Shown piece by piece: positions 1 through 64,000 of a DNA stretch of 64,000 nucleotides; positions within the stretch are counted from its first letter, which is position 1; each line of letters begins with the position of its first letter. The stretch is from Calothrix sp. PCC 7103 (GTDB taxonomy: Bacteria; Cyanobacteriota; Cyanobacteriia; Cyanobacteriales; Nostocaceae). Both the position numbers and the translations under genes were made by a program. The DNA is taken from the NCBI RefSeq assembly GCF_000331305.1, contig NZ_KB217483.1, positions 477,534 to 541,533 of the forward strand. The letters run 5' to 3'. Below the pieces are notes generated by a model, which had not been told where the DNA came from, did not search any database, and saw only the letters and a list, made by a program, of their open reading frames with translations.

Positions 1-1
1 G

Positions 2-2848
2 AACACCGAGATATACCAAGCACGTCAGCTAGTTACTGAACGATTACAACAAGCTACAGGTAAACTACCACCAGGAGTAGAAACACCACAAATATCTCCC
101 ACCACTTCCCCTGTTGGTTTAGTCGTCCAATACGCTTTTACTGTTGAAGATAAAACTCCTAACTCCTCACTCCTCACTCCTAACTCCCTAATGGAAGCGC
201 GTCGAATCGTTGATTGGCAAGTAACAAATCGCCTTTTAGCTGTTCCTGGGGTTAGTCAGGTTTTAACTTTTGGCGGTGATGAACGACAATTTCAAGTTTT
301 AGTTGACCCAGTAAAATTAGCAGCATTTAATATAACATTAGACCAAGTTACACAAGCTACTCAAAAAGCAAACGTTAACGCTCCTGGTGGCTTTTATATT
401 ACTCCAGATACAGAAAAATTAATTCGAGGTATTGGTAGAATCGAATCAATCGAAGATTTAAAGAAATCAACTATTGTTTCTCGTAATGGTGTTCCTGTAA
501 GGTTGCAGGATGTCGCGGATGTGCAAATAGGCGCCGCAATTAAGCGTGGTGATGGCAGTTTTAATGGCAAACCCGCAATTATTGTCATGGTGAATAAACA
601 GCCAATTATTGATACTCCAACTGTTACCCGCGCGGTAGAGAGAGCAATGGGTGAGATCAAAGCTGGATTGCCAAAAAATATTAAGGTAACTACTACATTC
701 CGTCAAGATAGTTATATTGAATCTTCTGTTGATAATGTTCGCTCATCTTTGATTCAAGGTAGTATTATTGCTGCCATAATTTTGATACCATTTTTGATGA
801 ATTGGCGTACTTTGGCAGTATGTTTACTTGATTTTTTCCTAACATTACTATTTGGATTACTTGCTTTGTCTTGGTTAGGGATTGGATTAAATACGATGAC
901 CTTGGGTGGTTTGGCGGTTGCAATTGGTACTGCAATTGATGATGCGATTGTATATGGTGAAAATACTTATCGCCGACTGCGGGAAAATAAAACTTCAGAT
1001 AACCCATTGTCACCATTAGAAATTATTTTTGAAGGTTCACAAGAAGTACGCGATTCGTTAATTGGCGCCACTATTATTGGAATTATCGTTTTCTCACCTA
1101 TTTTTACCTTACCGGGAATTGAAGGAAAAATTTTCACGCCAATGGGTATTTCTTATTTGGTGGTAGTTGTAGTTTCTAGTCTAGAATCTTTATTAGTTTC
1201 TCCAGCTTTGTGTGCAATTTTATTACCAAATGTAAAAATTACTAAACGAGAACCCTGGCTTGCAAGGTTTTGTAAGGGTATTTATGCATTATGCCTAAAT
1301 TTTTCAATGCGAAATTCATTACTAGTTGTAGGTATTGCTACAGTTATAACGGTTGCATCAATTAGCATCCTTCCTTCTTTTGGTAGAGCATTTTTACCAG
1401 AGTTTCAAGAGCAAACAATGGTAAATACGTTGATATCTTATCCAACAAGTTCTCTTGAAACTAGCACAAAAGCAGGTCATGTAGTCGAAGAAGCGTTAAA
1501 AAATGACCGTAGATTTAAATTTATTCAAACTCGTGCCGGACGTGCTTCGGGTGATGCAGAAGCAGCAGGTGTCAACGTTGCCCACGTTGATATTGAATTA
1601 AGTAAAGAAGGAATGCAGAACCGCGAAAAATCTTTACAAGTGATGCGACGTGCGTTTGAAAGTATACCAGGCGCCGCAGCTAATATCGGTGGATTTCTCC
1701 AGCACCGAATGGATGAAGTATTATCTGGGGTTCGTAGTTCAATAGCTGTGAAAATTTTTGGTTCCGACTTAGCTGAACTGCGAAAAATAGGACAGCAAGT
1801 AGAACAACAAATGGCAACAGTTAATGGTGTTATTGATTTACAACTTGAACCTCAAATTCCTGTACCGCAAATTCAAATCAAATTTGACCGTGATGCTGCA
1901 AGTCGCTACGGTCATACAGTCGGAGATTTAGCGGATACGATTGAAACTGCACTAAATGGTAGAATTGTATCTCAAGTTTTAGAAAACCAACAATCTTTCG
2001 CGTTACTTGTATGGTTAAAGCCAGAAGCACGACAAAATTTAGACACAATTCGTAATTTACTTATAGATACTCCTAACGGTCAGAAAGTACCTTTGGGTAG
2101 TGTAGCTACAATCTCAGAAGGTACTGGACCAAATACAATTAACCGTGAGAATGTTTCTCGTTTAATTATTGTTTCAGCGAATGCTAAAGGTAGAGATTTA
2201 CGTTCAATTGTCAATGATATTGAAGCTAAGGTAAAACGTAATGTCCAAGTGACCCCAGGTTATTTTATTCAGTATGCGGGTCAATTTGAAGCTGAAGAAC
2301 GCGCGACACAAAATATTTTAGTTTTTAGTGTTATTGCGTTTGTCGCAATTACCGTCATTATGTATCTGTCGGTTAAATCTATTCCTTCCACCGCAATGAT
2401 TATGATTAACCTACCCATTGGCTTGGTTGGGGGTGTAATTGCCGTTGCTTTAACTGGTGGAGTAATTTCTGTTGCATCGCTGGTTGGATTTGTTTCCTTA
2501 TTTGGGGTCGCAACTCGCAATGGTTTACTGCTGGTAGATAACTATAATAGTAAATATGCCGAAGGTATGCCATTAAAAGATATTATTGTAAAAGGGTCAA
2601 TGGAACGACTCAACGCAATTTTAATGACAGCTTTAACTTCTGCACTCGGTTTGGCGCCGATGGTACTACAAGGTGGACCCGGACAAGAAATTTTGCAACC
2701 GCTATCAATAGTTGTATTTGGTGGTTTATTTACTTCTACTGCGATAACTTTGGTTGTGTTACCTGCTTTGTACGCAAAGTTTGGTAAGTTTTTATTCCCG
2801 AAAAAACAAGAAGAAATTAAAGACCAACAATTTTTGATGCATATGTAG
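2..2848 (+). CDS. CzcA-like heavy-metal RND efflux pump, 5' end outside window
   Basis: The frame is open from the window edge, so this is the C-terminal ~948 residues; compared with the full paralogue at 23348 about 100 residues are missing. It is an inner-membrane proton-driven RND exporter of the heavy-metal (HME) type. Visible hallmarks are the TM4 segment with AIDDAIVYGEN (acidic relay residues), two porter regions, and the GxxTRNGLLLV-like segment near the C-terminus. The paralogue has IVDMEN where this protein has IVYGEN. A run of four ACTCCTA/ACTCCTC heptamers (155-182) adds about ten residues (TPNSSLLTPN region) absent from the paralogue. Its adaptor and promoter would lie to the left. 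Metal specificity cannot be read from the sequence. Confidence 0.92.
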   Translation, partial: NTEIYQARQLVTERLQQATGKLPPGVETPQISPTTSPVGLVVQYAFTVEDKTPNSSLLTPNSLMEARRIVDWQVTNRLLAVPGVSQVLTFGGDERQFQVLVDPVKLAAFNITLDQVTQATQKANVNAPGGFYITPDTEKLIRGIGRIESIEDLKKSTIVSRNGVPVRLQDVADVQIGAAIKRGDGSFNGKPAIIVMVNKQPIIDTPTVTRAVERAMGEIKAGLPKNIKVTTTFRQDSYIESSVDNVRSSLIQGSIIAAIILIPFLMNWRTLAVCLLDFFLTLLFGLLALSWLGIGLNTMTLGGLAVAIGTAIDDAIVYGENTYRRLRENKTSDNPLSPLEIIFEGSQEVRDSLIGATIIGIIVFSPIFTLPGIEGKIFTPMGISYLVVVVVSSLESLLVSPALCAILLPNVKITKREPWLARFCKGIYALCLNFSMRNSLLVVGIATVITVASISILPSFGRAFLPEFQEQTMVNTLISYPTSSLETSTKAGHVVEEALKNDRRFKFIQTRAGRASGDAEAAGVNVAHVDIELSKEGMQNREKSLQVMRRAFESIPGAAANIGGFLQHRMDEVLSGVRSSIAVKIFGSDLAELRKIGQQVEQQMATVNGVIDLQLEPQIPVPQIQIKFDRDAASRYGHTVGDLADTIETALNGRIVSQVLENQQSFALLVWLKPEARQNLDTIRNLLIDTPNGQKVPLGSVATISEGTGPNTINRENVSRLIIVSANAKGRDLRSIVNDIEAKVKRNVQVTPGYFIQYAGQFEAEERATQNILVFSVIAFVAITVIMYLSVKSIPSTAMIMINLPIGLVGGVIAVALTGGVISVASLVGFVSLFGVATRNGLLLVDNYNSKYAEGMPLKDIIVKGSMERLNAILMTALTSALGLAPMVLQGGPGQEILQPLSIVVFGGLFTSTAITLVVLPALYAKFGKFLFPKKQEEIKDQQFLMHM
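155..187 (+). repeat. Short tandem heptanucleotide repeat (STRR) inside czcA-like CDS
   Basis: Four head-to-tail heptamers (ACTCCTA, ACTCCTC, ACTCCTC, ACTCCTA) plus a partial fifth. CTCCTAA-type heptamers are a known class of cyanobacterial short tandem repeats. The array keeps the reading frame open. Confidence 0.8.
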
Positions 2849-2949
2849 ACAAATTTGTACGCGCTTGAAATGAAACTAATTCCTATTTAGGGGATGGTAT
2901 CGTAGGTGCGATAATTAGCCGCTCAAGACTGTATATGTGAAAATAAACT

Positions 2950-3780
2950 ATGAAAAGTAACTTCAGTCTTTTAGCCCAGCGTCCAGCAGCTGTTCGGATA
3001 ATTGCCTTTCTTTTATGCTTACTGGTGATATGGTTACCTATTGCTATTCCCATATATTTATTGGTATATGATGCTAACTTAATGACTATTCTGACAATGG
3101 GAATGCTAGCGATCTCGTTCTTTATTTTTCTGCCTCGTTGGGGTAAGTTAGTTCACAATCAATCCCAAATATATCAACATGTGGGTTTAGAATTTACAAA
3201 GCAATTCGCTTTTGAGTTACTGCGGGGTTTGGCAATAGGATTAATTAGCATTCAATTATTATTTTTTGTTCAAAGTTCATTAGGTTGGTTGGAATGGCTT
3301 TCTCCGAGTCAGTCGGTAGTACGATTTATTTTAGAAGGGATACCTACAGCTTTTGGGACTGCACTTGCTGAGGGGTTATTTTTTCGCGGTTGGATATATG
3401 ATGAGTTATCCCGAGATTATAGACCTAATGTTGTGCTTTGGGCAGCTTCGTTAATTTTTCCAATATCGCATTTTCTCAAACCGATAGCGGAAATAATTCG
3501 CACTTCACCGCAATTTTTCGGTTTACTATTGCTTTCGTTAATTTGTATTTGGGCAAAACGTAATAGTCGAGGGCGTTTGGGTTTATCGATAGGTATTCAT
3601 GCTGGGTTGGTTTGGGGTTGGTATGTTGTTAATGTTGGTAAGTTAATTGAGTACACGGGTCAGGTTCCTGTTTGGGTGACAGGTGTTAATGATAATCCTT
3701 TAGCTGGAGTGGTTGGGTTAAGTATTTTACTAACTTTGGCATTATGGATGTGGTCAAATAATTTAAAGTTGAAAGTTTAG
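2950..3780 (+). CDS. CPBP-family intramembrane metalloprotease homologue
   Basis: A 276-residue polytopic membrane protein with about eight hydrophobic segments. The CPBP (Abi/Rce1-like) motifs are visible: AEGLFFRG around residue 140 (Glu...Arg motif 1, with the first Glu of the usual EE pair replaced by Ala), FPISHF (motif 2 His) and IHAGLVWGW (motif 3 His). Family members cleave or bind membrane substrates, or act in peptide immunity; no substrate can be assigned. It starts 101 nt after the czcA-like gene, with no direct-repeat promoter between them, so it may be read through from that gene. The SD sequence is weak. Confidence 0.8.
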   Translation: MKSNFSLLAQRPAAVRIIAFLLCLLVIWLPIAIPIYLLVYDANLMTILTMGMLAISFFIFLPRWGKLVHNQSQIYQHVGLEFTKQFAFELLRGLAIGLISIQLLFFVQSSLGWLEWLSPSQSVVRFILEGIPTAFGTALAEGLFFRGWIYDELSRDYRPNVVLWAASLIFPISHFLKPIAEIIRTSPQFFGLLLLSLICIWAKRNSRGRLGLSIGIHAGLVWGWYVVNVGKLIEYTGQVPVWVTGVNDNPLAGVVGLSILLTLALWMWSNNLKLKV

Positions 3781-3782
3781 GA

Positions 3783-3868
3783 GTTTTCTGTTATAAGGTA
3801 TGTCACACCAGTATTAAATTTAGCAACTAATTCTAAAGCTGATTCGGTTATCAAGTTATTTTTAGTTT
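3783..3868 (-). pseudogene. Fragment of an outer-membrane transporter gene (C-terminal remnant)
   Basis: About 85 nt closely match the minus-strand remnant at 13611-13690 (shared GGTATGT-ACACCAGTAT-AAAT-TAGCAACTAATTC blocks). It is too short and too degraded to encode a protein, and is a second relic of the same beta-barrel gene. Confidence 0.55.
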
Positions 3869-3905
3869 TGATTTTAGCGTTACATTTATCCAATTGCTTA
3901 AAATA

Positions 3906-3943
3906 TTTCATCCAAATTTCATTTAGATTGTTTAAACTAGTTT
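3906..3943 (+). promoter_or_regulatory. Direct-repeat promoter DR1 (no CDS downstream)
   Basis: TTTCAT at 3906-3911 and 3917-3922 (11-bp period), then TTTAAACTAG and a -10 TAGTTT at 3938-3943. It drives the predicted small RNA at 3950-4029. Confidence 0.65.
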
Positions 3944-3949
3944 TTAGCT

Positions 3950-4029
3950 AATAATGTTGATTTCCAAAGCATTATTGTTTCTAGTATACAGTTTTACTTT
4001 AAAACTTAGGCTGTATACTAGATTTTTTT
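3950..4029 (+). ncRNA. Predicted small RNA behind DR1
   Basis: The transcript would begin near 3950 with a 7-bp hairpin (AATAATG 3950-3956 with CATTATT 3970-3976). It ends in a 12-bp perfect stem (TCTAGTATACAG 3980-3991 with CTGTATACTAGA 4011-4022) followed by seven T. No ORF of any size is present. The promoter match and the intrinsic terminator 80 nt later are directly visible; that it is transcribed is inference. Confidence 0.55.
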
Positions 4030-4104
4030 ATGACATTTTTTATACTCAGATACTAGCAAATAAATTTGGCAGGCTGACCAATTAAAATTTAGAATATGCA
4101 TATA

Positions 4105-4121
4105 TTTCATCCAAATTTCAT
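4105..4121 (+). promoter_or_regulatory. Direct repeat DR2, probably decayed promoter
   Basis: TTTCAT at 4105-4110 and 4116-4121 but no -10 at the usual distance. The 40 nt upstream, including GGCAGGCTGACCAATTAAAA, match the promoter of the response regulator at 29907. This looks like a duplicated copy of that promoter. Confidence 0.45.
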
Positions 4122-4146
4122 TAATTTCTTTGTTATCGCTTCAGAA

Positions 4147-4184
4147 TTTCATCGTAATTTCATCCCCTTTTGACATACTAAATA
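4147..4184 (+). promoter_or_regulatory. Direct-repeat promoter DR3 for the P1B-ATPase operon
   Basis: TTTCAT at 4147-4152 and 4158-4163, TGACATAC, then TAAATA at 4179-4184. The leader to the ATPase gene is about 245 nt and holds a long hairpin (4234-4246 with 4266-4279) and a separate SmtB-like dyad. Confidence 0.7.
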
Positions 4185-4363
4185 TTACACCTCCCTCTTA
4201 TGACTCGGCTCTAAATCTAAATGTGGCTGCCCAGACCAGGTCAAGCACCAGTATGTCAAGCTGGGGCTTGAAATTGGTCAGTCATTAGTATGTAAATAAT
4301 TTGTATTAAATACTACTTAAAAACTCTAAATATTAACATTGAATTAAATGTTATGTTAAATAA

Positions 4364-4379
4364 TTGAACAACTGCTCAA
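4364..4379 (+). promoter_or_regulatory. Candidate ArsR/SmtB-family operator
   Basis: TGAACA (4365-4370), AC, TGCTCA (4373-4378), extended by flanking T and A into a 16-bp imperfect dyad. It resembles the TGAACA-NN-TGTTCA operators of SmtB, ZiaR and AztR-type zinc sensors and lies about 60 nt before a zinc-type ATPase gene. No ArsR-family gene is in the window. Confidence 0.5.
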
Positions 4380-4436
4380 CTAATCAAGTATGATTGAAGA
4401 GTAGCAGTGTCTCCGGTTCTGTAGAACAAATACGTT

Positions 4437-6419
4437 ATGCAAAAGTCAGATTTAAACAGTCGTGACCATAACCACTCGCATGGTCAAGCCAATCACAGCA
4501 ATCATAAGCACGACCACGACCACGACCACGATCACGATCATGGTCATAGTCACGGTGATGGAGATTTTGATCTTAAAAAGGAATTAATTTCCGTTGGTGT
4601 AGTCGTTATTTTGTTTGTACTGGGTTCAATATTTGAAGAAAAGTTACATAATACACCTTACTCTGTTGCTGAGTACCTAGTTTTTATCCCTGCCTATCTT
4701 CTGAGTGGTTGGAATGTTTTGACCAGTGCTGGACGAAATATTCTGCGAGGTAGGATTTTTGATGAGAATTTTCTGATGACTGTGGCAACCCTCGGCGCCA
4801 TTACAATTCATAAATTACCAGAAGCCGTAGGGGTAATGTTGTTTTTCAAAGTCGGCGAATTATTTCAAGAAGCTGCACTTAGCCGTTCTAAAAAATCGAT
4901 TAAGTCATTGCTAGAAGTTAGACCTGATTATGCGAACTTGAAGACAAATGGTTCAGTCAGAAAAGTGTCACCAGATGAAGTAAGGGTAGGAGATGTTATT
5001 GTCGTTAAACCAGGAGAAAAGATTCCGTTAGATGGTAACATTCTGGAAGGTGATTCCCAAATTGATACTTCTGCACTAACTGGAGAATCTGTACCACGAG
5101 TAGTTAGAGTTGGAGAAGCTGTTTTGGCAGGGATGATTAACAAAACAGGAGTTCTCTCAATTCAAGTGACAAAACTATTTGGTGAATCTTCGATATCTAA
5201 GATATTAGATATGGTGCAGAATGCTAGTAGCAAAAAAGCTGAGTCTGAGAAGTTTATTACCAAATTTGCCAGGTACTACACACCATTTGTAGTTTTTGGC
5301 TCACTAGCTGTTGCTCTGCTGCCTCCTTTATTTATTCCAGGCGCCACTTCTTCTGAGTGGGTTTACCGCGCGCTTGTTTTATTAGTTATTTCCTGCCCTT
5401 GTGGACTGGTTATTAGTATTCCACTTGGTTATTTTGGAGGTGTTGGAGGCGCCGCAAAACGGGGGATTTTAGTCAAAGGCTCTGTCTATTTGGATATACT
5501 GACGGCAGTAAAAACGGTTGTTTTTGATAAAACAGGAACATTAACCAAAGGTGTATTTAAAGTAGCAGAAATTGTACCTAAAAATGGATTTACAAAAGAT
5601 GAGCTGCTTAGATTAGCAGCAGAGATAGAGTCACAATCAAACCATCCAGTGGCTAAGTCAATTTTAGAAGCGTATGGTAAAGAAATTGACACATCTAACG
5701 TTGAATCTTACGAAGAAATTGCTGGTCATGGTATCAGAGCTTTAGTCGAAAATCGGTTAGTGATTGCAGGTAATGACCGTTTGTTACATCGCGAAAATAT
5801 TGCTCATGATGTTTGTGATGTTGAAGGTACAGTTGTTCATTTAGCCGTAGATAAACGTTACGCTGGGTATATTTTGATAGCGGATGAAATTAAAGACGAT
5901 GCAATACAGGCAATTCAATCTTTGAAGAAACTAGGAATTGGAACTGTAATGTTAACGGGGGATAATCAAACTGTAGCTCATAGAGTGGCACAAAATCTGG
6001 GTTTAGATTCTTATGAAGCTCAGTTGTTACCAGAAGACAAAGTAAGTGCAATAGAAAAGATACTTCGCCGCTCAGGAAAAAATAATAAGGTTGCTTTTGT
6101 AGGCGATGGAATTAATGATGCACCAGTGATTGCGAGAGCCGATGTTGGAATGGCAATGGGTGGGTTAGGGTCTGATGCTGCCATAGAAACTGCGGATGTA
6201 GTTTTGATGACGGATGCACCCTCAAAAATTGCCGAAGCAATACAAGTTGGCAGAAAAACTCATCAAATTGTTTGGCAAAATATTATTCTTGCCTTAGTAG
6301 TTAAAGCCGTGTTTGTTGCTCTGGGAATTTTTGGTCTAGCAACTATGTGGGAAGCTGTTTTTGCTGATGTGGGTGTTGCGTTACTGGCTATTTTTAACGC
6401 CACTAGAGTCTTGAAATAA
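4437..6419 (+). CDS. P1B-2-type Zn/Cd/Pb-exporting ATPase with His-rich N-terminus
   Basis: A 660-residue metal-exporting P-type ATPase of the ZiaA/AztA/ZntA group. Residues 10-45 form a His/Asp tract (HDHDHDHDHD), a likely Zn-binding region that replaces the usual CxxC metal-binding domain. The transmembrane metal site is SCPCGL. The catalytic core has DKTGTLTKG (phosphorylated Asp), NHPVAKS (nucleotide His-Pro) and GDGINDAP. The last helix carries FADVGVALLAIFNATR, the Asp-x-Gly signature of Zn2+/Cd2+/Pb2+ pumps rather than the Met-Ser-Ser of copper pumps. Two signals precede it: direct repeat DR3 and an SmtB-like dyad. A CDF exporter follows after 13 nt. Confidence 0.92.
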   Translation: MQKSDLNSRDHNHSHGQANHSNHKHDHDHDHDHDHGHSHGDGDFDLKKELISVGVVVILFVLGSIFEEKLHNTPYSVAEYLVFIPAYLLSGWNVLTSAGRNILRGRIFDENFLMTVATLGAITIHKLPEAVGVMLFFKVGELFQEAALSRSKKSIKSLLEVRPDYANLKTNGSVRKVSPDEVRVGDVIVVKPGEKIPLDGNILEGDSQIDTSALTGESVPRVVRVGEAVLAGMINKTGVLSIQVTKLFGESSISKILDMVQNASSKKAESEKFITKFARYYTPFVVFGSLAVALLPPLFIPGATSSEWVYRALVLLVISCPCGLVISIPLGYFGGVGGAAKRGILVKGSVYLDILTAVKTVVFDKTGTLTKGVFKVAEIVPKNGFTKDELLRLAAEIESQSNHPVAKSILEAYGKEIDTSNVESYEEIAGHGIRALVENRLVIAGNDRLLHRENIAHDVCDVEGTVVHLAVDKRYAGYILIADEIKDDAIQAIQSLKKLGIGTVMLTGDNQTVAHRVAQNLGLDSYEAQLLPEDKVSAIEKILRRSGKNNKVAFVGDGINDAPVIARADVGMAMGGLGSDAAIETADVVLMTDAPSKIAEAIQVGRKTHQIVWQNIILALVVKAVFVALGIFGLATMWEAVFADVGVALLAIFNATRVLK

Positions 6420-6432
6420 AAGGTACGATTAA

Positions 6433-7380
6433 GTGACTATTTCTCCTGAGTTTGAACACAATAAGTTTGAACACAATAAGTTTGAACATAGCCATCACAG
6501 CGACACAGTAACTGTATCCTCCAAACAAAAAGTACAGTTACTGTGGGTTGTTTTAGGATTACGAAGCAGCCTTTTTCTATTGCAATTGGGATTTGGGCGA
6601 TGGCTCCACAGCTTATCACTGTTAGCTGTTGCAGGGCATATGCTTTCTGACATATTGACTTTGGGGTTAGCGCTCCTTGCCTCTGTTCTGGCGCAGCGTC
6701 CTCCTTACGGTCAGGCGACCTTCGGGTATCAGCGGGCAGAAATTTTAGTAGCGTTAGTAAATGGATTAGCATTAATGGTGCTTTCTGTCTTCATTGCCTG
6801 GAAAGCCATTGGTCAATTCCAAACGCCACCAACATCTAGCTTAACAACGTTGATTGTGGCAGCAGTGGGCTTGGCAATTAACAGTTTGTTGATTATTAAA
6901 CTACACTCTTTAAGCCACAATGACTTGAATCTGCGAGGTGCTTTCCTTCATATAGTGGCTGATGCCGCGAGCTTTTTGAGCGTGATTGTGGCTACCAGTG
7001 CAGTTTACTGGTTAAATTGGCAGTGGGCAGATGCAGCAGGCAGTTTATTTGTAGCAGGTCTTATAAGTTTTAGTGCTTTCTCCCTCGTTTGGGATAGCCT
7101 AAGAGTATTGATGGAATTTGCACCTCCATCTGTTGACGTATCTCTAATTGAAAACACTCTAAATTCTTTTACGGATGTGCGAAAAGTCGAAATGCTACAC
7201 ATTTGGACTATTACATCTGGACAAGTTGCTTTGTGCGCCCATCTAATAGTCGAACCTTTACCTGCCTCAGAGCGGGATAAGTTGCTTTTTCAGTTACAAA
7301 CTCATTTAAATCAAGAATTCAATATTTATGAGTCTACTTTACAAATGACAGAATTGTCCGCACAAATTCAATTAGTGTGA
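6433..7380 (+). CDS. CDF (cation diffusion facilitator) zinc-type exporter
   Basis: A 315-residue, six-TM CDF protein starting at GTG 6433, 13 nt after the ATPase stop, so cotranscribed. The first TM site has HMLSD and the fifth-helix site HIVAD, i.e. the His/Asp tetrahedral set of Zn2+ (ZitB/ZnT-like) members. A cytoplasmic C-terminal domain follows (HIWTITSGQVALCAHL). The N-terminus holds a tandem FEHNK repeat encoded by a duplicated 15-bp unit. Together with the ATPase it would export zinc or cadmium from the cytosol. Confidence 0.9.
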   Translation: MTISPEFEHNKFEHNKFEHSHHSDTVTVSSKQKVQLLWVVLGLRSSLFLLQLGFGRWLHSLSLLAVAGHMLSDILTLGLALLASVLAQRPPYGQATFGYQRAEILVALVNGLALMVLSVFIAWKAIGQFQTPPTSSLTTLIVAAVGLAINSLLIIKLHSLSHNDLNLRGAFLHIVADAASFLSVIVATSAVYWLNWQWADAAGSLFVAGLISFSAFSLVWDSLRVLMEFAPPSVDVSLIENTLNSFTDVRKVEMLHIWTITSGQVALCAHLIVEPLPASERDKLLFQLQTHLNQEFNIYESTLQMTELSAQIQLV

Positions 7381-7427
7381 TAAGTGCTGGTTGCAAGACA
7401 GCAGCGATAAGTGTTCCATCGACCAAA

Positions 7428-8333
7428 ATGAGTAATATTATGGATAGAAAAATCGCACTATTAATCGTAAATCCACATGCTCGAAAGGGACAAGAAAAGT
7501 TTGTGCAAGTAACACAGTATTTAAAAAAACTGGGGTTTGATTTGATTGAGAAGCTAATTAACGATATTAAATCTTTATCCCAACTAATTCAGCAATACCA
7601 CGACCAGGTTGATCTTGTCATTATTGGTGGGGGAGATGGTACACTTAATGCTGCGCTAGATGGGTTAGTAAGTACTGGCTTACCTTTAGGAATTTTGCCG
7701 CTAGGAACAGCAAATGATCTTGCACGAACTCTAGGTATTCCAGATTCATTGCCGGAAGCATGTCAGGTTATTGCAGACGGATATACTCGTTACATAGATT
7801 TAGGTTGGGTTAATGGTAAGTATTTTCACACCGTTGCTAGTTTGGGTTTAAGTGTTACTGTCAGTAGAAAGGTTACGCAAGAAACGAAACGACGATGGGG
7901 AATGCTAGCTTACTTCGTTGCAGCCTTACATAAATTCCGGCTTTTTCGTCCTTTTAAAGCGGAGATTCGGGCTAAAGAACGGTCAATTTCGATTAAAGCC
8001 ATCCAAATTGTGGTTGGTAATGGTCGATACTACGCTGGTGGTATGGTGGTTGCTCAATATGCGGCAATTGATGATCAAAGGTTAGATTTATATAGCATTG
8101 AAGTTCGCAATTGGTGGCATACTCTTATGCTGTTACCTGCAATCACAAAAGGGAATTTTGCTATTCGGCATCGTTGTGTTCAAACTATTCAGGCGCAAGA
8201 AATTGAAATTTATACTTCAAGCAAATCTCGCTCAATTGATGGTGACGGTGAACTTATAGCTCACACACCTGCCCATTTCCGAGTTATCCCGCACGCCCTC
8301 TCCGTTTTCTGTTCAAAGTCAAGTAATTTTTAA
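7428..8333 (+). CDS. Diacylglycerol/lipid kinase-like protein (YegS/DAGK family)
   Basis: The DAGK catalytic domain starts with IALLIVNPHARKG. The nucleotide-binding GGGDGTLN and the PLGTANDLARTLGIP motif are intact, and SIDGDGE near residue 280 matches the family. The product is probably a membrane-associated lipid kinase; the substrate is unknown. The frame is open back to a GTG at 7377 that overlaps the CDF stop (GTGA), which would allow translational coupling, but the extra 17 residues look unlike the family. ATG 7428 or 7440 is preferred. It is the third gene of the Zn operon. Confidence 0.82.
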   Translation: MSNIMDRKIALLIVNPHARKGQEKFVQVTQYLKKLGFDLIEKLINDIKSLSQLIQQYHDQVDLVIIGGGDGTLNAALDGLVSTGLPLGILPLGTANDLARTLGIPDSLPEACQVIADGYTRYIDLGWVNGKYFHTVASLGLSVTVSRKVTQETKRRWGMLAYFVAALHKFRLFRPFKAEIRAKERSISIKAIQIVVGNGRYYAGGMVVAQYAAIDDQRLDLYSIEVRNWWHTLMLLPAITKGNFAIRHRCVQTIQAQEIEIYTSSKSRSIDGDGELIAHTPAHFRVIPHALSVFCSKSSNF

Positions 8334-8347
8334 ATAAACAAATTAAA

Positions 8348-8385
8348 TTTCATCCTAATTTCATTTGAAGATGCAAAACTACAAA
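8348..8385 (+). promoter_or_regulatory. Direct-repeat promoter DR4 for the sigma factor gene
   Basis: TTTCAT at 8348-8353 and 8359-8364, -10 TACAAA at 8380-8385, 46 nt before the sigma factor ATG. Its presence puts a global regulator under the island's control. Confidence 0.7.
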
Positions 8386-8430
8386 TAGTAGTGAATACAT
8401 TAGAATAATTTAGATCAGGACAACTTCACT

Positions 8431-9426
8431 ATGAAAAGCTCAGATTTAGTAACTATTGAAGCCTCTAATCAAGGAAAAACAGTTTCTACAGTAGACATGA
8501 TACGAGTTTACCTGCATGAAATTGGTCGCATACCTTTACTAACAAGGGAACAAGAAATATTTTATGCTCAACAAATTCAGCTTCGGATGACTTTATTATC
8601 GGCTAGAGATAAGCTAGAAAAGGAATTGAAGTGTAAACCCACTTTGGAAGTATGGGCATCTCGATTACAGTTGAGTCATGAAGAACTACAACTTAAGCTA
8701 AGTCAAGGGCATCTTGCCAAACAAATAATGATTCAAGCTAATTTAAGGCTGGTAGTTTCCATCGCTAAAAAATACCAAAGACGCAATGTTGACTTACTAG
8801 ATTTAATTCAAGAAGGAACGCTGGGATTAGAACGCGGGGTAGAAAAATTTGACCCAACTCTTGGATACAAGTTCTCTACCTATGCTTTTTGGTGGATTCG
8901 TCAAGCGATTACACGCGCGATTGCTCAACAAGCACGAACTATTCGTTTACCTATCCACATGACTGAAAAATTGAATAAAATTAAGCGTATTCGTCAAGAA
9001 TTATCACAAGAGTTAGGTCATACGCCAAACGCGACAGAAATAGCTAAAGCATTATCATTAAACCCTCAAGAAATTCGAGAATGTTTACATTATGCATATC
9101 AATCAATTTCTTTAGATGTGCGGGTTGGCGCCGAGAAAGAGACTGAATTACAAGATATGCTAGAAGATAAAGCTCCTCTTCCGGAATTTCACGCAGACCG
9201 AGAACTTTTACGTAATGACATTGACAAGCTGCTGTTAAAGCTGACTTCTCAACAACGAGAAGTGCTAACATTACGCTTCGGTTTAGTTGATGGAAAAGAG
9301 CTTACTTTAGCACAAATTGGTCAACGTATGAGTATCAGTAGAGAACGTGTGCGTCAGCTAGAACAGCAAGCTTTGAGTGCTTTACGAAAACATCAAGATA
9401 AAATACGCTGTTATTTATCTAATTGA
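8431..9426 (+). CDS. Group 2 sigma-70 (RpoD-like) factor
   Basis: A 331-residue sigma factor with region 1.2 ([19 protein letters not shown]-like), region 2 ([50 protein letters not shown]), region 3 ([17 protein letters not shown]) and region 4 ([29 protein letters not shown]). It lacks the long acidic N-terminus of the primary SigA, so it is a non-essential group 2 factor of the SigB-SigE type. These redirect RNA polymerase during stress in cyanobacteria. It is preceded by DR4 and followed by a strong terminator. Confidence 0.93.
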
Positions 9427-9520
9427 CATCATAAATGAACAACGTATAAATAACCACCAAAGCTACATAAAACTTATATTGATATTTTTCAATAATAAGT
9501 TGTGTGAGCAGGCGCCAAAA

Positions 9521-9558
9521 TTTCATCTTGATTTCATCCTGAGATGTCATCCTAATAT
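9521..9558 (+). promoter_or_regulatory. Direct-repeat promoter DR5 facing a terminator
   Basis: TTTCAT at 9521-9526 and 9532-9537, TGTCATCC, and a consensus-like -10 TAATAT at 9553-9558. This is one of the best matches in the window, yet the next element is an intrinsic terminator only ~10 nt downstream. Confidence 0.7.
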
Positions 9559-9567
9559 TATATTTTT

Positions 9568-9615
9568 ACCTCTTATTCTTTTTAATCAAACAAAAAGAAT
9601 GAGAGGTTTGTTTTT
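9568..9615 (+). terminator. Strong intrinsic terminator
   Basis: A 16-bp stem (9568-9583 with 9592-9607, one G-T pair), 8-nt loop, then TTGTTTTT. It would end both the sigma factor transcript and any transcript from DR5, leaving a ~50-nt RNA from the latter. Confidence 0.85.
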
Positions 9616-9688
9616 AATAAAAATATCATAAGTATAACTTAATTTAAATAGATTTATAATAAGTATATTTAAATTTAAATCTGAAATT

Positions 9689-9726
9689 TTTCATCTGAAT
9701 TTCATCAGTAGATATCACAATAAAGA
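9689..9726 (+). promoter_or_regulatory. Direct-repeat promoter DR6 for DUF2808 gene at 9777
   Basis: TTTCAT at 9689-9694 and 9700-9705, ATATCACAA, -10 TAAAGA at 9721-9726. Confidence 0.7.
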
Positions 9727-9776
9727 TATAAAGGTTGTGAAACCAAACATTAATTCGATTCAATAGGATAAAACAA

Positions 9777-10247
9777 ATGAACAAGTTAGTCTATGCTGCT
9801 GCTTTTACCTTAGCGATTTCATCGATTGCTCCAGCTTATGCTAGGAACCTAAATGATGCGAATGCCTCACATTTGGGCAATAGTAGCGCCATTCCTAACT
9901 ATGCTCAAGATTCTGATGCTACTCATAAATTTGATGTCCACGTTCAAGGTAAAGCTATTTCTGAGTTGATGATTAATTTGCCAGAGGGAGTGAAAATTAA
10001 TCGAGGCGTAGAAGTAAGAAATAAATCAGGTCGAAAAATTCCTGCCACAGTTTCTATTAATGATAAAAAAGTAACTGTTGCATTTTCAGAAGCAGTAAAT
10101 CCTGGAACCTCATTATCAGTTAACATGAAGGGAGTTAGTACTCCAGGGTATGAAAAAACCTGGCATTATCCAATATCTGTCAACAAAGTAGGAATCAAGG
10201 AAGAAAGTTCACTTGGTTTAGCACGAATTCAAACTTACGGTAGCTAA
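9777..10247 (+). CDS. Secreted DUF2808-family protein, type A
   Basis: 156 residues with a Sec signal peptide (MNKLVYAAAFTLAISSIAPAYA) and a single beta-rich domain of DUF2808 type: THKFDVHVQGKAISELMINLPEG, then KIPATVSINDKKVTVAFSEAVNPGTSLSV. The family is almost confined to cyanobacteria and has no established function; location is probably periplasm or outside. A close relative is encoded at 56641. DR6 precedes it and a hairpin terminator follows. No metal-binding motif (no Cys, few His) is visible, so a role in metal stress is suggested only by regulation and location. Confidence 0.75.
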   Translation: MNKLVYAAAFTLAISSIAPAYARNLNDANASHLGNSSAIPNYAQDSDATHKFDVHVQGKAISELMINLPEGVKINRGVEVRNKSGRKIPATVSINDKKVTVAFSEAVNPGTSLSVNMKGVSTPGYEKTWHYPISVNKVGIKEESSLGLARIQTYGS

Positions 10248-10269
10248 TGGTTAACTAGTATTTTGGTAT

Positions 10270-10306
10270 AAGTAGAGTGAGCGCACGAGCATCATTCACT
10301 CTACTT
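10270..10306 (+). terminator. Hairpin terminator after DUF2808 gene
   Basis: AAGTAGAGTGA (10270-10280) pairs with TCACTCTACTT (10296-10306), followed by a T-rich stretch. Confidence 0.6.
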
Positions 10307-10365
10307 CTTAAATCTTTTAAGCCAATTAATTCAAATAGGTTGTAATTTTCGTGTGGATTTTAAAT

Positions 10366-10731
10366 ATGAACAGACTTATCATTCGGGGTGCGTCTATTCT
10401 TGCAGTTTCTCTAGGAATTGCATTTACAAATGCTTCTTTCAATAGTACCGCGTCGGCACAGCAGCAAGAATTACCCAATACGAGTACATCGTCCAATCGC
10501 TCAAATACAAACATCTGTAACTCAGTTCCTCCAGCCAGACCTACTGGTGGCGCCACTCTAACAAGAATATTAGTTTTACAAGAGTGTTACAAAAATATTG
10601 CAAAGGGTACTATACAATCAGCCACAGGAGTTTGTGATTTACCACAAGCTAAACCTACAGGTGGAGCGACTTCAACAAGAATGCAAGTTTTGCAAGAGTG
10701 CTATAGAGAAAGATTACGCGGCACTAAGTAA
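10366..10731 (+). CDS. Small secreted protein with two PTGGAT/Cys repeats
   Basis: The frame opens at GTG 10351, but ATG 10366 gives a clean signal peptide (MNRLIIRGASILAVSLGIAF...ASA). The mature part has two copies of a ~27-residue unit: Cys, Pro-x-Ala-Arg/Lys-PTGGAT-x-TR, then VLQECY. Each unit contributes two Cys, possibly disulphides or a metal site. I do not recognise a named family. No direct repeat lies directly upstream, so it may be read through from the DUF2808 gene. A GTAGAGAC palindrome follows. Confidence 0.7.
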   Translation: MNRLIIRGASILAVSLGIAFTNASFNSTASAQQQELPNTSTSSNRSNTNICNSVPPARPTGGATLTRILVLQECYKNIAKGTIQSATGVCDLPQAKPTGGATSTRMQVLQECYRERLRGTK

Positions 10732-10765
10732 ACCGTAAATCATAAATGAATAATATTTTGAACTG

Positions 10766-10794
10766 GTAGAGACCGAATTAAGTACGGTCTCTAC
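10766..10794. repeat. GTAGAGAC-type palindromic repeat
   Basis: GTAGAGACCG (10766-10775) with CGGTCTCTAC (10785-10794). Similar palindromes occur at 39094 and 40265. It may act as a terminator between the convergent genes. Confidence 0.6.
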
Positions 10795-10883
10795 TAGCGT
10801 GGTAATTAAATAAAAAAGCCAACTAGCATATCAAATTATATCCTACTACCATTATTTAAGTTATATACTTAAATGTCAAACTA

Positions 10884-11585
10884 TTAAAGCATCTCCTCAA
10901 TTACAATTAACAGCAAGAAACCTACAAAGAATACTGCCACAGTTAATGGAGTATCAGGTATTTCATGTGCCTCAACAAGTAGTTCCTCGGTAACTAAGTA
11001 CAGCAGTGCTATTAATCCGAACGCGAAGAAAGTAGCCAAAGAAAAACCCGATAGTCCCCCAAGCAAAACTGCACCAATCACGGCGCCTATTGGAAGTAAC
11101 AAGGCAATCCCCAAAGTTGTTAGCATTAACCGACCACGCGATGCATTGTCTTGGCTGAGTACCGTCGATACTGATAAACTGAGGAATAAGATTTCAATTG
11201 TTAAAGCAATTGTCAGTAGTATCCCTTCCTTGGCGCCCGCAGCGAATCCAATACCAATTATGAGACCGTCAATAAATACATCCACGCCCACTACCGCAAT
11301 TAGACTGATGGGTTCAGAAGCTTTTTTGACCAATTGTTTCACGCCAAGCATTACAGCTACCCCAAGTGAGCCGCCAATAATTGTTGCAGCTAGGGACTTT
11401 TCATGAACTAGATCTGGCAACAGCTCACCTGCGGCGGCGGCAAATACCACACCTGCTGCAAAGTGCTGAACAATGCTTTTTAACCTTGGCCCCGGCGTTC
11501 GCCACGCAGCAATCGCCCCACCTATAGTAGCGGCTGCGACTGGAACTAGGGTATAAGGCAACACAATTAATAGCTTACTAGCCAA
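10884..11585 (-). CDS. ZIP-like divalent metal transporter, divergent site
   Basis: 233 residues with about seven or eight TM segments and the ZIP layout: a TM2 HFAAGVVFAAAAGELLPDL segment (family HxxxGxx...E), TM4 VDVFIDGLIIGIGFAAG (family HNxxDG, here His to Val and Asn to Asp) and TM5 LTIEILFLS (usual HExPHE/D, both His missing). Loss of the His ligands suggests an altered substrate or a non-canonical function. It is one of few genes on the minus strand outside the copper section, and no direct-repeat or MerR-type site precedes it. Confidence 0.7.
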   Translation of the reverse strand: MASKLLIVLPYTLVPVAAATIGGAIAAWRTPGPRLKSIVQHFAAGVVFAAAAGELLPDLVHEKSLAATIIGGSLGVAVMLGVKQLVKKASEPISLIAVVGVDVFIDGLIIGIGFAAGAKEGILLTIALTIEILFLSLSVSTVLSQDNASRGRLMLTTLGIALLLPIGAVIGAVLLGGLSGFSLATFFAFGLIALLYLVTEELLVEAHEIPDTPLTVAVFFVGFLLLIVIEEML

Positions 11586-11841
11586 GAGTACCCCCTTTAT
11601 ATTTTTTAAGATACATGTTCACGAGTCAGTGGCTTTCAGTGTACTAATTAACAGAGCCTACCAACATAACATGGACATAAATAGTTTTTTACAAATCTGT
11701 CTCACCATTTTTTTATTACTATCACACATACTCAATATATACAAGGAGTTTATCGTTTTTTTCATAAGATTTATTGTTCTACGAATCATAAAATCTTAAA
11801 AAACAATATAAATTTCTAATATCCTAATTTTCTTAAATAAA

Positions 11842-11858
11842 TTTCATTCTAATTTCAT
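11842..11858 (+). promoter_or_regulatory. Direct-repeat site DR7 for the SulP gene
   Basis: TTTCAT at 11842-11847 and 11853-11858; the -10 is weak (TAATGA at 11871 or TGATTA at 11874). The remaining 11586-11841 holds only AT-rich sequence and presumably the ZIP promoter. Confidence 0.6.
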
Positions 11859-11917
11859 TCGGACAATGAATAATGATTAATGGTTCTTTACACTACAGAT
11901 TCTCTTAGAAAGTAATC

Positions 11918-13441
11918 ATGACAAGTATTAAAGGTATTAAGAATGAGCGTTCTTTTGGTAAAGACGTGTTAGCTTCTTTTGTTGTGTTTCTTGTCGCCCT
12001 TCCACTTTGTATGGGTATTGCAGTTGCTTCAGGAGTTCCACCAGCTCGTGGTTTGGTGACAGGAATAGTTGGTGGTATAATTGTCGCCCCTATTTCCGGT
12101 TCGCCTTTGCAGGTGAGCGGACCTGCGGCTGGACTAGCTATTGTTGTTGCGGAACTAGTTCGCAATTACGGTATTGAAATGCTTGGTCCTGTTCTACTAC
12201 TTGCTGGCTTTATACAGTTGCTTGCAGGAGTATTTCGGCTTGGTCAAATATTCCGCGCTATATCCCCAGCTGTTATTTATGGAATGCTTGCAGGCATTGG
12301 CGTACTAATTTTCACTTCTCAATTCCATGTAATGCTTAGGGAGAAGCCACTCGCCACTGGAATTGAAAATCTGATGACCATTCCCGTTTCTCTTTATCAT
12401 GCTTTTTTTGACTCTGATAATATTAGCCACTTGACGACTGCTGCGGTTGGAGTTGTAACTTTAATCACGCTTATCCTTTGGGATAAATTTAAACCTCAAA
12501 CCTTAAAGCTTTTACCAGGAGCGCTAGTTGCTGTAATAGTTGGAACTACAATCGCGAATGTAATGCGTCTGCAAATAGCATATGTTGATGTGCCTGCTAA
12601 TCTAAGCGAAGTCATTCAAATTCCAACACTTACTACATTGTCAAAGTTAATCAATCCATCACTTCTGATATCAGCTATTGCAATTGCTTTCATTGCCAGT
12701 GCAGAAAGTTTGCTCTCGGCAGCAGCCGTAGATCGACTGCACAAAGGCTCAAAAACCGATTTTGATGTTGAATTAGCAGCACAAGGTCTTGGGAATGTGG
12801 TTTGCGGAGTGTTAGGAGTGTTACCAATGACAGGAGTAATTGTTCGCAGTTCTGTGAATGTCAAAGCCGGAGCAAAAACTAGATTATCTGCGGTACTTCA
12901 TGGTGTGTGGATACTGGCTTTGGTAGTCTCTGCACCAGGTTTATTAAGAATGATTCCCATGTCCAGCTTGGCTGCTATTCTTGTAGTTACAGGTTATAAG
13001 TTAGTGGAAGTAAAAAATATTCGTCAGTTGAAACAGTACGGTCGTATGCCTTTGATTATCTTTTTTGGTACTTTTATTGGAATTATTGGCGCCGATTTGC
13101 TAACAGGTGTAATTATTGGCGTAGCACTGACAGTATTAACACTAGTTTATAAAATTTCCTACCTCAATATTTATTTGAAAAAAGATGAAAAAAATCAGCG
13201 AATAGACATTTACATTGAAGGAGTTGCAACATTTATTCGTCTACCAAAGTTAACATCTACTTTAGAGCAGATTCCACCAGACGTTGACTTGCATGTTCAC
13301 TTTGATAATTTGCTTTATATAGACCACTCTAGTCTTGACTGGCTATCAATGTGGGCAAAGCAACAAGAACAAAGGGGAAATACTGTAATTATGCATTTAG
13401 ATAGATTAGAAAAACGTTTTCGTAGACCTTTTCAAAGTTAA
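11918..13441 (+). CDS. SulP-family anion transporter with C-terminal STAS domain
   Basis: 507 residues. An N-terminal multi-TM SulP domain (LPLCMGIAVASGVPPARGLVTGIVGG, SGSPLQVSGPAAGLAI, then ASAESLLSAAAVDRLHKG and PMTGVIVRSSVNVKAGAKTRLS) is followed from about residue 415 by a STAS domain containing DHSSLDWLSMW. SulP members carry sulfate, bicarbonate, chloride or similar anions; the substrate is not determinable here. Sulfate uptake would fit thiol demand under metal stress (inference). Controlled by DR7. Confidence 0.9.
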   Translation: MTSIKGIKNERSFGKDVLASFVVFLVALPLCMGIAVASGVPPARGLVTGIVGGIIVAPISGSPLQVSGPAAGLAIVVAELVRNYGIEMLGPVLLLAGFIQLLAGVFRLGQIFRAISPAVIYGMLAGIGVLIFTSQFHVMLREKPLATGIENLMTIPVSLYHAFFDSDNISHLTTAAVGVVTLITLILWDKFKPQTLKLLPGALVAVIVGTTIANVMRLQIAYVDVPANLSEVIQIPTLTTLSKLINPSLLISAIAIAFIASAESLLSAAAVDRLHKGSKTDFDVELAAQGLGNVVCGVLGVLPMTGVIVRSSVNVKAGAKTRLSAVLHGVWILALVVSAPGLLRMIPMSSLAAILVVTGYKLVEVKNIRQLKQYGRMPLIIFFGTFIGIIGADLLTGVIIGVALTVLTLVYKISYLNIYLKKDEKNQRIDIYIEGVATFIRLPKLTSTLEQIPPDVDLHVHFDNLLYIDHSSLDWLSMWAKQQEQRGNTVIMHLDRLEKRFRRPFQS

Positions 13442-13522
13442 GGCTATAAACTTTTTTGAGTAATTATCCTTCAGGGAGTGCAGGTAAACATGATTTTTCA
13501 GAAACTGTTATTGTTAAGCTTG

Positions 13523-13755
13523 TTAGAAGCGAACTGAAAAACCTACAAAAGGGTTAAAATCATCACTTGCTTGTGTTAACCCAATGTTAACACCTGCATC
13601 TAGTTGCAAATTTTCTGCTATAAGGTATGTTACACCAGTATCAAATGTAGCAACTAATTCGGAATCTGATTCGGTTGTAAAGTCAGTAAATATTTCCACA
13701 TAAGTACTAAATTTGTCTGTCACTTCATAACCCAAGACAGCACTATTAATAAATC
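13523..13755 (-). pseudogene. C-terminal remnant of an outer-membrane 'phenol meta-pathway' type transporter
   Basis: The minus frame reads ~77 residues (NVGFINSAVLGYEVTDKF... to QASDDFNPFVGFSVRF), the typical last strands of the PF13557-type beta-barrel family, then meets a stop upstream. The N-terminal ~200 residues and signal peptide are absent. A shorter relic lies at 3783. Confidence 0.6.
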
Positions 13756-14015
13756 CTACATTTCATTATTTATGTGTAAAATACTTTATCAACATATTAT
13801 CAGAAATTTAAAACTATAGTTACTTTTAGATTAAATACTTTTATCTTAATACTGATATAAGTGTTATAAATAGTTCCAGTTAGCACTTTCTCCAAAAGTG
13901 TACTATTGCTAGATTGTATTATTTTTGACATATTTTTTTTACGTATCTGAAAAGCAAGGGTTTGAAAACGCTGTGAATGCTTAATAAACTTTTAATTTTT
14001 GTAGACTCACTAAAA

Positions 14016-14053
14016 TTTCATCCTAATTTCATCGCTACCTGTCATACTAGCCA
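14016..14053 (+). promoter_or_regulatory. Direct-repeat promoter DR8 for DUF2808 pair 1
   Basis: TTTCAT at 14016-14021 and 14027-14032, TGTCATAC, -10 region from 14048. Nearly identical in sequence to DR19 at 34427. The preceding 13756-14015 is AT-rich with nothing recognisable. Confidence 0.7.
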
Positions 14054-14107
14054 GTAAAGGTTTACAAACCCTAAAGTGAATCTTGTAACTAGTTGATATA
14101 ACTTGTC

Positions 14108-14599
14108 ATGTATGAATTTGGTATAAAAAGAAGAGTGAGTTATACGGGCGCGCTACTAATTAGTTTAGTTATACTGGCAAATGTTGACTACGCTTTTGCT
14201 AAAACAGATGATAATCAATCATCAACTGTTGAGAATCAATTTCAACCTTCCTCTAATAGCTGGCGCCTTGTCAAACATAGTTTCCAATTGCATATCCCCA
14301 AAAATGATAAACCACTTTCTCAATTATTAATTGAGACTCCATCAACTGTGGCTGTAAGTAGTGATATTGAAGTGATAGATACTACAGGTCAGAAAGTTGA
14401 CATTAATATTTCCACAAATGGAAGACAAATTATTATAGACTTTCCTGATAAGGTAATTCAGAACACTAAACTTTTAGTTAATCTGAACCGAGTTAGACAA
14501 CCAACATCTGGTATTGATTCAGTTTATAGATTATCAGCGAAAGTACTTGGTAGCGATGCAGAAATTCTAATGGGTGTAGCTACATTTAAAACTTTCTAG
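14108..14599 (+). CDS. Secreted DUF2808-family protein, type B
   Basis: 163 residues: signal peptide (RRVSYTGALLISLVILANVDYAFA), then a DUF2808-type beta domain (SWRLVKHSFQLHIPKNDKPLSQLLIETP, VDINISTNGRQIIIDFPDKV, VYRLSAKVLGSDAEILMGVATF). About 90% identical to the product at 34521; the ATG used there is ATA here, so the start moves five codons upstream. It forms a two-gene unit with the type C gene 77 nt downstream. Confidence 0.72.
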   Translation: MYEFGIKRRVSYTGALLISLVILANVDYAFAKTDDNQSSTVENQFQPSSNSWRLVKHSFQLHIPKNDKPLSQLLIETPSTVAVSSDIEVIDTTGQKVDINISTNGRQIIIDFPDKVIQNTKLLVNLNRVRQPTSGIDSVYRLSAKVLGSDAEILMGVATFKTF

Positions 14600-14676
14600 T
14601 CCTTGTACTGACTGGCAACTGAACTTCATCTAAAAAAAACATCACTGTTAATTAACTAACAGACTAAGGTACTATT

Positions 14677-15171
14677 ATGAAAAAATCCTTAATTAGCACT
14701 ACTGCTGTAGGCGCCATTTTTGCTGTACTTATCATACCCTCCATACCTGCAAATGCAAGTGATGAGAACGGTACGCTTCCTCATGTTGATGGTAATTATC
14801 AATTCCCTCAAACAAAATGGAGTAATGTTAGACATACCTTACGAGTACATATTCCTAAAAATAGTCAAAGTATATCTCAAATTAGTATTGCGGTTCCAAA
14901 AACTATTAACTGGAGTAATAAGCTTAAAGATGTCGTCGTTAGTGGAAATAATCAGAAAAAAGTCAATGCTAACATTTCTATAAATGAAAAGACTATCATA
15001 CTAGCATTTAACGAGCCAGTATCTCCTAACAGCAAGTTAGAAATTGATATCAAAAATATTAGACAGCCACTTCTCGGTAACGGCCCCGTTTACCGTTTAT
15101 TTGCAAAATCTGTTGATAATAATGTAGATATACAAATAGGTATAGCAAGATTTCGTGTCAATAGTAATTAG
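14677..15171 (+). CDS. Secreted DUF2808-family protein, type C
   Basis: 164 residues with signal peptide (MKKSLISTTAVGAIFAVLIIPSIPANA) and the motif HVDGNYQFPQTKWSNVRHTLRVHIPKNSQSISQISIAVP characteristic of this subgroup. It ends with GNGPVYRLFAKSV and IQIGIARFRV. Near-identical copy at 35074, more distant one at 55924. A small CTGTTA/TAACAG hairpin lies in the gap before it and is conserved in the 35 kb copy. Confidence 0.72.
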   Translation: MKKSLISTTAVGAIFAVLIIPSIPANASDENGTLPHVDGNYQFPQTKWSNVRHTLRVHIPKNSQSISQISIAVPKTINWSNKLKDVVVSGNNQKKVNANISINEKTIILAFNEPVSPNSKLEIDIKNIRQPLLGNGPVYRLFAKSVDNNVDIQIGIARFRVNSN

Positions 15172-15262
15172 TATAAAAAGTCGAACTACCTTCATTGGAT
15201 GCTCCCCATGAGCAAAGTGAAATTTATAGCGCAATTAGTGAGATTTAAATTGACACCAAAAA

Positions 15263-15288
15263 TTTCACTTTATATAGTAGACTAAAAA
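15263..15288 (+). promoter_or_regulatory. Degenerate direct-repeat promoter DR9 before small RNA
   Basis: Only one hexamer survives (TTTCAC 15263-15268), with ACTAAAAA (15281-15288) downstream. It is recognised by alignment with DR25 at 49053, whose downstream sequence is homologous. Confidence 0.4.
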
Positions 15289-15290
15289 AC

Positions 15291-15373
15291 GAAAACATCT
15301 AACTCGATTTTTCAGAGATACTAATTTTAGGATTTATAGCCATACTAATTTGTTAAGGCTATAAGTCTTTTTT
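15291..15373 (+). ncRNA. Predicted small RNA, family A, copy 1
   Basis: GAAAACATCT, CAGAGATACT and the following hairpin align with 49093-49177. The terminal stem (GATTTATAGCC 15331-15341 with GGCTATAAGTC 15357-15367, then six T) is retained although its sequence differs from the other copy, i.e. compensating changes. No ORF is conserved between the two. The rest of 15172-15555 shows no gene. Confidence 0.6.
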
Positions 15374-15555
15374 GTAGTTTCAGTACTTATGAATGCTAAT
15401 AGGCTTTTTCCTTAGATTACACCCATTGAAACATGTGAGGAAGAAATTGGATGTTTTTTTGCAATAACTTTTAAATTCATTTTATCTCTTAACAATGGCA
15501 AAGTCAGGCTGTTTTGTAAGCAGAAAAGTATAATACATCTTTCAAGCAGCTAAAA

Positions 15556-15593
15556 TTTCATCCAAATTTCATCAATGTCTGTCAATCTAAGTA
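15556..15593 (+). promoter_or_regulatory. Direct-repeat promoter DR10 for PacL-like ATPase
   Basis: TTTCAT at 15556-15561 and 15567-15572, TGTCAATC, -10 TAAGTA at 15588-15593, 35 nt before the ATG. Confidence 0.75.
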
Positions 15594-15627
15594 TAGACGT
15601 GAATCACTATATCAGTTAACTACTAAC

Positions 15628-18495
15628 ATGAAACCTAAATTACCAGACTCTGCATCAAATACAGCCATACCTTGGCACTCCTTAGAAATTGAGAAAGCTT
15701 TGGAAGTACAGGGAAGTAACCCCGACACTGGATTGACTTCTAAGCAAACGTCGGAATTATTACATCAATACGGTACTAACGAATTACAGGAGTTTGGCGG
15801 TCGTAAACCTTTATCTATTTTGATAGACCAATTTACCAATATCATGCTTGTAATGCTGATGGCGGTAGCAGTAGTTTCAGCGATTCTAGATTTGCGCTCT
15901 GGTGATTTTCCTAAAGATGCAATCGCAATATCCTTTATTGTTATTCTTAACGGATTGCTTGGCTTTGTACAAGAAAGTCGTGCAGAAAAAGCTCTCGCAG
16001 CTCTCAAGCGTCTGAGTTCTCCTAGAGTCCGAGTTTTACGCGACAGCAAAATTTTTGAGTTGTCAGCAAAGGAATTAGTGCCAGGAGATATTGTATTTCT
16101 GGAAACAGGAATGCAAGCTGCTGCAGATGGTCGTTTGCTAGAAGCACAAAATTTACAGGTGATGGAAGCTGCTTTAACTGGGGAAGCAGAGGCAGTTCAT
16201 AAAGATTCTACTCTTGATTTACCTGAAGACGCTTCCTTGGGAGACCGTATAAATATGGTGTATCAAGGTACTGAGGTTGTTCAAGGACGGGCAAAAATGC
16301 TTGTGACTGCAACAGGGATGCAAACTGAACTTGGTAAAATTGCGGCTTTGCTCCAGTCTGTTGAAGCCCAACCAACCCCCTTACAACAGCGAATGTCACA
16401 GTTAGCAAACGTTTTAGTAATAAGTTCACTTGCATTAGTCGCTGTTGTGATTATAGGTGGTATTGTACGGACAGGTAGCTTTCAACACTTTGACCAATTA
16501 CTAAAAGTGTCTTTGAGTATGGCGGTGGCGGTTGTGCCAGAAGGTTTGCCTGCTGTAATTACGGTAACATTGGCAATTGGTACTCAGCGGATGGTACGTC
16601 ATCAAGCTTTAATTCGCAAACTACCAGCAGTTGAGACATTAGGCTCAGTTACTACGATTTGTTCAGATAAAACAGGTACGCTTACTCAAAACAAGATGGT
16701 TGTACAGCAAATTAATATATCTGGTAATACTATTAGGGTGACTGGAGATGGTTATGCTCCTACAGGGACATTTGAATTATCTACTTCCAATCAAGACAAA
16801 AATATTAAATCTATAGAACCAAAAGATTATCCAGAACTCGAACAACTATTATTTGCCTGTGTGCTTTGTAATGATGCTGTATTACAGAAAAAGCATTCAG
16901 AATGGGAAATTTTAGGAGACCCAACCGAGGGAGCGTTGTTATCTGTTGCAGGTAAAGCTGGTATGCAACAAGCAAAACTATTAAATCAGTTTACCCGCAT
17001 CGCAGAGTTTCCTTTTTCTTCTGAACGCAAACGCATGAGCGTTATTTGTCAAAGGCGCCAAACAGAATTGACACAAATTTTATCTGCCCAAGAGGAATAT
17101 CAGGCGCCTGACTCACAGTTAATTATGTTTACAAAAGGTTCGCCAGAGTTGATATTAGAGCTTTGCACATCTTATTACGTTGGTACAAAAAGCTCTTTTG
17201 CTCTGAATGATGAAAAACGTGCTTACATTCTTGAGCAAAATAACCAAATGGCAAGTCAAGGACTTCGAGTACTAGGATTTGCCTATAAACCTTTAGATAC
17301 TGTGCCTACTATATTATTAGACGAAAAAACAACCGAGCGAGAATTAATCTGGATTGGATTAGTCGGAATGCTTGATGCACCAAGACCAGAAGCAAAACAA
17401 GCTGTTGCTCAATGTCAGCAAGCAGGTATTCGCCCAATTATGATTACCGGAGACCACCAGTTAACAGCACAAGCTATTGCCTACGATTTAGGGATTGCCA
17501 AACCAGGTGATTTGATTCTTAGCGGTCAGGAATTGGAAAAACTCTCGGCGCCTGAATTAGAGCAGCAAGTTAACCAAGTAAGCATTTATGCTCGTGTTTC
17601 TCCTGAACATAAACTACGAATTGTCGAAGCATTGAAAAATCAAGGCAAATTAGTAGCGATGACTGGAGACGGTGTAAACGATGCACCAGCCCTAAAGCAA
17701 GCAAATATTGGTGTTGCAATGGGCATTACAGGAACTGATGTAAGCAAAGAAGCAAGTGATATGATACTACTTGACGATAACTTTGCAACTATTATTAGAG
17801 CTATAGAAGAAGGACGAGTAGTTTACGACAATATCCGTCGTTTTATTAAATACATATTAGGCAGCAATATTGGCGAAGTTTTGACAGTAGCTGCAGCTTC
17901 TCTGATTGGCTTAGGTGAAACTCCCCTCTCACCACTACAAATACTTTGGATGAATTTAGTAACCGATGGTTTACCTGCCTTAGCTTTGGCAATGGAATCT
18001 CCTGAACCTGACGTGATGAATCGTCCTCCTTACAACCCTCATGAAAGTATATTCGCACGAGGACTAGGATTTTATATCATTCGCATTGGGATTATCATTG
18101 CACTTATTACTATTGCTCTAATGGCGTGGGCTTATAACTATACTAAACAATCAGGCGACCCTGAAAGATGGAAAACGATGGTATTCACTACTTTGTGTCT
18201 AGCACAAATGGGTCATGCGCTGGCGATTCGTTCCAACACACAATTAACTATACAACTCAATCCGTTCTCCAATCCTTACCTACTTGCCGCGATTTCATTG
18301 ACAACTGTTTTACAGCTAATGTTAATATATGTGGCGCCACTGCGTAGCTTCTTTAACACTCACTTGTTAAGTTTGCCAGAACTAGCTATTTGTATTGGAT
18401 GCAGCGCTTTGGTATTTGTCTGGATTGAATTAGAAAAGTTATTTATTAAGCATTTTCGACAAGAGCGAAAGATAACTTACAAAATTTCATCCTAA
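15628..18495 (+). CDS. P2-type cation-transporting ATPase (PacL/Ca2+-ATPase-like)
   Basis: 955 residues. An N-terminal cation-ATPase domain (LEVQ...[19 protein letters not shown]) is followed by the actuator (LTGEAEAV; Ala in place of the usual TGES Ser), PEGLPAVIT in TM4, [27 protein letters not shown], and TM5-6 with NIGEV and [11 protein letters not shown]. The Glu/Asn/Asp ligands matching SERCA sites are all present, so Ca2+ or Mn2+ export is likely. A paralogue at 59890 carries a frameshift. DR10 precedes it; the TolC gene follows after 47 nt. Confidence 0.9.
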
Positions 18496-18501
18496 TATCA
18501 A
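18485..18501 (+). promoter_or_regulatory. Degenerate direct repeat DR11 before TolC gene
   Basis: TTTCAT at 18485-18490 and TATCAA at 18496-18501 overlap the end of the ATPase gene; the -10 is unclear. Confidence 0.4.
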
Positions 18502-18542
18502 CTACATCTCGCATTGTCGTTTTATCTTAGAAGTCAAAATTT

Positions 18543-20000
18543 ATGTCGAAGTACCGTTACTTAATTATTGCAGGCATTAGTGGTACATTTTTATTAAGTA
18601 ATGTTACTATTAGTTCAGCCCAAACAATATCTCAGTCAACACAATCTCAATCTGCATCTCCTAATTCAACTTCACTTGACAATCTTAATCCTAATTCAAA
18701 TCCTTTACAGTTTCCGACTAAATCAGAAGAAGTCAAAATTCAATTAACTCAGCCAATTACTTTAGAACAAGCTTTGGAACTAGCACGACGTAATAATCGG
18801 GAGTTACAAATAGGAATATTAACTCTTGAACGCAGCCGTGCGGCATTACGCGAAGCACAAGCAGCTTTATATCCCAATGTTGGTTTGAGTACAGACATCT
18901 CGCGCCAACAAACTGCAAGCGGTCAACTTTCCGCCGAATTAGGCTCTCGAAGTGGCATACCGACAAGAGAGGAATCACCAGGTACAACTTTTTCTGGTGC
19001 AGCACAGTTGAGCTACAACATATATACTTCTGGTGCAAGGTCAGCCCGCATTCGAGCCGCAGAGGAACAATTACGTTTCGATGAATTAGATGTAGAGCGT
19101 TTATCAGCAGAAATTAGCCTTCAAGTAGCCATTGATTACTACGATTTGCAACAAGCTGATGAACAAGTAAGAATTAACCGTGCTGCCGTCGAGAACGCGC
19201 AACGTAGTTTAAAAGATGCTCAAGCATTAGAAACTGCTGGTGTCGGTACTCGATTTGACGTGCTGCGTTTTCAAGTCAACTTAGCCAATGCTCAACAAGA
19301 ACTAACTAACAGTATTAGTCAGCAGTTAGTTATAGCAAGGCGCCTGTCAGCCAGATTAAATTTACCGCAGTCGGCAAATATTAGCGCTGCAGATGCTGTG
19401 AAATTATCTAGTTTGTGGAATCAAACACTTGAAGAAAGTATTATCCTGGCATTTCAAAATCGTCCAGAACTGCGACAGCAATTAGCACAACGTAATATAA
19501 ACGAACAGCAACGACGCTTGGCAAATTCAGAAGTTCGACCACAAGTTAGTTTGATTGCTAGTTACAACTTGTTAGATGTGTTTAATGACAGGATTGGCAT
19601 TACCGATGGTTACTCACTCGGTGTTAGAGCAAACTGGAATTTATTTGATGGAGGCGCCGCAAGAGCAAGAACGGCTCAATCAAAAGCTAATATTGCGATA
19701 TCCGAAAATCGTTTTAGTGAGCAACGTAACCAAATTCGTTATCAAGTAGAACAGTCTTATAGTAATTTGCAGTCTAATTTAAGTAACGTTCAAACTGCTA
19801 CTGTTGCTTTAAATCAAGCTAGAGAAGCTTTAACTTTAGCAAGGCTTAGATTTCAAGCTGGTGTAGGTACTCAAACAGATGTTATTGCTTCAGAGACTGA
19901 GCTTACTAGGGCTGAGGGTAACAGGGTTAGGGCTATATTGGATTACAATCGTGCTTTAGCAGGCTTGCAAAGATCTGTTAGTAGTCCAAATTTAAAGTAA
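18543..20000 (+). CDS. TolC-family outer-membrane efflux channel
   Basis: 485 residues: signal peptide, Ser/Asn-rich linker (residues 25-70), then two TolC repeats (EQALELARRNNRELQIGILTLERSRAALREAQAALYPNVGL; SIILAFQNRPELRQQLAQRNINEQQRRLANSEVRPQVSL) with long alpha-hairpins. It forms the outer-membrane exit duct for RND or ABC pumps. It is the only TolC homologue in the window, so it may serve the CzcA-like and HAE pumps encoded elsewhere in the island (inference). Confidence 0.92.
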   Translation: MSKYRYLIIAGISGTFLLSNVTISSAQTISQSTQSQSASPNSTSLDNLNPNSNPLQFPTKSEEVKIQLTQPITLEQALELARRNNRELQIGILTLERSRAALREAQAALYPNVGLSTDISRQQTASGQLSAELGSRSGIPTREESPGTTFSGAAQLSYNIYTSGARSARIRAAEEQLRFDELDVERLSAEISLQVAIDYYDLQQADEQVRINRAAVENAQRSLKDAQALETAGVGTRFDVLRFQVNLANAQQELTNSISQQLVIARRLSARLNLPQSANISAADAVKLSSLWNQTLEESIILAFQNRPELRQQLAQRNINEQQRRLANSEVRPQVSLIASYNLLDVFNDRIGITDGYSLGVRANWNLFDGGAARARTAQSKANIAISENRFSEQRNQIRYQVEQSYSNLQSNLSNVQTATVALNQAREALTLARLRFQAGVGTQTDVIASETELTRAEGNRVRAILDYNRALAGLQRSVSSPNLK

Positions 20001-20037
20001 TATCATGTTCGGACATGCTCATTTACACATCTAAAAA

Positions 20038-20075
20038 TTTCATCCTAATTTCATTTTGATTAGTTACGATAGGTA
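20038..20075 (+). promoter_or_regulatory. Direct-repeat promoter DR12
   Basis: TTTCAT at 20038-20043 and 20049-20054, -10 TAGGTA at 20070-20075. The next 30 nt match the predicted small RNA start at 28658. The first clear CDS is the VKOR gene 220 nt on. Confidence 0.65.
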
Positions 20076-20081
20076 TTAACA

Positions 20082-20110
20082 ACATGTTCCTCATGTTCCA
20101 TAAATATACA
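20082..20110 (+). other. Conserved transcript 5' segment (small RNA family B related)
   Basis: TTCCTCATGTT (20087-20097) and its flanks match 28660-28686 almost perfectly, directly after a direct-repeat promoter. No convincing terminator follows, so it may be a leader of the VKOR gene or a decayed small RNA. A 60-codon frame from ATG 20084 has no recognisable product. Confidence 0.4.
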
Positions 20111-20297
20111 TACATCGGTGCCAAGAAGTTGAATAATTATGGAAAAAGTGGGAGTGACATATCAGGCATAGTTGATATCCTAAAATGTTCGCATAAAAAC
20201 AAATTGGTAAAATGCGACACTGGTATAACAAATGCTATTTCCAAATCAGTAAACTGGCGAACGTAAATACCAAAAGCACGAACCAAAAGCACGAAAC

Positions 20298-21224
20298 ATG
20301 ATACCTCGTAAACGTTCTATCCCCTGGATTCATCGTTGGTCACGCCCTCTAATGGCAGGAATTGCCACGATTGGGGCAGTAGTCACCGCGTATCTTACAA
20401 TCACCAAGCTCAGTGGAGATCCTACTGCTTGCCCAACCGGAGGATGTGATGTCGTTCTTTCTAGTGTTTATGCGACCGTGTTTGGGTTACCCCTCGCGCT
20501 GTTTGGTTTCCTTGCTTATGCCAGTATGGTCGTTTTTGCAATCACCCCTCTGCTAGTCAATTCCTCTAAACAGAAAGACCTCCGCACTAATTTAGAACGC
20601 TGGACTGGACTACTGCTGTTCATGGGCGCAACCGCCATGACGCTCTTCAGTGGTTATCTGATGTACCTGATTGCATTTGTGATCAAAGCAGTTTGTATTT
20701 ACTGTGTTGGGTCAGCATTGCTGTCAACCAGCCTGTTAATTCTGTCCATTATTGGGCGTGATTGGGAAGAAGTTGGGCAACTATTTTTTACTGGGACGAT
20801 CATAGCCATGATTACACTGGTTGGCACACTTGGCGTTTACGCTAATGTGAGCAATCCACGTGTCGCTGCCCAACCGGGTGGTTATACAATCTCCTCATCC
20901 TCTGGTGCAGCCGAAATCGCTTTGGCGCAGCATCTCAAGCAAACGGGCGCCAAAATGTACGGGGCGTTCACCTGTCCCCACTGTCAGAACCAGAAACACC
21001 TCTTTGGTGCAGAAGCCGCCAAGCAGTTGAATTACGTGGAATGCCATCCTCAAGGGCAAAACGCGCAGCCCCAGGTGTGTCAAGCAGCAGGAATTGAGGG
21101 TTTCCCCACCTGGGAAATAAATGGACAGAAATATAGTGGAGAAAAGACGCTGCAAGAACTTGCAGATTTGTCGAATTATCGGGGATCGCGTAATTTCCAA
21201 AACGCGCCAAAACCAGGGCATTAG
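20298..21224 (+). CDS. VKOR-DsbA fusion, disulphide-forming oxidoreductase
   Basis: 308 residues. N-terminal VKOR domain with about five TMs carries the shuttle/active cysteines CPTGGCD (~44-49) and CIYC (~134-137). The C-terminal thioredoxin-fold domain has AFTCPHCQNQK (CPHC) and a cis-Pro loop (GFPTW). It oxidises periplasmic or lumenal thiols and passes electrons to quinone; such fusions are typical of cyanobacteria. Upstream sequence contains a tandem ACCAAAAGCACGA. The block 20298-22917 is visibly more GC-rich than its neighbours. Confidence 0.92.
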   Translation: MIPRKRSIPWIHRWSRPLMAGIATIGAVVTAYLTITKLSGDPTACPTGGCDVVLSSVYATVFGLPLALFGFLAYASMVVFAITPLLVNSSKQKDLRTNLERWTGLLLFMGATAMTLFSGYLMYLIAFVIKAVCIYCVGSALLSTSLLILSIIGRDWEEVGQLFFTGTIIAMITLVGTLGVYANVSNPRVAAQPGGYTISSSSGAAEIALAQHLKQTGAKMYGAFTCPHCQNQKHLFGAEAAKQLNYVECHPQGQNAQPQVCQAAGIEGFPTWEINGQKYSGEKTLQELADLSNYRGSRNFQNAPKPGH

Positions 21225-21344
21225 ATAGTTAGCCAATATGTCTGGCGATCAAGTATCTCGAAACTTTAAAAATACTGTCCTGCAGCTTGGAAGAAATCTA
21301 TTAACCCGATAAGTTAGTTTTTTTTATAAAATCGGAGGTTTTCT

Positions 21345-21983
21345 ATGTCTCTACAATTGGGCGATACAGTGCCAAATTTTACTCAAGCGTCGAGTACTGG
21401 TGAGATCGATTTTTATGAGTGGGCAGGTGATAACTGGGTTGTGCTATTCTCTCACCCAGCCGACTTCACACCTGTTTGTACGACTGAACTAGGTGCTGTT
21501 GCCAAACTTAAACCTGATTTTGATCGACGCAGTGTTAAAGTGTTGGCACTGAGCGTTGATGATGTCGAGTCCCACAAAGGATGGATTGGAGACATTGAAG
21601 AAACGCAATCTACCCAGCTCAACTATCCCATTCTGGCAGATCCAGATCGTAAGGTTTCTGACCTCTATGGCATGATCCATCCTAATGCCAACAATACCTT
21701 AACTGTTCGTTCGGTCTTTATCATTGACCCTCAGAAGAAACTGCGGTTAACACTTACCTATCCTGCTAGCACGGGTCGTAACTTTGACGAAATCTTGCGG
21801 GTTATTGACTCCTTACAGTTGACTGACAACTACCAAGTTGCTACTCCAGCTGACTGGAAAGATGGAAATGACTGTGTTATCGTCCCTTCGATAAAAGATC
21901 CTAATGAGCTAAAGCAAAAGTTTCCCAAGGGCTATAAAGAAGTCAAACCCTATCTGCGGATGACTCCTCAACCGAATAAGTAA
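21345..21983 (+). CDS. 1-Cys peroxiredoxin (Prx6 type)
   Basis: 212 residues. HPADFTPVCTTELG carries the peroxidatic Cys at about residue 46 with the conserved Pro/Thr. The C-terminal Prx6 extension (WKDGNDCVIVPSI, FPKGYKEVKPYLRMT) is present. It reduces hydrogen and organic peroxides. An AGGAGG-like GGAGG lies 8 nt before the ATG. It sits between a disulphide-forming and a persulfide-oxidising enzyme, forming a thiol redox block. Confidence 0.93.
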   Translation: MSLQLGDTVPNFTQASSTGEIDFYEWAGDNWVVLFSHPADFTPVCTTELGAVAKLKPDFDRRSVKVLALSVDDVESHKGWIGDIEETQSTQLNYPILADPDRKVSDLYGMIHPNANNTLTVRSVFIIDPQKKLRLTLTYPASTGRNFDEILRVIDSLQLTDNYQVATPADWKDGNDCVIVPSIKDPNELKQKFPKGYKEVKPYLRMTPQPNK

Positions 21984-22134
21984 CTTCGCTCATCTATAAA
22001 ATGAAAATGCTAACGTAGCCGATAATGAACAGCTGTTTGGGCAAGAAAAAACAGTTGTACTTAACTTTCTGCTACCTCTATCCCAGTAGAACTCGCTTGA
22101 AGTCACAGACATTAGACTTTCCAGAGGGCTAAAT

Positions 22135-22917
22135 ATGTTTTTTCGGCAGTTGTTCGATCTTGAATCTAGAACGTATACCTACCTGATTGCTGACCCCAAC
22201 ACACAAGAAGCAGTTTTGGTCGATCCAGTTTTGGAACAAGTTGAGCGTGACTACCATCTCCTCCAAGAGCTTGGTTTCACGCTTCGATATTGTTTAGAAA
22301 CCCATATTCACGCAGACCACATTACAGGAACTGCAAAACTGCGCTCATTGACTCTTTGCCTGGGGGTACTGCCAGAAAATGCTCAAGCAGAATGTGCTAA
22401 TCAGTTTATTCGAGATGGAGAAATCCTGCACATAGGAAGCATTACTATCCAAGCGATTGCCACCCCTGGTCACACTGATAGCCACATGGCTTATTTAGTC
22501 AATGGTGTTAGCCAAGTGGCTGCAAAGGAGCTTCGCGTTCTTACAGGAGATGCTCTGTTTATCCGAGGCTGTGGACGGACAGATTTTCAAAGCGGTGATG
22601 CGGGAACTCTGTATGACTCGGTAACACAACGGCTGTTTACATTACCAGACGAGACTCTTGTATACCCCAGTCATGACTATCGAGGTCATACAGTATCTAC
22701 AATTGGGGAAGAGAAACGATGGAATCCGCGATTTGCTGAACGCGAATCTCCTTCAAATACGCTACCTACGGAAGCCGCTCCGCGTCTACGCGATCGCGCT
22801 AGCTTCATTAAGCTTATGGGCAACTTGGATTTACCAGAACCCAAAAAGATGATGGAAGCTGTTCCTGCTAACGAGCATTGCGGTAACCTAGCTAATTTCA
22901 CCTCGTCAAACCTTTAG
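22135..22917 (+). CDS. ETHE1-like persulfide dioxygenase (MBL fold) with repeat insertion
   Basis: 260 residues. Metallo-beta-lactamase motif THIHADH (~58-64), ATPGHTD and LTGDALFIRGCGRTDFQSGD, YPSHDY, and KKMMEAVPANEHCG near the end identify ETHE1-type sulfur (persulfide) dioxygenases that oxidise glutathione persulfide. Between NPRFAER and FIKLM there are about 17 unexpected residues (SPSNTLPTEAAPRLRDR) encoded by a palindrome-rich segment (22747-22800) with GCGATCGC; the frame is kept. Activity may survive because the insert is near the C-terminus. Confidence 0.88.
   Translation: MFFRQLFDLESRTYTYLIADPNTQEAVLVDPVLEQVERDYHLLQELGFTLRYCLETHIHADHITGTAKLRSLTLCLGVLPENAQAECANQFIRDGEILHIGSITIQAIATPGHTDSHMAYLVNGVSQVAAKELRVLTGDALFIRGCGRTDFQSGDAGTLYDSVTQRLFTLPDETLVYPSHDYRGHTVSTIGEEKRWNPRFAERESPSNTLPTEAAPRLRDRASFIKLMGNLDLPEPKKMMEAVPANEHCGNLANFTSSNL
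22747..22800. repeat. In-frame interspersed repeat inside ETHE1-like gene
   Basis: Contains GGAAGCCGCTCCGCGTCTAC and GCGATCGC (HIP1), a combination seen in dispersed repeats of Nostoc-type genomes (recollection). It adds ~17 residues where the family has none. Confidence 0.55.
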
Positions 22918-22934
22918 TTCAATATTTCGAGCTT

Positions 22935-22958
22935 GGAGCGGGCAAGGATGCCCGCTCC
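22935..22958 (+). terminator. Hairpin, likely terminator of the redox block
   Basis: GGAGCGGGCA - AGGA - TGCCCGCTCC, a perfect 10-bp GC-rich stem 18 nt after the stop. Similar palindromes are dispersed in cyanobacterial genomes, so it may also be a repeat. Confidence 0.65.
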
Positions 22959-23018
22959 ACAAGAAAATTTTGGACATTTTTTTATTTGGAAGTCCCTTAT
23001 GGGTAGTGACGCACTATC

Positions 23019-23043
23019 AAACCTTATTTATATAAGGTTTTTT
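23019..23043 (+). terminator. Intrinsic terminator
   Basis: AAACCTTAT-TTAT-ATAAGGTTT perfect stem followed by TTT. The remainder of 23044-23267 shows nothing recognisable. Confidence 0.65.
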
Positions 23044-23267
23044 CGTACTAGATAAATATCTGTTATAAGTCCTAGATTGGTTAATAACTTCTTCGCGTTT
23101 TCCTAGACCAAGTTTTTACCTTGAAAGCAAAGGTTTATAAGGAATTTAAGACCATCAATAACGCGGATAGAATTAAATTTTGCTTTTGCTTGAGACGTTG
23201 ACGGCAAAAGCATTTTTGCAACTTATTATTTTGGCGAAGGTATTGTTATAACCATAATTAATATAAA

Positions 23268-23284
23268 TTTCATCCTAATTTCAT
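23268..23284 (+). promoter_or_regulatory. Direct-repeat site DR13 for czcA-like gene
   Basis: TTTCAT at 23268-23273 and 23279-23284, with a possible third unit TTTGAG at 23290-23295. No -10 at the standard distance. It lies 64 nt before the ATG. Confidence 0.6.
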
Positions 23285-23347
23285 CCTGATTTGAGATATT
23301 GGAAGGTAGAGTCAAAACCGTGCCTATCTCAATTTTAGGTATTAAAA

Positions 23348-26300
23348 ATGCTCAACAGCATCGTCAAATGGTCAATAGCCCAACGTTGGCTAGTCGTCTT
23401 TGCTTCTATTATCATTAGTTTATGGGGTTTTCGGGTTCTAGGGCAAATGCCGTTAGATGTATTTCCCAACTTTGCACCACCGCAAGTGGAAATTATGACC
23501 GAAGCTCCTGGACTGGCGCCGGAGGAAGTAGAATCTTTAGTAACTCGTCCGATTGAAAGTACTATTAATGGAACTCCCGGATTGAATGCGTTGCGTTCTT
23601 CCTCTGCTGTTGGACTTTCTGCTGTGAGAGCGACTTTCGGTTGGGATACTGACATTTACCGCGCGCGTCAACTTATTACCGAAAGGTTACAACAAGCACG
23701 CAGTCAGTTACCACAAGGTGTTACTGACCCAGAAATTCTTCCCGTAAGCTCTCCTTTAGGATGGACTGTTAAATACGCTTTTACTTCTGATACCACTCCT
23801 AATATGGAAGTTTGGCGTATTGTCAACTGGCAAGTCAAAAATCGTCTGTTGGCTGTGCCTGGTGTTAGCAATATAGTTATATTTGGTGGGGATGAGCGCC
23901 AGTATCAAGTTTTAGTTAACCCAGATAAGCTAAAAGCATTTAACGTTACCCTTGCAGATGTTACCAAAGCCGCACAAGCAGCTAATGCTAACGCACCAGG
24001 AGGATTTTTAATTACTCCCGACCAAGAAACTTTAGTGCGTGGTGTGGGGCGGGTTGAGTCTATCGAACAATTAAAAAAATCGGTAATTAAAGCGAAAAAT
24101 GGTACTCCTATTTTATTAGAACAAGTTGCGGATGTACAAATTGGCTCCGCACTCAAACGTGGTGATGCTAGTTTTGGTGGAAAACAAGCAGTAGTTTTAA
24201 CAGTCAACAAGCAACCTACCGCCGATACGCCCAGAGTTACAAAAGCTGTTGAAACGGCAATGGAAGAGATAAAAGCAGGTTTACCAAAAGATGTTAAAGT
24301 TACGGTTACTTTTCGCCAAGAAGATTTTATTGAAGCCTCTATTAAGAATGTTGAAGAAGCCTTGCGCGACGGAACTATTATTGTTTCCATCATTTTGATT
24401 TTGTTTTTAATGAATTGGCGCACAGTTATTATCAGTTTAAGTGCGCTTCCCGTATCTTTGTTACTGGGGATGATGATTCTCAACTGGACGGGACAAGGTA
24501 TTAACACTATGACTTTAGGTGGACTGGTAGTAGCCATTGGTTCGGTAGTGGATGATGCAATTGTGGATATGGAAAATGTTTATCGGCGCCTGCGAGAAAA
24601 TCAGCTAGCTGGCTATCCAGTACCACCATACCAAGTTGTTTTTGACGGTTCAGTAGAAGTGCGGGTCAGTGTACTGTTTGCCACTATTATTATTGCCGTT
24701 GTTTTTGCGCCAATTTTCGCCCTGTCTGGAGTAGAAGGTAAAATATTTGCACCAATGGGGTTAGCATATTTATTATCAATTGCTGCTTCTACTTTAGTTG
24801 CGCTGACACTAACCCCAGCAATGTGCGCGCTATTGCTAGTGAACACAAAATTGCCCAGTACGGAAACTTGGTTAGAAAAGCAAGCACATAAAGTTTACCG
24901 TCCAGCGTTGAAATTTTCTATCCGGCGCCCCAAAATCATTTTGACGGCAGCAATAGCAGGGTTTGTTGCATCATTAATAATCATGCAGGGTTTAGGGTCA
25001 GTTTTTTTACCAGAGTTCAAAGACCGTTCGCTAGTAATTGCCGCAGTTCTCATGCCTGGTGAGTCTTTAGAAGCTACCAATCAAGTTGGGTTGGCAATTG
25101 AGGAAGCCTTAAAGAACAATCCTGGTATTGAAACCGCCCAACTGCGCTCTGGACGCGCTCAAGGAGATACAGAAGTAGCAGGTGTCAACAGCGCGGAACT
25201 AGATGTGCAACTGACTGAAGAAGGTGCATTAGATAGAGAAAAAACAATTGAAACGATACGTAAGGAATTTGAGAGAATACCTGGTGTCGTAACGAATATT
25301 GGTGGTTTTATTTCGCACCGTATGGACGAAGTTTTGTCTGGGGTAAGAAGTGCAATTGCTGTGAAAATTTTTGGTCCCGACTTGGAACAGTTGCGTAGTC
25401 TCGGTAAACAGGTACAATCAGCAATGAGTCAAGTACAGGGTTTAGCAGATTTGCAACTTGAACCCCAAGTACCAATGAAACAAGTGCAAATACAATTTGA
25501 CCGGAATGCAGCAGCACGTTATGGTTTAACAATTGGTGAATTATCTGAAGAAGTAGAAACTGCGCTGAATGGGCGAGTTGTTTCTCAAGTCCTCGAACAG
25601 CAACAAACTTTTGATATGGTGGTTTGGTTGCAAGAAAAATACCGTCATAATATTGATATAATTGGTAATTTATTAATCGATACTCCCAACGGACAAAAAA
25701 TACCACTAGCGCAAGTAGCCACTATAAATTATGGAACTGGCGCCAACACCATTAACCGCGAAAATGTATCTAGATATATTGTGGTATCGAGTAATGTTGC
25801 GGGACGAGATTTAGGTTCTGTAATTAAAGACATTCGTGAGAAAGTTACGCAGCAAGTGCAATTACCACCTGGATATTTTATTGAATATGGCGGTCAATTT
25901 GAGGCACAAGAAGGAGCTACCAAAACTTTATTGTGGGCAGGCATTTTAGCTTTCATAGCTATTGCTGTCATACTTTACTTTGCCGTCAAGTCAATTCCTG
26001 CTACTATTATGATTTTGGTCAACTTACCTTTAGCGTTAATTGGCGGTGTAATTTCTATCGCTTTAACAGATGGAATTATATCTGTAGCATCAATGGTGGG
26101 ATTTATTACTTTATTTGGCGTGGCTGCCCGAAACGGATTGTTATTAGTTGAAAACTATAACGCTCGATTAGAACAAGGACAGTCTTTACGCGAGGTTTTA
26201 ATCTCTGGTTCGATGGAAAGATTAGTTGCTATCTTAATGACTGCTTTCGCATCGGCTTTGGGTATGGTTCCATTAGTGATTGGTAGCGGTGCAGGTAAAG

Positions 26301-26467
26301 AAATCCTCCAACCCTTAGCAGTTGTGGTATTAGGCGGTTTATTTACATCGACTATTTTGACGTTACTTGTGCTTCCAGCTTGTTACATGCAGTTTAGCAA
26401 GTTTTTAGTACCGAAAAAGAGGGCAGAAATCCAAAATATTGATGCTTCTCAAGGATCAACCGTATGA
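23348..26467 (+). CDS. CzcA-like heavy-metal RND efflux pump
   Basis: 1039 residues, complete. The N-terminus MLNSIVKWSIAQRWLVVF and the VFPNFAPPQVEIMTEAPGLAPEEVE motif are typical of HME-RND pumps; TM4 carries VVDDAIVDMEN with the acidic relay residues, and the second half has VGFITLFGVAARNGLLLVENY. It exports metal ions from periplasm or cytosol through a tripartite complex. No adaptor gene adjoins it; the nearest HlyD gene (50313) belongs to another pump, so the partner is probably outside the window. A His-rich lipoprotein gene follows after ~95 nt. Confidence 0.94.
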   Translation: MLNSIVKWSIAQRWLVVFASIIISLWGFRVLGQMPLDVFPNFAPPQVEIMTEAPGLAPEEVESLVTRPIESTINGTPGLNALRSSSAVGLSAVRATFGWDTDIYRARQLITERLQQARSQLPQGVTDPEILPVSSPLGWTVKYAFTSDTTPNMEVWRIVNWQVKNRLLAVPGVSNIVIFGGDERQYQVLVNPDKLKAFNVTLADVTKAAQAANANAPGGFLITPDQETLVRGVGRVESIEQLKKSVIKAKNGTPILLEQVADVQIGSALKRGDASFGGKQAVVLTVNKQPTADTPRVTKAVETAMEEIKAGLPKDVKVTVTFRQEDFIEASIKNVEEALRDGTIIVSIILILFLMNWRTVIISLSALPVSLLLGMMILNWTGQGINTMTLGGLVVAIGSVVDDAIVDMENVYRRLRENQLAGYPVPPYQVVFDGSVEVRVSVLFATIIIAVVFAPIFALSGVEGKIFAPMGLAYLLSIAASTLVALTLTPAMCALLLVNTKLPSTETWLEKQAHKVYRPALKFSIRRPKIILTAAIAGFVASLIIMQGLGSVFLPEFKDRSLVIAAVLMPGESLEATNQVGLAIEEALKNNPGIETAQLRSGRAQGDTEVAGVNSAELDVQLTEEGALDREKTIETIRKEFERIPGVVTNIGGFISHRMDEVLSGVRSAIAVKIFGPDLEQLRSLGKQVQSAMSQVQGLADLQLEPQVPMKQVQIQFDRNAAARYGLTIGELSEEVETALNGRVVSQVLEQQQTFDMVVWLQEKYRHNIDIIGNLLIDTPNGQKIPLAQVATINYGTGANTINRENVSRYIVVSSNVAGRDLGSVIKDIREKVTQQVQLPPGYFIEYGGQFEAQEGATKTLLWAGILAFIAIAVILYFAVKSIPATIMILVNLPLALIGGVISIALTDGIISVASMVGFITLFGVAARNGLLLVENYNARLEQGQSLREVLISGSMERLVAILMTAFASALGMVPLVIGSGAGKEILQPLAVVVLGGLFTSTILTLLVLPACYMQFSKFLVPKKRAEIQNIDASQGSTV

Positions 26468-26500
26468 GGCGCCGCAATAAAACCTATAATTTCCTGAAAA

Positions 26501-26538
26501 TTTCATCCTAATTTCATCCCTAAGTGTCATCCTAATAT
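26501..26538 (+). promoter_or_regulatory. Direct-repeat promoter DR14 for His-rich lipoprotein
   Basis: TTTCAT at 26501-26506 and 26512-26517, TGTCATCC, -10 TAATAT at 26533-26538: a near-ideal example of the module. Confidence 0.8.
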
Positions 26539-26561
26539 TACAAGGCGTGAGGAATAGATCA

Positions 26562-27092
26562 ATGAAATCTCTCAAATTAGGCTTCGTTATTTTAGCTAGT
26601 ACAAGTATGCTGTTTTTAGGCGCTTGTAGTGGTGGCACTCAAGAAAGTGCAGAATCAAATAAAACTGAAACAGCGAAAACTGAAAACGTAGCAAAAACTG
26701 AAACGGGCAAATCGGAAAAAGGCGACGGGCATGACCATAAAGATGGAGAGCATTCTGACTCTCATAAAAATAGCGAACACTCGCATGGCGGTCAAGTTGT
26801 GGAGTCAGGCGCCTATCATTTAGAGTTAGTTACAGAAAAAGAAGACAAAGGAACACATATGCATTTCCACTTGGAAAAAGGGGAGAAGCACGAACCTGTA
26901 ACAAATGCAAAAGTAACCGCACAAGTTCAGCTACCTGATGGAACACAGAAAAATGTAGACTTTAAATATGATGAGAAGGAAAAAGAATACACTGCCCTAC
27001 TACCAGGCAATGCGACTGGTCAATATCAGATGAAAGTTACTGCCAATGTTGGTAGCGAGAAGGTAGAAGGTCGATTCACTGTTAAACAATAA
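26562..27092 (+). CDS. His-rich periplasmic lipoprotein, putative metal chaperone
   Basis: ATG 26562 follows GTGAGGAATA and gives a lipoprotein signal (MKSLKLGFVILASTSMLFLGAC, lipobox LGAC). Next comes a Lys/Glu/Thr-rich linker, a His/Asp tract (GHDHKDGEHSDSHKNSEHSHGG), then an immunoglobulin-like domain (THMHFHLEKGEKHEPVTNAKVTAQV...GQYQMKVTANV). It is likely anchored to a membrane facing the periplasm, where it would bind Zn, Ni or Cu and hand it to the adjacent CzcA pump (inference). An upstream GTG at 26547 is in frame but lies in the SD region. Confidence 0.8.
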   Translation: MKSLKLGFVILASTSMLFLGACSGGTQESAESNKTETAKTENVAKTETGKSEKGDGHDHKDGEHSDSHKNSEHSHGGQVVESGAYHLELVTEKEDKGTHMHFHLEKGEKHEPVTNAKVTAQVQLPDGTQKNVDFKYDEKEKEYTALLPGNATGQYQMKVTANVGSEKVEGRFTVKQ

Positions 27093-27104
27093 TCTACCGT
27101 GAGT

Positions 27105-27600
27105 AGTAAGGTGGGCACTGCCAGCCCTTTCAATGCGAACACTAGTACTAAATTATTTACCTAAAATACATGTTCAATTAACCTCGTAACAACAAGACTT
27201 GCGGCATATCCTTCAAAAAAATGAACAATTCTCTGGGCGCCATATTGACCATTTTTGATCTGCTCTCGTAATTAAGTTGGGTGGTTAACTAAAAAACCTA
27301 CCTTGTGGGTAACGCAAGAATGAGGGTTTCAGGCTCAAACTTCATAGTACTTTAGTTCGCGTTGAAAGGGCTGGGTGGGCACTGCCCACCTAGCCCTGTC
27401 AAGGTGAGCATGGGTACTAACCATTTATAAGGGTTTTAGCCTTTCACTGATTAAAATTTGAAAGCAAAAAATAATATTTGCGCTCAATTTTATATTCCAG
27501 AGTTGGGGGTACAACGTAAGAATAAGGCTTTTATCTAGTACTGTATTGGTACACCTTGACAGGGCTAGCACTGCCCACCCTACTACTATAAGAGGTACTA
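27105..27600. repeat. Cluster of dispersed inverted repeats in a gene-free region
   Basis: GGTGGGCACTGCC-type units recur: 27109-27150 is an inverted match to 27349-27394, and 27376-27416 is an inverted match to 27546-27581 (CACCTTGACAGGGCTAG). Two copies of a GTAACGCAAGAAT-AGG-TTT block lie at about 27317 and 27505. It looks like two or more short non-autonomous elements (MITE-like) in opposite orientations. No ORF is supported. Confidence 0.6.
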
Positions 27601-27637
27601 ACCTACCAAAAATAATGACAATTTCAAGGTTGCATTT

Positions 27638-28558
27638 ATGTCTCACAGTCATAACCACTCTGGACATAACCATAGTAGTGGTGGTAATTATAATCGTGCT
27701 TTTATTATAAGCGTCGCTCTCAACACTACTTTTGTCGTTATTGAGGCATTTTACGGAATTGTCGCCAATTCTTTAGCTCTACTTGCCGATGCAGGTCACA
27801 ATCTAAGTGATGTTCTGGGTTTATTACTTGCTTGGGGAGCAAGTATTCTTGCTCGTCGCAGTCCAACAGCACGCCGAACATTTGGCTTAAGACGCTCTTC
27901 GATTTTAGCCGCCTTGCTAAATGCTGCGTTTCTGCTAATCGTTTCTGGTGGTATTGGCTGGGAAGCTGTTCAAAGATTTCGTTCTCCGGCGCCTGTAGCT
28001 GGAGGAACAGTAATTACTGTAGCAGCGATTGGAATTGCTATTAACACTGGAAGTGCCTTAATGTTCCTTTCAGGACGTAAGAACGATTTAAATATCAGAG
28101 GTGCATTTTTGCATTTGGTTGCAGATGCTGCAGTTTCCGTGGGAGTTGTGCTAGCTGGGATAGCAATTATTACTACAGGTTGGCTGTGGTTTGACCCAGC
28201 GGTAAGTTTAATTGTCACCATTGTAATCGTAGCTGGCACTTGGGGGTTATTGCAGGAATCATTAAATTTAATTACAGATGCAGTTCCAGCAAATATAGAA
28301 CCACTTGCTGTCCGTACATACCTGTCAGAACTTCCAGGTGTAGTACAAGTTCATGACCTACATATATGGGCAATGAGTACAACCGAGACAGCCCTCACCG
28401 TTCACTTGGTCATGCCCGCAGGTTCCCCTGGAGATAGTTTTTTAGCAAGGATTGTTCGGGAACTCCACGACAATTTCGGCATAGAACACCCAACAATTCA
28501 AATAGAAACTGGCGACCCAAGCTACTCATGTCCTTTTGCTCCGGATAATTTGGTTTAG
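27638..28558 (+). CDS. CDF exporter, CzcD/ZitB-like
   Basis: 306 residues, His-rich N-terminus (MSHSHNHSGHNHSSGG) and six TMs. The tetrahedral Zn site is HNLSD in TM2 and HLVAD in TM5; the cytoplasmic domain has VHDLHIWAMSTTETALTVHL. It exports Zn2+, Co2+ or Cd2+ from the cytosol. It differs from the CDF at 6433 in the longer repeat-free C-terminus (PSYSCPFAPDNLV). Its promoter must lie in or next to the repeat cluster; no direct-repeat or MerR-type site is seen. Confidence 0.93.
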   Translation: MSHSHNHSGHNHSSGGNYNRAFIISVALNTTFVVIEAFYGIVANSLALLADAGHNLSDVLGLLLAWGASILARRSPTARRTFGLRRSSILAALLNAAFLLIVSGGIGWEAVQRFRSPAPVAGGTVITVAAIGIAINTGSALMFLSGRKNDLNIRGAFLHLVADAAVSVGVVLAGIAIITTGWLWFDPAVSLIVTIVIVAGTWGLLQESLNLITDAVPANIEPLAVRTYLSELPGVVQVHDLHIWAMSTTETALTVHLVMPAGSPGDSFLARIVRELHDNFGIEHPTIQIETGDPSYSCPFAPDNLV

Positions 28559-28613
28559 TTAATTTTTATAAATTCAAGAGTAGACTCATTATTATATAAC
28601 CAGCATATTAAAA

Positions 28614-28651
28614 TTTCATCTAAATTTCATTCTTATTAGTTAAAATAGATA
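28614..28651 (+). promoter_or_regulatory. Direct-repeat promoter DR15 before small RNA
   Basis: TTTCAT at 28614-28619 and 28625-28630, -10 TAGATA at 28646-28651. Confidence 0.7.
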
Positions 28652-28657
28652 TCAATA

Positions 28658-28740
28658 ACATGTTCCTCATGTTCCATAAATATACCAGGTTTTTAAGTTA
28701 TACCAATTCAAAAGGTTACAACTCAAAGCCTGATTTTCTA
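28658..28740 (+). ncRNA. Predicted small RNA, family B, copy 1
   Basis: Begins with ACATGTTCCTCATGTTCC shared with 20083 and, in its TTCCTCATGTT core, with 48948. It ends in a G-U-containing hairpin (CAGGTTTTTAAGTT 28686-28699 with AACTCAAAGCCTG 28720-28732) and a T-rich tail. No ORF is present. The transcript is predicted only from promoter plus hairpin. Confidence 0.5.
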
Positions 28741-28754
28741 TATTAATCACTAAA

Positions 28755-28792
28755 TTTCATCACAATTTCATTTTGATTTTCTATAGTAGTGA
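28755..28792 (+). promoter_or_regulatory. Direct-repeat promoter DR16 for PxcA-like gene
   Basis: TTTCAT at 28755-28760 and 28766-28771, -10 TAGTGA at 28787-28792, about 90 nt before the preferred ATG. Confidence 0.7.
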
Positions 28793-28887
28793 TTAGATGT
28801 TTATCCCTTAACATCCATTCCACACTATTGTCTGGTTTATTAGTGTATCTAGATACATTAATAAGCCTATTTATTAAAGAAATTACG

Positions 28888-29700
28888 ATGAATCCTAATC
28901 AAAAACCTAAAAAAACTAGTTTTATACCTCGCTCTATAATAGATACTATAGATAGATTAAAACAGACATTAGACCCAAACGCTGAGTCAAAAGTCTTAGA
29001 AGAGTTCCGAGCTAACCGTCGTATAACAGTCACCTCAATTCGTTACTTATTAATTTTGATTACAATTCCCATACTGATAAACCAATTATCTAAACCGTTA
29101 ATCATTAATCCTTTGATACATAAATTTTGGAGCCAAGAACCGTCAAGAATTTTCATAAACTCTTCTCAGGAATTAAAAGCGTTAACTGAACTAAAGAGAT
29201 TTGAAAAACATATAAAATTTGAGAGTTTATTAGGTAAAAGTCTAGAATCACCAAAGCTTGTAGAAGAAAAAATAGCTGAAAAGGCTATCAGTTTAGCAAA
29301 GAAATATAAATCTGAAAGTATTGATGCGATTGCCAATATTTTTGCAGATATGATTTCATTAGCTACGTTTACGATTTTAATCATTATTGGCAAACAACAG
29401 CTTGGCGCCGTCAAAGAACTAATTGATAATATATTTTACGGTATTAGTGATTCAGGCAAAGCTTTTATAATTATTCTTCTTACTGACATTTTTGTTGGTT
29501 ATCACTCTCCTTTTGGATGGGAAATAATTTTAGAAAATACTTTAAAACATTTTGGTCTTCCAGAACAAAAAAGTTTGATTTCCCTATTTATCGCTACAGT
29601 TCCCGTCGTCATGGATAGCATCTTTAAATACTGGATTTTTCGATATCTTAATCGCAGTTCCCCCTCGGCAGTTGCTACATATCACAGCATGAATGATTAA
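28888..29700 (+). CDS. PxcA/CemA-like proton-extrusion family membrane protein
   Basis: 270 residues from ATG 28888 (an upstream ATG at 28789 falls within the promoter). The C-terminal half carries the CemA/PxcA signature GYHSPFGWE, ATVPVVMDSIFKYWIFRYLNRSSPSAVATYHSMN; four TM segments flank a charged loop. Chloroplast CemA and cyanobacterial PxcA affect light-dependent proton release and inorganic carbon or pH balance. This is shorter than PxcA (no long N-terminal coiled region), closer to a PxcL-type paralogue. The promoter class links it to the metal regulon, perhaps for pH or ion homeostasis (inference). Confidence 0.85.
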   Translation: MNPNQKPKKTSFIPRSIIDTIDRLKQTLDPNAESKVLEEFRANRRITVTSIRYLLILITIPILINQLSKPLIINPLIHKFWSQEPSRIFINSSQELKALTELKRFEKHIKFESLLGKSLESPKLVEEKIAEKAISLAKKYKSESIDAIANIFADMISLATFTILIIIGKQQLGAVKELIDNIFYGISDSGKAFIIILLTDIFVGYHSPFGWEIILENTLKHFGLPEQKSLISLFIATVPVVMDSIFKYWIFRYLNRSSPSAVATYHSMND

Positions 29701-29845
29701 TTTTCATGGAAAGCGCCAAAGTTTTATTTTATGACTTCCTAAATTCTAATTGTATGCTGCTCTTAAGCCTGAATTCTCTGATTCGCTTTTGCTAGATAGG
29801 TACGGGTCGGCAGGCTGACCAATTAAAATCTTGGAAACGCATAAA

Positions 29846-29883
29846 TTTCATCCGAATTTCATTAACTTTTGTCAAACTAGTAT
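29846..29883 (+). promoter_or_regulatory. Direct-repeat promoter DR17 for the orphan response regulator
   Basis: TTTCAT at 29846-29851 and 29857-29862, TGTCAAAC, -10 TAGTAT at 29878-29883. This suggests autoregulation or control by the second regulator. The upstream GGCAGGCTGACCAATTAAAA recurs at 4071. Confidence 0.75.
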
Positions 29884-29906
29884 TAGGAATAACCTCTTTA
29901 TAAACC

Positions 29907-30653
29907 ATGCTAATTTCACAAAACTTTAACCAATCAACGCAAAAAGAAAACTTGAATACAAGTATTCTATTAGTAGAAGATGACCTTGATTTCGGCGCTG
30001 CAGTCAAGCGGGCATTAAAGCAGCAAAATTACTCAGTGGACTGGGTAACTGATGGAGCAGAAGCTTGGACATATTTAGAAAATCAGCAAGCTCAATATAC
30101 ATTGGCTATTTTCGATTGGATATTACCTGGTGTAACGGGTTTGGAATTGTGTCAACGTTTACGAGAAAAAGATAATGCTTTACCTGTTTTGATGCTCACA
30201 ATTCAAGATCGGGTGAAAGATAAAGTTATTGGTTTAGATACGGGCGCCGATGACTATCTGCTTAAGTCATGTAGTATGACAGAACTAGTTGCACGCTTGC
30301 AAGCATTGCAACGACGTTTCGGGCAATGTCAACAAACACAACTAACTGTTGGTCATTTAACTCTGGATTACAATAGCAGTACGATAAAGAGTCAGAACCA
30401 AGCTTCTGAAAGACAAGAAATTTCCCTTACTCACAAAGAATTTTACGTACTTGAATACTTGATGAAGCATCCAAACCAGATTATTACTGGCTCGGATATT
30501 CGTGTTTATTTACAAAAGATGAATTCAGAAAGCTATAGTTGTGTAGTCGCAACTCAAATACGCGCGTTGCGACAAAAGTTAATCAACTCTGGTTGCACTA
30601 ACCCAATTGAAACTATACAAAGCTCTTGTTATCGCTTGAAAATTTCATCTTAA
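29907..30653 (+). CDS. Orphan OmpR-family response regulator, RppA/NrsR-like, divergent
   Basis: 248 residues. Receiver: LLVEDDLDF acidic pair, phospho-Asp in AIFDWILPG, Thr in MLTIQD and Lys in YLLKS (Lys kept, the usual following Pro is Ser). A winged-helix C-terminal domain follows (HKEFYVLEYLMKHPNQII, VVATQIRALRQKL). The terminal wing, normally GxGY as in its paralogue at 63098 (HGLGYRL), reads QSSCYRL. There is no kinase gene next to it. The N-terminal MLISQ extension is shared with the paralogue. Its stop overlaps the next promoter DR18. Confidence 0.88.
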   Translation: MLISQNFNQSTQKENLNTSILLVEDDLDFGAAVKRALKQQNYSVDWVTDGAEAWTYLENQQAQYTLAIFDWILPGVTGLELCQRLREKDNALPVLMLTIQDRVKDKVIGLDTGADDYLLKSCSMTELVARLQALQRRFGQCQQTQLTVGHLTLDYNSSTIKSQNQASERQEISLTHKEFYVLEYLMKHPNQIITGSDIRVYLQKMNSESYSCVVATQIRALRQKLINSGCTNPIETIQSSCYRLKISS

Positions 30654-30680
30654 TTTCATTGGAGCGTGAGAAACTATGAA
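30643..30680 (+). promoter_or_regulatory. Direct-repeat promoter DR18 for SanA-like gene
   Basis: TTTCAT at 30643-30648 and 30654-30659, -10 TATGAA at 30675-30680. The first hexamer overlaps the last codons of the regulator gene. Confidence 0.7.
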
Positions 30681-30771
30681 GTAAGCGGTTAAGTGAAGGA
30701 ACGTAACTCAACTTCATATTTTCATTAGCATCTACGATAAAAATATTGCTAATCATATTATAATCAAAAGA

Positions 30772-31470
30772 ATGCTATACATTTTTAGACGAAAGTTAAA
30801 ACTGAATATTGACAAAAAACATTATAAATGGTTCCGCTTGCTACAATTAGTTTTGTTAGGTTTAATAATCAGTATTATTATAAAACCTTTAATAGCAACC
30901 ACTTATATTGGCTTAGTTACCAATGGGGAACGCTATTTCAAACCAGAACAAGTACCCCAACAAAGAATAGCAATAGTTTTTGGCGCCGGACTTCTTCCTG
31001 ATGGTAAACCGACCCCGTTCTTATCTGATAGAGTAGAAGCTGCTGTAAATCTTTACCACTTGAAAAGAGTTCAAAAATTGCTGATGACTGGAGACAACAG
31101 CAAAGTTTCCTATAACGAAGTTAGGTCAATGCAGCAGTATGCACATAATTTAGGTGTCCCGATGAAAGACATTGCTTTAGACTATGCAGGTTTTAGCACT
31201 TATGAGAGTTGTTATCGCGCTCATCAAGTTTTTGGCGTACATCAAGCTGTCGTCATTACCCAAAATTATCACTTACCCCGTGCTGTTTATACCTGTCATC
31301 AATTAGGAGTAGAAGTAGTTGGTTTAGGAACTCCAGATATAGAAATTTATGGACTATGGGGAATGATTCCAGATTTAAGACGCGAAATGCTAGCAAATGT
31401 AAAAGCTTTATGGGAAGTTCACGTGATTCGCCCTAAACCAACTTTCCTAGGAAGATTTGAGGGATTGTAG
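30772..31470 (+). CDS. SanA/YdcF-like DUF218 membrane protein
   Basis: 232 residues: one N-terminal TM (residues 22-43) then a DUF218 domain with IAIVFGAGLLPDGKPTPFLSDRV, LLMTGDNS, YAGFSTYESCYRA, VVITQNYHLPRAVYTCHQLGVEVVG. SanA in enterobacteria affects envelope barrier function (vancomycin exclusion); the biochemical activity is unknown. It lies alone behind DR18, suggesting an envelope response within the regulon. Confidence 0.85.
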   Translation: MLYIFRRKLKLNIDKKHYKWFRLLQLVLLGLIISIIIKPLIATTYIGLVTNGERYFKPEQVPQQRIAIVFGAGLLPDGKPTPFLSDRVEAAVNLYHLKRVQKLLMTGDNSKVSYNEVRSMQQYAHNLGVPMKDIALDYAGFSTYESCYRAHQVFGVHQAVVITQNYHLPRAVYTCHQLGVEVVGLGTPDIEIYGLWGMIPDLRREMLANVKALWEVHVIRPKPTFLGRFEGL

Positions 31471-31533
31471 TAATCTATTTCAGTACCTGCAATTATAATC
31501 TTTCTCAATTTCATGGGCGCCTCTAACTCATTA

Positions 31534-32200
31534 CTAAAGCGAACTTACTCTTCCTCGAATAAATGACAATCCTCCGTGGCAAGTCTTTCCAACTTCAATT
31601 TCTGTAAAGCCAACATTTTCCATCAGAACCTCATACTATCCCAAGTTTGTCCCTACCCAGAAATGAACTAAAAGAACAGGGTATAAAATTCTGTGTAGCC
31701 AATTAGTTGGTGGTTCTACATCAACAATTACTAAACGACCACTGGGTTTAAGTACACGGTAAAGTTGCTCTATTGCTTGACGCTTGAAGTCACCTCCAGG
31801 TAAATGATGAAACATCATACTACTGAAAACAACGTCGAAAGTTTGATTCGGATAGGGAATGCCCTCAATTAATCCAAGCTGGAAAGTAACATCTAAATTA
31901 GTTTGAGATGCTTTGGGCTGTGCAATCTCAATCATTTCTTCTGAAGCATCAATTCCTACGACTTGTCCTTTAGTACCAACTTGCTTTTTAGCAACCAAGC
32001 TTAAACTACCTGTACCACAACCAACGTCTAAAACGCGCTCACCTGGTTGCAAAGCAGCTAACTCAATCGTCATTGCCCGAATATTTTGCTCCTGACCTAA
32101 AGATGCTAAGTGAGCGCGCTGAATCATAGAACTTTGCCCAGCGTCGAATCGTTAATCCTGTAGTTTGCTGAACTTGATTAGATTTATGAAGTTTATGCAT
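31534..32200 (-). pseudogene. Class I SAM methyltransferase, two lesions
   Basis: Reading leftwards from ATG 32200: MHKLHKSNQVQQTTGLTIRRWAKFYD, then a frame change near 32115. The second frame continues LASLGQEQNIRAMTIELAALQPGERVLDVGCGTG (SAM motif I) through VFSSMMFHHLPGG and RLVIVDVEPP. An in-frame TAG at about 31636 separates YEVLMENVGFTEIEVGKTCHGGLSFIRGRVSSL, which looks like the natural C-terminus. Both lesions argue for an inactivated gene rather than a short one. The surviving central frame is 31636-32127. It is divergent from the tetR gene. Confidence 0.7.
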
Positions 32201-32297
32201 ATTTTTTTGGTTAACAATAAGGATGTGAACCGATTTATAGTATTAGTATGTTCGCAATAGCTCAGGAAAGCAACTCGCATTCAAGAAAGCAAACCTA

Positions 32298-32918
32298 ATG
32301 CCCCAACCCGAACGTACAAAACCCCGTAAACTACCGCGACAGGAACGCTCCCGCATCACTGTAGAAGCTATTTTAATTGCAACTACTCGCATTTTGATCG
32401 AGTTTGGCTATGAAAGTACTAACACAAATAAAATTGCCGAGCTAGCAGGAGTGAGTATTGGCTCGCTTTATCAATACTTTCCTAGTAAGGAAGCGATTAT
32501 CGCTACACTTATAGGATGTCATGCTGATTCAATGATTTGCATGATTGAAGCAAAACTTTTAGATAAACAAGAGGCGCCATTAGAAGTTGCTTTACGCGAA
32601 TTAGTTAAAGTTTGTATATCTGCTCACACAATTAATCCGAAATTACACAAGGTTTTAATTGAACAAGTTCCGCACGTCGGGCAACTCGAAAAAATAACTG
32701 ATGTTGAGAAACGAGTTAAAGCTTTAATTCGGAGTTATCTTGAAAATAAACGTAACAAAATCCAACCTCAAAACCTAGATTTGGCTGCATTTATGCTGGC
32801 ACATTCGCTTGAATCTTTAATTCATGCTGCTGCCTGTGAACCAGATTTTATAGTTAATGAAGAATTTGAGCAAGAACTTACGGCTGTTTTACTTCGTTAC
32901 CTTCTTAAGTATGCTTAG
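32298..32918 (+). CDS. TetR-family transcriptional regulator
   Basis: 206 residues. N-terminal helix-turn-helix: RITVEAILIATTRILIEFGYESTNTNKIAELAGVSIGSLYQYFPSKEAIIATL, followed by an all-helical ligand domain. Target unknown; the genes next to it (broken methyltransferase, PAP2 phosphatase) are plausible. Its end overlaps the PAP2 start (ATG inside TATGCTTAG), indicating translational coupling. Confidence 0.92.
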   Translation: MPQPERTKPRKLPRQERSRITVEAILIATTRILIEFGYESTNTNKIAELAGVSIGSLYQYFPSKEAIIATLIGCHADSMICMIEAKLLDKQEAPLEVALRELVKVCISAHTINPKLHKVLIEQVPHVGQLEKITDVEKRVKALIRSYLENKRNKIQPQNLDLAAFMLAHSLESLIHAAACEPDFIVNEEFEQELTAVLLRYLLKYA

Positions 32919-33603
32919 AAATATCTTACGCTTTTGGTTACGCTATATACATCCGCGTTTGGTTACTTTAATCGCGACTCTTGGTACATTTGGACTTGCT
33001 GTCTGTTTAGTAATTTTATTCATTGTAGCCAAGTTAGCAGAAGAAGTTTTAGAAAAAGAAGCTTTCAAGTTTGATACAACTTTTCTACTTTGGTTACATC
33101 AATTCAGTAATCCTGCTCTTGATAACCTAATGTTGTTTATCACTAATCTAGGCAACCCAACTACAGTAGTAATAGTAGCTTTTATTACTTTAGCGATTCT
33201 ATTGTGGCGCCGCTATCGCTTAGAGATAATGATATTTATACTTACTTGTTTGGGTGGGGTAATTTTAAATACGGGTTTAAAGTTATTTTTCTCAAAACCT
33301 CGTCCACAGCTTTGGAATCAATTGATTACAGAGAAATCTTTTAGCTTCCCTAGTGGTCACGCAATTGGTTCGATGGTTTTATATGGTTTTATTGCTTATC
33401 TACTAGCTTTTCACTATCCTAGATTTTCTGGGCTTATCTATATAGTAGCTGTAATTTTAATTGGCGCCATTGGTTTGAGTAGATTGTATCTAGGAGTTCA
33501 CTGGCCTACCGATATAATAGCGGGCTATGGAGTTGGATTCTTGTGGCTGACAATATGTATTACAATGCTGAAGCTACAGCGCATGAGACAAGCTAGTTTA
33601 TAA
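32911..33603 (+). CDS. PAP2-family membrane phosphatase
   Basis: 230 residues from ATG 32911, overlapping the tetR stop by 8 nt. Six TMs with the PAP2 motifs KLFFSKPRPQ (KxxxxxxRP), FPSGHA (catalytic His) and SRLYLGVHWPTD (second His/Asp). It dephosphorylates lipid phosphates such as undecaprenyl pyrophosphate or phosphatidate. The frame is open further upstream (from 32857), but that would lie within the tetR gene. Confidence 0.9.
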   Translation: MLRNILRFWLRYIHPRLVTLIATLGTFGLAVCLVILFIVAKLAEEVLEKEAFKFDTTFLLWLHQFSNPALDNLMLFITNLGNPTTVVIVAFITLAILLWRRYRLEIMIFILTCLGGVILNTGLKLFFSKPRPQLWNQLITEKSFSFPSGHAIGSMVLYGFIAYLLAFHYPRFSGLIYIVAVILIGAIGLSRLYLGVHWPTDIIAGYGVGFLWLTICITMLKLQRMRQASL

Positions 33604-33730
33604 TCTATTTTCTATTTCCATACACCGCAGGGATTTCACGCTCTTAGTTAATCTGATAAAAAATATCCCCCCCTACCCCATAGTTTGCTAAAATCTTATA
33701 TATAAAATCTTTTATAACTATGCCCCTTGT

Positions 33731-34399
33731 ATGAACCGCCTTGTTCTGTTACGGAGTTTAAGAAATCCGATATTCGCAAGACTGTACACGGCTCAGACCA
33801 CTAGCTTATTGGGTGATGCGCTAACTTGGGTGGGTTTAGCGCTACTCGTTGGTAGACGTTTTGCACGTACAACTGTTGTATTTTTCGGCGCCGTGTTGAT
33901 TACTCTGGCGTTGCTGCCTGCAAATTATGCCAATTTACCAATCTTGATGTGTTTGTGGTTGTTAGCAGGTGCAGGACAAAATTGTGTCAACTTACCAACA
34001 CAAACTTTGATTGCTGACCGCATTCCTACTGATGCTCAAGGACGTGTGTATGGCACCCACTTTGCCTGGAGTCATCTTTGGTGGGCAATTTCCTATCCTG
34101 CTTCTGGATGGTTAGGTAGTCATTTCGTGCAAACAGAGTTTATATACGGAAGTTTGATTGGTTTTGTATTATTAGCTATTGTACAAATTCTTTTTCACCC
34201 ATACCAGCATTCTCACGAACACTCACATTATCCAGTTTCGCACTCGCACGAACATATTCATGATGAACACCATCATCATGAGCATCCCGGAGAAATTTCT
34301 TTAAGCGAACCTCATGCTTATTATCACTCACATGTAACAATTAGTTTTCACTGTCACTCTCATTCTCACACTGATATCCATCATCGTCATAGCCATTAA
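33731..34399 (+). pseudogene. Internally deleted MFS metal exporter with His-rich tail (NrsD/NreB-like)
   Basis: The 222-residue frame begins like an MFS protein (RNPIFARLYTAQTTSLLGDALTWVGLALL, TM1-2) and then jumps to what is normally the second half (RFARTTVVFFGAVLITLALLPA, AGAGQNCVNLPTQTLIADRIPTDAQGRVYG). It finishes with a ~70-residue His tail (HSHEHIHDEHHHHEH). Full family members have about 12 TMs and 400+ residues plus the tail, so roughly 230 residues appear to be deleted in frame. The His tail resembles nickel/cobalt exporters NrsD and NreB. It could be translated, but is unlikely to be a working transporter. Confidence 0.6.
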
Positions 34400-34426
34400 C
34401 TTTTAATTTTTGTAAACTCACTAAAA

Positions 34427-34467
34427 TTTCATCCTAATTTCATCGCTATCTGTCACACTTGTTAAAT
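34427..34467 (+). promoter_or_regulatory. Direct-repeat promoter DR19 for DUF2808 pair 2
   Basis: TTTCAT at 34427-34432 and 34438-34443, TGTCACAC, -10 TTGTTA (34459) or TTAAAT (34462). Duplicate of DR8. Confidence 0.7.
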
Positions 34468-34520
34468 AAAGGTTCACAAGCACAGAAGTGAATCTTGTGG
34501 TGAGTTGATACAGTTATCAT

Positions 34521-34997
34521 ATGAAGAGAAGAGTGAGTTATACGGGCGCACTACTAATTAGTTTAGTTATACTGGCAAATGTTAACTATGCTTTTGCTAA
34601 AACTGATAATAATCAATCATCAACTATTGAGAATCAAGTTAACCCTTTCTCTAATAGCTGGCGCCTTGTCAAGCATAGGTTCCAATTGCATATCCCCAAA
34701 AATGATAAACCACTTTCTCAAGTAATAATTGAGACTCCATCTACTGTGGCTGTAAGTAGTGATATTGAAGTGATAGATACTACAGGTCAGAAAGTTGACA
34801 TTAATATTTCCACAAATGGAAAACAAATTATCATCGACTTTCCTGACAAGGTAATTCATAACACTAAACTTTTAGTTAATCTTAACCGAGTTAGACAACC
34901 AACATCTGGTACTGATTCAGTTTATAGATTATCAGCTAAAGTTGTTGGTAGCGATGCAGAAATTCCAATGGGTGTAGCTACATTTAAAACCTTCTAG
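34521..34997 (+). CDS. Secreted DUF2808-family protein, type B
   Basis: 158 residues, signal peptide MKRRVSYTGALLISLVILANVNYAFA and the same domain as the product at 14108 (e.g. LVKHRFQLHIPKNDKPLSQ, VDINISTNGKQIIIDFPDKV). Differences are mostly conservative, so both copies appear to be under purifying selection. First gene of a duplicated two-gene unit. Confidence 0.72.
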   Translation: MKRRVSYTGALLISLVILANVNYAFAKTDNNQSSTIENQVNPFSNSWRLVKHRFQLHIPKNDKPLSQVIIETPSTVAVSSDIEVIDTTGQKVDINISTNGKQIIIDFPDKVIHNTKLLVNLNRVRQPTSGTDSVYRLSAKVVGSDAEIPMGVATFKTF

Positions 34998-35073
34998 TCC
35001 TTGTACTGACTGGCAACTGAACTTCATCTAAAAAAACATCGCTGTTAATTAACTAACAGACTAAGGTACTATT

Positions 35074-35565
35074 ATGAAAAAATCCTTAATTAGCACTACT
35101 GCTGTAGGCGCCATTTTTGCTGTACTTATCATACCCTCCATACCTGCAAGTGCTAGTTATGACAACGGTACAGTTCCTCATGTTGATGGTAATTATCAAT
35201 TCCCTCAAACAAAGCGGAGTAATGTCAGACACACCTTACGAATACATATTCCTAAAAATAGTCAGAGTATATCTCAAATTAGTATTGCAGTCCCAGAAGT
35301 TATTAACTGGAGTAAGAAGCTTAAAGATGTCGTCGTTAGTGGAAATAATGGGCAAAAAGTTAATGCTAACATTTCTCTAAATGAGAAGACAATCATACTA
35401 GCATTCAACGAACCAGTATCTCCTAACAGCAAGTTAGAAATTGATATCAAAAATATTAGACAGCCTATTCGTGGCAACGGTCCCGTTTACCGTTTATTTG
35501 CTAAATCTGTTAATACTAATACAAATATACAAATAGGTATAGCAAGATTTCGTGTTAATATTTAA
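35074..35565 (+). CDS. Secreted DUF2808-family protein, type C
   Basis: 163 residues, near-identical to the product at 14677 including the signal peptide and HVDGNYQFPQTKRSNVRHTLRIHIPKNSQ. The 76-nt gap to the type B gene is also conserved between the copies. A MerR-type promoter just beyond its 3' end points back toward it. Confidence 0.72.
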   Translation: MKKSLISTTAVGAIFAVLIIPSIPASASYDNGTVPHVDGNYQFPQTKRSNVRHTLRIHIPKNSQSISQISIAVPEVINWSKKLKDVVVSGNNGQKVNANISLNEKTIILAFNEPVSPNSKLEIDIKNIRQPIRGNGPVYRLFAKSVNTNTNIQIGIARFRVNI

Positions 35566-35591
35566 TCCGTCATAAATATTAATTTAAAATC

Positions 35592-35623
35592 ATGCTAAAT
35601 TCTCTACCTAAGCGGAGAGTCAA
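35592..35623 (-). promoter_or_regulatory. MerR-type promoter M1, pointing into DUF2808 gene
   Basis: On the minus strand: TTGACT (35618-35623), TCTCCGC-AAG-GTAGAGA dyad, 20-bp spacer, -10 TAGCAT (35592-35597). It closely matches M4 at 42941. No minus-strand gene follows, so it is either a relic of a lost gene or a source of antisense RNA to the 35074 gene. Confidence 0.5.
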
Positions 35624-35741
35624 GAGTAGTGTATCCGCTAACCTTAATACATTTATATTTGTCATCGATTATTGCTTAATTATTTGAACACTGATTGCCG
35701 TTTTAGATAGCGACAACCAGCATTCATCACGAGTGAGTTAC

Positions 35742-36095
35742 TTATGCAGCCATTGCTGTCGCCATTTGTCGGCAGGAATCTGCACAGCGACGGCAAGATT
35801 GAGCGCAGCGTTTGCAATGTTCGCTGTTATGTTTTTCGCATTCAGCAGCACAACGGTCACAAGCTTCAGCACAGACACTACACATTTGAGCATGAAGAGC
35901 AGAATTGCGAGACATGAAACGCGCGCAAAAAGTACAAGTATCAGCACAGTCTTGGCATAGCTTGATACATTGAACCATCATTTGTACCATATCGCTACTC
36001 AAGCAAGCGCTTGCACAATATTCGCAGTCGCGTAAGCAATCAAGACAGTTCTGAATGCAGGTTTCAAGCTGGGATTTATGAGTTGTTGTAGTCAT
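35742..36095 (-). CDS. Cys-rich four-helix-bundle copper-storage protein (Csp/DUF326-like)
   Basis: 117 residues with 22 Cys, arranged as CxxC and CxxxC pairs along helices (CIQNCLDCLRDCEYCASAC, CIKLCQDCADTCTFCARF, CSVCAEACDRCAAEC, CKRCAQSCRRCADSC). This is the pattern of Csp proteins that store many Cu(I) ions inside a four-helix bundle. No signal peptide, so cytosolic (Csp3-like). SD AGGAGT lies 8 nt before the ATG. A clear MerR box is not seen upstream, although the gene fits the copper section. Confidence 0.88.
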   Translation of the reverse strand: MTTTTHKSQLETCIQNCLDCLRDCEYCASACLSSDMVQMMVQCIKLCQDCADTCTFCARFMSRNSALHAQMCSVCAEACDRCAAECEKHNSEHCKRCAQSCRRCADSCRQMATAMAA

Positions 36096-36240
36096 GATTT
36101 GACTCCTAAATTGATAAATCTTACATGAGGCAGTATTTATGCCTTCTTGTCGCTACATTAAGAAATTGCTAGTTCTAGTTACGTCTTCCTAATGGCATAA
36201 GAAATATTTACTACTATTTATTACTAATTAAATACAAAAA

Positions 36241-36278
36241 TTTCATGCTGATTTCATATTTGGCTGCGAAACTAGGTA
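36241..36278 (+). promoter_or_regulatory. Direct-repeat promoter DR20 for DUF305 gene
   Basis: TTTCAT at 36241-36246 and 36252-36257, GCGAAAC, -10 TAGGTA at 36273-36278. A MerR-type promoter lies 40 nt further on. Confidence 0.7.
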
Positions 36279-36317
36279 ATAAAGGTGGACACCACCCAAA
36301 TTAAATCATTCTACAGG

Positions 36318-36349
36318 TTGACTCTCCAGCCAACTGGAGATTTTACAAT
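36318..36349 (+). promoter_or_regulatory. MerR-type promoter M2 for DUF305 gene
   Basis: TTGACT (36318-36323), TCTCCAG-CCAA-CTGGAGA dyad, 20-bp spacer, -10 TACAAT (36344-36349). The overlong spacer is the hallmark of MerR-activated promoters. Confidence 0.75.
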
Positions 36350-36376
36350 CTAAACGGAAATCATAAATCATAATTT

Positions 36377-37105
36377 ATGCAACTCTCTAATCTCAAAAAT
36401 AAATTCTTTACATTTAGCCTGATTGCTACGGCAACTCTTGCTACTGGTGCCTTAGCAGCTTGTTCCACAACTGCATCCCAAAACGAGGTTCAATCGAATA
36501 ATTCTACTCCTGCAACCGAAGCTACCGACAAGCAGACGGCTCAGGGTGGTATGAATCATGATGGTATGAATCATGGTGGGATGAATCATAGCAACATGTC
36601 AATGGATTTAGGTCCAGCCGATGCAAATTTCGATTTGCGATTTATTGACTCAATGATTCCGCACCACGAAGGCGCCGTGATGATGGCAAAACAAGCACTG
36701 GAAAAATCGAAGCGTCCAGAAATTAAAAAACTAGCAAACGATATTATTAAAGCTCAAAACAAAGAAATTGCTGAACTTAAGCAGTGGCGCCAAGCTTGGT
36801 ATCCCTCATCTGGAAGCAAGCCTGTAGCTTACGATGCAAAGCTTAATAAAACTGTGGACATGTCCTCTGAACAAATGCAAATGATGATGATGAACATGGA
36901 CTTAGGTGCAGCAGACAACGAGTTTGACTTGCGCTTTATTAATGCGATGATTCCTCACCACGAAGGCGCCTTAACAATGGCAAGAGATGCTGCCGCCAAA
37001 TCGAAGCGTCCGGAAATCAAGAAGCTGGCGGCTGATATTATTTCCTCACAACAAGCAGAAATTAGTCAGATGAAGCAGTGGCGTCAAGCTTGGTATAAAA
37101 AATAA
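36377..37105 (+). CDS. Double DUF305 Met/His-rich lipoprotein, CopM-like
   Basis: 242 residues. Lipoprotein signal (ALAAC), Met/His linker (MNHDGMNHGGMNHSNMSM), then two DUF305 domains, each with FDLRFI-MIPHHEGA and LK/MKQWRQAWY. DUF305 proteins such as CopM of Synechocystis bind copper in the periplasm. Duplication of the domain and the Met-His linker suggest Cu(I)/Cu(II) buffering. It carries both a direct-repeat and a MerR-type promoter, the only gene in the window with both. Confidence 0.88.
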   Translation: MQLSNLKNKFFTFSLIATATLATGALAACSTTASQNEVQSNNSTPATEATDKQTAQGGMNHDGMNHGGMNHSNMSMDLGPADANFDLRFIDSMIPHHEGAVMMAKQALEKSKRPEIKKLANDIIKAQNKEIAELKQWRQAWYPSSGSKPVAYDAKLNKTVDMSSEQMQMMMMNMDLGAADNEFDLRFINAMIPHHEGALTMARDAAAKSKRPEIKKLAADIISSQQAEISQMKQWRQAWYKK

Positions 37106-37160
37106 TCTGGAATATTTAAAGAAAGGCAATTTGACTAGCTGATTTTTTTGCTTGGCTCCA

Positions 37161-37187
37161 CCTACCTGTAAAAGGGTAGGTTTTTTT
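37161..37187 (+). terminator. Intrinsic terminator
   Basis: CCTACC (37161-37166) with GGTAGG (37175-37180), then seven T; ends the DUF305 transcript. Confidence 0.85.
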
Positions 37188-37243
37188 GAATTGAGCAGGT
37201 GCTTCTCTGAGTGCTTACTTCTATTTTAAAAAATTGAGTTAAA

Positions 37244-37281
37244 TTTCATCTTGATTTCATCCGACTATGAGAATCTTATTT
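37244..37281 (+). promoter_or_regulatory. Direct-repeat promoter DR21 for SLH porin
   Basis: TTTCAT at 37244-37249 and 37255-37260, -10 TTATTT at 37276-37281. The SD GTGAGGAATA (37317-37326) is identical to that of the lipoprotein at 26562. Confidence 0.7.
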
Positions 37282-37332
37282 ATAGGGGAAACCTGCTGTA
37301 ACAAATATTACTTTGTGTGAGGAATAAAAATC

Positions 37333-39045
37333 ATGTCCCAAGCTAAATTCTTGTGGAAATGTCTACTGTTTAGTCCTGTTGCTCTAGTAAGTAGCCTTGC
37401 TTTTTCAGTATCAACCATAGCTGCTGAGAATGCAGTAAAGTCTGAAGTAAATCAAATTGATGTTCTAGCTCAAGTAGACTCGACTTCCGGTAATTCTTCT
37501 TTAAACCAAATCCAACAATACAGTGGTGACACTGCCCAAGTCACATCTGTTTCCCAGTTTTCTGATGTGCAACCTACAGACTGGGCTTTCCAAGCGTTGC
37601 AGTCGCTTGTTGAGCGTTATGGTTGTATTGCTGGTTATCCGAATGGGACTTTTCGGGGAAATCGTGCTATGACCCGTTATGAATTTGCCGCTGGTTTAAA
37701 TGCTTGCTTAGAGCGAGTCAACGAACTGATTGCCACAGCTACTACTAACTTGGTTACTAAAGAAGACTTAGCAACCTTGCAACGACTTCAAGAAGAATTC
37801 TCTGCTGAACTCGCGACTCTACGCGGTCGTGTAGATGCTCTTGAAGCTCGTACTTCTGAAATAGAAGCCAATCAATTTTCCACTACAACAAAGCTGAATG
37901 GAGAAATCATCTTTAACGTATCTAATGTTTTTGGGGGTAATAAAAGGGCGGTGTCTTCTGGCGCCAACCCAAATACCGCTAGAGAATTAGATTCTAACAC
38001 TATTTTCACTGACCGAGTTCGTTTAATCTTGAATACGAGCTTTGATGCTAAAGACTTGTTGCAAATACGTTTGCAAGCCCGAAATGTAACTCCCTATGAC
38101 ACAAATGTTACAGGCACTAACATGACCCGCTTTGGTTTCGATGGAAATCAAGATAATAACATGGGTGTTGATAAAGTCAACTACTCTTTTGACCTCAGTG
38201 ATTCAATACGAGTCAAAGTAGATGCAGCAGGTGGTAATATATACGACAATATCAACAACTTCAACCCAGACTTAGCTAGTGATAATAAGGGCGCTTTATC
38301 TCGTTATGGTCGTTTTAGCCCCATTTACCGCACAGGCTTTGGTGGTGCAGGCGCAACTATAAATATAAATCCGAAAGGTTCTCCTTTCTCTGCATCAGCA
38401 TCTTATGTAGCTCGTACAGCAAATAATCCTGGTCTAGGTGCAGGTCTGACAAATGGCGCCTACACTGCTCTTGGTCAACTAGTTTTCCAACCTAGTAAAG
38501 CATTAAATGTTGGTTTGACTTATGCTCGTAACTATCAAAATAGTTTGTCTGGTATCAACATGTTTGAAGGTACTGGGAGTATCTACGCGGGTAATCCTTT
38601 TAATGGTGTTGCCACTACTGCCAACCACTATGGCATACAAGCAAATTTCATACCTAGCTCAAGCTTGACCATTGGTGGCTGGTACGGTTATGCCGATGCT
38701 GAAGCATTGGTAAATGGTGCAGGAGTAAATAAAGGAGATAATGCATCAATCAATTATTGGGCTGCAACCCTTAGCATCAAAGACTTTGTGAAAGAAGGTA
38801 ACTTGCTTGGCTTTATCTTTGGTCAACCACCTAAAGTCAGCAGTAACGATGCTTTCACTTCTGCCACAAGAACTATTAGACGCGAAGATAACGACACTTC
38901 TTACCACCTGGAAGCTTTGTACCGTATGCAAGTAAATAAGAATATTTCTGTTACTCCAGGTTTATTAGTAATCTTCAATCCCGAACATAACAACAACAAT
39001 GACACTATATATGTAGGTACACTCCGTACTAACTTTTCGTTTTAG
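37333..39045 (+). CDS. SLH-domain outer-membrane porin (iron-uptake-porin/Slp family)
   Basis: 570 residues: signal peptide, SLH domain (SQFSDVQPTDWAFQALQSLVERYGCIAGYPNGTFRGNRAMTRYEFAAGLNACLERV, ~75-135), a coiled coil (LATLQRLQEEFSAELATLRGRVDALEARTSEIEANQ), then a beta-barrel ending in TNFSF with a C-terminal aromatic. These are the major outer-membrane channels of cyanobacteria; some pass inorganic ions. Control by the metal-linked promoter suggests remodelling of outer-membrane permeability. Confidence 0.92.
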   Translation: MSQAKFLWKCLLFSPVALVSSLAFSVSTIAAENAVKSEVNQIDVLAQVDSTSGNSSLNQIQQYSGDTAQVTSVSQFSDVQPTDWAFQALQSLVERYGCIAGYPNGTFRGNRAMTRYEFAAGLNACLERVNELIATATTNLVTKEDLATLQRLQEEFSAELATLRGRVDALEARTSEIEANQFSTTTKLNGEIIFNVSNVFGGNKRAVSSGANPNTARELDSNTIFTDRVRLILNTSFDAKDLLQIRLQARNVTPYDTNVTGTNMTRFGFDGNQDNNMGVDKVNYSFDLSDSIRVKVDAAGGNIYDNINNFNPDLASDNKGALSRYGRFSPIYRTGFGGAGATININPKGSPFSASASYVARTANNPGLGAGLTNGAYTALGQLVFQPSKALNVGLTYARNYQNSLSGINMFEGTGSIYAGNPFNGVATTANHYGIQANFIPSSSLTIGGWYGYADAEALVNGAGVNKGDNASINYWAATLSIKDFVKEGNLLGFIFGQPPKVSSNDAFTSATRTIRREDNDTSYHLEALYRMQVNKNISVTPGLLVIFNPEHNNNNDTIYVGTLRTNFSF

Positions 39046-39093
39046 AGTGCAATTCGCTGTTGTTTAGGGAGCATCTCACTCAAGTGCAAATCT

Positions 39094-39117
39094 AGAGACG
39101 CGATATGTCGCGTCTCT
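39094..39117 (+). repeat. GTAGAGAC-type palindrome / terminator
   Basis: AGAGACGCGA - TATG - TCGCGTCTCT, followed by ATAATCTTG. A dispersed palindrome that probably ends the porin transcript. Confidence 0.6.
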
Positions 39118-39303
39118 ATAATCTTGATTTGAGTGACGCGCAGTTCGTGAACACGAATAAATTAGAAATGCTACATAGTTTATTTTCTGTATAAAAAGAT
39201 GCTAATAGTTTGTTAATAGTACTTGAGTCGTTTTAGATGCATAACATTTAATAAAGTTTTTGTAGTTTTAAACGCAAGCATAAATTTCTTATATTGCTTC
39301 ATA

Positions 39304-39341
39304 TTTCATATTGATTTCATCTTGACCTGTCAGAATTAAAA
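39304..39341 (+). promoter_or_regulatory. Direct-repeat promoter DR22 without CDS
   Basis: TTTCAT at 39304-39309 and 39315-39320, CTGTCAG, -10 TTAAAA at 39336-39341. The nearest CDS is 600 nt away, beyond a pseudogene. A perfect 11-bp stem (ACTTAGTTAAA 39363-39373 with TTTAACTAAGT 39386-39396) follows, without a T-tract. Confidence 0.55.
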
Positions 39342-39439
39342 TAGCTCAATCAGGTCCATTGCACTTAGTTAAATTTTATTACTACTTTAACTAAGTCTCA
39401 CTTACACCTACTTGGCAATTGGACTTGCTGAGTGTTTCT

Positions 39440-39740
39440 TAATTTGTTTACAGTAATATTGCGATTTTCTTAATAACCAATTATACATTATAGCTACAAA
39501 AATCTTTTAAGTCGTCTCTTGACGCTAGCTTTCTTAAAGTCTATTTTCAAAGTTTTGTTGACTGTTCATAATTTGATCAATTTTATTGTCCACCTATTGC
39601 ATTTTATCCAGAATATCAAATTCGCTTGATTTAACACAGTTCCGGCATAACTCAATCCTTACAAGACAAAGATTTTGGCTTATTTAAACTACGTGTATTT
39701 ACCCATGTTTGATATCATTTTTAACAACAAGCGTATCCTT
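39440..39740 (-). pseudogene. Decayed copy of the Cys-rich secreted protein gene at 42604
   Basis: Blocks match the region 42515-42705: CAATATTGCGATTTT-TT, ACCAATTATACATTATAGC-ACAA, TTTTGTTGACTGTTCAT, TTGTCCACCT-TTGC, and CATTTTTAACAACAAGCGTATCC. The copy has a ~90-nt insertion and no open frame. It adjoins the MerR-type promoter M3 region. The gap 39741-39878 holds nothing else recognisable. Confidence 0.55.
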
Positions 39741-39878
39741 TTATAGTTCACTATATAGTTAAGTAAATATGTATAAAGATTTATTTCCAGATTTGATTGC
39801 AATACCTACAAACTGAGCTGTCATCTTAATTACAATTAGGCGCCAGTCCAAGAAAAAAATTTAGAAACTAGAAAGGGG

Positions 39879-39909
39879 TTGACTCTATAGCCCACTAGAG
39901 GGTTAAAAA
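39879..39909 (+). promoter_or_regulatory. MerR-type promoter M3 for thioredoxin-like gene
   Basis: TTGACT (39879-39884), CTCTATAG-CCCA-CTAGAG dyad (weaker than the others), 19-20 bp spacer, -10 TAAAAA/AAAAAT near 39904. Confidence 0.6.
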
Positions 39910-39941
39910 TAAATAAGTAAGAAAAATTTTAGGTGGACATT

Positions 39942-40190
39942 ATGACAAAACGTCAAATAGAAATTTTTACGGCTGACTGTCCTCTCTGTGATGAAACAGT
40001 GCAAATGGTGCAAGAATTGGCTTGCTCTCATTGTGAAGTATCGATTTATAAGCTGCGGCAAGAACAGGAAAAAGCCAAACAGTATGGAGTAAATGCAGTG
40101 CCAGCGATCATCGTTAATGGAAAACTAGTTCTGACTGGCAAACCTAATCGAGAGCAACTTATAGCTGCTGGGGTGGGTCAAAGTATCTGA
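39942..40190 (+). CDS. Small thioredoxin-fold protein with CPLC motif
   Basis: 82 residues from ATG 39942; the GTG at 39933 is part of the SD AGGTGG. It has IEIFTADCPLCDETVQMVQ (CxxC at ~12-15), a second pair CSHCE, and a cis-Pro loop AVPAIIVNGKLVLTGKP. It resembles glutaredoxin-like or MerT/MerP-associated small thioredoxins. It could reduce thiols or bind soft metals in the cytosol; MerR-type control points to metal responsiveness. Confidence 0.8.
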   Translation: MTKRQIEIFTADCPLCDETVQMVQELACSHCEVSIYKLRQEQEKAKQYGVNAVPAIIVNGKLVLTGKPNREQLIAAGVGQSI

Positions 40191-40264
40191 CGTTTACACA
40201 TATCGTGAAAAGTTAGAGGTATGGAGTCCAGGGTGTGATAGCCTAAGTGAAAATCGTGCATTCG

Positions 40265-40301
40265 TAGAGACGCTTTCACGTAAACGTAAGCGCGTCTCTA
40301 C
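40265..40301. repeat. GTAGAGAC-type palindrome
   Basis: GTAGAGACGC with GCGTCTCTAC around a 16-nt loop; third member of this palindrome group and a possible terminator. Confidence 0.55.
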
Positions 40302-40470
40302 CTGCTTGCAATTTTTTACAATTCCTGAACGAACTGCTACACAGCATTAAGCTTTGTATACTTTGCTCTTATCAAAATTATAAATATCTGCGACAATAGT
40401 ATACAGAAAATTTTGGTATTAATTATAAATATATAGATGTGTAAATGTTGAGTCACAATCAAAAAAATGT

Positions 40471-40863
40471 ATGTTAATTGGTCAAGTCACAGTTTTAAGC
40501 GGAGTTCCGATTGGAACTATTCGCTATTATGAGAGTTTAGGTCTCCTCAAATCTTATGGACGTACAGAGGGAGGATATCGGCAGTTTTCAGAAGATGTCC
40601 TTACCCGTTTAGCTTTTATTAAACGGGCACAAAATCTTGGTCTTAGTCTAGAGGAAATTAGAGATATTCTTAATGTTTATGACAATGGAAAGCCCCCATG
40701 TAGTGATATTAAAGAAAAGTTAGAAAACAAGCTGTTAGAAATTGATAATAAAATTGACGAACTGTTAACTCTACGCAATGAACTAGGAGAATTACTTTCT
40801 GGTTGGAAAAATTTACCAGACAAGCCAGAGGACAAAATTTGCCCAATCATTCAGAAAAATTAA
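40471..40863 (+). CDS. MerR-family metal-responsive regulator 1
   Basis: 130 residues. HTH: LIGQVTVLSGVPIGTIRYYESLGLLKSYGRTEGGYRQF; then a coiled-coil dimerisation helix and the metal loop. Cys occur at PPCSD (equivalent to Cys79 of MerR/ZntR) and at KICPIIQKN (equivalent to the last loop Cys, CPII as in CueR). The intermediate loop Cys is replaced (SGWKNLP). Metal identity is uncertain; copper is inferred from the genes bearing cognate-looking promoters. Its own upstream region lacks a MerR dyad. Confidence 0.9.
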   Translation: MLIGQVTVLSGVPIGTIRYYESLGLLKSYGRTEGGYRQFSEDVLTRLAFIKRAQNLGLSLEEIRDILNVYDNGKPPCSDIKEKLENKLLEIDNKIDELLTLRNELGELLSGWKNLPDKPEDKICPIIQKN

Positions 40864-40935
40864 CCTACTGGTCGATAGTTCTATTTTCCAATTTTGAACT
40901 ACTTTTGCAATAAAACATTGTAATTGGAAAAAATA

Positions 40936-41412
40936 ATGAAAAACAAGCCAATCAAGTCTTGGATAATTTGGGTTTTAGCTACACCGGAAGTGAACTTATT
41001 CCTTTTTGCTTTTCTCATAAATTTTGTTTATGAAGTTTGGCAGGCGCCTTATTACGAATTCTATGGTAAGCCGACTTTATTAGACAAAATTAAAGACTTA
41101 ACTCACTGTTCATTCGGTGATGGCGTTATTACTCTTATTAGTGCTTGGATTGTAAGTATGCTAGATCGTTCTCGTCGTTGGATGATTAATCCAACCTTGA
41201 AATTTACTTTACTTTTTACTAGTGTAGGTTTAATCATCACCTTAGTAATTGAAACATACCGAGTAAATGTCACTAAAACCTATGGAGTTCCGCTATTCGC
41301 TGTACCTGTTCTTGGTATGAGTTGGCTAGCTGTATTTCAGTGGATTATTTTGCCACCGTTGGTACTTTATTTAAGTCACCGTCAGATGTTGGGCTATCGA
41401 AAGGAACGATAA
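40936..41412 (+). CDS. Unrecognised four-TM membrane protein
   Basis: 158 residues from ATG 40936 (TTG 40924 possible). Hydrophobic segments at about 10-30, 55-75, 85-105 and 115-140. Notable motifs: NFVYEVWQAPYYEFYGKP near the first helix and THCSFGDGVITLISAWIV in the second. I do not recognise a characterised family. It starts 73 nt after merR-1 and is probably cotranscribed, so a metal- or membrane-related role is possible but unproven. Confidence 0.7.
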   Translation: MKNKPIKSWIIWVLATPEVNLFLFAFLINFVYEVWQAPYYEFYGKPTLLDKIKDLTHCSFGDGVITLISAWIVSMLDRSRRWMINPTLKFTLLFTSVGLIITLVIETYRVNVTKTYGVPLFAVPVLGMSWLAVFQWIILPPLVLYLSHRQMLGYRKER

Positions 41413-41450
41413 ATAATGGTACTAAATTACTAAAAAATATGTAGCAATAT

Positions 41451-42494
41451 TTAGCTTATTTTTCTCCAGTTTTGACCCCTATCCAGCGATTGAAATACAG
41501 CATTTTTGTCATTAACTGCATAAAGTACCTGTGGACTGTTAGCAGAAGAAGCTAGTTTCACAATCACTCCACTAGTTTCAGTCCAAAGCTTATTCCAAGT
41601 TTTTCCACCGTCATTACTGCGATAAATACCTGGCGCCGACTTGAGAAAACGGTATCCATACATAACAGTAGTATCACCGTCTTTAAGCAAAGCTAAACTA
41701 ACTATGGGGGCTTCTTGAGTGTTTGGTATTAAAGTCCAATCATTACCTCCATTGCTACTTTCATACATACCCGCGCGAGTAGTAGCAAAAACATGGTCAG
41801 GGTTCCGTGGGTCCACTGCAAGCTCAAAAGGAGTACCACCTAACCCCTGACTGCCAAGTTGATTCCAAGTTTTGCCACCATCTTTAGAAATGTGCAGTGG
41901 TGCTTGGGTTCCAGAAACAGGAAATCCATAAAAAACTTGCGGGTTACTAGGAGATATCGCTAAAGCATGAAAATCTACCCCTGGCATCGAAATTTGTTGC
42001 CAATCCTGCCCTTGATTCTCACTTTTGATAAATCCTAAATTACCTCCAGTAGGAGGGTGTCCGCTAGCATAAAAGCGATTGCTGTTTGTAGGGTCGGCAG
42101 TGAAACCCATGTAGTCGGCTCGTTCTTTCCCCATCCAATACCAATCACCAATTTCGGAACGTTGCAACAGTCCATTGTGAGTAGCAATATAAATTACTTT
42201 AGGATTATCTCGATTTACTGCCAAACCATGAACGTGATTGTTTGTTTGCCAATTGACAGCAGGCTCCAAAGATACTTTTGTAACTGTGGGCTGAGACTGA
42301 GACTGGGGTTGTGGTGCTTTTTGATTTGTTGAAGCGCTTAACCTATCGCTAGAAGGTTCCTGGTTAGAACGACTTAACAAAAAACCAAAACCTCCACCAA
42401 TAGAAAGAGATACAATAATGGGGATGGCACAACAAGCTACCATTGCGATTCCCATCCACTTCATAGTGTGGTCTTTAGAGTTAGGATTATTCAT
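41451..42494 (-). CDS. Membrane-anchored BNR/sialidase-like beta-propeller protein
   Basis: 347 residues: N-terminal TM (GIAMVACCAIPIIVSLSIGGGFGFLL), Ser/Gln linker, then repeated blades with Asp-box motifs (SKDGGKTWNQLG, SSNGGNDWTLI, SNDGGKTWNKL, SLDRGQNWRKI) and HVHGLAVNRDNPKVIYIATHNGL. This matches the F510_1955-type 'glycosyl hydrolase' propellers often found beside copper and mercury genes; no catalytic glycosidase residues can be confirmed. It is likely periplasmic. Function unknown. Confidence 0.8.
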   Translation of the reverse strand: MNNPNSKDHTMKWMGIAMVACCAIPIIVSLSIGGGFGFLLSRSNQEPSSDRLSASTNQKAPQPQSQSQPTVTKVSLEPAVNWQTNNHVHGLAVNRDNPKVIYIATHNGLLQRSEIGDWYWMGKERADYMGFTADPTNSNRFYASGHPPTGGNLGFIKSENQGQDWQQISMPGVDFHALAISPSNPQVFYGFPVSGTQAPLHISKDGGKTWNQLGSQGLGGTPFELAVDPRNPDHVFATTRAGMYESSNGGNDWTLIPNTQEAPIVSLALLKDGDTTVMYGYRFLKSAPGIYRSNDGGKTWNKLWTETSGVIVKLASSANSPQVLYAVNDKNAVFQSLDRGQNWRKIS

Positions 42495-42603
42495 GATAGG
42501 TAATTCTTAATTTAATTACAGCAATATTGCGATTTTGTTACCAATTATACATTATAGCGACAAGGATATTTTAAGCCATCCTTGCCGCTAGTCTTCTAGA
42601 AAT

Positions 42604-42885
42604 CTATCTGGAAGGGCTTTGTTGATTGTTCATCATTTGATGTATTTTGCTGTCCATCTGCTGCGTATTACCCATCATTTTTTTACAACAAGGGCATCCT
42701 TTGTCTTCTGATTGTTGTTTAGTTGGGGAAGGTGGTGTTTGGCTAATCTGCTGTTCAGTTTTAGAGCTTGTAGTTGTATTCGCATTGGTAGCACGACTCT
42801 CTGCTCGACTGGGACTAGCAACTAATGTCAGAAGCGCAAAACTTGCTAAGGCGCCGACGAATATGCTTTTCATGTGTGTAGTCAT
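42604..42885 (-). CDS. Small secreted protein with CPCC motif
   Basis: 93 residues from ATG 42885. The frame extends to an ATG at 42942, but that lies inside the -10 of promoter M4, so it cannot be used. Signal peptide MTTHMKSIFVGALASFALLTLVASPSRA, a Thr/Ser/Gln-rich stretch, then CPCCKKMMGNTQQMDSKIHQMMNNQQ with Cys, Met and His suited to copper binding. A decayed paralogue lies at 39440. No family name known to me. Confidence 0.72.
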   Translation of the reverse strand: MTTHMKSIFVGALASFALLTLVASPSRAESRATNANTTTSSKTEQQISQTPPSPTKQQSEDKGCPCCKKMMGNTQQMDSKIHQMMNNQQSPSR

Positions 42886-42940
42886 ATGTTTTTTACTCTC
42901 TATCTTGTTTTCCGTCAGCTCTTCTTGACTGACTGAATCC

Positions 42941-42972
42941 ATGCTAAACTCTCAAGTCAGGTAGAGAGTCAA
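42941..42972 (-). promoter_or_regulatory. MerR-type promoter M4 for CPCC protein
   Basis: Minus strand TTGACT (42967-42972), CTCTAC-CTGACTT-GAGAG dyad, 20-bp spacer, -10 TAGCAT (42941-42946). Confidence 0.7.
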
Positions 42973-43121
42973 GAGATAAATATATAAATTTTACTTAACC
43001 TTATTTCGAGAAAATATTTAAAAAACTTAGGGTCAAGAGCTACGTTCTAATATCGGACGCGCTCCACGACAGATAGTCGGATACGTTTTTCGACACCAAC
43101 CTATAAAATAAAAATATTTTT

Positions 43122-43721
43122 CTAATTTATAGGCTTGTTACCAATTGCACAATAAATTGGATGCTTGGGATTCAATCCATCAAGGATTCTTACATTTATA
43201 AATTCAGAAGATAAAAGCAAATCTCTAACCACGTTAGGTTTCCACCGAAGGTAAACTTCATCGTTTTTATTACGGGCAGTAATTGCTACAGTTCCTTCTG
43301 GCTTTAATACGCGATATATCTCAGCCAAACCTTGAGTTGGCGGTTCCCAAAAATATATACAATTAATTGAATAAACAATGTCAAAGTAATTGTCCTCGAA
43401 TGGTAATGCCATCACATTACCAAGTTGAAGACTGACACGACCAGACTTAACAGCGTTCTGGTTTCGTTTTTGAGCTACTTTCTGCATAGTTTCAGAAAGT
43501 TCAATGCCGTAAATACACCCATGTATTGTTTTCTTCGCAGCATCAGCAATTGCTAAACCTGTTCCGAAACCGATTTCAAGCACTTTGCTCGTTTCGCTAA
43601 TATCGAGTAATGAGATAGTCCAATGATTATCCTCTCGATTATAAATATCCATCAAATAGCCGAGTATTCTACCGACTATCCCAGTTGGCTTTCCTGCTTG
43701 TGCCCGTCCACTTCGTGTCAT
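43122..43721 (-). CDS. Class I SAM-dependent methyltransferase
   Basis: 199 residues. Motif I VLEIGFGTGLAIAD, GIELSETMQKVAQKR, LPFEDNYFDIVYSINCIYFW and YRVLKPEGTVAITARNK give a complete Rossmann methyltransferase of UbiE/type-11 kind. Substrate unknown. The genes around it are copper-related; arsenic or thiol methylation is possible but has no specific support (no ArsM Cys set). Confidence 0.85.
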   Translation of the reverse strand: MTRSGRAQAGKPTGIVGRILGYLMDIYNREDNHWTISLLDISETSKVLEIGFGTGLAIADAAKKTIHGCIYGIELSETMQKVAQKRNQNAVKSGRVSLQLGNVMALPFEDNYFDIVYSINCIYFWEPPTQGLAEIYRVLKPEGTVAITARNKNDEVYLRWKPNVVRDLLLSSEFINVRILDGLNPKHPIYCAIGNKPIN

Positions 43722-43989
43722 AGCAGAGACTCTCTAGCTTTTAGTTGAAGATTATGTTAACGTTAAACCTTGTCCTTACCATCTACAAATAGAAGGAAGC
43801 TATTTGACATGAAGGATATATTAAAGTGATGGGTAGGTGATTCAGATTTAGCTGCATGGAAAGCCACAATTATCATAGAGCGAAAAGCTATATTGGTTAA
43901 GCAAAGCATTTTTGTAGCGACGTTTTGGATGGCTGTAGCAATGATGTAATAAACATTACAATTAAATACTGTTTGCAGATCAATTTGAA

Positions 43990-44403
43990 TTAATCTTTTT
44001 GAATAATTGGGCAAATTTTTGGTTCAGAATTGTCTATCACCACTTCCCATCCTGAAAGAAGACCTTGTAACTCCTGCTTAAAAATCAGGAGTTCTTGAAT
44101 TTGCTTCTCAATTACTGCGACTTTATCTTGCAATTTTTCTTTTATATGGTTACAAGGCAAATCACCTTGGTCATAAACTTCTAAAAGCTCTTTAATTTCT
44201 AACAAACTTAATCCAAGACTTTGCGCGCGCTTAATAAAGTGTAAGCGTTCATAAACATCAGAGTCGAATAATCTAAACCCACCCTCAGTTCTACCCGACG
44301 CTTTGAGTAACCCTAGCTCTTCGTAATAACGGATAGTTTTGATTGGTACACCCGTATTTTTAGCAACGGCGCCTATTTGTTTTGTTTTTTCTTGGAGTAA
44401 CAT
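43990..44403 (-). CDS. MerR-family metal-responsive regulator 2
   Basis: 137 residues from ATG 44403, which has AGAGG 8 nt upstream; the alternative ATG at 44424 sits too close to promoter M5. HTH IGAVAKNTGVPIKTIRYYEELGLLKASGRTEGGFRLF. Metal-loop cysteines LPCNH and KICPIIQKD match regulator 1, to which it is about 60% similar. It is preceded by a perfect dyad and so is probably autoregulated. The 269 nt between its end and the methyltransferase contain no supported gene. Confidence 0.92.
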   Translation of the reverse strand: MLLQEKTKQIGAVAKNTGVPIKTIRYYEELGLLKASGRTEGGFRLFDSDVYERLHFIKRAQSLGLSLLEIKELLEVYDQGDLPCNHIKEKLQDKVAVIEKQIQELLIFKQELQGLLSGWEVVIDNSEPKICPIIQKD

Positions 44404-44436
44404 GAAACATACCTCTAGAATCATTCCCTAATCTTT

Positions 44437-44468
44437 ATTTTAAACTCTCCAGTTAACTGGAGAGTCAA
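44437..44468 (-). promoter_or_regulatory. MerR-type promoter M5 for merR-2
   Basis: Minus strand TTGACT (44463-44468), perfect 22-bp palindrome 44444-44465 centred on GTTAAC, 20-bp spacer, -10 TAAAAT (44437-44442). Best operator in the set. Confidence 0.85.
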
Positions 44469-44498
44469 GACGAGTAGGGGAAACCCTTATTCATTGCA

Positions 44499-45023
44499 CT
44501 ACCTAACTTCCACAACACCGCGAAACATATTCATGCCGCAAGCAAAAGTGTACTGGCCTGGTTTCTGAGGTGTAAACTCAATTGGGGTAACTTGATTCAA
44601 ATCTAAATCTTGAGCAATGTGAAAATCGGGAAATACAACTTGTTCCAAGCAGCTACTTTTGTCACGACGTAAGAAGTTTAAGCGTACTGGTTTACCTGCA
44701 TCAACTACTACTCGACTTGGCTCGTAACCTCCATCTACTGTAATTGTAACTTCTTGAATGCCATCATGAGCTTCTGCATTCCGTGACTTTGGCTTACTCA
44801 ACAAAAACCACCATATTTCTAAACCAATTAATCCTAAACCAGAAGCTGTAACTGCTGCTTTCACCCATAGTGGTTGTTCAATACGTTGAAATTCACTCGT
44901 CTGTGATGTCGCAGAATTATGGGTTTCGTGAGGCATTTGTTGTGCTACCGCTCTGTTAGTAGCGACACCAAACAATAATCCCAAAGAAGCTATACTGCCA
45001 ATAATTGTCTTTCTATTTAACAT
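44499..45023 (-). CDS. Membrane-anchored cupredoxin-domain protein
   Basis: 174 residues from ATG 45023 (SD AAAGGGGG; an ATG 21 nt upstream is in frame). Signal/anchor at residues 1-30, a second TM (VKAAVTASGLGLIGLEIWWFLL), then a cupredoxin domain (ITVDGGYEPSRVVVDAGKPVRLNFLRRDKSSCLEQVVFPDF, FTPQKPGQYTFACGMNMFRGVVEV). The Cys, Cys and Met ligands of a copper site are visible. It follows CopA by 13 nt and likely receives or buffers exported copper. Confidence 0.85.
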   Translation of the reverse strand: MLNRKTIIGSIASLGLLFGVATNRAVAQQMPHETHNSATSQTSEFQRIEQPLWVKAAVTASGLGLIGLEIWWFLLSKPKSRNAEAHDGIQEVTITVDGGYEPSRVVVDAGKPVRLNFLRRDKSSCLEQVVFPDFHIAQDLDLNQVTPIEFTPQKPGQYTFACGMNMFRGVVEVR

Positions 45024-45036
45024 ATTTGCCCCCTTT

Positions 45037-47298
45037 TTATGCAATTACTTTGGGTCGGAAGTTACGTAGACGCAATGCATTTGTTAATACTGATACTGAA
45101 CTGAACGCCATCGCGGCGCCTGCAATAATTGGATTGAGCAACCAGCCGAAAATAGGGAAGAGAATACCAGCAGCAATCGGAATTCCTGCTACGTTGTAAA
45201 TGAAGGCAAAGAATAAATTCTGACGAATGTTGCGAATTGTTGCATTGCTAAGTTGAATTGCTGTCACTACACCTTGTAAATCACCAGAGATAAGCGTAAT
45301 GTCACTAGCAGCAATTGCTACATCTGTTCCTGTACCAATAGCTATACCCACATCAGCTTGAGCTAGTGCAGGTGCATCATTGATACCATCACCCACCATT
45401 GCAACAATTTTTCCTTCGCGTTGTAATTTCCTTACAGTGTCAGCTTTTTGGTCAGGGCGAACTTCTGCCAAAACACGCTTTATACCAACTTCACGGGCAA
45501 TAGTTTCTGCGGTACGGCGATTGTCTCCTGTAAGCATTACTACTTCTAAACCCAATTTTTGCAATGCTTTTATAGCTTGGGTAGATGTAGGTTTAACTGC
45601 ATCAGAAATCCCCATTAACCCTTGAATCTTACCATCTATCGCGATATAAATGGCGGTTTTACCGAGATACTCTAAGCGTTCTTTTTCTTTTTCCAAAACT
45701 TGAGTTTTTACATTTAACTCTGACATCCAGCGTTGCGTACCAATCTGTATTAGGTGGTTATCAACTATACCTTGTACACCACTACCTGCAATTGCTTCAA
45801 AATTTTCCACCGAAACCAACCCTACTTCTTGAGTTTGAGCATATCTCACAACCGCTTCTGCTAGTGGGTGTTCTGAGTTACGTTCAAGTGATGCTGCTAA
45901 TTGCAGTAATTTAATTTCATTACCGTTTGCGGTTCCATCAGTGGTAACAAAATCTGTAACTGTGGGTTTGCCTTGGGTAATAGTTCCTGTTTTATCTAGA
46001 ACAATTGTTTTGATTTTGTGTGCTAACTCCAAACTATCGGCGCCTTTAATCAAGATACCATTTTCGGCGCCTTTACCAGTTCCTACCATTACTGATGTTG
46101 GAGTTGCTAAACCCAGCGCACAAGGACAAGCGATAATCAAAACTCCCACTGTGGTAATCAAAGCCAGAGTCAGATTACCCATGATATTAAACCAAATCAT
46201 GAAAGTAAGCAGTGCGATTGCAATTACGGCAGGTACAAACCATCCTGTTACAGAGTCTGCTAATCTTTGGATAGGCGCCCTGCTTCCTTGAGCCTGTTGG
46301 ACAAGCTGAACAATCTGCGCCAACACTGTATCTTTACCTACTCGCGTTGCTTGAAATTTAAAGCTACCTGTTTTGTTAATAGTGGCGCCAATTACTTCAT
46401 CACCTTGTTGTTTTTTAACAGGTACACTTTCTCCTGTCACCATAGATTCATCGATAGTCGATGTGCCATCAACTACTTCACCATCAACAGGAATTTTCTC
46501 ACCAGGACGAACTAATATTACATCTCCAATTTGTACTTCTTCGATTGGAATATCTATTTCTTGCCCGTTGCGAATTAAACGCGCGGTTTTTGCTTGTAAA
46601 CCAATGAGTTTACGAATCGCTTCTCCAGTTTGTTTTTTCGCGCGACTTTCTAGAAGCTTTCCAACTAAAATCAAAGCAATAATAACTGCCGCTGCTTCAT
46701 AATATACATCGGGTCTTAAACCCTGAGAGATAAAAAAGTTTGGGAAAAAGGTAGGAAATAGCGAATAAATAAATGCCGCACTAGTGCCTAATACAACAAG
46801 AGTATCCATAGTTGCCGCATGGCGTTTAAAAGCTTTCCACGCATTACTATAGAAAGATAAGCCGCACCAAAATTGAATGGGAATTGTTAGCACTAGTTGT
46901 AGCCAAGGGTTATGTAACCACATCGGAATGAAAGGTACATGTAATCCTGTCATCATTGGTATAGAACCAATAACAATTATCCCACTCAGAATACTTGCAA
47001 CAATTACTTTGCGGGTTAGTTCATTAGTTTCTTTTGATTGTCTACGTTTTTCGGCTTCATCTTGTTGTGCAGTCGGGTTTTGTTGTTGCAGTGGGTATGC
47101 AGAATAACCAGCTTCATCTACAGCTTGTTGGATAACTGTGACATCAGTTTTGCTTGGGTCATATTCTACTGTTGCTAGTTCGGCGCCAAAATTAACAATA
47201 CACTCGTTGACACCGTTTACTTCCCTAATTGCTTCTTCTATGCCTCGCGCGCAAGAAGCACAACTCATACCGCGTAGCTTTAAAGTCGTGTTCTCCAT
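45037..47298 (-). CDS. copA: Copper-exporting P1B-1 ATPase CopA
   Basis: 753 residues from ATG 47298, chosen because GGAGG lies 5 nt upstream (the GTG at 47310 is within the SD). One N-terminal HMA domain ([13 protein letters not shown]), CPC in [55 protein letters not shown], and the TM8 copper signature [16 protein letters not shown]. It pumps Cu(I) out of the cytosol. Operon order on the minus strand is copZ-like, copA, cupredoxin, all downstream of M6. Confidence 0.96.
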
Positions 47299-47363
47299 AT
47301 TTTCCTCCACTCAAAATATTGTGGGGTGGGCTTCAGATCGCCCGCCCTCATATAGTACAGCTA

Positions 47364-47558
47364 TCACGCAACCGAGTAACCAGCAGTTGTAATCGCTTGT
47401 TTAATTGCCACTTCGGATGCTTGAGTTTCAACGTTAACTAACTTTGTTTTCGGGTCAGTTTGAACCGCAGCAGTTGGGTCAATAGCTTTTATTGCCTCTG
47501 TAATCGTGGCGCCACAAGCAGAACAAGCCATATTTGGAACTTTAAGTTGAAGTGTCAT
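47364..47558 (-). CDS. CopZ-like copper chaperone (HMA domain)
   Basis: 64 residues forming one HMA domain: LQLKVPNMACSACGATITEAIKAIDP with the Cu(I)-binding CSAC, and AGYSV at the end. It ferries Cu(I) to CopA, encoded 65 nt downstream. Promoter M6 precedes it. Confidence 0.93.
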   Translation of the reverse strand: MTLQLKVPNMACSACGATITEAIKAIDPTAAVQTDPKTKLVNVETQASEVAIKQAITTAGYSVA

Positions 47559-47585
47559 GTTAATTACCCTTTAATAACTAATTCT

Positions 47586-47617
47586 ATTTTGAATTCTCCT
47601 GTCTACTGGAGAGTCAA
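47586..47617 (-). promoter_or_regulatory. MerR-type promoter M6 for the copZ-copA-cupredoxin operon
   Basis: Minus strand TTGACT (47612-47617), CTCCAGTAGACAGGAG dyad, 20-bp spacer, -10 CAAAAT (47586-47591). Confidence 0.78.
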
Positions 47618-47739
47618 GGGGTTTGAGAAAATTTTTTGCCGAAATTATCCAAAAACTGACGTAACGTAAGCCAGTCAATGATTTCAGCTTCAAGAGCAGG
47701 TTGCAGTTATTTGTGTCAAAAGCCAAAACAAACTATAAA

Positions 47740-47777
47740 TTTCATCCTAATTTCATTTTTGCCTGAGAAACTGAGTA
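47740..47777 (+). promoter_or_regulatory. Direct-repeat promoter DR23 for His-rich lipoprotein
   Basis: TTTCAT at 47740-47745 and 47751-47756, -10 TGAGTA at 47772-47777. The ~190-nt leader contains a 22-codon hydrophobic frame (47887-47955) of doubtful reality. Confidence 0.65.
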
Positions 47778-47966
47778 TAGCCTTCCCTGTTTAAAGCCCA
47801 AAGTTCAACTTAATTTTTGCCATCATGACTTACCAGTACATAAACACTAATATAATTATTTGCTGCTTCCGTGCTATTTGGTTGTCATGAAGGGCGCCTT
47901 TCTAACTTTTGGAATATGCTTGTTGTGGTTTGTTTTTGAGAATCTAATTTGCTAACTGGAGAAAAA

Positions 47967-48887
47967 ATGAAGCGTATTTTGACTGCACTTGCTATCACTT
48001 CAACTCTTGTTGTTACTGCTGGTTGTGCAAGCGAAGTAAACAGTAGGCAGACACCTAGTAGTAGTGCTACGACTGTTGCTGATGCTAATCCTCATTCTGG
48101 TCATAACATGGGTGATTCCAAAACTCCTGGGGCAGAAGAAAATCCTCATGGTGGTCATGGCGGTCATTCGGAGAACTCTAAATTGGAGCCTGCAAATGCT
48201 GTAGCTACATTGACTGTCCCGGCTAAAGTCACTAATAAGGCGCCTATCGCTCTAGCAATTGATGTAAAAGACAAGAAAGGTAAGCCAATTGCCAATTTCG
48301 ATAAATTCCAAGAAAAATTAATGCATTTGATAGTCGTTAGTGACGACCTTCAATCTTTTAATCATATCCATCCTACATATAAAGGAAACGGACGCTTTGA
48401 AGTTCAAGCCGATTTTCCACAGCCTGGAGGTTATACACTATTCAGTGATTACAAAGTAGCTGGTAAAGCCGAACAAGTGTCAACTTTAAAAGTTCAAGTT
48501 CCGGGTACAAGTTCTAATACATCAAAAATTGATTTAGCAACTACTAAAACTTTCGGTAATACAAAAGCCAATCTAAAAGTGTCTCAACCAACTATCAAAG
48601 CTGGACAAGAAGTACATTTAATTTTTAACTTATTAGATGCAGCCAGTAACCAACCACCTAAAGATTTACAAAATTACTTAGGTGAAAGAGGACACTTAGT
48701 TATCCTCAAACAATCATCACCGCTAACCGAAGCAGACTATATCCATGCTCATGCGATGAAAGATACTCCCCCAGGTGAGATTCATTTTATTACTAGTTTT
48801 CCCCAACCAGGTAAATATAAGATGTGGGGACAGTTTAATCGTAATGACAAGATTATCACTGCTGACTTCTGGGTTGATGTGCAATAG
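47967..48887 (+). CDS. His-rich lipoprotein with two beta domains
   Basis: 306 residues from ATG 47967 (GGAG 8 nt upstream). Lipobox VTAGC, His/Gly linker (HSGHNMGD...HGGHGGHSEN), then two similar beta domains, each with a His-containing centre (NHIHPTYKGNGRFEVQADFPQPGGY; YIHAHAMKDTPPGEIHFITSFPQPGKYKMWGQF). The second domain is closely related to the separate protein at 49909. Probably a periplasmic copper or zinc binder; the domain resembles YtkA/FixH-like folds but I cannot assign it firmly. Confidence 0.78.
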   Translation: MKRILTALAITSTLVVTAGCASEVNSRQTPSSSATTVADANPHSGHNMGDSKTPGAEENPHGGHGGHSENSKLEPANAVATLTVPAKVTNKAPIALAIDVKDKKGKPIANFDKFQEKLMHLIVVSDDLQSFNHIHPTYKGNGRFEVQADFPQPGGYTLFSDYKVAGKAEQVSTLKVQVPGTSSNTSKIDLATTKTFGNTKANLKVSQPTIKAGQEVHLIFNLLDAASNQPPKDLQNYLGERGHLVILKQSSPLTEADYIHAHAMKDTPPGEIHFITSFPQPGKYKMWGQFNRNDKIITADFWVDVQ

Positions 48888-48898
48888 TTGTGTTAGTT

Positions 48899-48936
48899 TT
48901 TCATCTTAATTTCATTTTGATTTACTAAAATAAATT
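48899..48936 (+). promoter_or_regulatory. Direct-repeat promoter DR24 before small RNA
   Basis: TTTCAT at 48899-48904 and 48910-48915, -10 TAAATT at 48931-48936. Confidence 0.65.
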
Positions 48937-48942
48937 ATAGAA

Positions 48943-49028
48943 ACGAATTCCTCATGTTTCGCCAAAACCACAGCTTTATAGGTGTAAACATATCTTTTGT
49001 ATGTTTATTACTATGAAGCTGTTTTTAT
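48943..49028 (+). ncRNA. Predicted small RNA, family B, copy 2
   Basis: Near its start it has TTCCTCATGTT (48948-48958) as at 28663 and 20087. A long hairpin (ACAGCTTTATAG 48970-48981 with CTATGAAGCTGT 49011-49022) ends in a run of T. No coding potential. Confidence 0.58.
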
Positions 49029-49052
49029 TAAAAACAAAATGAACTATAAAAA

Positions 49053-49090
49053 TTTCATCATGATTTCATTTTCATATAATAAACTAAAAG
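49053..49090 (+). promoter_or_regulatory. Direct-repeat promoter DR25 before small RNA
   Basis: TTTCAT at 49053-49058 and 49064-49069; -10 TAAAAG at 49085-49090, or TATAAT at 49075. Confidence 0.65.
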
Positions 49091-49092
49091 TT

Positions 49093-49177
49093 GAAAACAT
49101 CTGACTAGATTCTCAGAGATACTGTTTTTAGGCTTTTAGCTCTACTAATATGTTAGGGCTAGAAGCCTTTATTTATA
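49093..49177 (+). ncRNA. Predicted small RNA, family A, copy 2
   Basis: Homologous to 15291-15373 (GAAAACATCT, CAGAGATACT blocks). Terminal hairpin AGGCTTTTAGC (49130-49140) with GGCTAGAAGCCT (49157-49168) then TTTATTT; pairing is kept despite different arms. Confidence 0.62.
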
Positions 49178-49276
49178 TTGATTTATCCGCTTGAAATTAA
49201 ATGATAACTTCCAACACAGCCTACAAGAGAGTAAAACTGGCATCCTTAGCCTTTTGAAAAAATTTTTGTGCCCCTC

Positions 49277-49308
49277 TTGACTCTCCAGTTAGGTGGAGCA
49301 TTTAAAGT
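49277..49308 (+). promoter_or_regulatory. MerR-type promoter M7 for flavodoxin
   Basis: TTGACT (49277-49282), CTCTCCAGTTAGGTGGAG dyad, 20-bp spacer, -10 TAAAGT (49303-49308). Confidence 0.75.
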
Positions 49309-49383
49309 AGTTTGAAACGAAATTGAGTTATTGAATCATACACCTAACTCTACCTTTATCACGCTACTTAGCAAGGAGGAAAG

Positions 49384-49896
49384 ATGGCTCTTGTTGGCTT
49401 GTTTTACGGAACTCAAACAGGGAATACTCAAACAGAAGCCGAACTTATTCAGAAAGAGTTTGGTGGCGACAGTGTTGTTGATATCTACGATATTTCTAAA
49501 GTAGAGTCAAGCGATTTTCACGACTACAACTATATTATTATTGGTTGTCCTACCTGGAATGTCGGTGAATTGCAAGACGACTGGGATGATTTCTTTGACG
49601 AGCTAGACAATATAGACTTTAGCGGCAAGAAAGTTGCTTACTTTGGGGTTGGCGATCAAAATGGCTACCCTGACTCTTTTCAAGATGCAATAGGCATCTT
49701 AGAAGAAAGGATTTCAGAACTAGGGGGTAAAACCGTTGGTTATTGGCGAACTGAGGGTTATGATTTTACAGACTCGAAAGCATTACGCAATGGTAAGTTT
49801 GTAGGTCTAGCACTAGATGAAGATAACCAATCTGAGTTAACACAACAACGCATCAAAACTTGGGTTGCTCAGTTAAAACAGGAATTTAGATTGTAG
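49384..49896 (+). CDS. isiB: Long-chain flavodoxin
   Basis: 170 residues. The FMN phosphate loop is FYGTQTGNTQTEA, followed by GCPTWNVGELQDDW (aromatic stacking loop) and FGVGDQNGYPDSF; the ~20-residue insertion of long-chain flavodoxins (GYWRTEGYDFTDSKALRNGKFVGLALDEDNQ) is present. Flavodoxin replaces iron-sulfur ferredoxin in photosynthetic electron transfer under iron limitation. Here a MerR-type promoter precedes it, suggesting induction by the same metal that induces CopA. SD AAGGAGG is strong. Confidence 0.94.
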   Translation: MALVGLFYGTQTGNTQTEAELIQKEFGGDSVVDIYDISKVESSDFHDYNYIIIGCPTWNVGELQDDWDDFFDELDNIDFSGKKVAYFGVGDQNGYPDSFQDAIGILEERISELGGKTVGYWRTEGYDFTDSKALRNGKFVGLALDEDNQSELTQQRIKTWVAQLKQEFRL

Positions 49897-49908
49897 GAGG
49901 TAAGTTTT

Positions 49909-50256
49909 ATGAAGATATTGATGAGCGCGCTCGTTACTACTGCAACTTTATTATTTGCACAAAGTTGCTCAACATCACCCAATAGTCAAGAACCGATAAA
50001 AGCAGTTTCAGCAGGAGAGCAAAACCATATGCATTCAACACAATCAGGAAATCATCAAGGACATTTGGTAATAGTACGTCAAGAAACCTCACTTACCTCT
50101 GCTGATTATATCCATGCTCACGCAGTCAAAAATCAAACTCCCGGACAGGTTAAATTTATGACTAGCTTTCCAGAACCCGGACTATACAAGCTTTGGGGAC
50201 AGTTTAATCGCAATGGCGAAATTATCACGGCTGATTTTTGGGTAAAGGCAACTTAA
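49909..50256 (+). CDS. Small lipoprotein, single-domain relative of 47967 product
   Basis: 115 residues with a lipoprotein signal (FAQSC). After a Gln/His linker (NHMHSTQSGNHQGH) it consists of one domain, GHLVIVRQETSLTSADYIHAHAVKNQTPGQVKFMTSFPEPGLYKLWGQFNRNGEIITADFWV, nearly the same as the last ~65 residues of the product at 47967. It follows flavodoxin by 12 nt with SD GGAGG, so it belongs to the MerR-controlled transcript. Probably a periplasmic metal binder. Confidence 0.8.
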   Translation: MKILMSALVTTATLLFAQSCSTSPNSQEPIKAVSAGEQNHMHSTQSGNHQGHLVIVRQETSLTSADYIHAHAVKNQTPGQVKFMTSFPEPGLYKLWGQFNRNGEIITADFWVKAT

Positions 50257-50265
50257 TAAAAAGTC

Positions 50266-50294
50266 TTGACTTTAAATTTGTGTAAATTTTACAT
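50266..50294 (+). promoter_or_regulatory. Conventional promoter candidate for RND operon
   Basis: TTGACT (50266-50271), 17-bp spacer, TTACAT (50289-50294). No dyad or direct repeat, so this operon seems outside both local regulons. Confidence 0.4.
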
Positions 50295-50312
50295 CGCTCT
50301 AAATGTTTAGTT

Positions 50313-51701
50313 ATGGAATCTTTTGAATCTCAACGTTCACATGGTAAACGTTTGTTGGCGCCATTAACACCTGGTTTCTGGGCAATGTTAGCCTTACTTC
50401 TACTTGGTGGGGGTATTGGGTTTTGGTGGTTTATGGCTCCGGGCAAAGAATCACCCCCAACAGTACCTGGGCAACCCTCGGCAACAAAGGTGCAAGTTAC
50501 AACATTGTCATCTAGCACTATAGAGGAAAGTGCAGAATTTGTTGCAAATCTGGAGTCTCGTCGCTCTGTAACTTTGCGACCAAGAATTCAGGGTCAGGTT
50601 TCTCAAATATTTGTTCGGGCAGGAGAGAGAGTTAAAAAAGATACTCCCATTCTGAAAGTTGATGCCAAGCAGCAACAAGCTTCTGTTGACAGTCGAATTG
50701 CAGCTTATCAATCAAGTCAAGCTGATTTAGAAACTGCTCAAGCAGAACTAAAAAGCGCCCAAGCAGATGCAAAAAATGCAACAGCAGCACTTAGAGCCTT
50801 AAAAGCTCGTCGAGCTTCTGAACAGTCTGATTTAAGACTTAATCAAAGCGAGTACGAGCGGTTCAACCAACTGTATAAAGAAGGCGCCAGCAGTTTACAA
50901 ATTTTAGAACAAAGACGAAACAGCTTAGAGACAACAAAAGCCAAGCTTGCTCAAACGGATGCTGACATTGCAGCGCAAGAAGCGATGATTACTAGGGCAC
51001 AGGCAGTAGTTTCTAGGGCAAAGGCTACAATTGTTAAGAACCAGAGGTTAGTTAATCAAGCTAGGGCAAATATTAAGGAGCAGGCAGCGGAACTTCAGTT
51101 TTATACAATTACCGCACCGTTTGCAGGAATCGTAGGTGATATTCCTGTCAAGGTAGGTGATTTTGTTGATACGTCTACTCAGTTAATAAGCGTTTCTGAA
51201 AACGGTTTATTGGAGGTTAATATTTCGGTTCCAGTGGAACAGGTGGCTCAGTTGCGGTTAGGAAGCGATATTGAGCTAGTAGATGGTCAAGGGCGTAATA
51301 TTGGCACTAGTCGTATATTTTTCATTGCACCCAATACAGCAAATCAAACGCAATCTGTACTTGTTAAAGCTCTGTTGGATAATTCTCAATTTAAAGTGCG
51401 AACCGACCAGTTTGTTCGGGCGCGGGTGATTTTGGCTCGGCGCCCTGGAGTCCTGATTCCCACAAGCGCCGTAACTCGTTTAGCCAAAGAAGCGTTTGTG
51501 TTTGTAGTTGAGGAACGGTCATCGCAGTCTGCCCAATCTCAATTTATAGCTCGGCAAAAACCTGTTGAATTAGGCGGTATTGAAAATAACCAATACCAGG
51601 TCATTAAAGGATTGCGACCTGGAGAACGAATTATTACCTCTGGTTTGCTCAGTTTAAGGGATGGCGCGCCAATTATTCCTGAACCAGAAAAAAGCAATTA
51701 A
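50313..51701 (+). CDS. RND periplasmic adaptor (HlyD/AcrA family)
   Basis: 462 residues: N-terminal TM (FWAMLALLLLGGGIGFWWF), biotinyl-lipoyl half-motifs (VTLRPRIQGQVSQIFVRAGERVKKDTPILKVD; FYTITAPFAGIVGDIPVKVGDFV), a long alpha-hairpin rich in Ala/Gln (residues ~115-250), and a beta-barrel with membrane-proximal domain. It links the inner-membrane pump encoded 30 nt downstream to a TolC channel. Confidence 0.93.
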   Translation: MESFESQRSHGKRLLAPLTPGFWAMLALLLLGGGIGFWWFMAPGKESPPTVPGQPSATKVQVTTLSSSTIEESAEFVANLESRRSVTLRPRIQGQVSQIFVRAGERVKKDTPILKVDAKQQQASVDSRIAAYQSSQADLETAQAELKSAQADAKNATAALRALKARRASEQSDLRLNQSEYERFNQLYKEGASSLQILEQRRNSLETTKAKLAQTDADIAAQEAMITRAQAVVSRAKATIVKNQRLVNQARANIKEQAAELQFYTITAPFAGIVGDIPVKVGDFVDTSTQLISVSENGLLEVNISVPVEQVAQLRLGSDIELVDGQGRNIGTSRIFFIAPNTANQTQSVLVKALLDNSQFKVRTDQFVRARVILARRPGVLIPTSAVTRLAKEAFVFVVEERSSQSAQSQFIARQKPVELGGIENNQYQVIKGLRPGERIITSGLLSLRDGAPIIPEPEKSN

Positions 51702-51730
51702 TTACTGATGTTTCTTTGTGCTGTTTAACT

Positions 51731-54700
51731 ATGTTCGCAGATTTTTTTATTAAGCGACCCGTTTTTGCAATCGTCTGCTCCTTGATAGTTTTAGTGTCAG
51801 GACTAATTAGCATACCAACGTTACCCATAGAGCAGTATCCAGACATTAGCCCAGTTCAAATTAGCGTCACTGCTAACTATGTTGGCGCCAGTGCCCAAAT
51901 TGTCGAGGAAACCGTGACATCGGTTTTAGAGCGACAAATTAATGGGGTCGAAGGTATGAGATACATGAGTTCGACCAGTAGCAATGATGGTACTAGTACA
52001 ATTACTGTTACTTTTGAGCAGGGTTATGATATTAATGTTGCAGCTTCTGATGTACAAAATCGTGTTTTGTTGGCACAACCTAAACTGCCAGAAGTGGTAC
52101 AACAAACAGGAGTTGCGGTTACAAAACAATCAAGCGGAATTGTTTTAGCGATGGCGCTATACAGTTCTGACGACCGCTACGATGATACTTTTATTAGTAA
52201 CTATACTGATTTATATGTGTTAGACTCTCTTAGACGTATAAATGGTGTAGGGAATGTTCTATCCTTTGGAGAACGTCGTTATGCTATGCGAATTTGGATT
52301 GACCCAAATCGTCTTGCTAGTCGTAATTTAACGGCTCAAGATGTAGTGAATGCGCTGAATCAACAAAACTTACAATTAGGCATTGGTGCAATTGGACAAC
52401 CACCCGCTCCCGAAGGGCAAAAGTTTCAAATCGATTTGCAAGCTGTTGGAAGATTACGAGAACCCAAGGAATTCGAGAATATTATTCTTAAAGCTGGAAA
52501 TGATGGGACGCTGATTAAACTTAAAGATGTAGGGCGCGCAGAACTAGGTGCAGAAAACTACAGTACATTTGCTCGGTATGATGGTCACATCTCTGTAGGC
52601 TATCAAATTATTCAAATTCCTGGTAGTAACGCTTTGGAAATAGCAAAAGCGGTCAAGGCAGAAATGGTAAGGCTAGCAAAGAATTTTCCCCCAGGATTAA
52701 CATATGAAATCCCTTATGATTCTTCGCTATTTGTTGAAGCATCTTTCTGGGAAGTTGTCAAAACGTTAATTGAGTCTATTGTACTAGTTGTGGGAATCAT
52801 TTTCCTTTTCTTACAAGATTGGCGCACTACTATTGTTCCTGCAATTGTAATTCCAGTTTCGTTAATTGGTACTTTTGCATTTGTCAAAGTATTTGATTTT
52901 TCGCTTAATAGTTTGACTTTATTTGGTTTAACCTTGGCAACTGGGATGGTTGTCGATGATGCGATTATTATTGTTGAAGACGTAGTTCGTTTGCTTGAGG
53001 AAAAAAATATCACTCCACGTCAAGCGGCTTCTGAAGCAATGCACGAACTGTTTGGAGCAGTAATTGCAACCTCACTAGTTCTCATGGCTGTTTTTGTTCC
53101 AGTTGCTTTCTTTCCGGGAACAACAGGACAACTATATAAGCAATTTGCGCTAACAATTGCATTTTCAACTACAATTTCCACATTTAACGCCATTACATTT
53201 ACTCCTGCGGTATCCGCGATGTTACTACGTCGGGGACAACAACCGCGCGGTTTGCTTGGCTGGTTTTTTGCAAGGGTAAATGACCTTTTAGACTGGATGC
53301 GCCGAGGCTATCAAAGTATTCTCGGCGCCGTTACCCGCTTTAAAATAGTTGTATTACTATTATTTACTGTGTCGTTGGTATTAACCGGCTGGTTGTATAT
53401 GCGCGTTCCTCAAGCATTTTTACCAGAGGAAGACCAAGGCTATTTTGTAAACCTGATTCAAGGACCTGATGGCGTTTCGTTAGACTACACTCGCTCGGTC
53501 GTGATGAAAGCCGAAAAGGAATTGCTTAATGTTCCCGAAATTGAGGGGGTGTTTGCAATGGGTGGCGTTAGTTTTAGCGGAAACACTCCTAATCGTGGGT
53601 TAATTATGACTCCTCTCAAATCTTGGTCAGAACGAAAAAAACCTGAGCAATCTGTGTCAGCAATTCTCAACCGGGTACGGGCGCCGTTAATGGGAATTCC
53701 TGAAGCACCTGTTCTAGCCGTCAACCCTCCAACTATTCAGAGTCTCGGCAGTGTAGGTGGCTTTGTGTTTCAATTACAAGACCGAGGAGATCAAAGCAAT
53801 CGAGATATTAATGCATTAGATAAAGCCAAAAACGAGCTAATTAGCCGCGCGAATCAAACTCCTGGATTACAAGGAGTCTTTAGTACCTTTACTGCCAATG
53901 CACCCCAGTTAATGGTTGAAGTACAGAGAAGTAAAGCAGAGGCTCTACAAGTTCCGATTAATGAAATTTTCAGCACGCTACAAACGTTCATTGGTTCCCG
54001 CTATGTAAATGACTTCAACGAATTTGGGCGTACTTATCGTGTTTACGTTCAAGCAGACTCACAATTTCGCTCGAATCCAGAAGATGTTGGTCGTTTGTAT
54101 GTGCGCTCAAGGCAAGGAAACATGATACCTCTCAGTAGCGTTGTAACGATAAAATCGACAACTGGGGCACAAACAATTAACCACTACAACCTTTATCGCT
54201 CGATTGAAATTAACGGAACTGCTGCTCCTGGTTTTAGTTCTGGACAAGCAATACAGAAAATGGAAAAATTAGCGGCTGAGGTTTTACCCGCGAATTTTGA
54301 TTTTGAATGGTCGGGTATCTCCTTGGAAGAAGTGGAATCTGGTGGTATTGCTCCAATTATTTTTGGATTAGGAGTATTTTTTGTTTTCCTGGTGTTAGCA
54401 GCGCAATATAATAATTTTGTCGATCCTTTAATCATTATGCTCGCGGTTCCCTTAGCGGTCTTGGGAGCTTTGTCTGCTCAATCTCTACGAGGTTTGTACA
54501 ATGATGTTTACTGCCAAGTTGGCTTGGTCATGCTAATTGGGTTAGCTAGCAAGAATTCGATTTTGATTGTAGAATTTGCCAACCAGCTACGAGAACAGGG
54601 ACTTTCAATTACGGCAGCAGTGGTACAAGCTGCACAAGCACGATTACGCCCTATTCTCATGACAACGGTTTCGACTTTAATCGGTAGCTATCCACTGCTT

Positions 54701-54871
54701 GTTGCAACAGGAGCGGGGTCTGCTAGCCGACTGTCATTAGGTACAGCGGTTTTTGGTGGGATGTTTGTTTCTACATTCTTGAGCTTGTTTATAGTGCCAG
54801 TGCTTTACATCGTTATTATCAAGATTCGCCAACAGTTTATGAAATCGCGCGATTTGCTTAAACATCAGTAA
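51731..54871 (+). CDS. HAE1-type RND multidrug efflux pump (AcrB-like)
   Basis: 1046 residues from ATG 51731 (TTG 51716 is less likely). N-terminus MFADFFIKRPVFAIVCSLIV, PIEQYPDISPVQISVTANYVGASAQIVEETVT, TM4 LTLATGMVVDDAIIIVEDV with the paired Asp of the proton relay, MTTVSTLIGSYPLL and VFGGMFVSTFLSLFIVPVLY. It exports hydrophobic compounds. It cannot use the metal-type relay of the two CzcA-like pumps. Confidence 0.95.
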   Translation: MFADFFIKRPVFAIVCSLIVLVSGLISIPTLPIEQYPDISPVQISVTANYVGASAQIVEETVTSVLERQINGVEGMRYMSSTSSNDGTSTITVTFEQGYDINVAASDVQNRVLLAQPKLPEVVQQTGVAVTKQSSGIVLAMALYSSDDRYDDTFISNYTDLYVLDSLRRINGVGNVLSFGERRYAMRIWIDPNRLASRNLTAQDVVNALNQQNLQLGIGAIGQPPAPEGQKFQIDLQAVGRLREPKEFENIILKAGNDGTLIKLKDVGRAELGAENYSTFARYDGHISVGYQIIQIPGSNALEIAKAVKAEMVRLAKNFPPGLTYEIPYDSSLFVEASFWEVVKTLIESIVLVVGIIFLFLQDWRTTIVPAIVIPVSLIGTFAFVKVFDFSLNSLTLFGLTLATGMVVDDAIIIVEDVVRLLEEKNITPRQAASEAMHELFGAVIATSLVLMAVFVPVAFFPGTTGQLYKQFALTIAFSTTISTFNAITFTPAVSAMLLRRGQQPRGLLGWFFARVNDLLDWMRRGYQSILGAVTRFKIVVLLLFTVSLVLTGWLYMRVPQAFLPEEDQGYFVNLIQGPDGVSLDYTRSVVMKAEKELLNVPEIEGVFAMGGVSFSGNTPNRGLIMTPLKSWSERKKPEQSVSAILNRVRAPLMGIPEAPVLAVNPPTIQSLGSVGGFVFQLQDRGDQSNRDINALDKAKNELISRANQTPGLQGVFSTFTANAPQLMVEVQRSKAEALQVPINEIFSTLQTFIGSRYVNDFNEFGRTYRVYVQADSQFRSNPEDVGRLYVRSRQGNMIPLSSVVTIKSTTGAQTINHYNLYRSIEINGTAAPGFSSGQAIQKMEKLAAEVLPANFDFEWSGISLEEVESGGIAPIIFGLGVFFVFLVLAAQYNNFVDPLIIMLAVPLAVLGALSAQSLRGLYNDVYCQVGLVMLIGLASKNSILIVEFANQLREQGLSITAAVVQAAQARLRPILMTTVSTLIGSYPLLVATGAGSASRLSLGTAVFGGMFVSTFLSLFIVPVLYIVIIKIRQQFMKSRDLLKHQ

Positions 54872-54937
54872 GTGTAAAACATATCATATCTAAAACGCAT
54901 GTATTGTATTACTGAGTGCAAAAATACTGCCTAAAAC

Positions 54938-54970
54938 TTCTATCACTACGTTGATTGATAGAAATTTTCA
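54938..54970 (+). terminator. Terminator of RND operon
   Basis: TTCTATCA (54938-54945) with TGATAGAA (54956-54963), then ATTTTCA. Confidence 0.55.
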
Positions 54971-55070
54971 ATTTGCTGAAATTGGAGTTTTCATAGGGCA
55001 AGTGCGTTATAGCATCAGCCCTTGTTCTGTTGGAACTTGAATAAAAAAATTTTCGTGCGGAGTGCAAAAA

Positions 55071-55108
55071 TTTCATCTTGATTTCATCGTGAGATGCGAA
55101 GCTAGTTA
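55071..55108 (+). promoter_or_regulatory. Direct-repeat promoter DR26 for DUF2808 set 3
   Basis: TTTCAT at 55071-55076 and 55082-55087, -10 TAGTTA at 55103-55108. Confidence 0.7.
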
Positions 55109-55177
55109 GAGGAAGCTTCATTCATCATTGATGAATCGCTGATCTAATTAGAGTTCTTTTTGATTATAGCAGTCAAG

Positions 55178-55657
55178 ATGATGCGAAAGTTAATTAATGT
55201 TGGTGTATTGGCTATAAGTACTATAACCATTATCTATAGTGGTTATGCCAGCGCTAAAGTAAATGATACTAAACCCACTAATACTGAGAATGATACACAG
55301 TTATTCCCAGATCAATGGCAGCTTGTCAAACAAACTTTTCAAATACGTGTTCCTAAACGTGGTAAACCTCTGAAGCAGCTAATAATTGAAACTCCCCCTA
55401 CTGTAGCTGTAAGTAGTGATATTAATGTGTTTGATGATAAAGGTAAAAAAGTTAACATCGATATTTCTGTTGATGATAGAAAAATTATTATAAGTTTTCC
55501 AGAAACGGTTACTTCTAGCACTAGTAAGATTTTAGTCTCACTCAACAGAGTACAACAGCGAACTAATGAATTGGGTACTGTCTACAGTTTATCGGCGAAA
55601 GTGATTGGAAGCGATGTAGAGATTCCCATAGGTCAAGCTCAGTTTCGTAATTTTTAG
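55178..55657 (+). CDS. Secreted DUF2808-family protein, type B
   Basis: 159 residues from ATG 55178 (TTG 55160 is in frame but weaker). Signal peptide LINVGVLAISTITIIYSGYASA; the domain WQLVKQTFQIRVPKRGKPLKQLIIETPPTVAVSSDI shows it is a more distant member than the 14 and 34 kb copies. First of three DUF2808 genes, here each with its own promoter. Confidence 0.72.
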   Translation: MMRKLINVGVLAISTITIIYSGYASAKVNDTKPTNTENDTQLFPDQWQLVKQTFQIRVPKRGKPLKQLIIETPPTVAVSSDINVFDDKGKKVNIDISVDDRKIIISFPETVTSSTSKILVSLNRVQQRTNELGTVYSLSAKVIGSDVEIPIGQAQFRNF

Positions 55658-55671
55658 AGGACTAGCGTAAA

Positions 55672-55709
55672 TTTCACCTTGATTTCATACTGGTCTGTCA
55701 AACTAATAA
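55672..55709 (+). promoter_or_regulatory. Direct-repeat promoter DR27 for DUF2808 type C gene
   Basis: TTTCAC at 55672-55677 and TTTCAT at 55683-55688, TGTCAAAC, -10 TAATAA at 55704-55709. Leader of ~210 nt without an obvious structure. Confidence 0.62.
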
Positions 55710-55923
55710 ATAGAGGTAGAATACCTTTTGGAACAACGCCTCTACAAAGGCAAATAAGTTAACGGTAAGTCAGTTATAAACTTTACTTGCTTCTATGAAA
55801 GTTTTAGTGTAAGGGTAGTTAATTCTGACTTGACTACATTTTGATGTATTTATTGATAACAGGTTCATCATTAAAAATGAATCTGTAACTTTGCTATGTT
55901 TATTGGTTAAATAAGGAGCTACT

Positions 55924-56409
55924 ATGAAAAAAGTACTAATTTATACTGCTGTCGGCGCCATTGCTGCTACGTTTTTTATTCCTGTAAGTTACGTAAGTGC
56001 GAAAGATAATAATGGAACACTTCCCCATATTGATGGCAATTCACAGTTTCCTGAAACTCGCAGGTCAAATGTTAGACATACTTTTCGCGTACATATTCCT
56101 AAAAATAGTCCAAGTGTTTCTCAATTAAATATTGAAGTTCCAAATACTTTAACCTGGAGTAATAATACTAATGACATTGTTATAGCGAATGAAAATGGTA
56201 AGAAAATTAACGCAAGTATTTCTACTAATGGCAAGAGCATACTAATTGCATTTGTCGAACCAGTAGCTTCCAACACTAAGCTAGAAATTGATATTAAGAA
56301 TGTAAAGCAACCATTCCGTGGTAATGGGCCTGTTTACAGTATTAAAGCTATACTTGCTGGTAGTACTACAGAAATGTCCATAGGAACAGCAAGATTTCGT
56401 GTAAATTAA
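55924..56409 (+). CDS. Secreted DUF2808-family protein, type C
   Basis: 161 residues with signal peptide MKKVLIYTAVGAIAATFFIPVSYVSA and the type C signature HIDGNSQFPETRRSNVRHTFRVHIPKNSPSVSQLNIEVP. SD AAGGAG 7 nt before ATG. About 60% identical to the 14677/35074 products. Confidence 0.72.
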   Translation: MKKVLIYTAVGAIAATFFIPVSYVSAKDNNGTLPHIDGNSQFPETRRSNVRHTFRVHIPKNSPSVSQLNIEVPNTLTWSNNTNDIVIANENGKKINASISTNGKSILIAFVEPVASNTKLEIDIKNVKQPFRGNGPVYSIKAILAGSTTEMSIGTARFRVN

Positions 56410-56438
56410 ATTTTCCAAATTATTAAATAGTAATTAAT

Positions 56439-56482
56439 CATCTAACTTTTCTTCCCCTTAATAAGAAAAGTTAGATGATTTT
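56439..56482 (+). terminator. Intrinsic terminator
   Basis: Perfect 15-bp stem (56439-56453 with 56463-56477), then ATTTTG. Confidence 0.75.
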
Positions 56483-56558
56483 GCAGTAATTATACCATAG
56501 ATGATTACAAGCAAATTTCAAAAATTATGTTTGAAATAATGAACTTTGAAACCTAAAA

Positions 56559-56596
56559 TTTCATCTTCATTTCATAATCAGCTATCACAATAATAA
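56559..56596 (+). promoter_or_regulatory. Direct-repeat promoter DR28 for DUF2808 type A gene
   Basis: TTTCAT at 56559-56564 and 56570-56575, ATCACAA, -10 TAATAA at 56591-56596. The ATCACAA variant is shared with DR6, which serves the other type A gene. Confidence 0.7.
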
Positions 56597-56640
56597 ATAT
56601 AGAGGTTATCGATTAACTAAATTAAACAAGGAGAATAGAG

Positions 56641-57111
56641 ATGAAGAAATTGATTTATGCCACAGCTTTTACCTTAGTTCTTGCATCTACAGTTCCTTCA
56701 GCTTGGGCAAGCAATCCAAATGATGCGAACATCACCCATCTAGGAAAAAGTGCTGCTATCCCTATAGATTCCTTAGTGCCAGATGCTACTCATAAGTTTG
56801 ATGTTCATACTCAAGGCAAAGCTGTTTCAGAATTGGCAATTGATATACCCGAAGAAGTAAGTGTTAAAGGAATTGTAGTCAAAAATAAATCAGGCCAAAA
56901 AATTCCTGCGACAGTTTCAATAAATGGTCGAAAAGCAACAGTAGCATTTTCAGAACCTGTAGCTTCTGGAAACTCACTGACAGTCTTTATGAATGGAGTT
57001 GACGGTCCTGATTATGGACAAACTTTGCATTATCGAGTGTCTGCAAAGTTTGTCGGAATGAATGGAGATATTTCTCTAGGTTTAGCTAGAGTTCAAACTT
57101 CCCGCGACTAG
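56641..57111 (+). CDS. Secreted DUF2808-family protein, type A
   Basis: 156 residues, same length and architecture as the product at 9777 (ANITHLGKSAAIP, THKFDVHTQGKAVSELAIDIPEEV, KIPATVSINGRKATVAFSEPVASG). Signal peptide MKKLIYATAFTLVLASTVPSAWA. SD AAGGAG. Completes a B-C-A series; the same three types occur across 9.7-15.2 kb in the order A, B, C. Confidence 0.75.
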   Translation: MKKLIYATAFTLVLASTVPSAWASNPNDANITHLGKSAAIPIDSLVPDATHKFDVHTQGKAVSELAIDIPEEVSVKGIVVKNKSGQKIPATVSINGRKATVAFSEPVASGNSLTVFMNGVDGPDYGQTLHYRVSAKFVGMNGDISLGLARVQTSRD

Positions 57112-57266
57112 ATTGCAAAATAAGTTAGTAGTCTTAGGGTAGGTAGTGAATTTAACCTACCCTACCTAACCTTTCGGTTTCATCGAGAGCAAATAATTTT
57201 CTATCTAATTCTGTTTTGTGATTTTTCATGAATATACAGTAAACACTTAATACATTATCTTTTACG

Positions 57267-57294
57267 AGCCTATAAACAGTAATAGGCTTTTTTT
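57267..57294 (+). terminator. Intrinsic terminator
   Basis: GCCTAT (57268-57273) with ATAGGC (57282-57287) then seven T. A second small hairpin (GTAGGT/ACCTAC near 57140) lies closer to the gene. No promoter-like repeat is seen between them. Confidence 0.7.
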
Positions 57295-57455
57295 GTTACC
57301 TAGTACTTGGTAAATTTTCACAGTAATTGCACTGACTAATTTTGGTAATTGTAATCTATATAAAGTGATTATAACCAAGCTAATTACTTAAGTAAAATTT
57401 ATGTGGTTATTACTGAATAATTAAGATAAATAATTAAATAAGATAAAGCAATAAA

Positions 57456-57493
57456 TTTCATCCTAATTTCATATTTAGTTGTAAAGATAATAA
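57456..57493 (+). promoter_or_regulatory. Direct-repeat promoter DR29 for SbnA-like gene
   Basis: TTTCAT at 57456-57461 and 57467-57472, -10 TAATAA at 57488-57493. Confidence 0.7.
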
Positions 57494-57608
57494 ATGGGTG
57501 TACAGATAATCGTTTAGAGATTATTCACAAATATAAATTTGGTTATGCTGCTACTTTTTAACCAAATAACAATTAACCTGTTTTAATTTTGAGTAAGAGA
57601 GTAATAAA

Positions 57609-58598
57609 ATGATTCATGATTCGATAGTAAGTTGTGTTGGAACAACACCGCTAGTTCGTTTGCGTCGGTTATTTCCCCAAGATGGTGTTGATATAATTGC
57701 TAAACTAGAGTTTTTGAATCCTGGTGGTAGTGTAAAAGACCGTCCCGCTAAATTTATTGTGGAAAAGGGATTGCAAGACGGTACAATTACCAGTGAAACT
57801 CATTTGATTGAAAGCACATCTGGTAATTTGGGTATCGCGTTAGCTATGATGGCACGAATTTATAAGCTTTCCTTCACCTGTGTAGTAGACCCAAAAATAT
57901 CACCTACTAACTTGCAAATACTGAGACAATTAGGCGCCAATATTAATATGGTGCAAGAACCAGATGACCAAGGAGGATATCTGAAAACGCGGATACAGAG
58001 AGTGCATCAATTACGTAAAGTGATTCCTCACTGTTTATGGATTAATCAGTATGCTAACCAATTGAATTGGCAAGCACATTACAATGGGATTGGTGGTGAA
58101 ATAATTGAGAACTTGGATGGTAATATTGATTGTCTTGTAATTGCTGTTAGTACTACAGGAACAATTCTAGGAGTAGCTCGGCGCCTACGTGAGAAGTTTC
58201 CCAAATTACGAGTTGTTGCTGTTGATGCTGCCGGTTCAGTAATTTTTGGTGCTAATCCTGGAGTTCGTGATTTACCTGGTATTGGTTCAAGTCGCGTTCC
58301 AGAACTATTGAGCAGGGCTGAAATTGATGAAGTTGTTTATGTTAATGATTTAGAATCGATGCAAGGATGTCGTGAATTAGTAGCAAAAGAAGGTATTTTT
58401 GCTGGTGGTTCATCTGGTTCTGTAGTTGCCGCTATCCAAAAACTTCTTCCTAATTTCCCACAATCCTACCGCGTCTTGACACTGTTCCCAGACCGAGGGG
58501 AACGCTATCTTGATTTAGTTTATGATGACGCTTGGGTTGCAAAAATTCAACGTCGTACAATGGAAGCCCAAATCCAAATACCACCAGTACTTGCTTAA
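57609..58598 (+). CDS. PLP-dependent SbnA/cysteine-synthase-like enzyme
   Basis: 329 residues, fold-type II PLP enzyme. PLP Lys in NPGGSVKDRPAKFI, substrate loop STSGNLG (ESTSGN), glycine loop STTGTILG. The segment DPKISPTNLQILRQLGANINMVQEPDDQGGYLKTRIQRV resembles SbnA, which makes a diaminopropionate precursor from O-phosphoserine and glutamate, more than CysK/CysM. No SbnB partner is encoded here, so O-acetyl- or phosphoserine-based cysteine synthesis remains possible. Downstream is an EamA exporter gene. Either product (thiols or a chelator) would fit metal stress. Confidence 0.82.
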   Translation: MIHDSIVSCVGTTPLVRLRRLFPQDGVDIIAKLEFLNPGGSVKDRPAKFIVEKGLQDGTITSETHLIESTSGNLGIALAMMARIYKLSFTCVVDPKISPTNLQILRQLGANINMVQEPDDQGGYLKTRIQRVHQLRKVIPHCLWINQYANQLNWQAHYNGIGGEIIENLDGNIDCLVIAVSTTGTILGVARRLREKFPKLRVVAVDAAGSVIFGANPGVRDLPGIGSSRVPELLSRAEIDEVVYVNDLESMQGCRELVAKEGIFAGGSSGSVVAAIQKLLPNFPQSYRVLTLFPDRGERYLDLVYDDAWVAKIQRRTMEAQIQIPPVLA

Positions 58599-58722
58599 AT
58601 AAGTATTTTCGTTAGTTAAGTAGTTGGTATTTTAAAGTTATGAGTTATTAGTATTACCTTCAATCTTTTAACCCATAACTTTTATTTGGAATATTTATAC
58701 AAACAAACCTTAAGGATTTTGA

Positions 58723-59631
58723 ATGGTTTTTTTAGCAAATTTTCAAGGAGAATTAGCAGCGTTAGGAGTAGCATTTTTATGGGCGCTGACTTCAATAGTT
58801 TACAGTAAACTGGGTAAGAAAATTCCTCCGCTATTGATGAATTTAAGTAAAGGAGGAATTGCTATTGCTTTAATTATCTTCACAATTCTGCTCAGTGGTC
58901 AGCAACTACTACCAAGCATAAACCTAATTCCTTTTATGCTCTTAGTTCTGAGCGGTGCAGTGGGAATTGGTATTGGTGATACTGCTTATTTCTCAGCCTT
59001 AAATCGTTTAGGGGCACGTCGAACGCTGCTGCTGAAAACATTAGGCCCACCTTTCGCTGCTATTACGTCTACTATATTTTTAAAAGAACAATTGTCCTAT
59101 ACAGCCTGGGTAGGTATATTGTTAACTGTTTTAGGTGTAGCTTGGGTAATTAGTGAACGAGCTACAAGTGTAACAGGTACAAATAAGCAACTCATTCCAG
59201 GTGTCGGTTTTGCCCTTCTTTCCGCCTTCACGGATGCACTAGGCGCCGTTTTTTCTCGTGCTGCGCTCACATATACAAGTGTAACTCCCTTATGGAGCGC
59301 AATGGTGCGACTTATAGGAGGAGCATTAATACTCTTACTTTGGCTGATGCTGGAACGAAAACCAGTTGGTGTGCCAGTGAAAGAATTACGTTCTGGTAAG
59401 TTACTGTGTATCATTGCTTTGTGTGCGTTTCTCAGCACTTATCTAGGCTTTTGGCTGCAACAGATTTCTCTCAAATTTACTACTGCTGGTGTTGCTAAAT
59501 CTTTAGGCGCCACAAGTCCAATATTTGTGATACCAATCACTTTCTTTTTAGGTGATGCCGTTACGATACGGGCAATACTTGGCGTATTTGTTGCTGTTGC
59601 AGGGGTAGGGTTACTATTTATCTACCGTTAA
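58723..59631 (+). CDS. EamA/DMT-family metabolite exporter
   Basis: 302 residues, ten TM segments in two EamA repeats (FLWALTSIVYSKLGKKIPPLLMNLSKGGIA...; FALLSAFTDALGAVFSRAALTYTSVTPLWSAMVRLIGG...), each ending in the typical short helix (FLKEQLSYTAWVGILLTVLGVAWVI; FLGDAVTIRAILGVFVAVAGVGLLFI). Exports small metabolites, often amino acids. It starts 124 nt after the SbnA-like gene and may export its product (inference). Confidence 0.9.
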   Translation: MVFLANFQGELAALGVAFLWALTSIVYSKLGKKIPPLLMNLSKGGIAIALIIFTILLSGQQLLPSINLIPFMLLVLSGAVGIGIGDTAYFSALNRLGARRTLLLKTLGPPFAAITSTIFLKEQLSYTAWVGILLTVLGVAWVISERATSVTGTNKQLIPGVGFALLSAFTDALGAVFSRAALTYTSVTPLWSAMVRLIGGALILLLWLMLERKPVGVPVKELRSGKLLCIIALCAFLSTYLGFWLQQISLKFTTAGVAKSLGATSPIFVIPITFFLGDAVTIRAILGVFVAVAGVGLLFIYR

Positions 59632-59816
59632 TTTAAAATTGATTTATACGAATAATACCAGGGTTGCAACTCCATTTTTTCATAACTGTCGAAAAATTTT
59701 GCTGGCAGACAAATAAAAATATGACCTGATAATTATTTTTCACACAAATATATTTATATCATTAAATTTAAGATCATAAGCATTTTATAGTGTAAAAATT
59801 TTTTAAAGGGCTAATA

Positions 59817-59854
59817 TTTCATCCTGATTTCATCAAACTCTGTCAATCTGAGTA
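59817..59854 (+). promoter_or_regulatory. Direct-repeat promoter DR30 for second PacL-like gene
   Basis: TTTCAT at 59817-59822 and 59828-59833, TGTCAATC, -10 TGAGTA at 59849-59854. Close copy of DR10. Confidence 0.7.
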
Positions 59855-59889
59855 TAGAAGTAAATCTGTATGATAGTTAGCCACCCATT

Positions 59890-62821
59890 ATGAAATCTAA
59901 ATTATCTGACTCTGCATTGGTAAACACAACCATACCTTGGCACACCCTAGAAGTCGAAGAAGCTTTGAAAATGCAAGAAAGCAACTTTGATACAGGGTTG
60001 ACTTTTGAGCAAGCGTCGGAACGATTACAGCAATATGGAACTAACGAATTACAAGAGTTTGGCAGTCGCAAACCTTTATCTATATTGATAGAACAGTTTA
60101 CGAACATCATGCTAGTGATGCTCATAGCAGTAGCAGTAGTTTCAGCAATTTTAGATTTGCGCTCTGGCGATTTTCCTTTCATATGCAATCGCGATATCCT
60201 TTATTGTAATTCTCAATGGTTTACTTGGCTTTTTACAAGAAAGCCGCGCAGAAAAAGCCCTTGCTGCTCTCAAACGTCTTAGTTCTCCTAAAGTCCGAGT
60301 TGTACGCGACAGCAAAATATTTGAGGTGCCAGCAAAGGAACTGGCGCTTGGTGATATTATCTTTCTGGAAGCTGGAATGCAAGTAGCCGCAGATGGTCGT
60401 TTGCTATCAGCCCAAAATTTGCAATTGATGGAGTCTGCTTTAACAGGGGAAGCACAGGCAGTTCATAAAGACTCTACTCTTCATTTACCTGAAAATGCTT
60501 CCTTGGGAGACCGTATAAATATGGTGTATCAAGGCACTGAAGTTGTCCAAGGTCGAGCAAAAGTGCTTGTTACAGCTACAGGAATGCAAACTGAACTGGG
60601 TAAAATTGCTACTTTACTCCAGTCTGTTGAAGCGGAACCAACCCCTTTACAACAACGAATGGCACAGCTAGCAAATGTTTTGGTTGCAGGTTCGCTTGGG
60701 TTGGTGGCTGTTGTAATTATCGCTGGTATTTTACAGACAGGTAGTTTTAAATACTTTGAACAATTGTTAGAAGTTTCTTTGAGTATGGCTGTAGCGGTTG
60801 TACCGGAAGGTTTACCTGCTGTAATTACAGTGACTTTAGCAATTGGTACTCAACGGATGGTACGTCACCAAGCATTAATTCGCAAATTACCAGCAGTTGA
60901 GACATTAGGCTCAGTTACTACCATTTGCTCAGATAAAACAGGCACGCTTACTCAAAACAAGATGGTTGTACAGTCGATTAACGTACCTGGTTATATTGTT
61001 AGGGTAACTGGAGAAGGTTATTCTCCTACTGGAACATTTGAATTACATACTAGCTATGCTGTAGAACGCAATCCAGAATCCAATCTTAACCAAACCGTTA
61101 CACCGATAAAACCACAAAATTATCCAGAACTTGAACTACTGTTACTTGCCTGTGTACTTTGCAATGATGCTGTATTACAGAAAAAGCATTCAGAATGGGA
61201 AATTTTGGGAGACCCAACTGAGGGAGCATTATTATCTGTTGCTGGTAAAGCTGGTATACAACAAACAAAGCTGCTTTCGCAGTTCAACCGTGTAGCCGAG
61301 TTTCCTTTTTCTTCTGAGCGCAAACGGATGAGTGCTATTTGTCAGAGGCGCCTGAAAGAGGAGATAACACAAATATTTTCGCTGGATTCTTCACACCTGG
61401 CGCCTGACTCTCAACTACTGATGTTTACAAAAGGTTCGCCAGAGTTAGTTTTAGAACTTTGCACGTATTATAATGATGCTTCTGATACTTTTACATCTCA
61501 AATACTAGATGACGGGATAAGTGATAACTTCCCAACCGCACCCCACACGAAACGCTCTTTTGCTCTAAATGCAGAAAAACGCGCTTATATTCTTGAACAA
61601 AATAACCAAATGGCGCGTCAAGGACTGCGAGTGCTGGGATTTGCCTATAAACTTTTAGATGTTGTACCGAAAGACGACGAAAAAACAACCGAGCGAGAAT
61701 TAGTCTGGTTAGGATTAGTTGGAATGCTGGACGCAGCACGACCAGAAGCAAAAGAAGCTGTTGCTCAGTGTCAACAAGCAGGCATCCGCCCAATTATGAT
61801 TACTGGAGACCACCAATTAACAGCACAAGCTGTTGCTTACGATTTAGGTATCGCAAAACCAGGTGACTTAGTTCTTAGCGGTCAGGACTTGGAAACACTT
61901 TCAACAGATGAACTAGAGCAACAAGTTAACCAAGTTAGTGTTTACGCGCGCGTCTCTCCCGAACACAAACTACGAATTGTCCAAGCATTAAAAAATCAAG
62001 GCAAATTGGTAGCGATGACTGGAGATGGTGTAAATGATGCCCCTGCTTTACGCTGTGCAAATATTGGCATTGCAATGGGTGTTACTGGCACTGATGTCAG
62101 CAAGGAAGCTAGTGATATGATACTGCTGGATGACAATTTTGCTACAATTGTTCGCGCAGTTAAAGAAGGACGGGTTGTTTACGATAATATCCGCCGCTTT
62201 ATTAAATATATTTTAGGTAGCAACATCGGTGAAGTTTTGACAGTAGCAGCAGCTCCCCTTATTGGTTTAGGCGGTGTTCCCCTCTCACCGCTGCAAATAC
62301 TTTGGATGAATCTTGTTACCGATGGGCTACCAGCTTTAGCTTTGGCAATGGAACCTCCTGAACCTAATGTGATGCGTCGTCCTCCCTACAACTCCCATGA
62401 GAGTATATTCGCACGTGGGCTAGGGTTTTATATTATCCGCATTGGTATTATTTTTGCAATTATCACTATTGCTCTGATGGTGTGGGCTTATAACTATACT
62501 CAACAGTCAGGCGACCCCGAAAGATGGAAAACAATGGTGTTTACAACTTTGTGCCTAGCACAGATGGGTCATGCGCTGGCAATTCGTTCTAACACGCAAT
62601 TAACTTTACAGTTGAATCCGTTCTCAAATCCTTACGTACTTGCCGCAGTTTCATTGACAACTATTTTACAACTAATGTTAATCTACGTTGCACCCTTACG
62701 TAGTTTCTTTAACACTCACTTGTTAAGTTTGCCTGAACTAGCCATATCTGTAGGATTTAGCGCTTTGGTATTTGTCTGGATTGAACTAGAAAAGTTATTT
62801 ATCAAGTATTTTCTACGGTAG
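59890..62821 (+). pseudogene. Second PacL-like P2 ATPase, interrupted by a +1 frameshift
   Basis: Residues 1-98 (to DLRSGDFP) follow the 15628 paralogue, then one extra base near 60178-60183 (CCTTTCATATGCA against CCTAAAGATGCA) shifts the frame; the first ORF stops at 60282. The correct frame continues unbroken ([25 protein letters not shown]...) to 62821 with [35 protein letters not shown] and NLVTDGLPA intact. An internal start could only give a protein without TM1-2. The rest is ~85% identical to the paralogue, so the lesion is recent or a sequencing error. Confidence 0.85.
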
Positions 62822-62839
62822 CAAAAACAATCGATGATA

Positions 62840-62877
62840 TTTCATCCTGATTTCATTTTTACCTGCCATGATAATTT
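62840..62877 (+). promoter_or_regulatory. Direct-repeat promoter DR31 before small RNA
   Basis: TTTCAT at 62840-62845 and 62851-62856, TGCCATGA, -10 TAATTT at 62872-62877. Confidence 0.68.
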
Positions 62878-62883
62878 ATAGCT

Positions 62884-62996
62884 CTGTAGACTCTTTGTTA
62901 AAAAATTGGCTTTGATAACTCCTCTAGCACCAATGGGGCAAAAGAGTCTAATGAGTTTTCCTTAAACATTATTTTTTAAGGAAAATTTAACTTTTT
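62884..62996 (+). ncRNA. Predicted structured small RNA
   Basis: Long-range stem TAGACTCTTTG (62887-62897) with CAAAAGAGTCTA (62939-62950) encloses a ~40-nt loop containing ACTCCTCTAGCACC, an anti-Shine-Dalgarno-like C/U-rich stretch. Terminator stem TTTTCCTTAAA (62956-62966) with TTTAAGGAAAA (62975-62985) is followed by a T-rich tail. No ORF. Confidence 0.6.
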
Positions 62997-63034
62997 CGTA
63001 GTTCATTATACAATTTTTCTTTAAAATCTAAAGA

Positions 63035-63072
63035 TTTCATCCTGATTTCATCAAACCCTGTCAAGCTTATCT
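63035..63072 (+). promoter_or_regulatory. Direct-repeat promoter DR32 for the two-component operon
   Basis: TTTCAT at 63035-63040 and 63046-63051, TGTCAAGC, -10 TTATCT at 63067-63072, 26 nt before the regulator ATG. Implies autoregulation. Confidence 0.75.
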
Positions 63073-63097
63073 CTAGGGGATAACCCAGTTACTAACT

Positions 63098-63850
63098 ATG
63101 CTTATTTTACAAACTGAAAACGAAATTTTAACTACTCAATTTGATATGCGGGTATTGCTAGTCGAAGATGAGCCGGATTTAGGAGCAGCTATCAAGCGTA
63201 CTCTCAATCAACATATGTATTTAGTTGATTGGGTAATGGATGGTACAGAAGCGTGGGCATATCTAGAAAATAGCTCGGCGCAATATACTGTAGCTATTCT
63301 CGATTGGATGGTTCCAGGCTTTACTGGTTTAGAGTTGTGTAAAAAAATACGTTTGAAAGGAAATTCTCTACCTGTTTTAATGCTTACTGCTAGAGATAGG
63401 ATGGAAGATAAGATTGCTGGTTTAGATGCAGGCGCCGATGATTACCTAGTAAAACCGTTTGGAATGGGAGAACTATTGGCAAGGTTACGAGCTTTGCAGC
63501 GTCGTTCGCCGCAGTTCCAACCTCGACAACTCGCTGTTGGTAATCTTAGTCTAGATTATAGTCGCAGCGCAGTTGTTAATCAAAATGCATCAGGAGAAAA
63601 ACAGGTAATTTCTCTAACCAATAAAGAATTCCAACTTCTGGAATATTTTATGAAGCATCCCAACCAAATTGTTACTACTGAACAAATTCGCAATCAACTA
63701 TGGGAAGTAAATGCAGAAACAGGTAGTAATGTGGTGGCAGCACAAATACGTTTGTTGCGTCGCAAGCTAACTAACAGTGGTTGCACTAACCCAATTGAAA
63801 CTTTGCACGGTCTGGGATATCGACTTAATTCGACTGATGAATCAAAATAA
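63098..63850 (+). CDS. OmpR-family response regulator, RppA/NrsR-like
   Basis: 250 residues. Complete receiver (LLVEDEPDLGAAIKR, phospho-Asp in AILDWMVPGFTGLELC, MLTARDR, YLVKPFGMGELLARL) and intact winged helix (LTNKEFQLLEYFMKHPNQIVTTEQIRNQLW, NVVAAQIRLLRRKL, HGLGYRL). Similar in layout to RppA/NrsR of Synechocystis, which controls nickel and redox responses. It is the best candidate for binding the TTTCAT direct repeats, since it has its own copy and an intact recognition domain. A histidine kinase gene overlaps its end by 14 nt. Confidence 0.93.
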   Translation: MLILQTENEILTTQFDMRVLLVEDEPDLGAAIKRTLNQHMYLVDWVMDGTEAWAYLENSSAQYTVAILDWMVPGFTGLELCKKIRLKGNSLPVLMLTARDRMEDKIAGLDAGADDYLVKPFGMGELLARLRALQRRSPQFQPRQLAVGNLSLDYSRSAVVNQNASGEKQVISLTNKEFQLLEYFMKHPNQIVTTEQIRNQLWEVNAETGSNVVAAQIRLLRRKLTNSGCTNPIETLHGLGYRLNSTDESK

Positions 63851-64000
63851 ACTTTTTCGGCTTACTCGCGTTCGTTTAGCTCTGTACTATGCGCTTGTCA
63901 TGGGTTTAATATTAAGCCTATGTGCTTTCGGTTTTTACAGAGCAGTGTTTCATGCTCATGTGGTAGCTTTAGACAATGAAATCGAGTCGGTAGCCGGAAC
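63837..64000 (+). CDS. Sensor histidine kinase, N-terminal part (continues past window)
   Basis: ATG 63837 lies inside the regulator's last codons. The 54 visible residues (LFRLTRVRLALYYALVMGLILSLCAFGFYRAVF, then HAHVVALDNEIESVAG) form a first TM and the start of a periplasmic sensor loop with His residues, as in RppB/NrsS-type kinases. It forms a two-gene unit with the response regulator. Confidence 0.8.
   Translation, partial: MNQNKLFRLTRVRLALYYALVMGLILSLCAFGFYRAVFHAHVVALDNEIESVAG

Follow-up and report, generated by a model that had tools for sequence, protein, structure and literature searches.

The locus analysed here raises the question of which regulator reads a direct repeat, TTTCAT-N5-TTTCAT, that recurs throughout a metal-resistance island, and what the repeats switch on. 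The repeat (hereafter the box) occurs 29 times without mismatch in the window (the whole stretch of DNA under analysis, 64,000 nt), whereas 100 dinucleotide shuffles average 0.04 occurrences and never exceed 1. This pattern scan recovered every exact site claimed in the original prediction, at the same positions and all on the plus strand. With a matrix built from sites in other genomes, all 29 exact boxes scored above the random maximum (14.8 in 20 random windows), and no site on the minus strand of the window reached 11. Two of the three copies previously called imperfect also exceeded the random maximum, namely those at 18485–18501 (21.7) and 55672–55688 (one mismatch; 37.6). The third, at 15263–15279, scored below 11, and alignment identified it as a decayed box, in a paralogous copy of the 49053 unit that lacks 12 box bases. 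Confinement to one strand holds within the window but is not a property of the box: since Nostoc C052 and Brasilonema plasmids carry boxes on both strands, the one-strandedness reflects gene co-orientation.

Judged from sequence, the boxes precede pump and stress genes and what look like undescribed small RNAs. For all 29 exact boxes, the next downstream ORF is on the plus strand (mechanical calls of ORFs ≥90 aa); 28 lie outside ORFs, while ~80% of the window is ORF, and 25 lie outside ORFs and ≤400 bp from the downstream plus-strand ORF. Exact boxes precede a P-type ATPase gene at 4437 with cation efflux and DAGK genes behind it (box at 4147–4163), a SulP permease gene at 11918 (11842–11858), a cation P-type ATPase gene at 15628 (15556–15572), an RND pump gene at 23348 (23268–23284) and a cation P-type ATPase region at 59890–62821 (59817–59833); the imperfect box at 18485 precedes a gene for an outer-membrane efflux protein at 18543. 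Others are found before a SigA/RpoD-like sigma factor gene at 8431 (8348–8364), an SLH/OprB porin gene at 37333 (37244–37260), a DUF305 (CopM-like) gene at 36377 (36241–36257), a gene for an SbnA-like PLP enzyme at 57609 followed by an EamA gene at 58723 (57456–57472), a CemA-family gene at 28789 (28755–28771) and a DUF218 gene at 30772 (30643–30659). DUF2808 genes lie downstream of the boxes at 9689–9705 (gene at 9777), 56559–56575 (56641) and the one-mismatch box at 55672 (55924). The boxes at 14016–14032 and 34427–34443 both precede DUF2808 pairs, at 14108 and 34521, and their flanks are similar. Genes for unknown or hypothetical proteins follow the boxes at 26501–26517 (gene at 26547), 47740–47756 (47949) and 55071–55087 (55160). 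The box at 4105–4121, with the lowest matrix score among exact boxes (20.9), has a poor downstream element and may be non-functional.

The original prediction placed a -10 at box position 34, preceded by TGTCA. We assessed this placement with 153 sites (118 non-redundant sites from other genomes and 35 from the own genome), and it proved to be off by ~6 nt: a TAnnnT begins at position 34 in 3 of the 153 sites and at position 33 in 18. The fixed downstream element is instead TG-N2-A-N3-T, with TG at positions 25–26, A29 and T33, corresponding to an extended -10 at box positions 28–33. A29 and T33 are each found in 28 of the 29 window sites, and TG in 19; among the 118 sites from other genomes, the counts are 112, 106 and 82, respectively. 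The extended -10 lies at one fixed offset in 70 of these 118, the runner-up offset accounting for 4. Its first base is seldom T, a TAnnnT starting at position 28 in 25 of the 153 sites. The TGTCA is not a separate element, being the start of the extended -10. A reading of it as a third half-site was dropped, since an extended -10 together with the copM start accounts for TG, A29 and T33. In Synechocystis, PMC4890671 places the start of copM transcription 26 nt upstream of the start codon, which in pSYSX is box position 42. The spacing from box to -10 is thus fixed as in a class II promoter, with a start predicted near position 42, bearing out the earlier view that an OmpR/PhoB-type box replaces the -35.

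A constant distance to a conserved downstream element would also suit a promoter in a more general sense, and the sigma factor gene at 8431 has a box of its own. The sites might then be promoters for an alternative sigma factor, possibly that one, rather than activator sites. We regard this as scarcely probable. Paired direct half-sites with an 11-bp period are what a dimeric response regulator typically binds, and the 8431 protein belongs to the SigA/RpoD-like sigma factors of cyanobacteria (TIGR02997), which ordinarily use a -10 of this kind. Moreover, the same layout is found at the Synechocystis promoters that are reported to be under CopRS.

The resemblance to Synechocystis CopR targets, noted in the original prediction, could be confirmed. 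Plasmid pSYSX has a box at copM (TTTCATCCTGATTTCAT) and at copB (TTTCATCTTGGTTTCAT), with a downstream element identical in type, so that box, extended -10 and spacing are common to the copMRS and copBAC promoters of Synechocystis sp. PCC 6803 and the island. CopR is reported to bind Synechocystis promoters bearing the box, and PMC4182526 describes a CopR sequence, TTCATN4-5TTCAT, as confined in that organism to the cop promoters, mntC and nrsRS/nrsBACD, in the last case between nrsRS and nrsBACD. Both systems have a regulator and kinase of the RppA/RppB family, and DUF305, RND and adaptor targets. However, a table in a review (PMC13421787) limits the CopR targets to copMRS and copBAC, as against 31 island sites, and the island targets extend to a sigma factor, a porin, DUF2808 proteins, an SbnA-like enzyme and RNAs. 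The NCBI name for pSYSX CopR is RppA, the name also used in NrsRS (RppA/RppB), and the same review describes pigment genes as being under RppA via Hik2.

Two RppA-family regulators are encoded on the plus strand of the window, and both had been put forward as candidates. The gene at 63098–63850 (rppA; box at 63035–63051) is the better activator candidate, because the DNA-binding domain of the diverged orphan at 29907–30653 (NF041734, 320.4 bits; box at 29846–29862) departs from CopR at otherwise conserved positions. Also on the plus strand is the 5′ part of a gene for a partner RppB-family histidine kinase (63777–64000, continuing past the window; L033:311-1783, NF041735, 709.6 bits), whose true start is probably slightly later. 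Its sensor residues C104, C110 and H120 are kept in all seven aligned kinases, CopS of pSYSX included. In the island and a chromosomal cop cluster together, five regulators and three kinases score above the family cut-off; genome-wide, NF041734 matches at E 1e-70 number 8, of which these analyses covered five. Boxes lie upstream of the regulator genes at 63098 (63035 and 62840) and 29907 (29846) and at L032:5018 and L034:5849, and no exact box was found for the orphan regulator L032:7518. The assignment throughout is made at the level of the RppA/CopR family.

A different OmpR-family protein (PhoB, RpaB or a foreign regulator) could read the box, with RppA a mere neighbour. PhoB-type boxes have an 11-bp period and replace the -35; in E. 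coli, for instance, the Pho box is a direct repeat with this period that occupies the -35 position and precedes the -10 by ~10 nt. The island shares these traits with E. coli PhoB, but differs in its TTTCAT half-site, regulator family and extended -10. Although the 63098 protein scores 184.9 bits against the PhoB model TIGR02154, the cut-off of that model is 296.2, and its score against its own family (NF041734, cut-off 250) is 400.5. Boxes also concentrate around RppA loci and increase in number with RppA (see below), and it is the family member CopR that is reported to bind box-bearing promoters in Synechocystis. We therefore consider another regulator improbable, and class II activation by RppA/CopR well supported by the sequence comparisons.

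Across the own genome, exact sites are clustered: 31 of 48 lie in an island of ~70 kb (C12:470017-540584) and four in the chromosomal cop cluster, together with DUF305, HlyD, RND and RppA/RppB genes. The remaining 13 are scattered and have off-consensus spacers. The strict pattern TTTCATYNNRATTTCAT gave 32 matches in this genome and none with reversed controls. Near 64 cyanobacterial RppA relatives (≥56% identity) we found 112 boxes in 1.10 Mb, with none for reversed controls, and none in 0.20 Mb around 15 distant regulators (38–46%). The association has exceptions: no box was present within the examined DNA of 17 of the 64 loci or on plasmid pANL, whose RppA is 51% identical, and just 15 of the 64 had a box in the 400 nt preceding the regulator match itself. 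In 150 genomes, own included, strict boxes numbered 576 versus 32 for controls. Box number correlated with RppA number (Spearman 0.65, or 0.41 after genome size, against 0.01 for the control; phylogeny was ignored). The size of the regulon, which had been thought new, is not unique, since eight of the 150 genomes (own included) have 20–55 boxes.

Certain units look duplicated (14016/34427, and 49053 with the decayed 15263), as would be expected had the boxes multiplied as a duplicated or mobile promoter cassette, most copies being non-functional. This is very improbable, given that the flanks are mostly unrelated (28 of the 29 window sites survive a filter removing flanks 60% alike), yet box and -10 are kept, and that boxes face genes. 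Outside the window, the next ORF is on the same strand for 156 of 175 boxes, and nine are inside ORFs. The matched-flank footprint is weak, its partners having been picked as the best of many.

We consider it very likely that CopR/RppA boxes, acting through class II activation of the island and driving RNAs from a subset of sites, explain the locus as a whole. A membrane histidine kinase of the RppB/CopS type would sense periplasmic metal, most likely copper, and phosphorylate RppA (63098), perhaps with its paralogues. The sites would be tandem half-sites for this OmpR-family response regulator at the place of the -35 (about -41 to -25); RppA dimers on the two TTTCAT half-sites would recruit housekeeping RNA polymerase to an extended -10 (TGn-NAnnnT, box positions 25–33), with transcription predicted to start near position 42. 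Some 30 island promoters would be turned on together, including those of rppA, pumps, P-type ATPases, thiol/redox enzymes, the porin, DUF2808 genes and the sigma factor, and short terminated RNAs would add a post-transcriptional arm. Such a promoter code (box, extended -10 and start) can be searched for in any cyanobacterial genome and would allow otherwise uncharacterised plasmid islands to be recognised as a defined stress regulon, in which co-regulation hints at functions for DUF2808, SbnA-like and other genes.

The original prediction linked the boxes to operons. This was incomplete, as small RNAs, rather than a neighbouring protein gene, seem to be what several boxes drive. Two candidates (both plus strand, as are those below) belong to family A, at 28655–28740 (box at 28614–28630; R2, 73.0 bits, with covariation) and 48940–49029 (48899–48915; R2, 83.9 bits, terminator dG -25.9), and both are R2 seeds. 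Two belong to family B, at 39344–39438 (39304–39320; R1, 38.9 bits, not a seed) and, between two boxes upstream of rppA, 62881–62961 (62840–62856; R1, 65 bits, a seed). Further candidates follow the boxes at 3906–3922 (hairpin end 4022, upstream of boxes 4105 and 4147; terminator dG -17.4; weak R2 match at 3959–4029, E 0.008), 9521–9537 (hairpin end 9607) and 49053–49069 (hairpin end 49168, then flavodoxin at 49384 and HlyD/RND genes). Ten boxes passed the terminator scan; 14016 and 57456, with the hairpin inside a gene, and 36241, with it in a leader, are not RNA candidates. Upstream members of tandem boxes passed a single-hairpin test in 10 of 31 cases (shuffled, 4/62) and other boxes in 33 of 183 (shuffled, 40/366); most family-B members fail it, probably because their outer stem encloses a second hairpin. 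A promoter/terminator scan of 48800–49400 returned part of a terminator, at 49155–49169, and no promoter at the boxes.

Conserved structure, compensatory changes and a terminator occur together in these RNAs. In alignment A6 (10 sequences), 7 of 20 pairs have double changes, all within the terminator stem and none in the 5′ hairpin; the covariation score is 0.379, versus 0.183 shuffled and ≤0.159 slid, and a count of 7 was reached by 30 of 500 shuffles. In A5 (6 sequences), double changes affect 5 of 24 pairs, with a score of 0.219 versus 0.142 and 0 of 500 shuffles. L041, which has lost its terminator, was excluded from A4 and A5, and L038/L118, badly aligned in A4, from A5. The MFLMFHK frame behind boxes 20038 and 28614 was considered as a small ORF, a reading that was rejected: the frame has 60 and 28 codons and unrelated ends, whereas the hairpins recur. 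At 48899 the frame has 20 codons from a later start, and its end is unrelated to the others.

In both families, with their covarying stems, the RNA lies 40–41 nt behind the box start. The seeds were located by means of the box and trimmed at its position 42; where the RNA begins is therefore set by construction, and the link is tested only by matches non-identical to a seed. The family-B covariance model, built without the box, gave 23 matches in 15 of the 150 genomes, 22 of them preceded by a box that is exact or has one mismatch (at 40–41 nt in 21 and at 51 in one). A box was found for 15 of 16 matches non-identical to a seed, but six of the 16 nearly duplicate the 39304 RNA. No box was found for family-B matches G101 and G153. 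All 13 family-A matches of ≥50 bits have a box, exact at 40–41 nt in 12 and with one mismatch at 41 in one. Of eight non-seed family-A matches, three have an exact box at 41 (one already known), one an exact box at 48 and one a one-mismatch box at 41; three, at 30–34 bits, have none.

The short RNAs could instead be attenuated leaders or tandem-promoter remnants. Five lie between two boxes before a protein gene (3906, 9521, 28614, 48899 and 62840), and the box at 20038–20054 is followed by a leader with the family-A 5′ hairpin sequence (R2, E 0.003), in which no terminator was found before the VKOR gene at 20298; peroxiredoxin and MBL genes lie further downstream. However, in serial arrangements the gene has its own box past the terminator, and >600 nt separate the 39304 box from any likely gene behind it. 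In the terminator stems, paired positions covary even though the sequence itself has changed, and both families recur elsewhere at equal distance from a box. We therefore view leaders as unlikely, though deserving serious consideration, and return to free RNAs: boxes 39304, 62840, 28614 and 48899 are firmly predicted, and boxes 3906, 9521 and 49053 less firmly so, to drive short terminated RNAs, which are probably trans-acting.

That several CopR-type boxes precede putative short terminated RNAs appears to be new here, and would put cyanobacterial sRNAs under the control of a metal-sensing two-component system. Among the matches listed in a search of the open-access literature, no paper dealt with such sRNAs or with a CopR regulon this large. 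We lean towards the view that in large-genome heterocystous cyanobacteria CopR/RppA grew from a two-operon copper switch to an island programme of at least 30 promoters with its own sRNA arm, in which at least two new families, produced from CopR boxes at a fixed distance, would silence mRNAs via exposed UCCUC loops under metal stress. A loop carries a UCCU(C) stretch in family A and in roughly half the family-B matches; as ACTCCTC it occurs in just 11 of the 23 family-B matches and is absent from the second family-B RNA of the window. Rfam covariance models gave no match in the window at gathering score and none up to E 5 in six loci. Yfr1/Yfr10 have a conserved UCCU motif, which in Yfr10 sits in the loop capping a stem (PMC6778093). 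This motif is what family A and part of family B have in common with these RNAs, from which both families differ in the CopR-type box upstream.

A pattern scan of the window found 29 exact copies of the direct repeat TTTCAT-N5-TTTCAT (the box), all on the + strand and against 0.04 expected by chance, and bore out every coordinate that the original prediction had given for them. Across the whole genome (11.58 Mb in 12 contigs, of which C12, the contig carrying the window at positions 477534-541533, measures 1.56 Mb), the same scan returned 48 exact boxes and six matches to the reversed control pattern. Thirty-one of the 48 lie inside a 70.6 kb stretch, C12:470017-540584, and four inside a chromosomal cluster, C7:4793832-4804870; the remaining 13 are scattered and have other spacers. 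When the spacer was restricted to YNNRA (the strict box), 32 matches were found in the genome, 28 in the island and four in the chromosomal cluster, with no control match. The cluster encodes DUF305, HlyD, RND and P-type ATPase products and an RppA/RppB pair, a content that Synechocystis plasmid pSYSX partly shares (DUF305, RppA, RppB, adaptor and RND).

The strict box is present at least once in 72 of 292 genomes across the phylum. Among the 150 nearest genomes, our own included, 108 have at least one strict box, 16 at least ten and eight at least 20, for a total of 576 against 32 control matches; genomes of the same genus have 55, 32, 32 (own), 29, 28, 3 and 0. Whole plasmids carry exact boxes in similarly varied number: 32 in Calothrix PCC 7716, 28 in Calothrix NIES-4105, 24 in Brasilonema, 21 and 7 in Nostoc C052 and C057, 14 in Scytonema NIES-4073, nine in N. 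carneum, two in pSYSX and none in pANL. Box number tracks RppA number (Spearman 0.65; 0.41 after genome size; control 0.01). Big box sets are found in several genomes and plasmids, so a large regulon is a recurring trait rather than a peculiarity of a single strain. The suggestion that its size is new holds in that we found no regulon of such size and spread in the openly readable literature, but not in the sense of being unique to this strain. Box counts are slightly inflated by runs of TTTCAT with an 11-bp period (G116:C43:1813-1862 and G387:C306:1821-1881), which look more like simple-sequence DNA than promoter boxes. In the same-genus genome with 55 strict boxes (G293), the compared box and RNA coordinates on contig C2 equal those of Calothrix sp. 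PCC 7716 plasmid AP025019. Two other loci have three to five boxes arrayed about 73-81 bp apart (L042:2528-2844 and L037:12242-12396), unlike the window.

Using mechanical ORF calls of at least 90 aa, we found that the next downstream ORF is on the + strand for 29/29 window boxes, and that 28/29 boxes lie outside ORFs, compared with 80% of random positions inside them. A matrix scan of the - strand gave no site scoring >11, and no box precedes the - strand genes for a ZIP protein (10884) and a methyltransferase (31636) or the methyltransferase/MerR/cupredoxin/HMA ATPase group (41451-47310); the last group is perhaps under its own MerR-type control. Beyond the window, the next ORF is on the same strand for 156 of 175 boxes, on the opposite strand for 13 and absent for six (possibly redundant loci included), and other plasmids carry boxes on both strands. 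Confinement to one strand, as originally proposed, is therefore correct for the window but mirrors gene orientation, since boxes face same-strand genes. By Pfam, the targets include RND and cation efflux pumps, P-type ATPases, SulP and an outer-membrane efflux protein, together with a sigma factor, VKOR, the CemA family, DUF218, DUF305, an SLH/OprB porin, flavodoxin and an SbnA-like PLP enzyme. DUF2808 proteins, of unknown role, are also among them; the window has seven (9777, 14108, 14677, 34521, 35074, 55924 and 56641), five first behind a box and two second of a pair. The cation P-type ATPase at 59890-62821 is read as two ORFs (59890-60282 and 60326-62821), possibly reflecting a frameshift or a split gene.

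In pSYSX, the box precedes copM and copB, named here by gene order and literature. One report gives the Synechocystis CopR sequence as TTCATN4-5TTCAT, at the cop promoters, mntC and nrs (PMC4182526), whereas 6 nt separate the TTCAT cores in the sequences studied here; another describes direct CopR binding to the copMRS and copBAC promoters (PMC4284471). Loci with an RppA relative (64, all cyanobacterial) contained 112 boxes in 1.10 Mb and no reversed control, with at least one box at 47 of them. None was present at 15 loci whose regulators are distant (38-46% identity) and mostly from other phyla. We conclude that the site, regulator family and promoter class of the island are already known.

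Promoter layout was examined in 118 non-redundant sites of other genomes, with the window and its own genome left out. Only TG at positions 25-26, A29, C32 and T33, counted from the first base of the box, are conserved 3′ of it, with a mild excess of purine at 41-43. The string TG..A...T occurs at offset 25 in 70/118 sites (4/118 at the second-best offset) and, judged by sequence, is an extended -10 (TGn NAnnnT), 10 nt past the second half-site, with T uncommon at its first base. The copM start is placed 26 nt ahead of the start codon in PMC4890671, in a passage that leaves the copM copy unspecified; taken with the annotated start at L036:6404 and the box at L036:6337 in pSYSX, this corresponds to box position 42. 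The -10 originally proposed at position 34 was misplaced, since TG..A...T peaks at offset 25 and only 2-3 nt would remain to the copM start.

Boxes 3906, 9521, 28614, 48899 and 62840 each have a second box 141-199 nt further along, with a terminator-like hairpin between the two. A hairpin of ≤-9 kcal/mol, sought over 240 nt or up to the next box, occurs behind 10/31 window boxes compared with 7/93 shuffled; three of the ten, with the hairpin in a gene or leader, were left out as RNA candidates. Separately, 15263-15400 is a decayed paralogue of the box-plus-terminator unit at 49053, its box 12 bases shorter and its terminator hairpin retained.

The candidate sRNAs include two families. At its 5′ end, family A (28614, 48899) forms a hairpin whose loop contains UCCU; after a linker comes a terminator that varies in sequence by locus while its pairing is maintained: both sides change at 7/12 terminator pairs and at none in the 5′ hairpin. 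Seven double-changed pairs were reached by 30/500 shuffles, the covariation score by 0/500. The pattern box-N18-40-TCCTCATGT occurs in 8/150 genomes (control 0). A covariance model gave 17 matches in 15/150 genomes, nine of them identical to seeds that had themselves been found via the box; an exact box lies upstream at 40-41 nt in 12 and at 48 in one, a one-mismatch box at 41 in one, and none upstream of three weak matches (30-34 bits). Family B (62840, with further members ahead of rppA in Nostoc, Scytonema and elsewhere) has a long closing stem encircling an inner hairpin, with U's at the end; AACUCCUC is found in all six seeds and ACUCCUC in 11/23 later matches. Its model, built from RNA alone with the box excluded, gave 23 matches in 15/150 genomes: 20 have a box in the loci examined (at 40-41 nt in 19 and at 51 nt in one), two more have one at 40 nt on closer inspection, and only for the G101 match was none found. 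Seven matches reproduce a seed exactly; 15 of the other 16 have a box, although six of these 16 repeat a single RNA (window 39344-39438) with hardly any change. That RNA lies behind box 39304, past which there is no likely gene for >600 nt. Phylum-wide, the family B model matched 3/292 genomes, two of them (G101 and G153) without a box. Seed sequences were trimmed to begin at box position 42, following the copM prediction, so the RNA starts lend no independent support to the start site; the stems pair from about position 42 onward, consistent with a start there. Rfam gave no match for either family, and we found no sRNA output of CopR-type boxes in the openly readable literature; within the literature searched, this candidate output is new. 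How the sRNAs might act we infer from the loop sequence alone. PMC6778093 reports that Yfr1/Yfr10 no longer contacted the ppa target once UCCU was changed, and warns that Shine-Dalgarno blocking may be less established in cyanobacteria.

We propose that metal at the kinase would lead to phosphotransfer to RppA, which would activate some 30 promoters in class II fashion, autoregulate at rppA and, through activated boxes, release the sRNAs. By analogy, the first steps in Calothrix would be as in Synechocystis CopRS, for which they are described in PMC4284471 and PMC13421787. Two Cys and one His in the kinase sensor are kept in 7/7 aligned sequences, CopS included. The whole genome has eight matches to NF041734; five RppA-family regulators, four from the island and one from the cop cluster, score above its cut-off. 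The candidate activator encoded at 63098 shares 83% identity with the chromosomal regulator, 83% with that of Nostoc C052, 80% with that of Calothrix NIES-4105 and 62% with that of pSYSX. The segment SNVVAAQ(I/M/V)RLLRRKL, presumably the recognition helix, is conserved in 6/8 aligned RppA-family regulators. In its place, the orphans at 29907-30653 and L032:7518-8258 both carry SCVVATQIRALRQKL, and the K-P motif of their receiver reads KS for KP. Neither has a kinase gene after it; the L032 orphan sits immediately behind the kinase belonging to the regulator at L032:5193. From these sequence changes, the orphan paralogues possibly have altered specificity or a modulating role.
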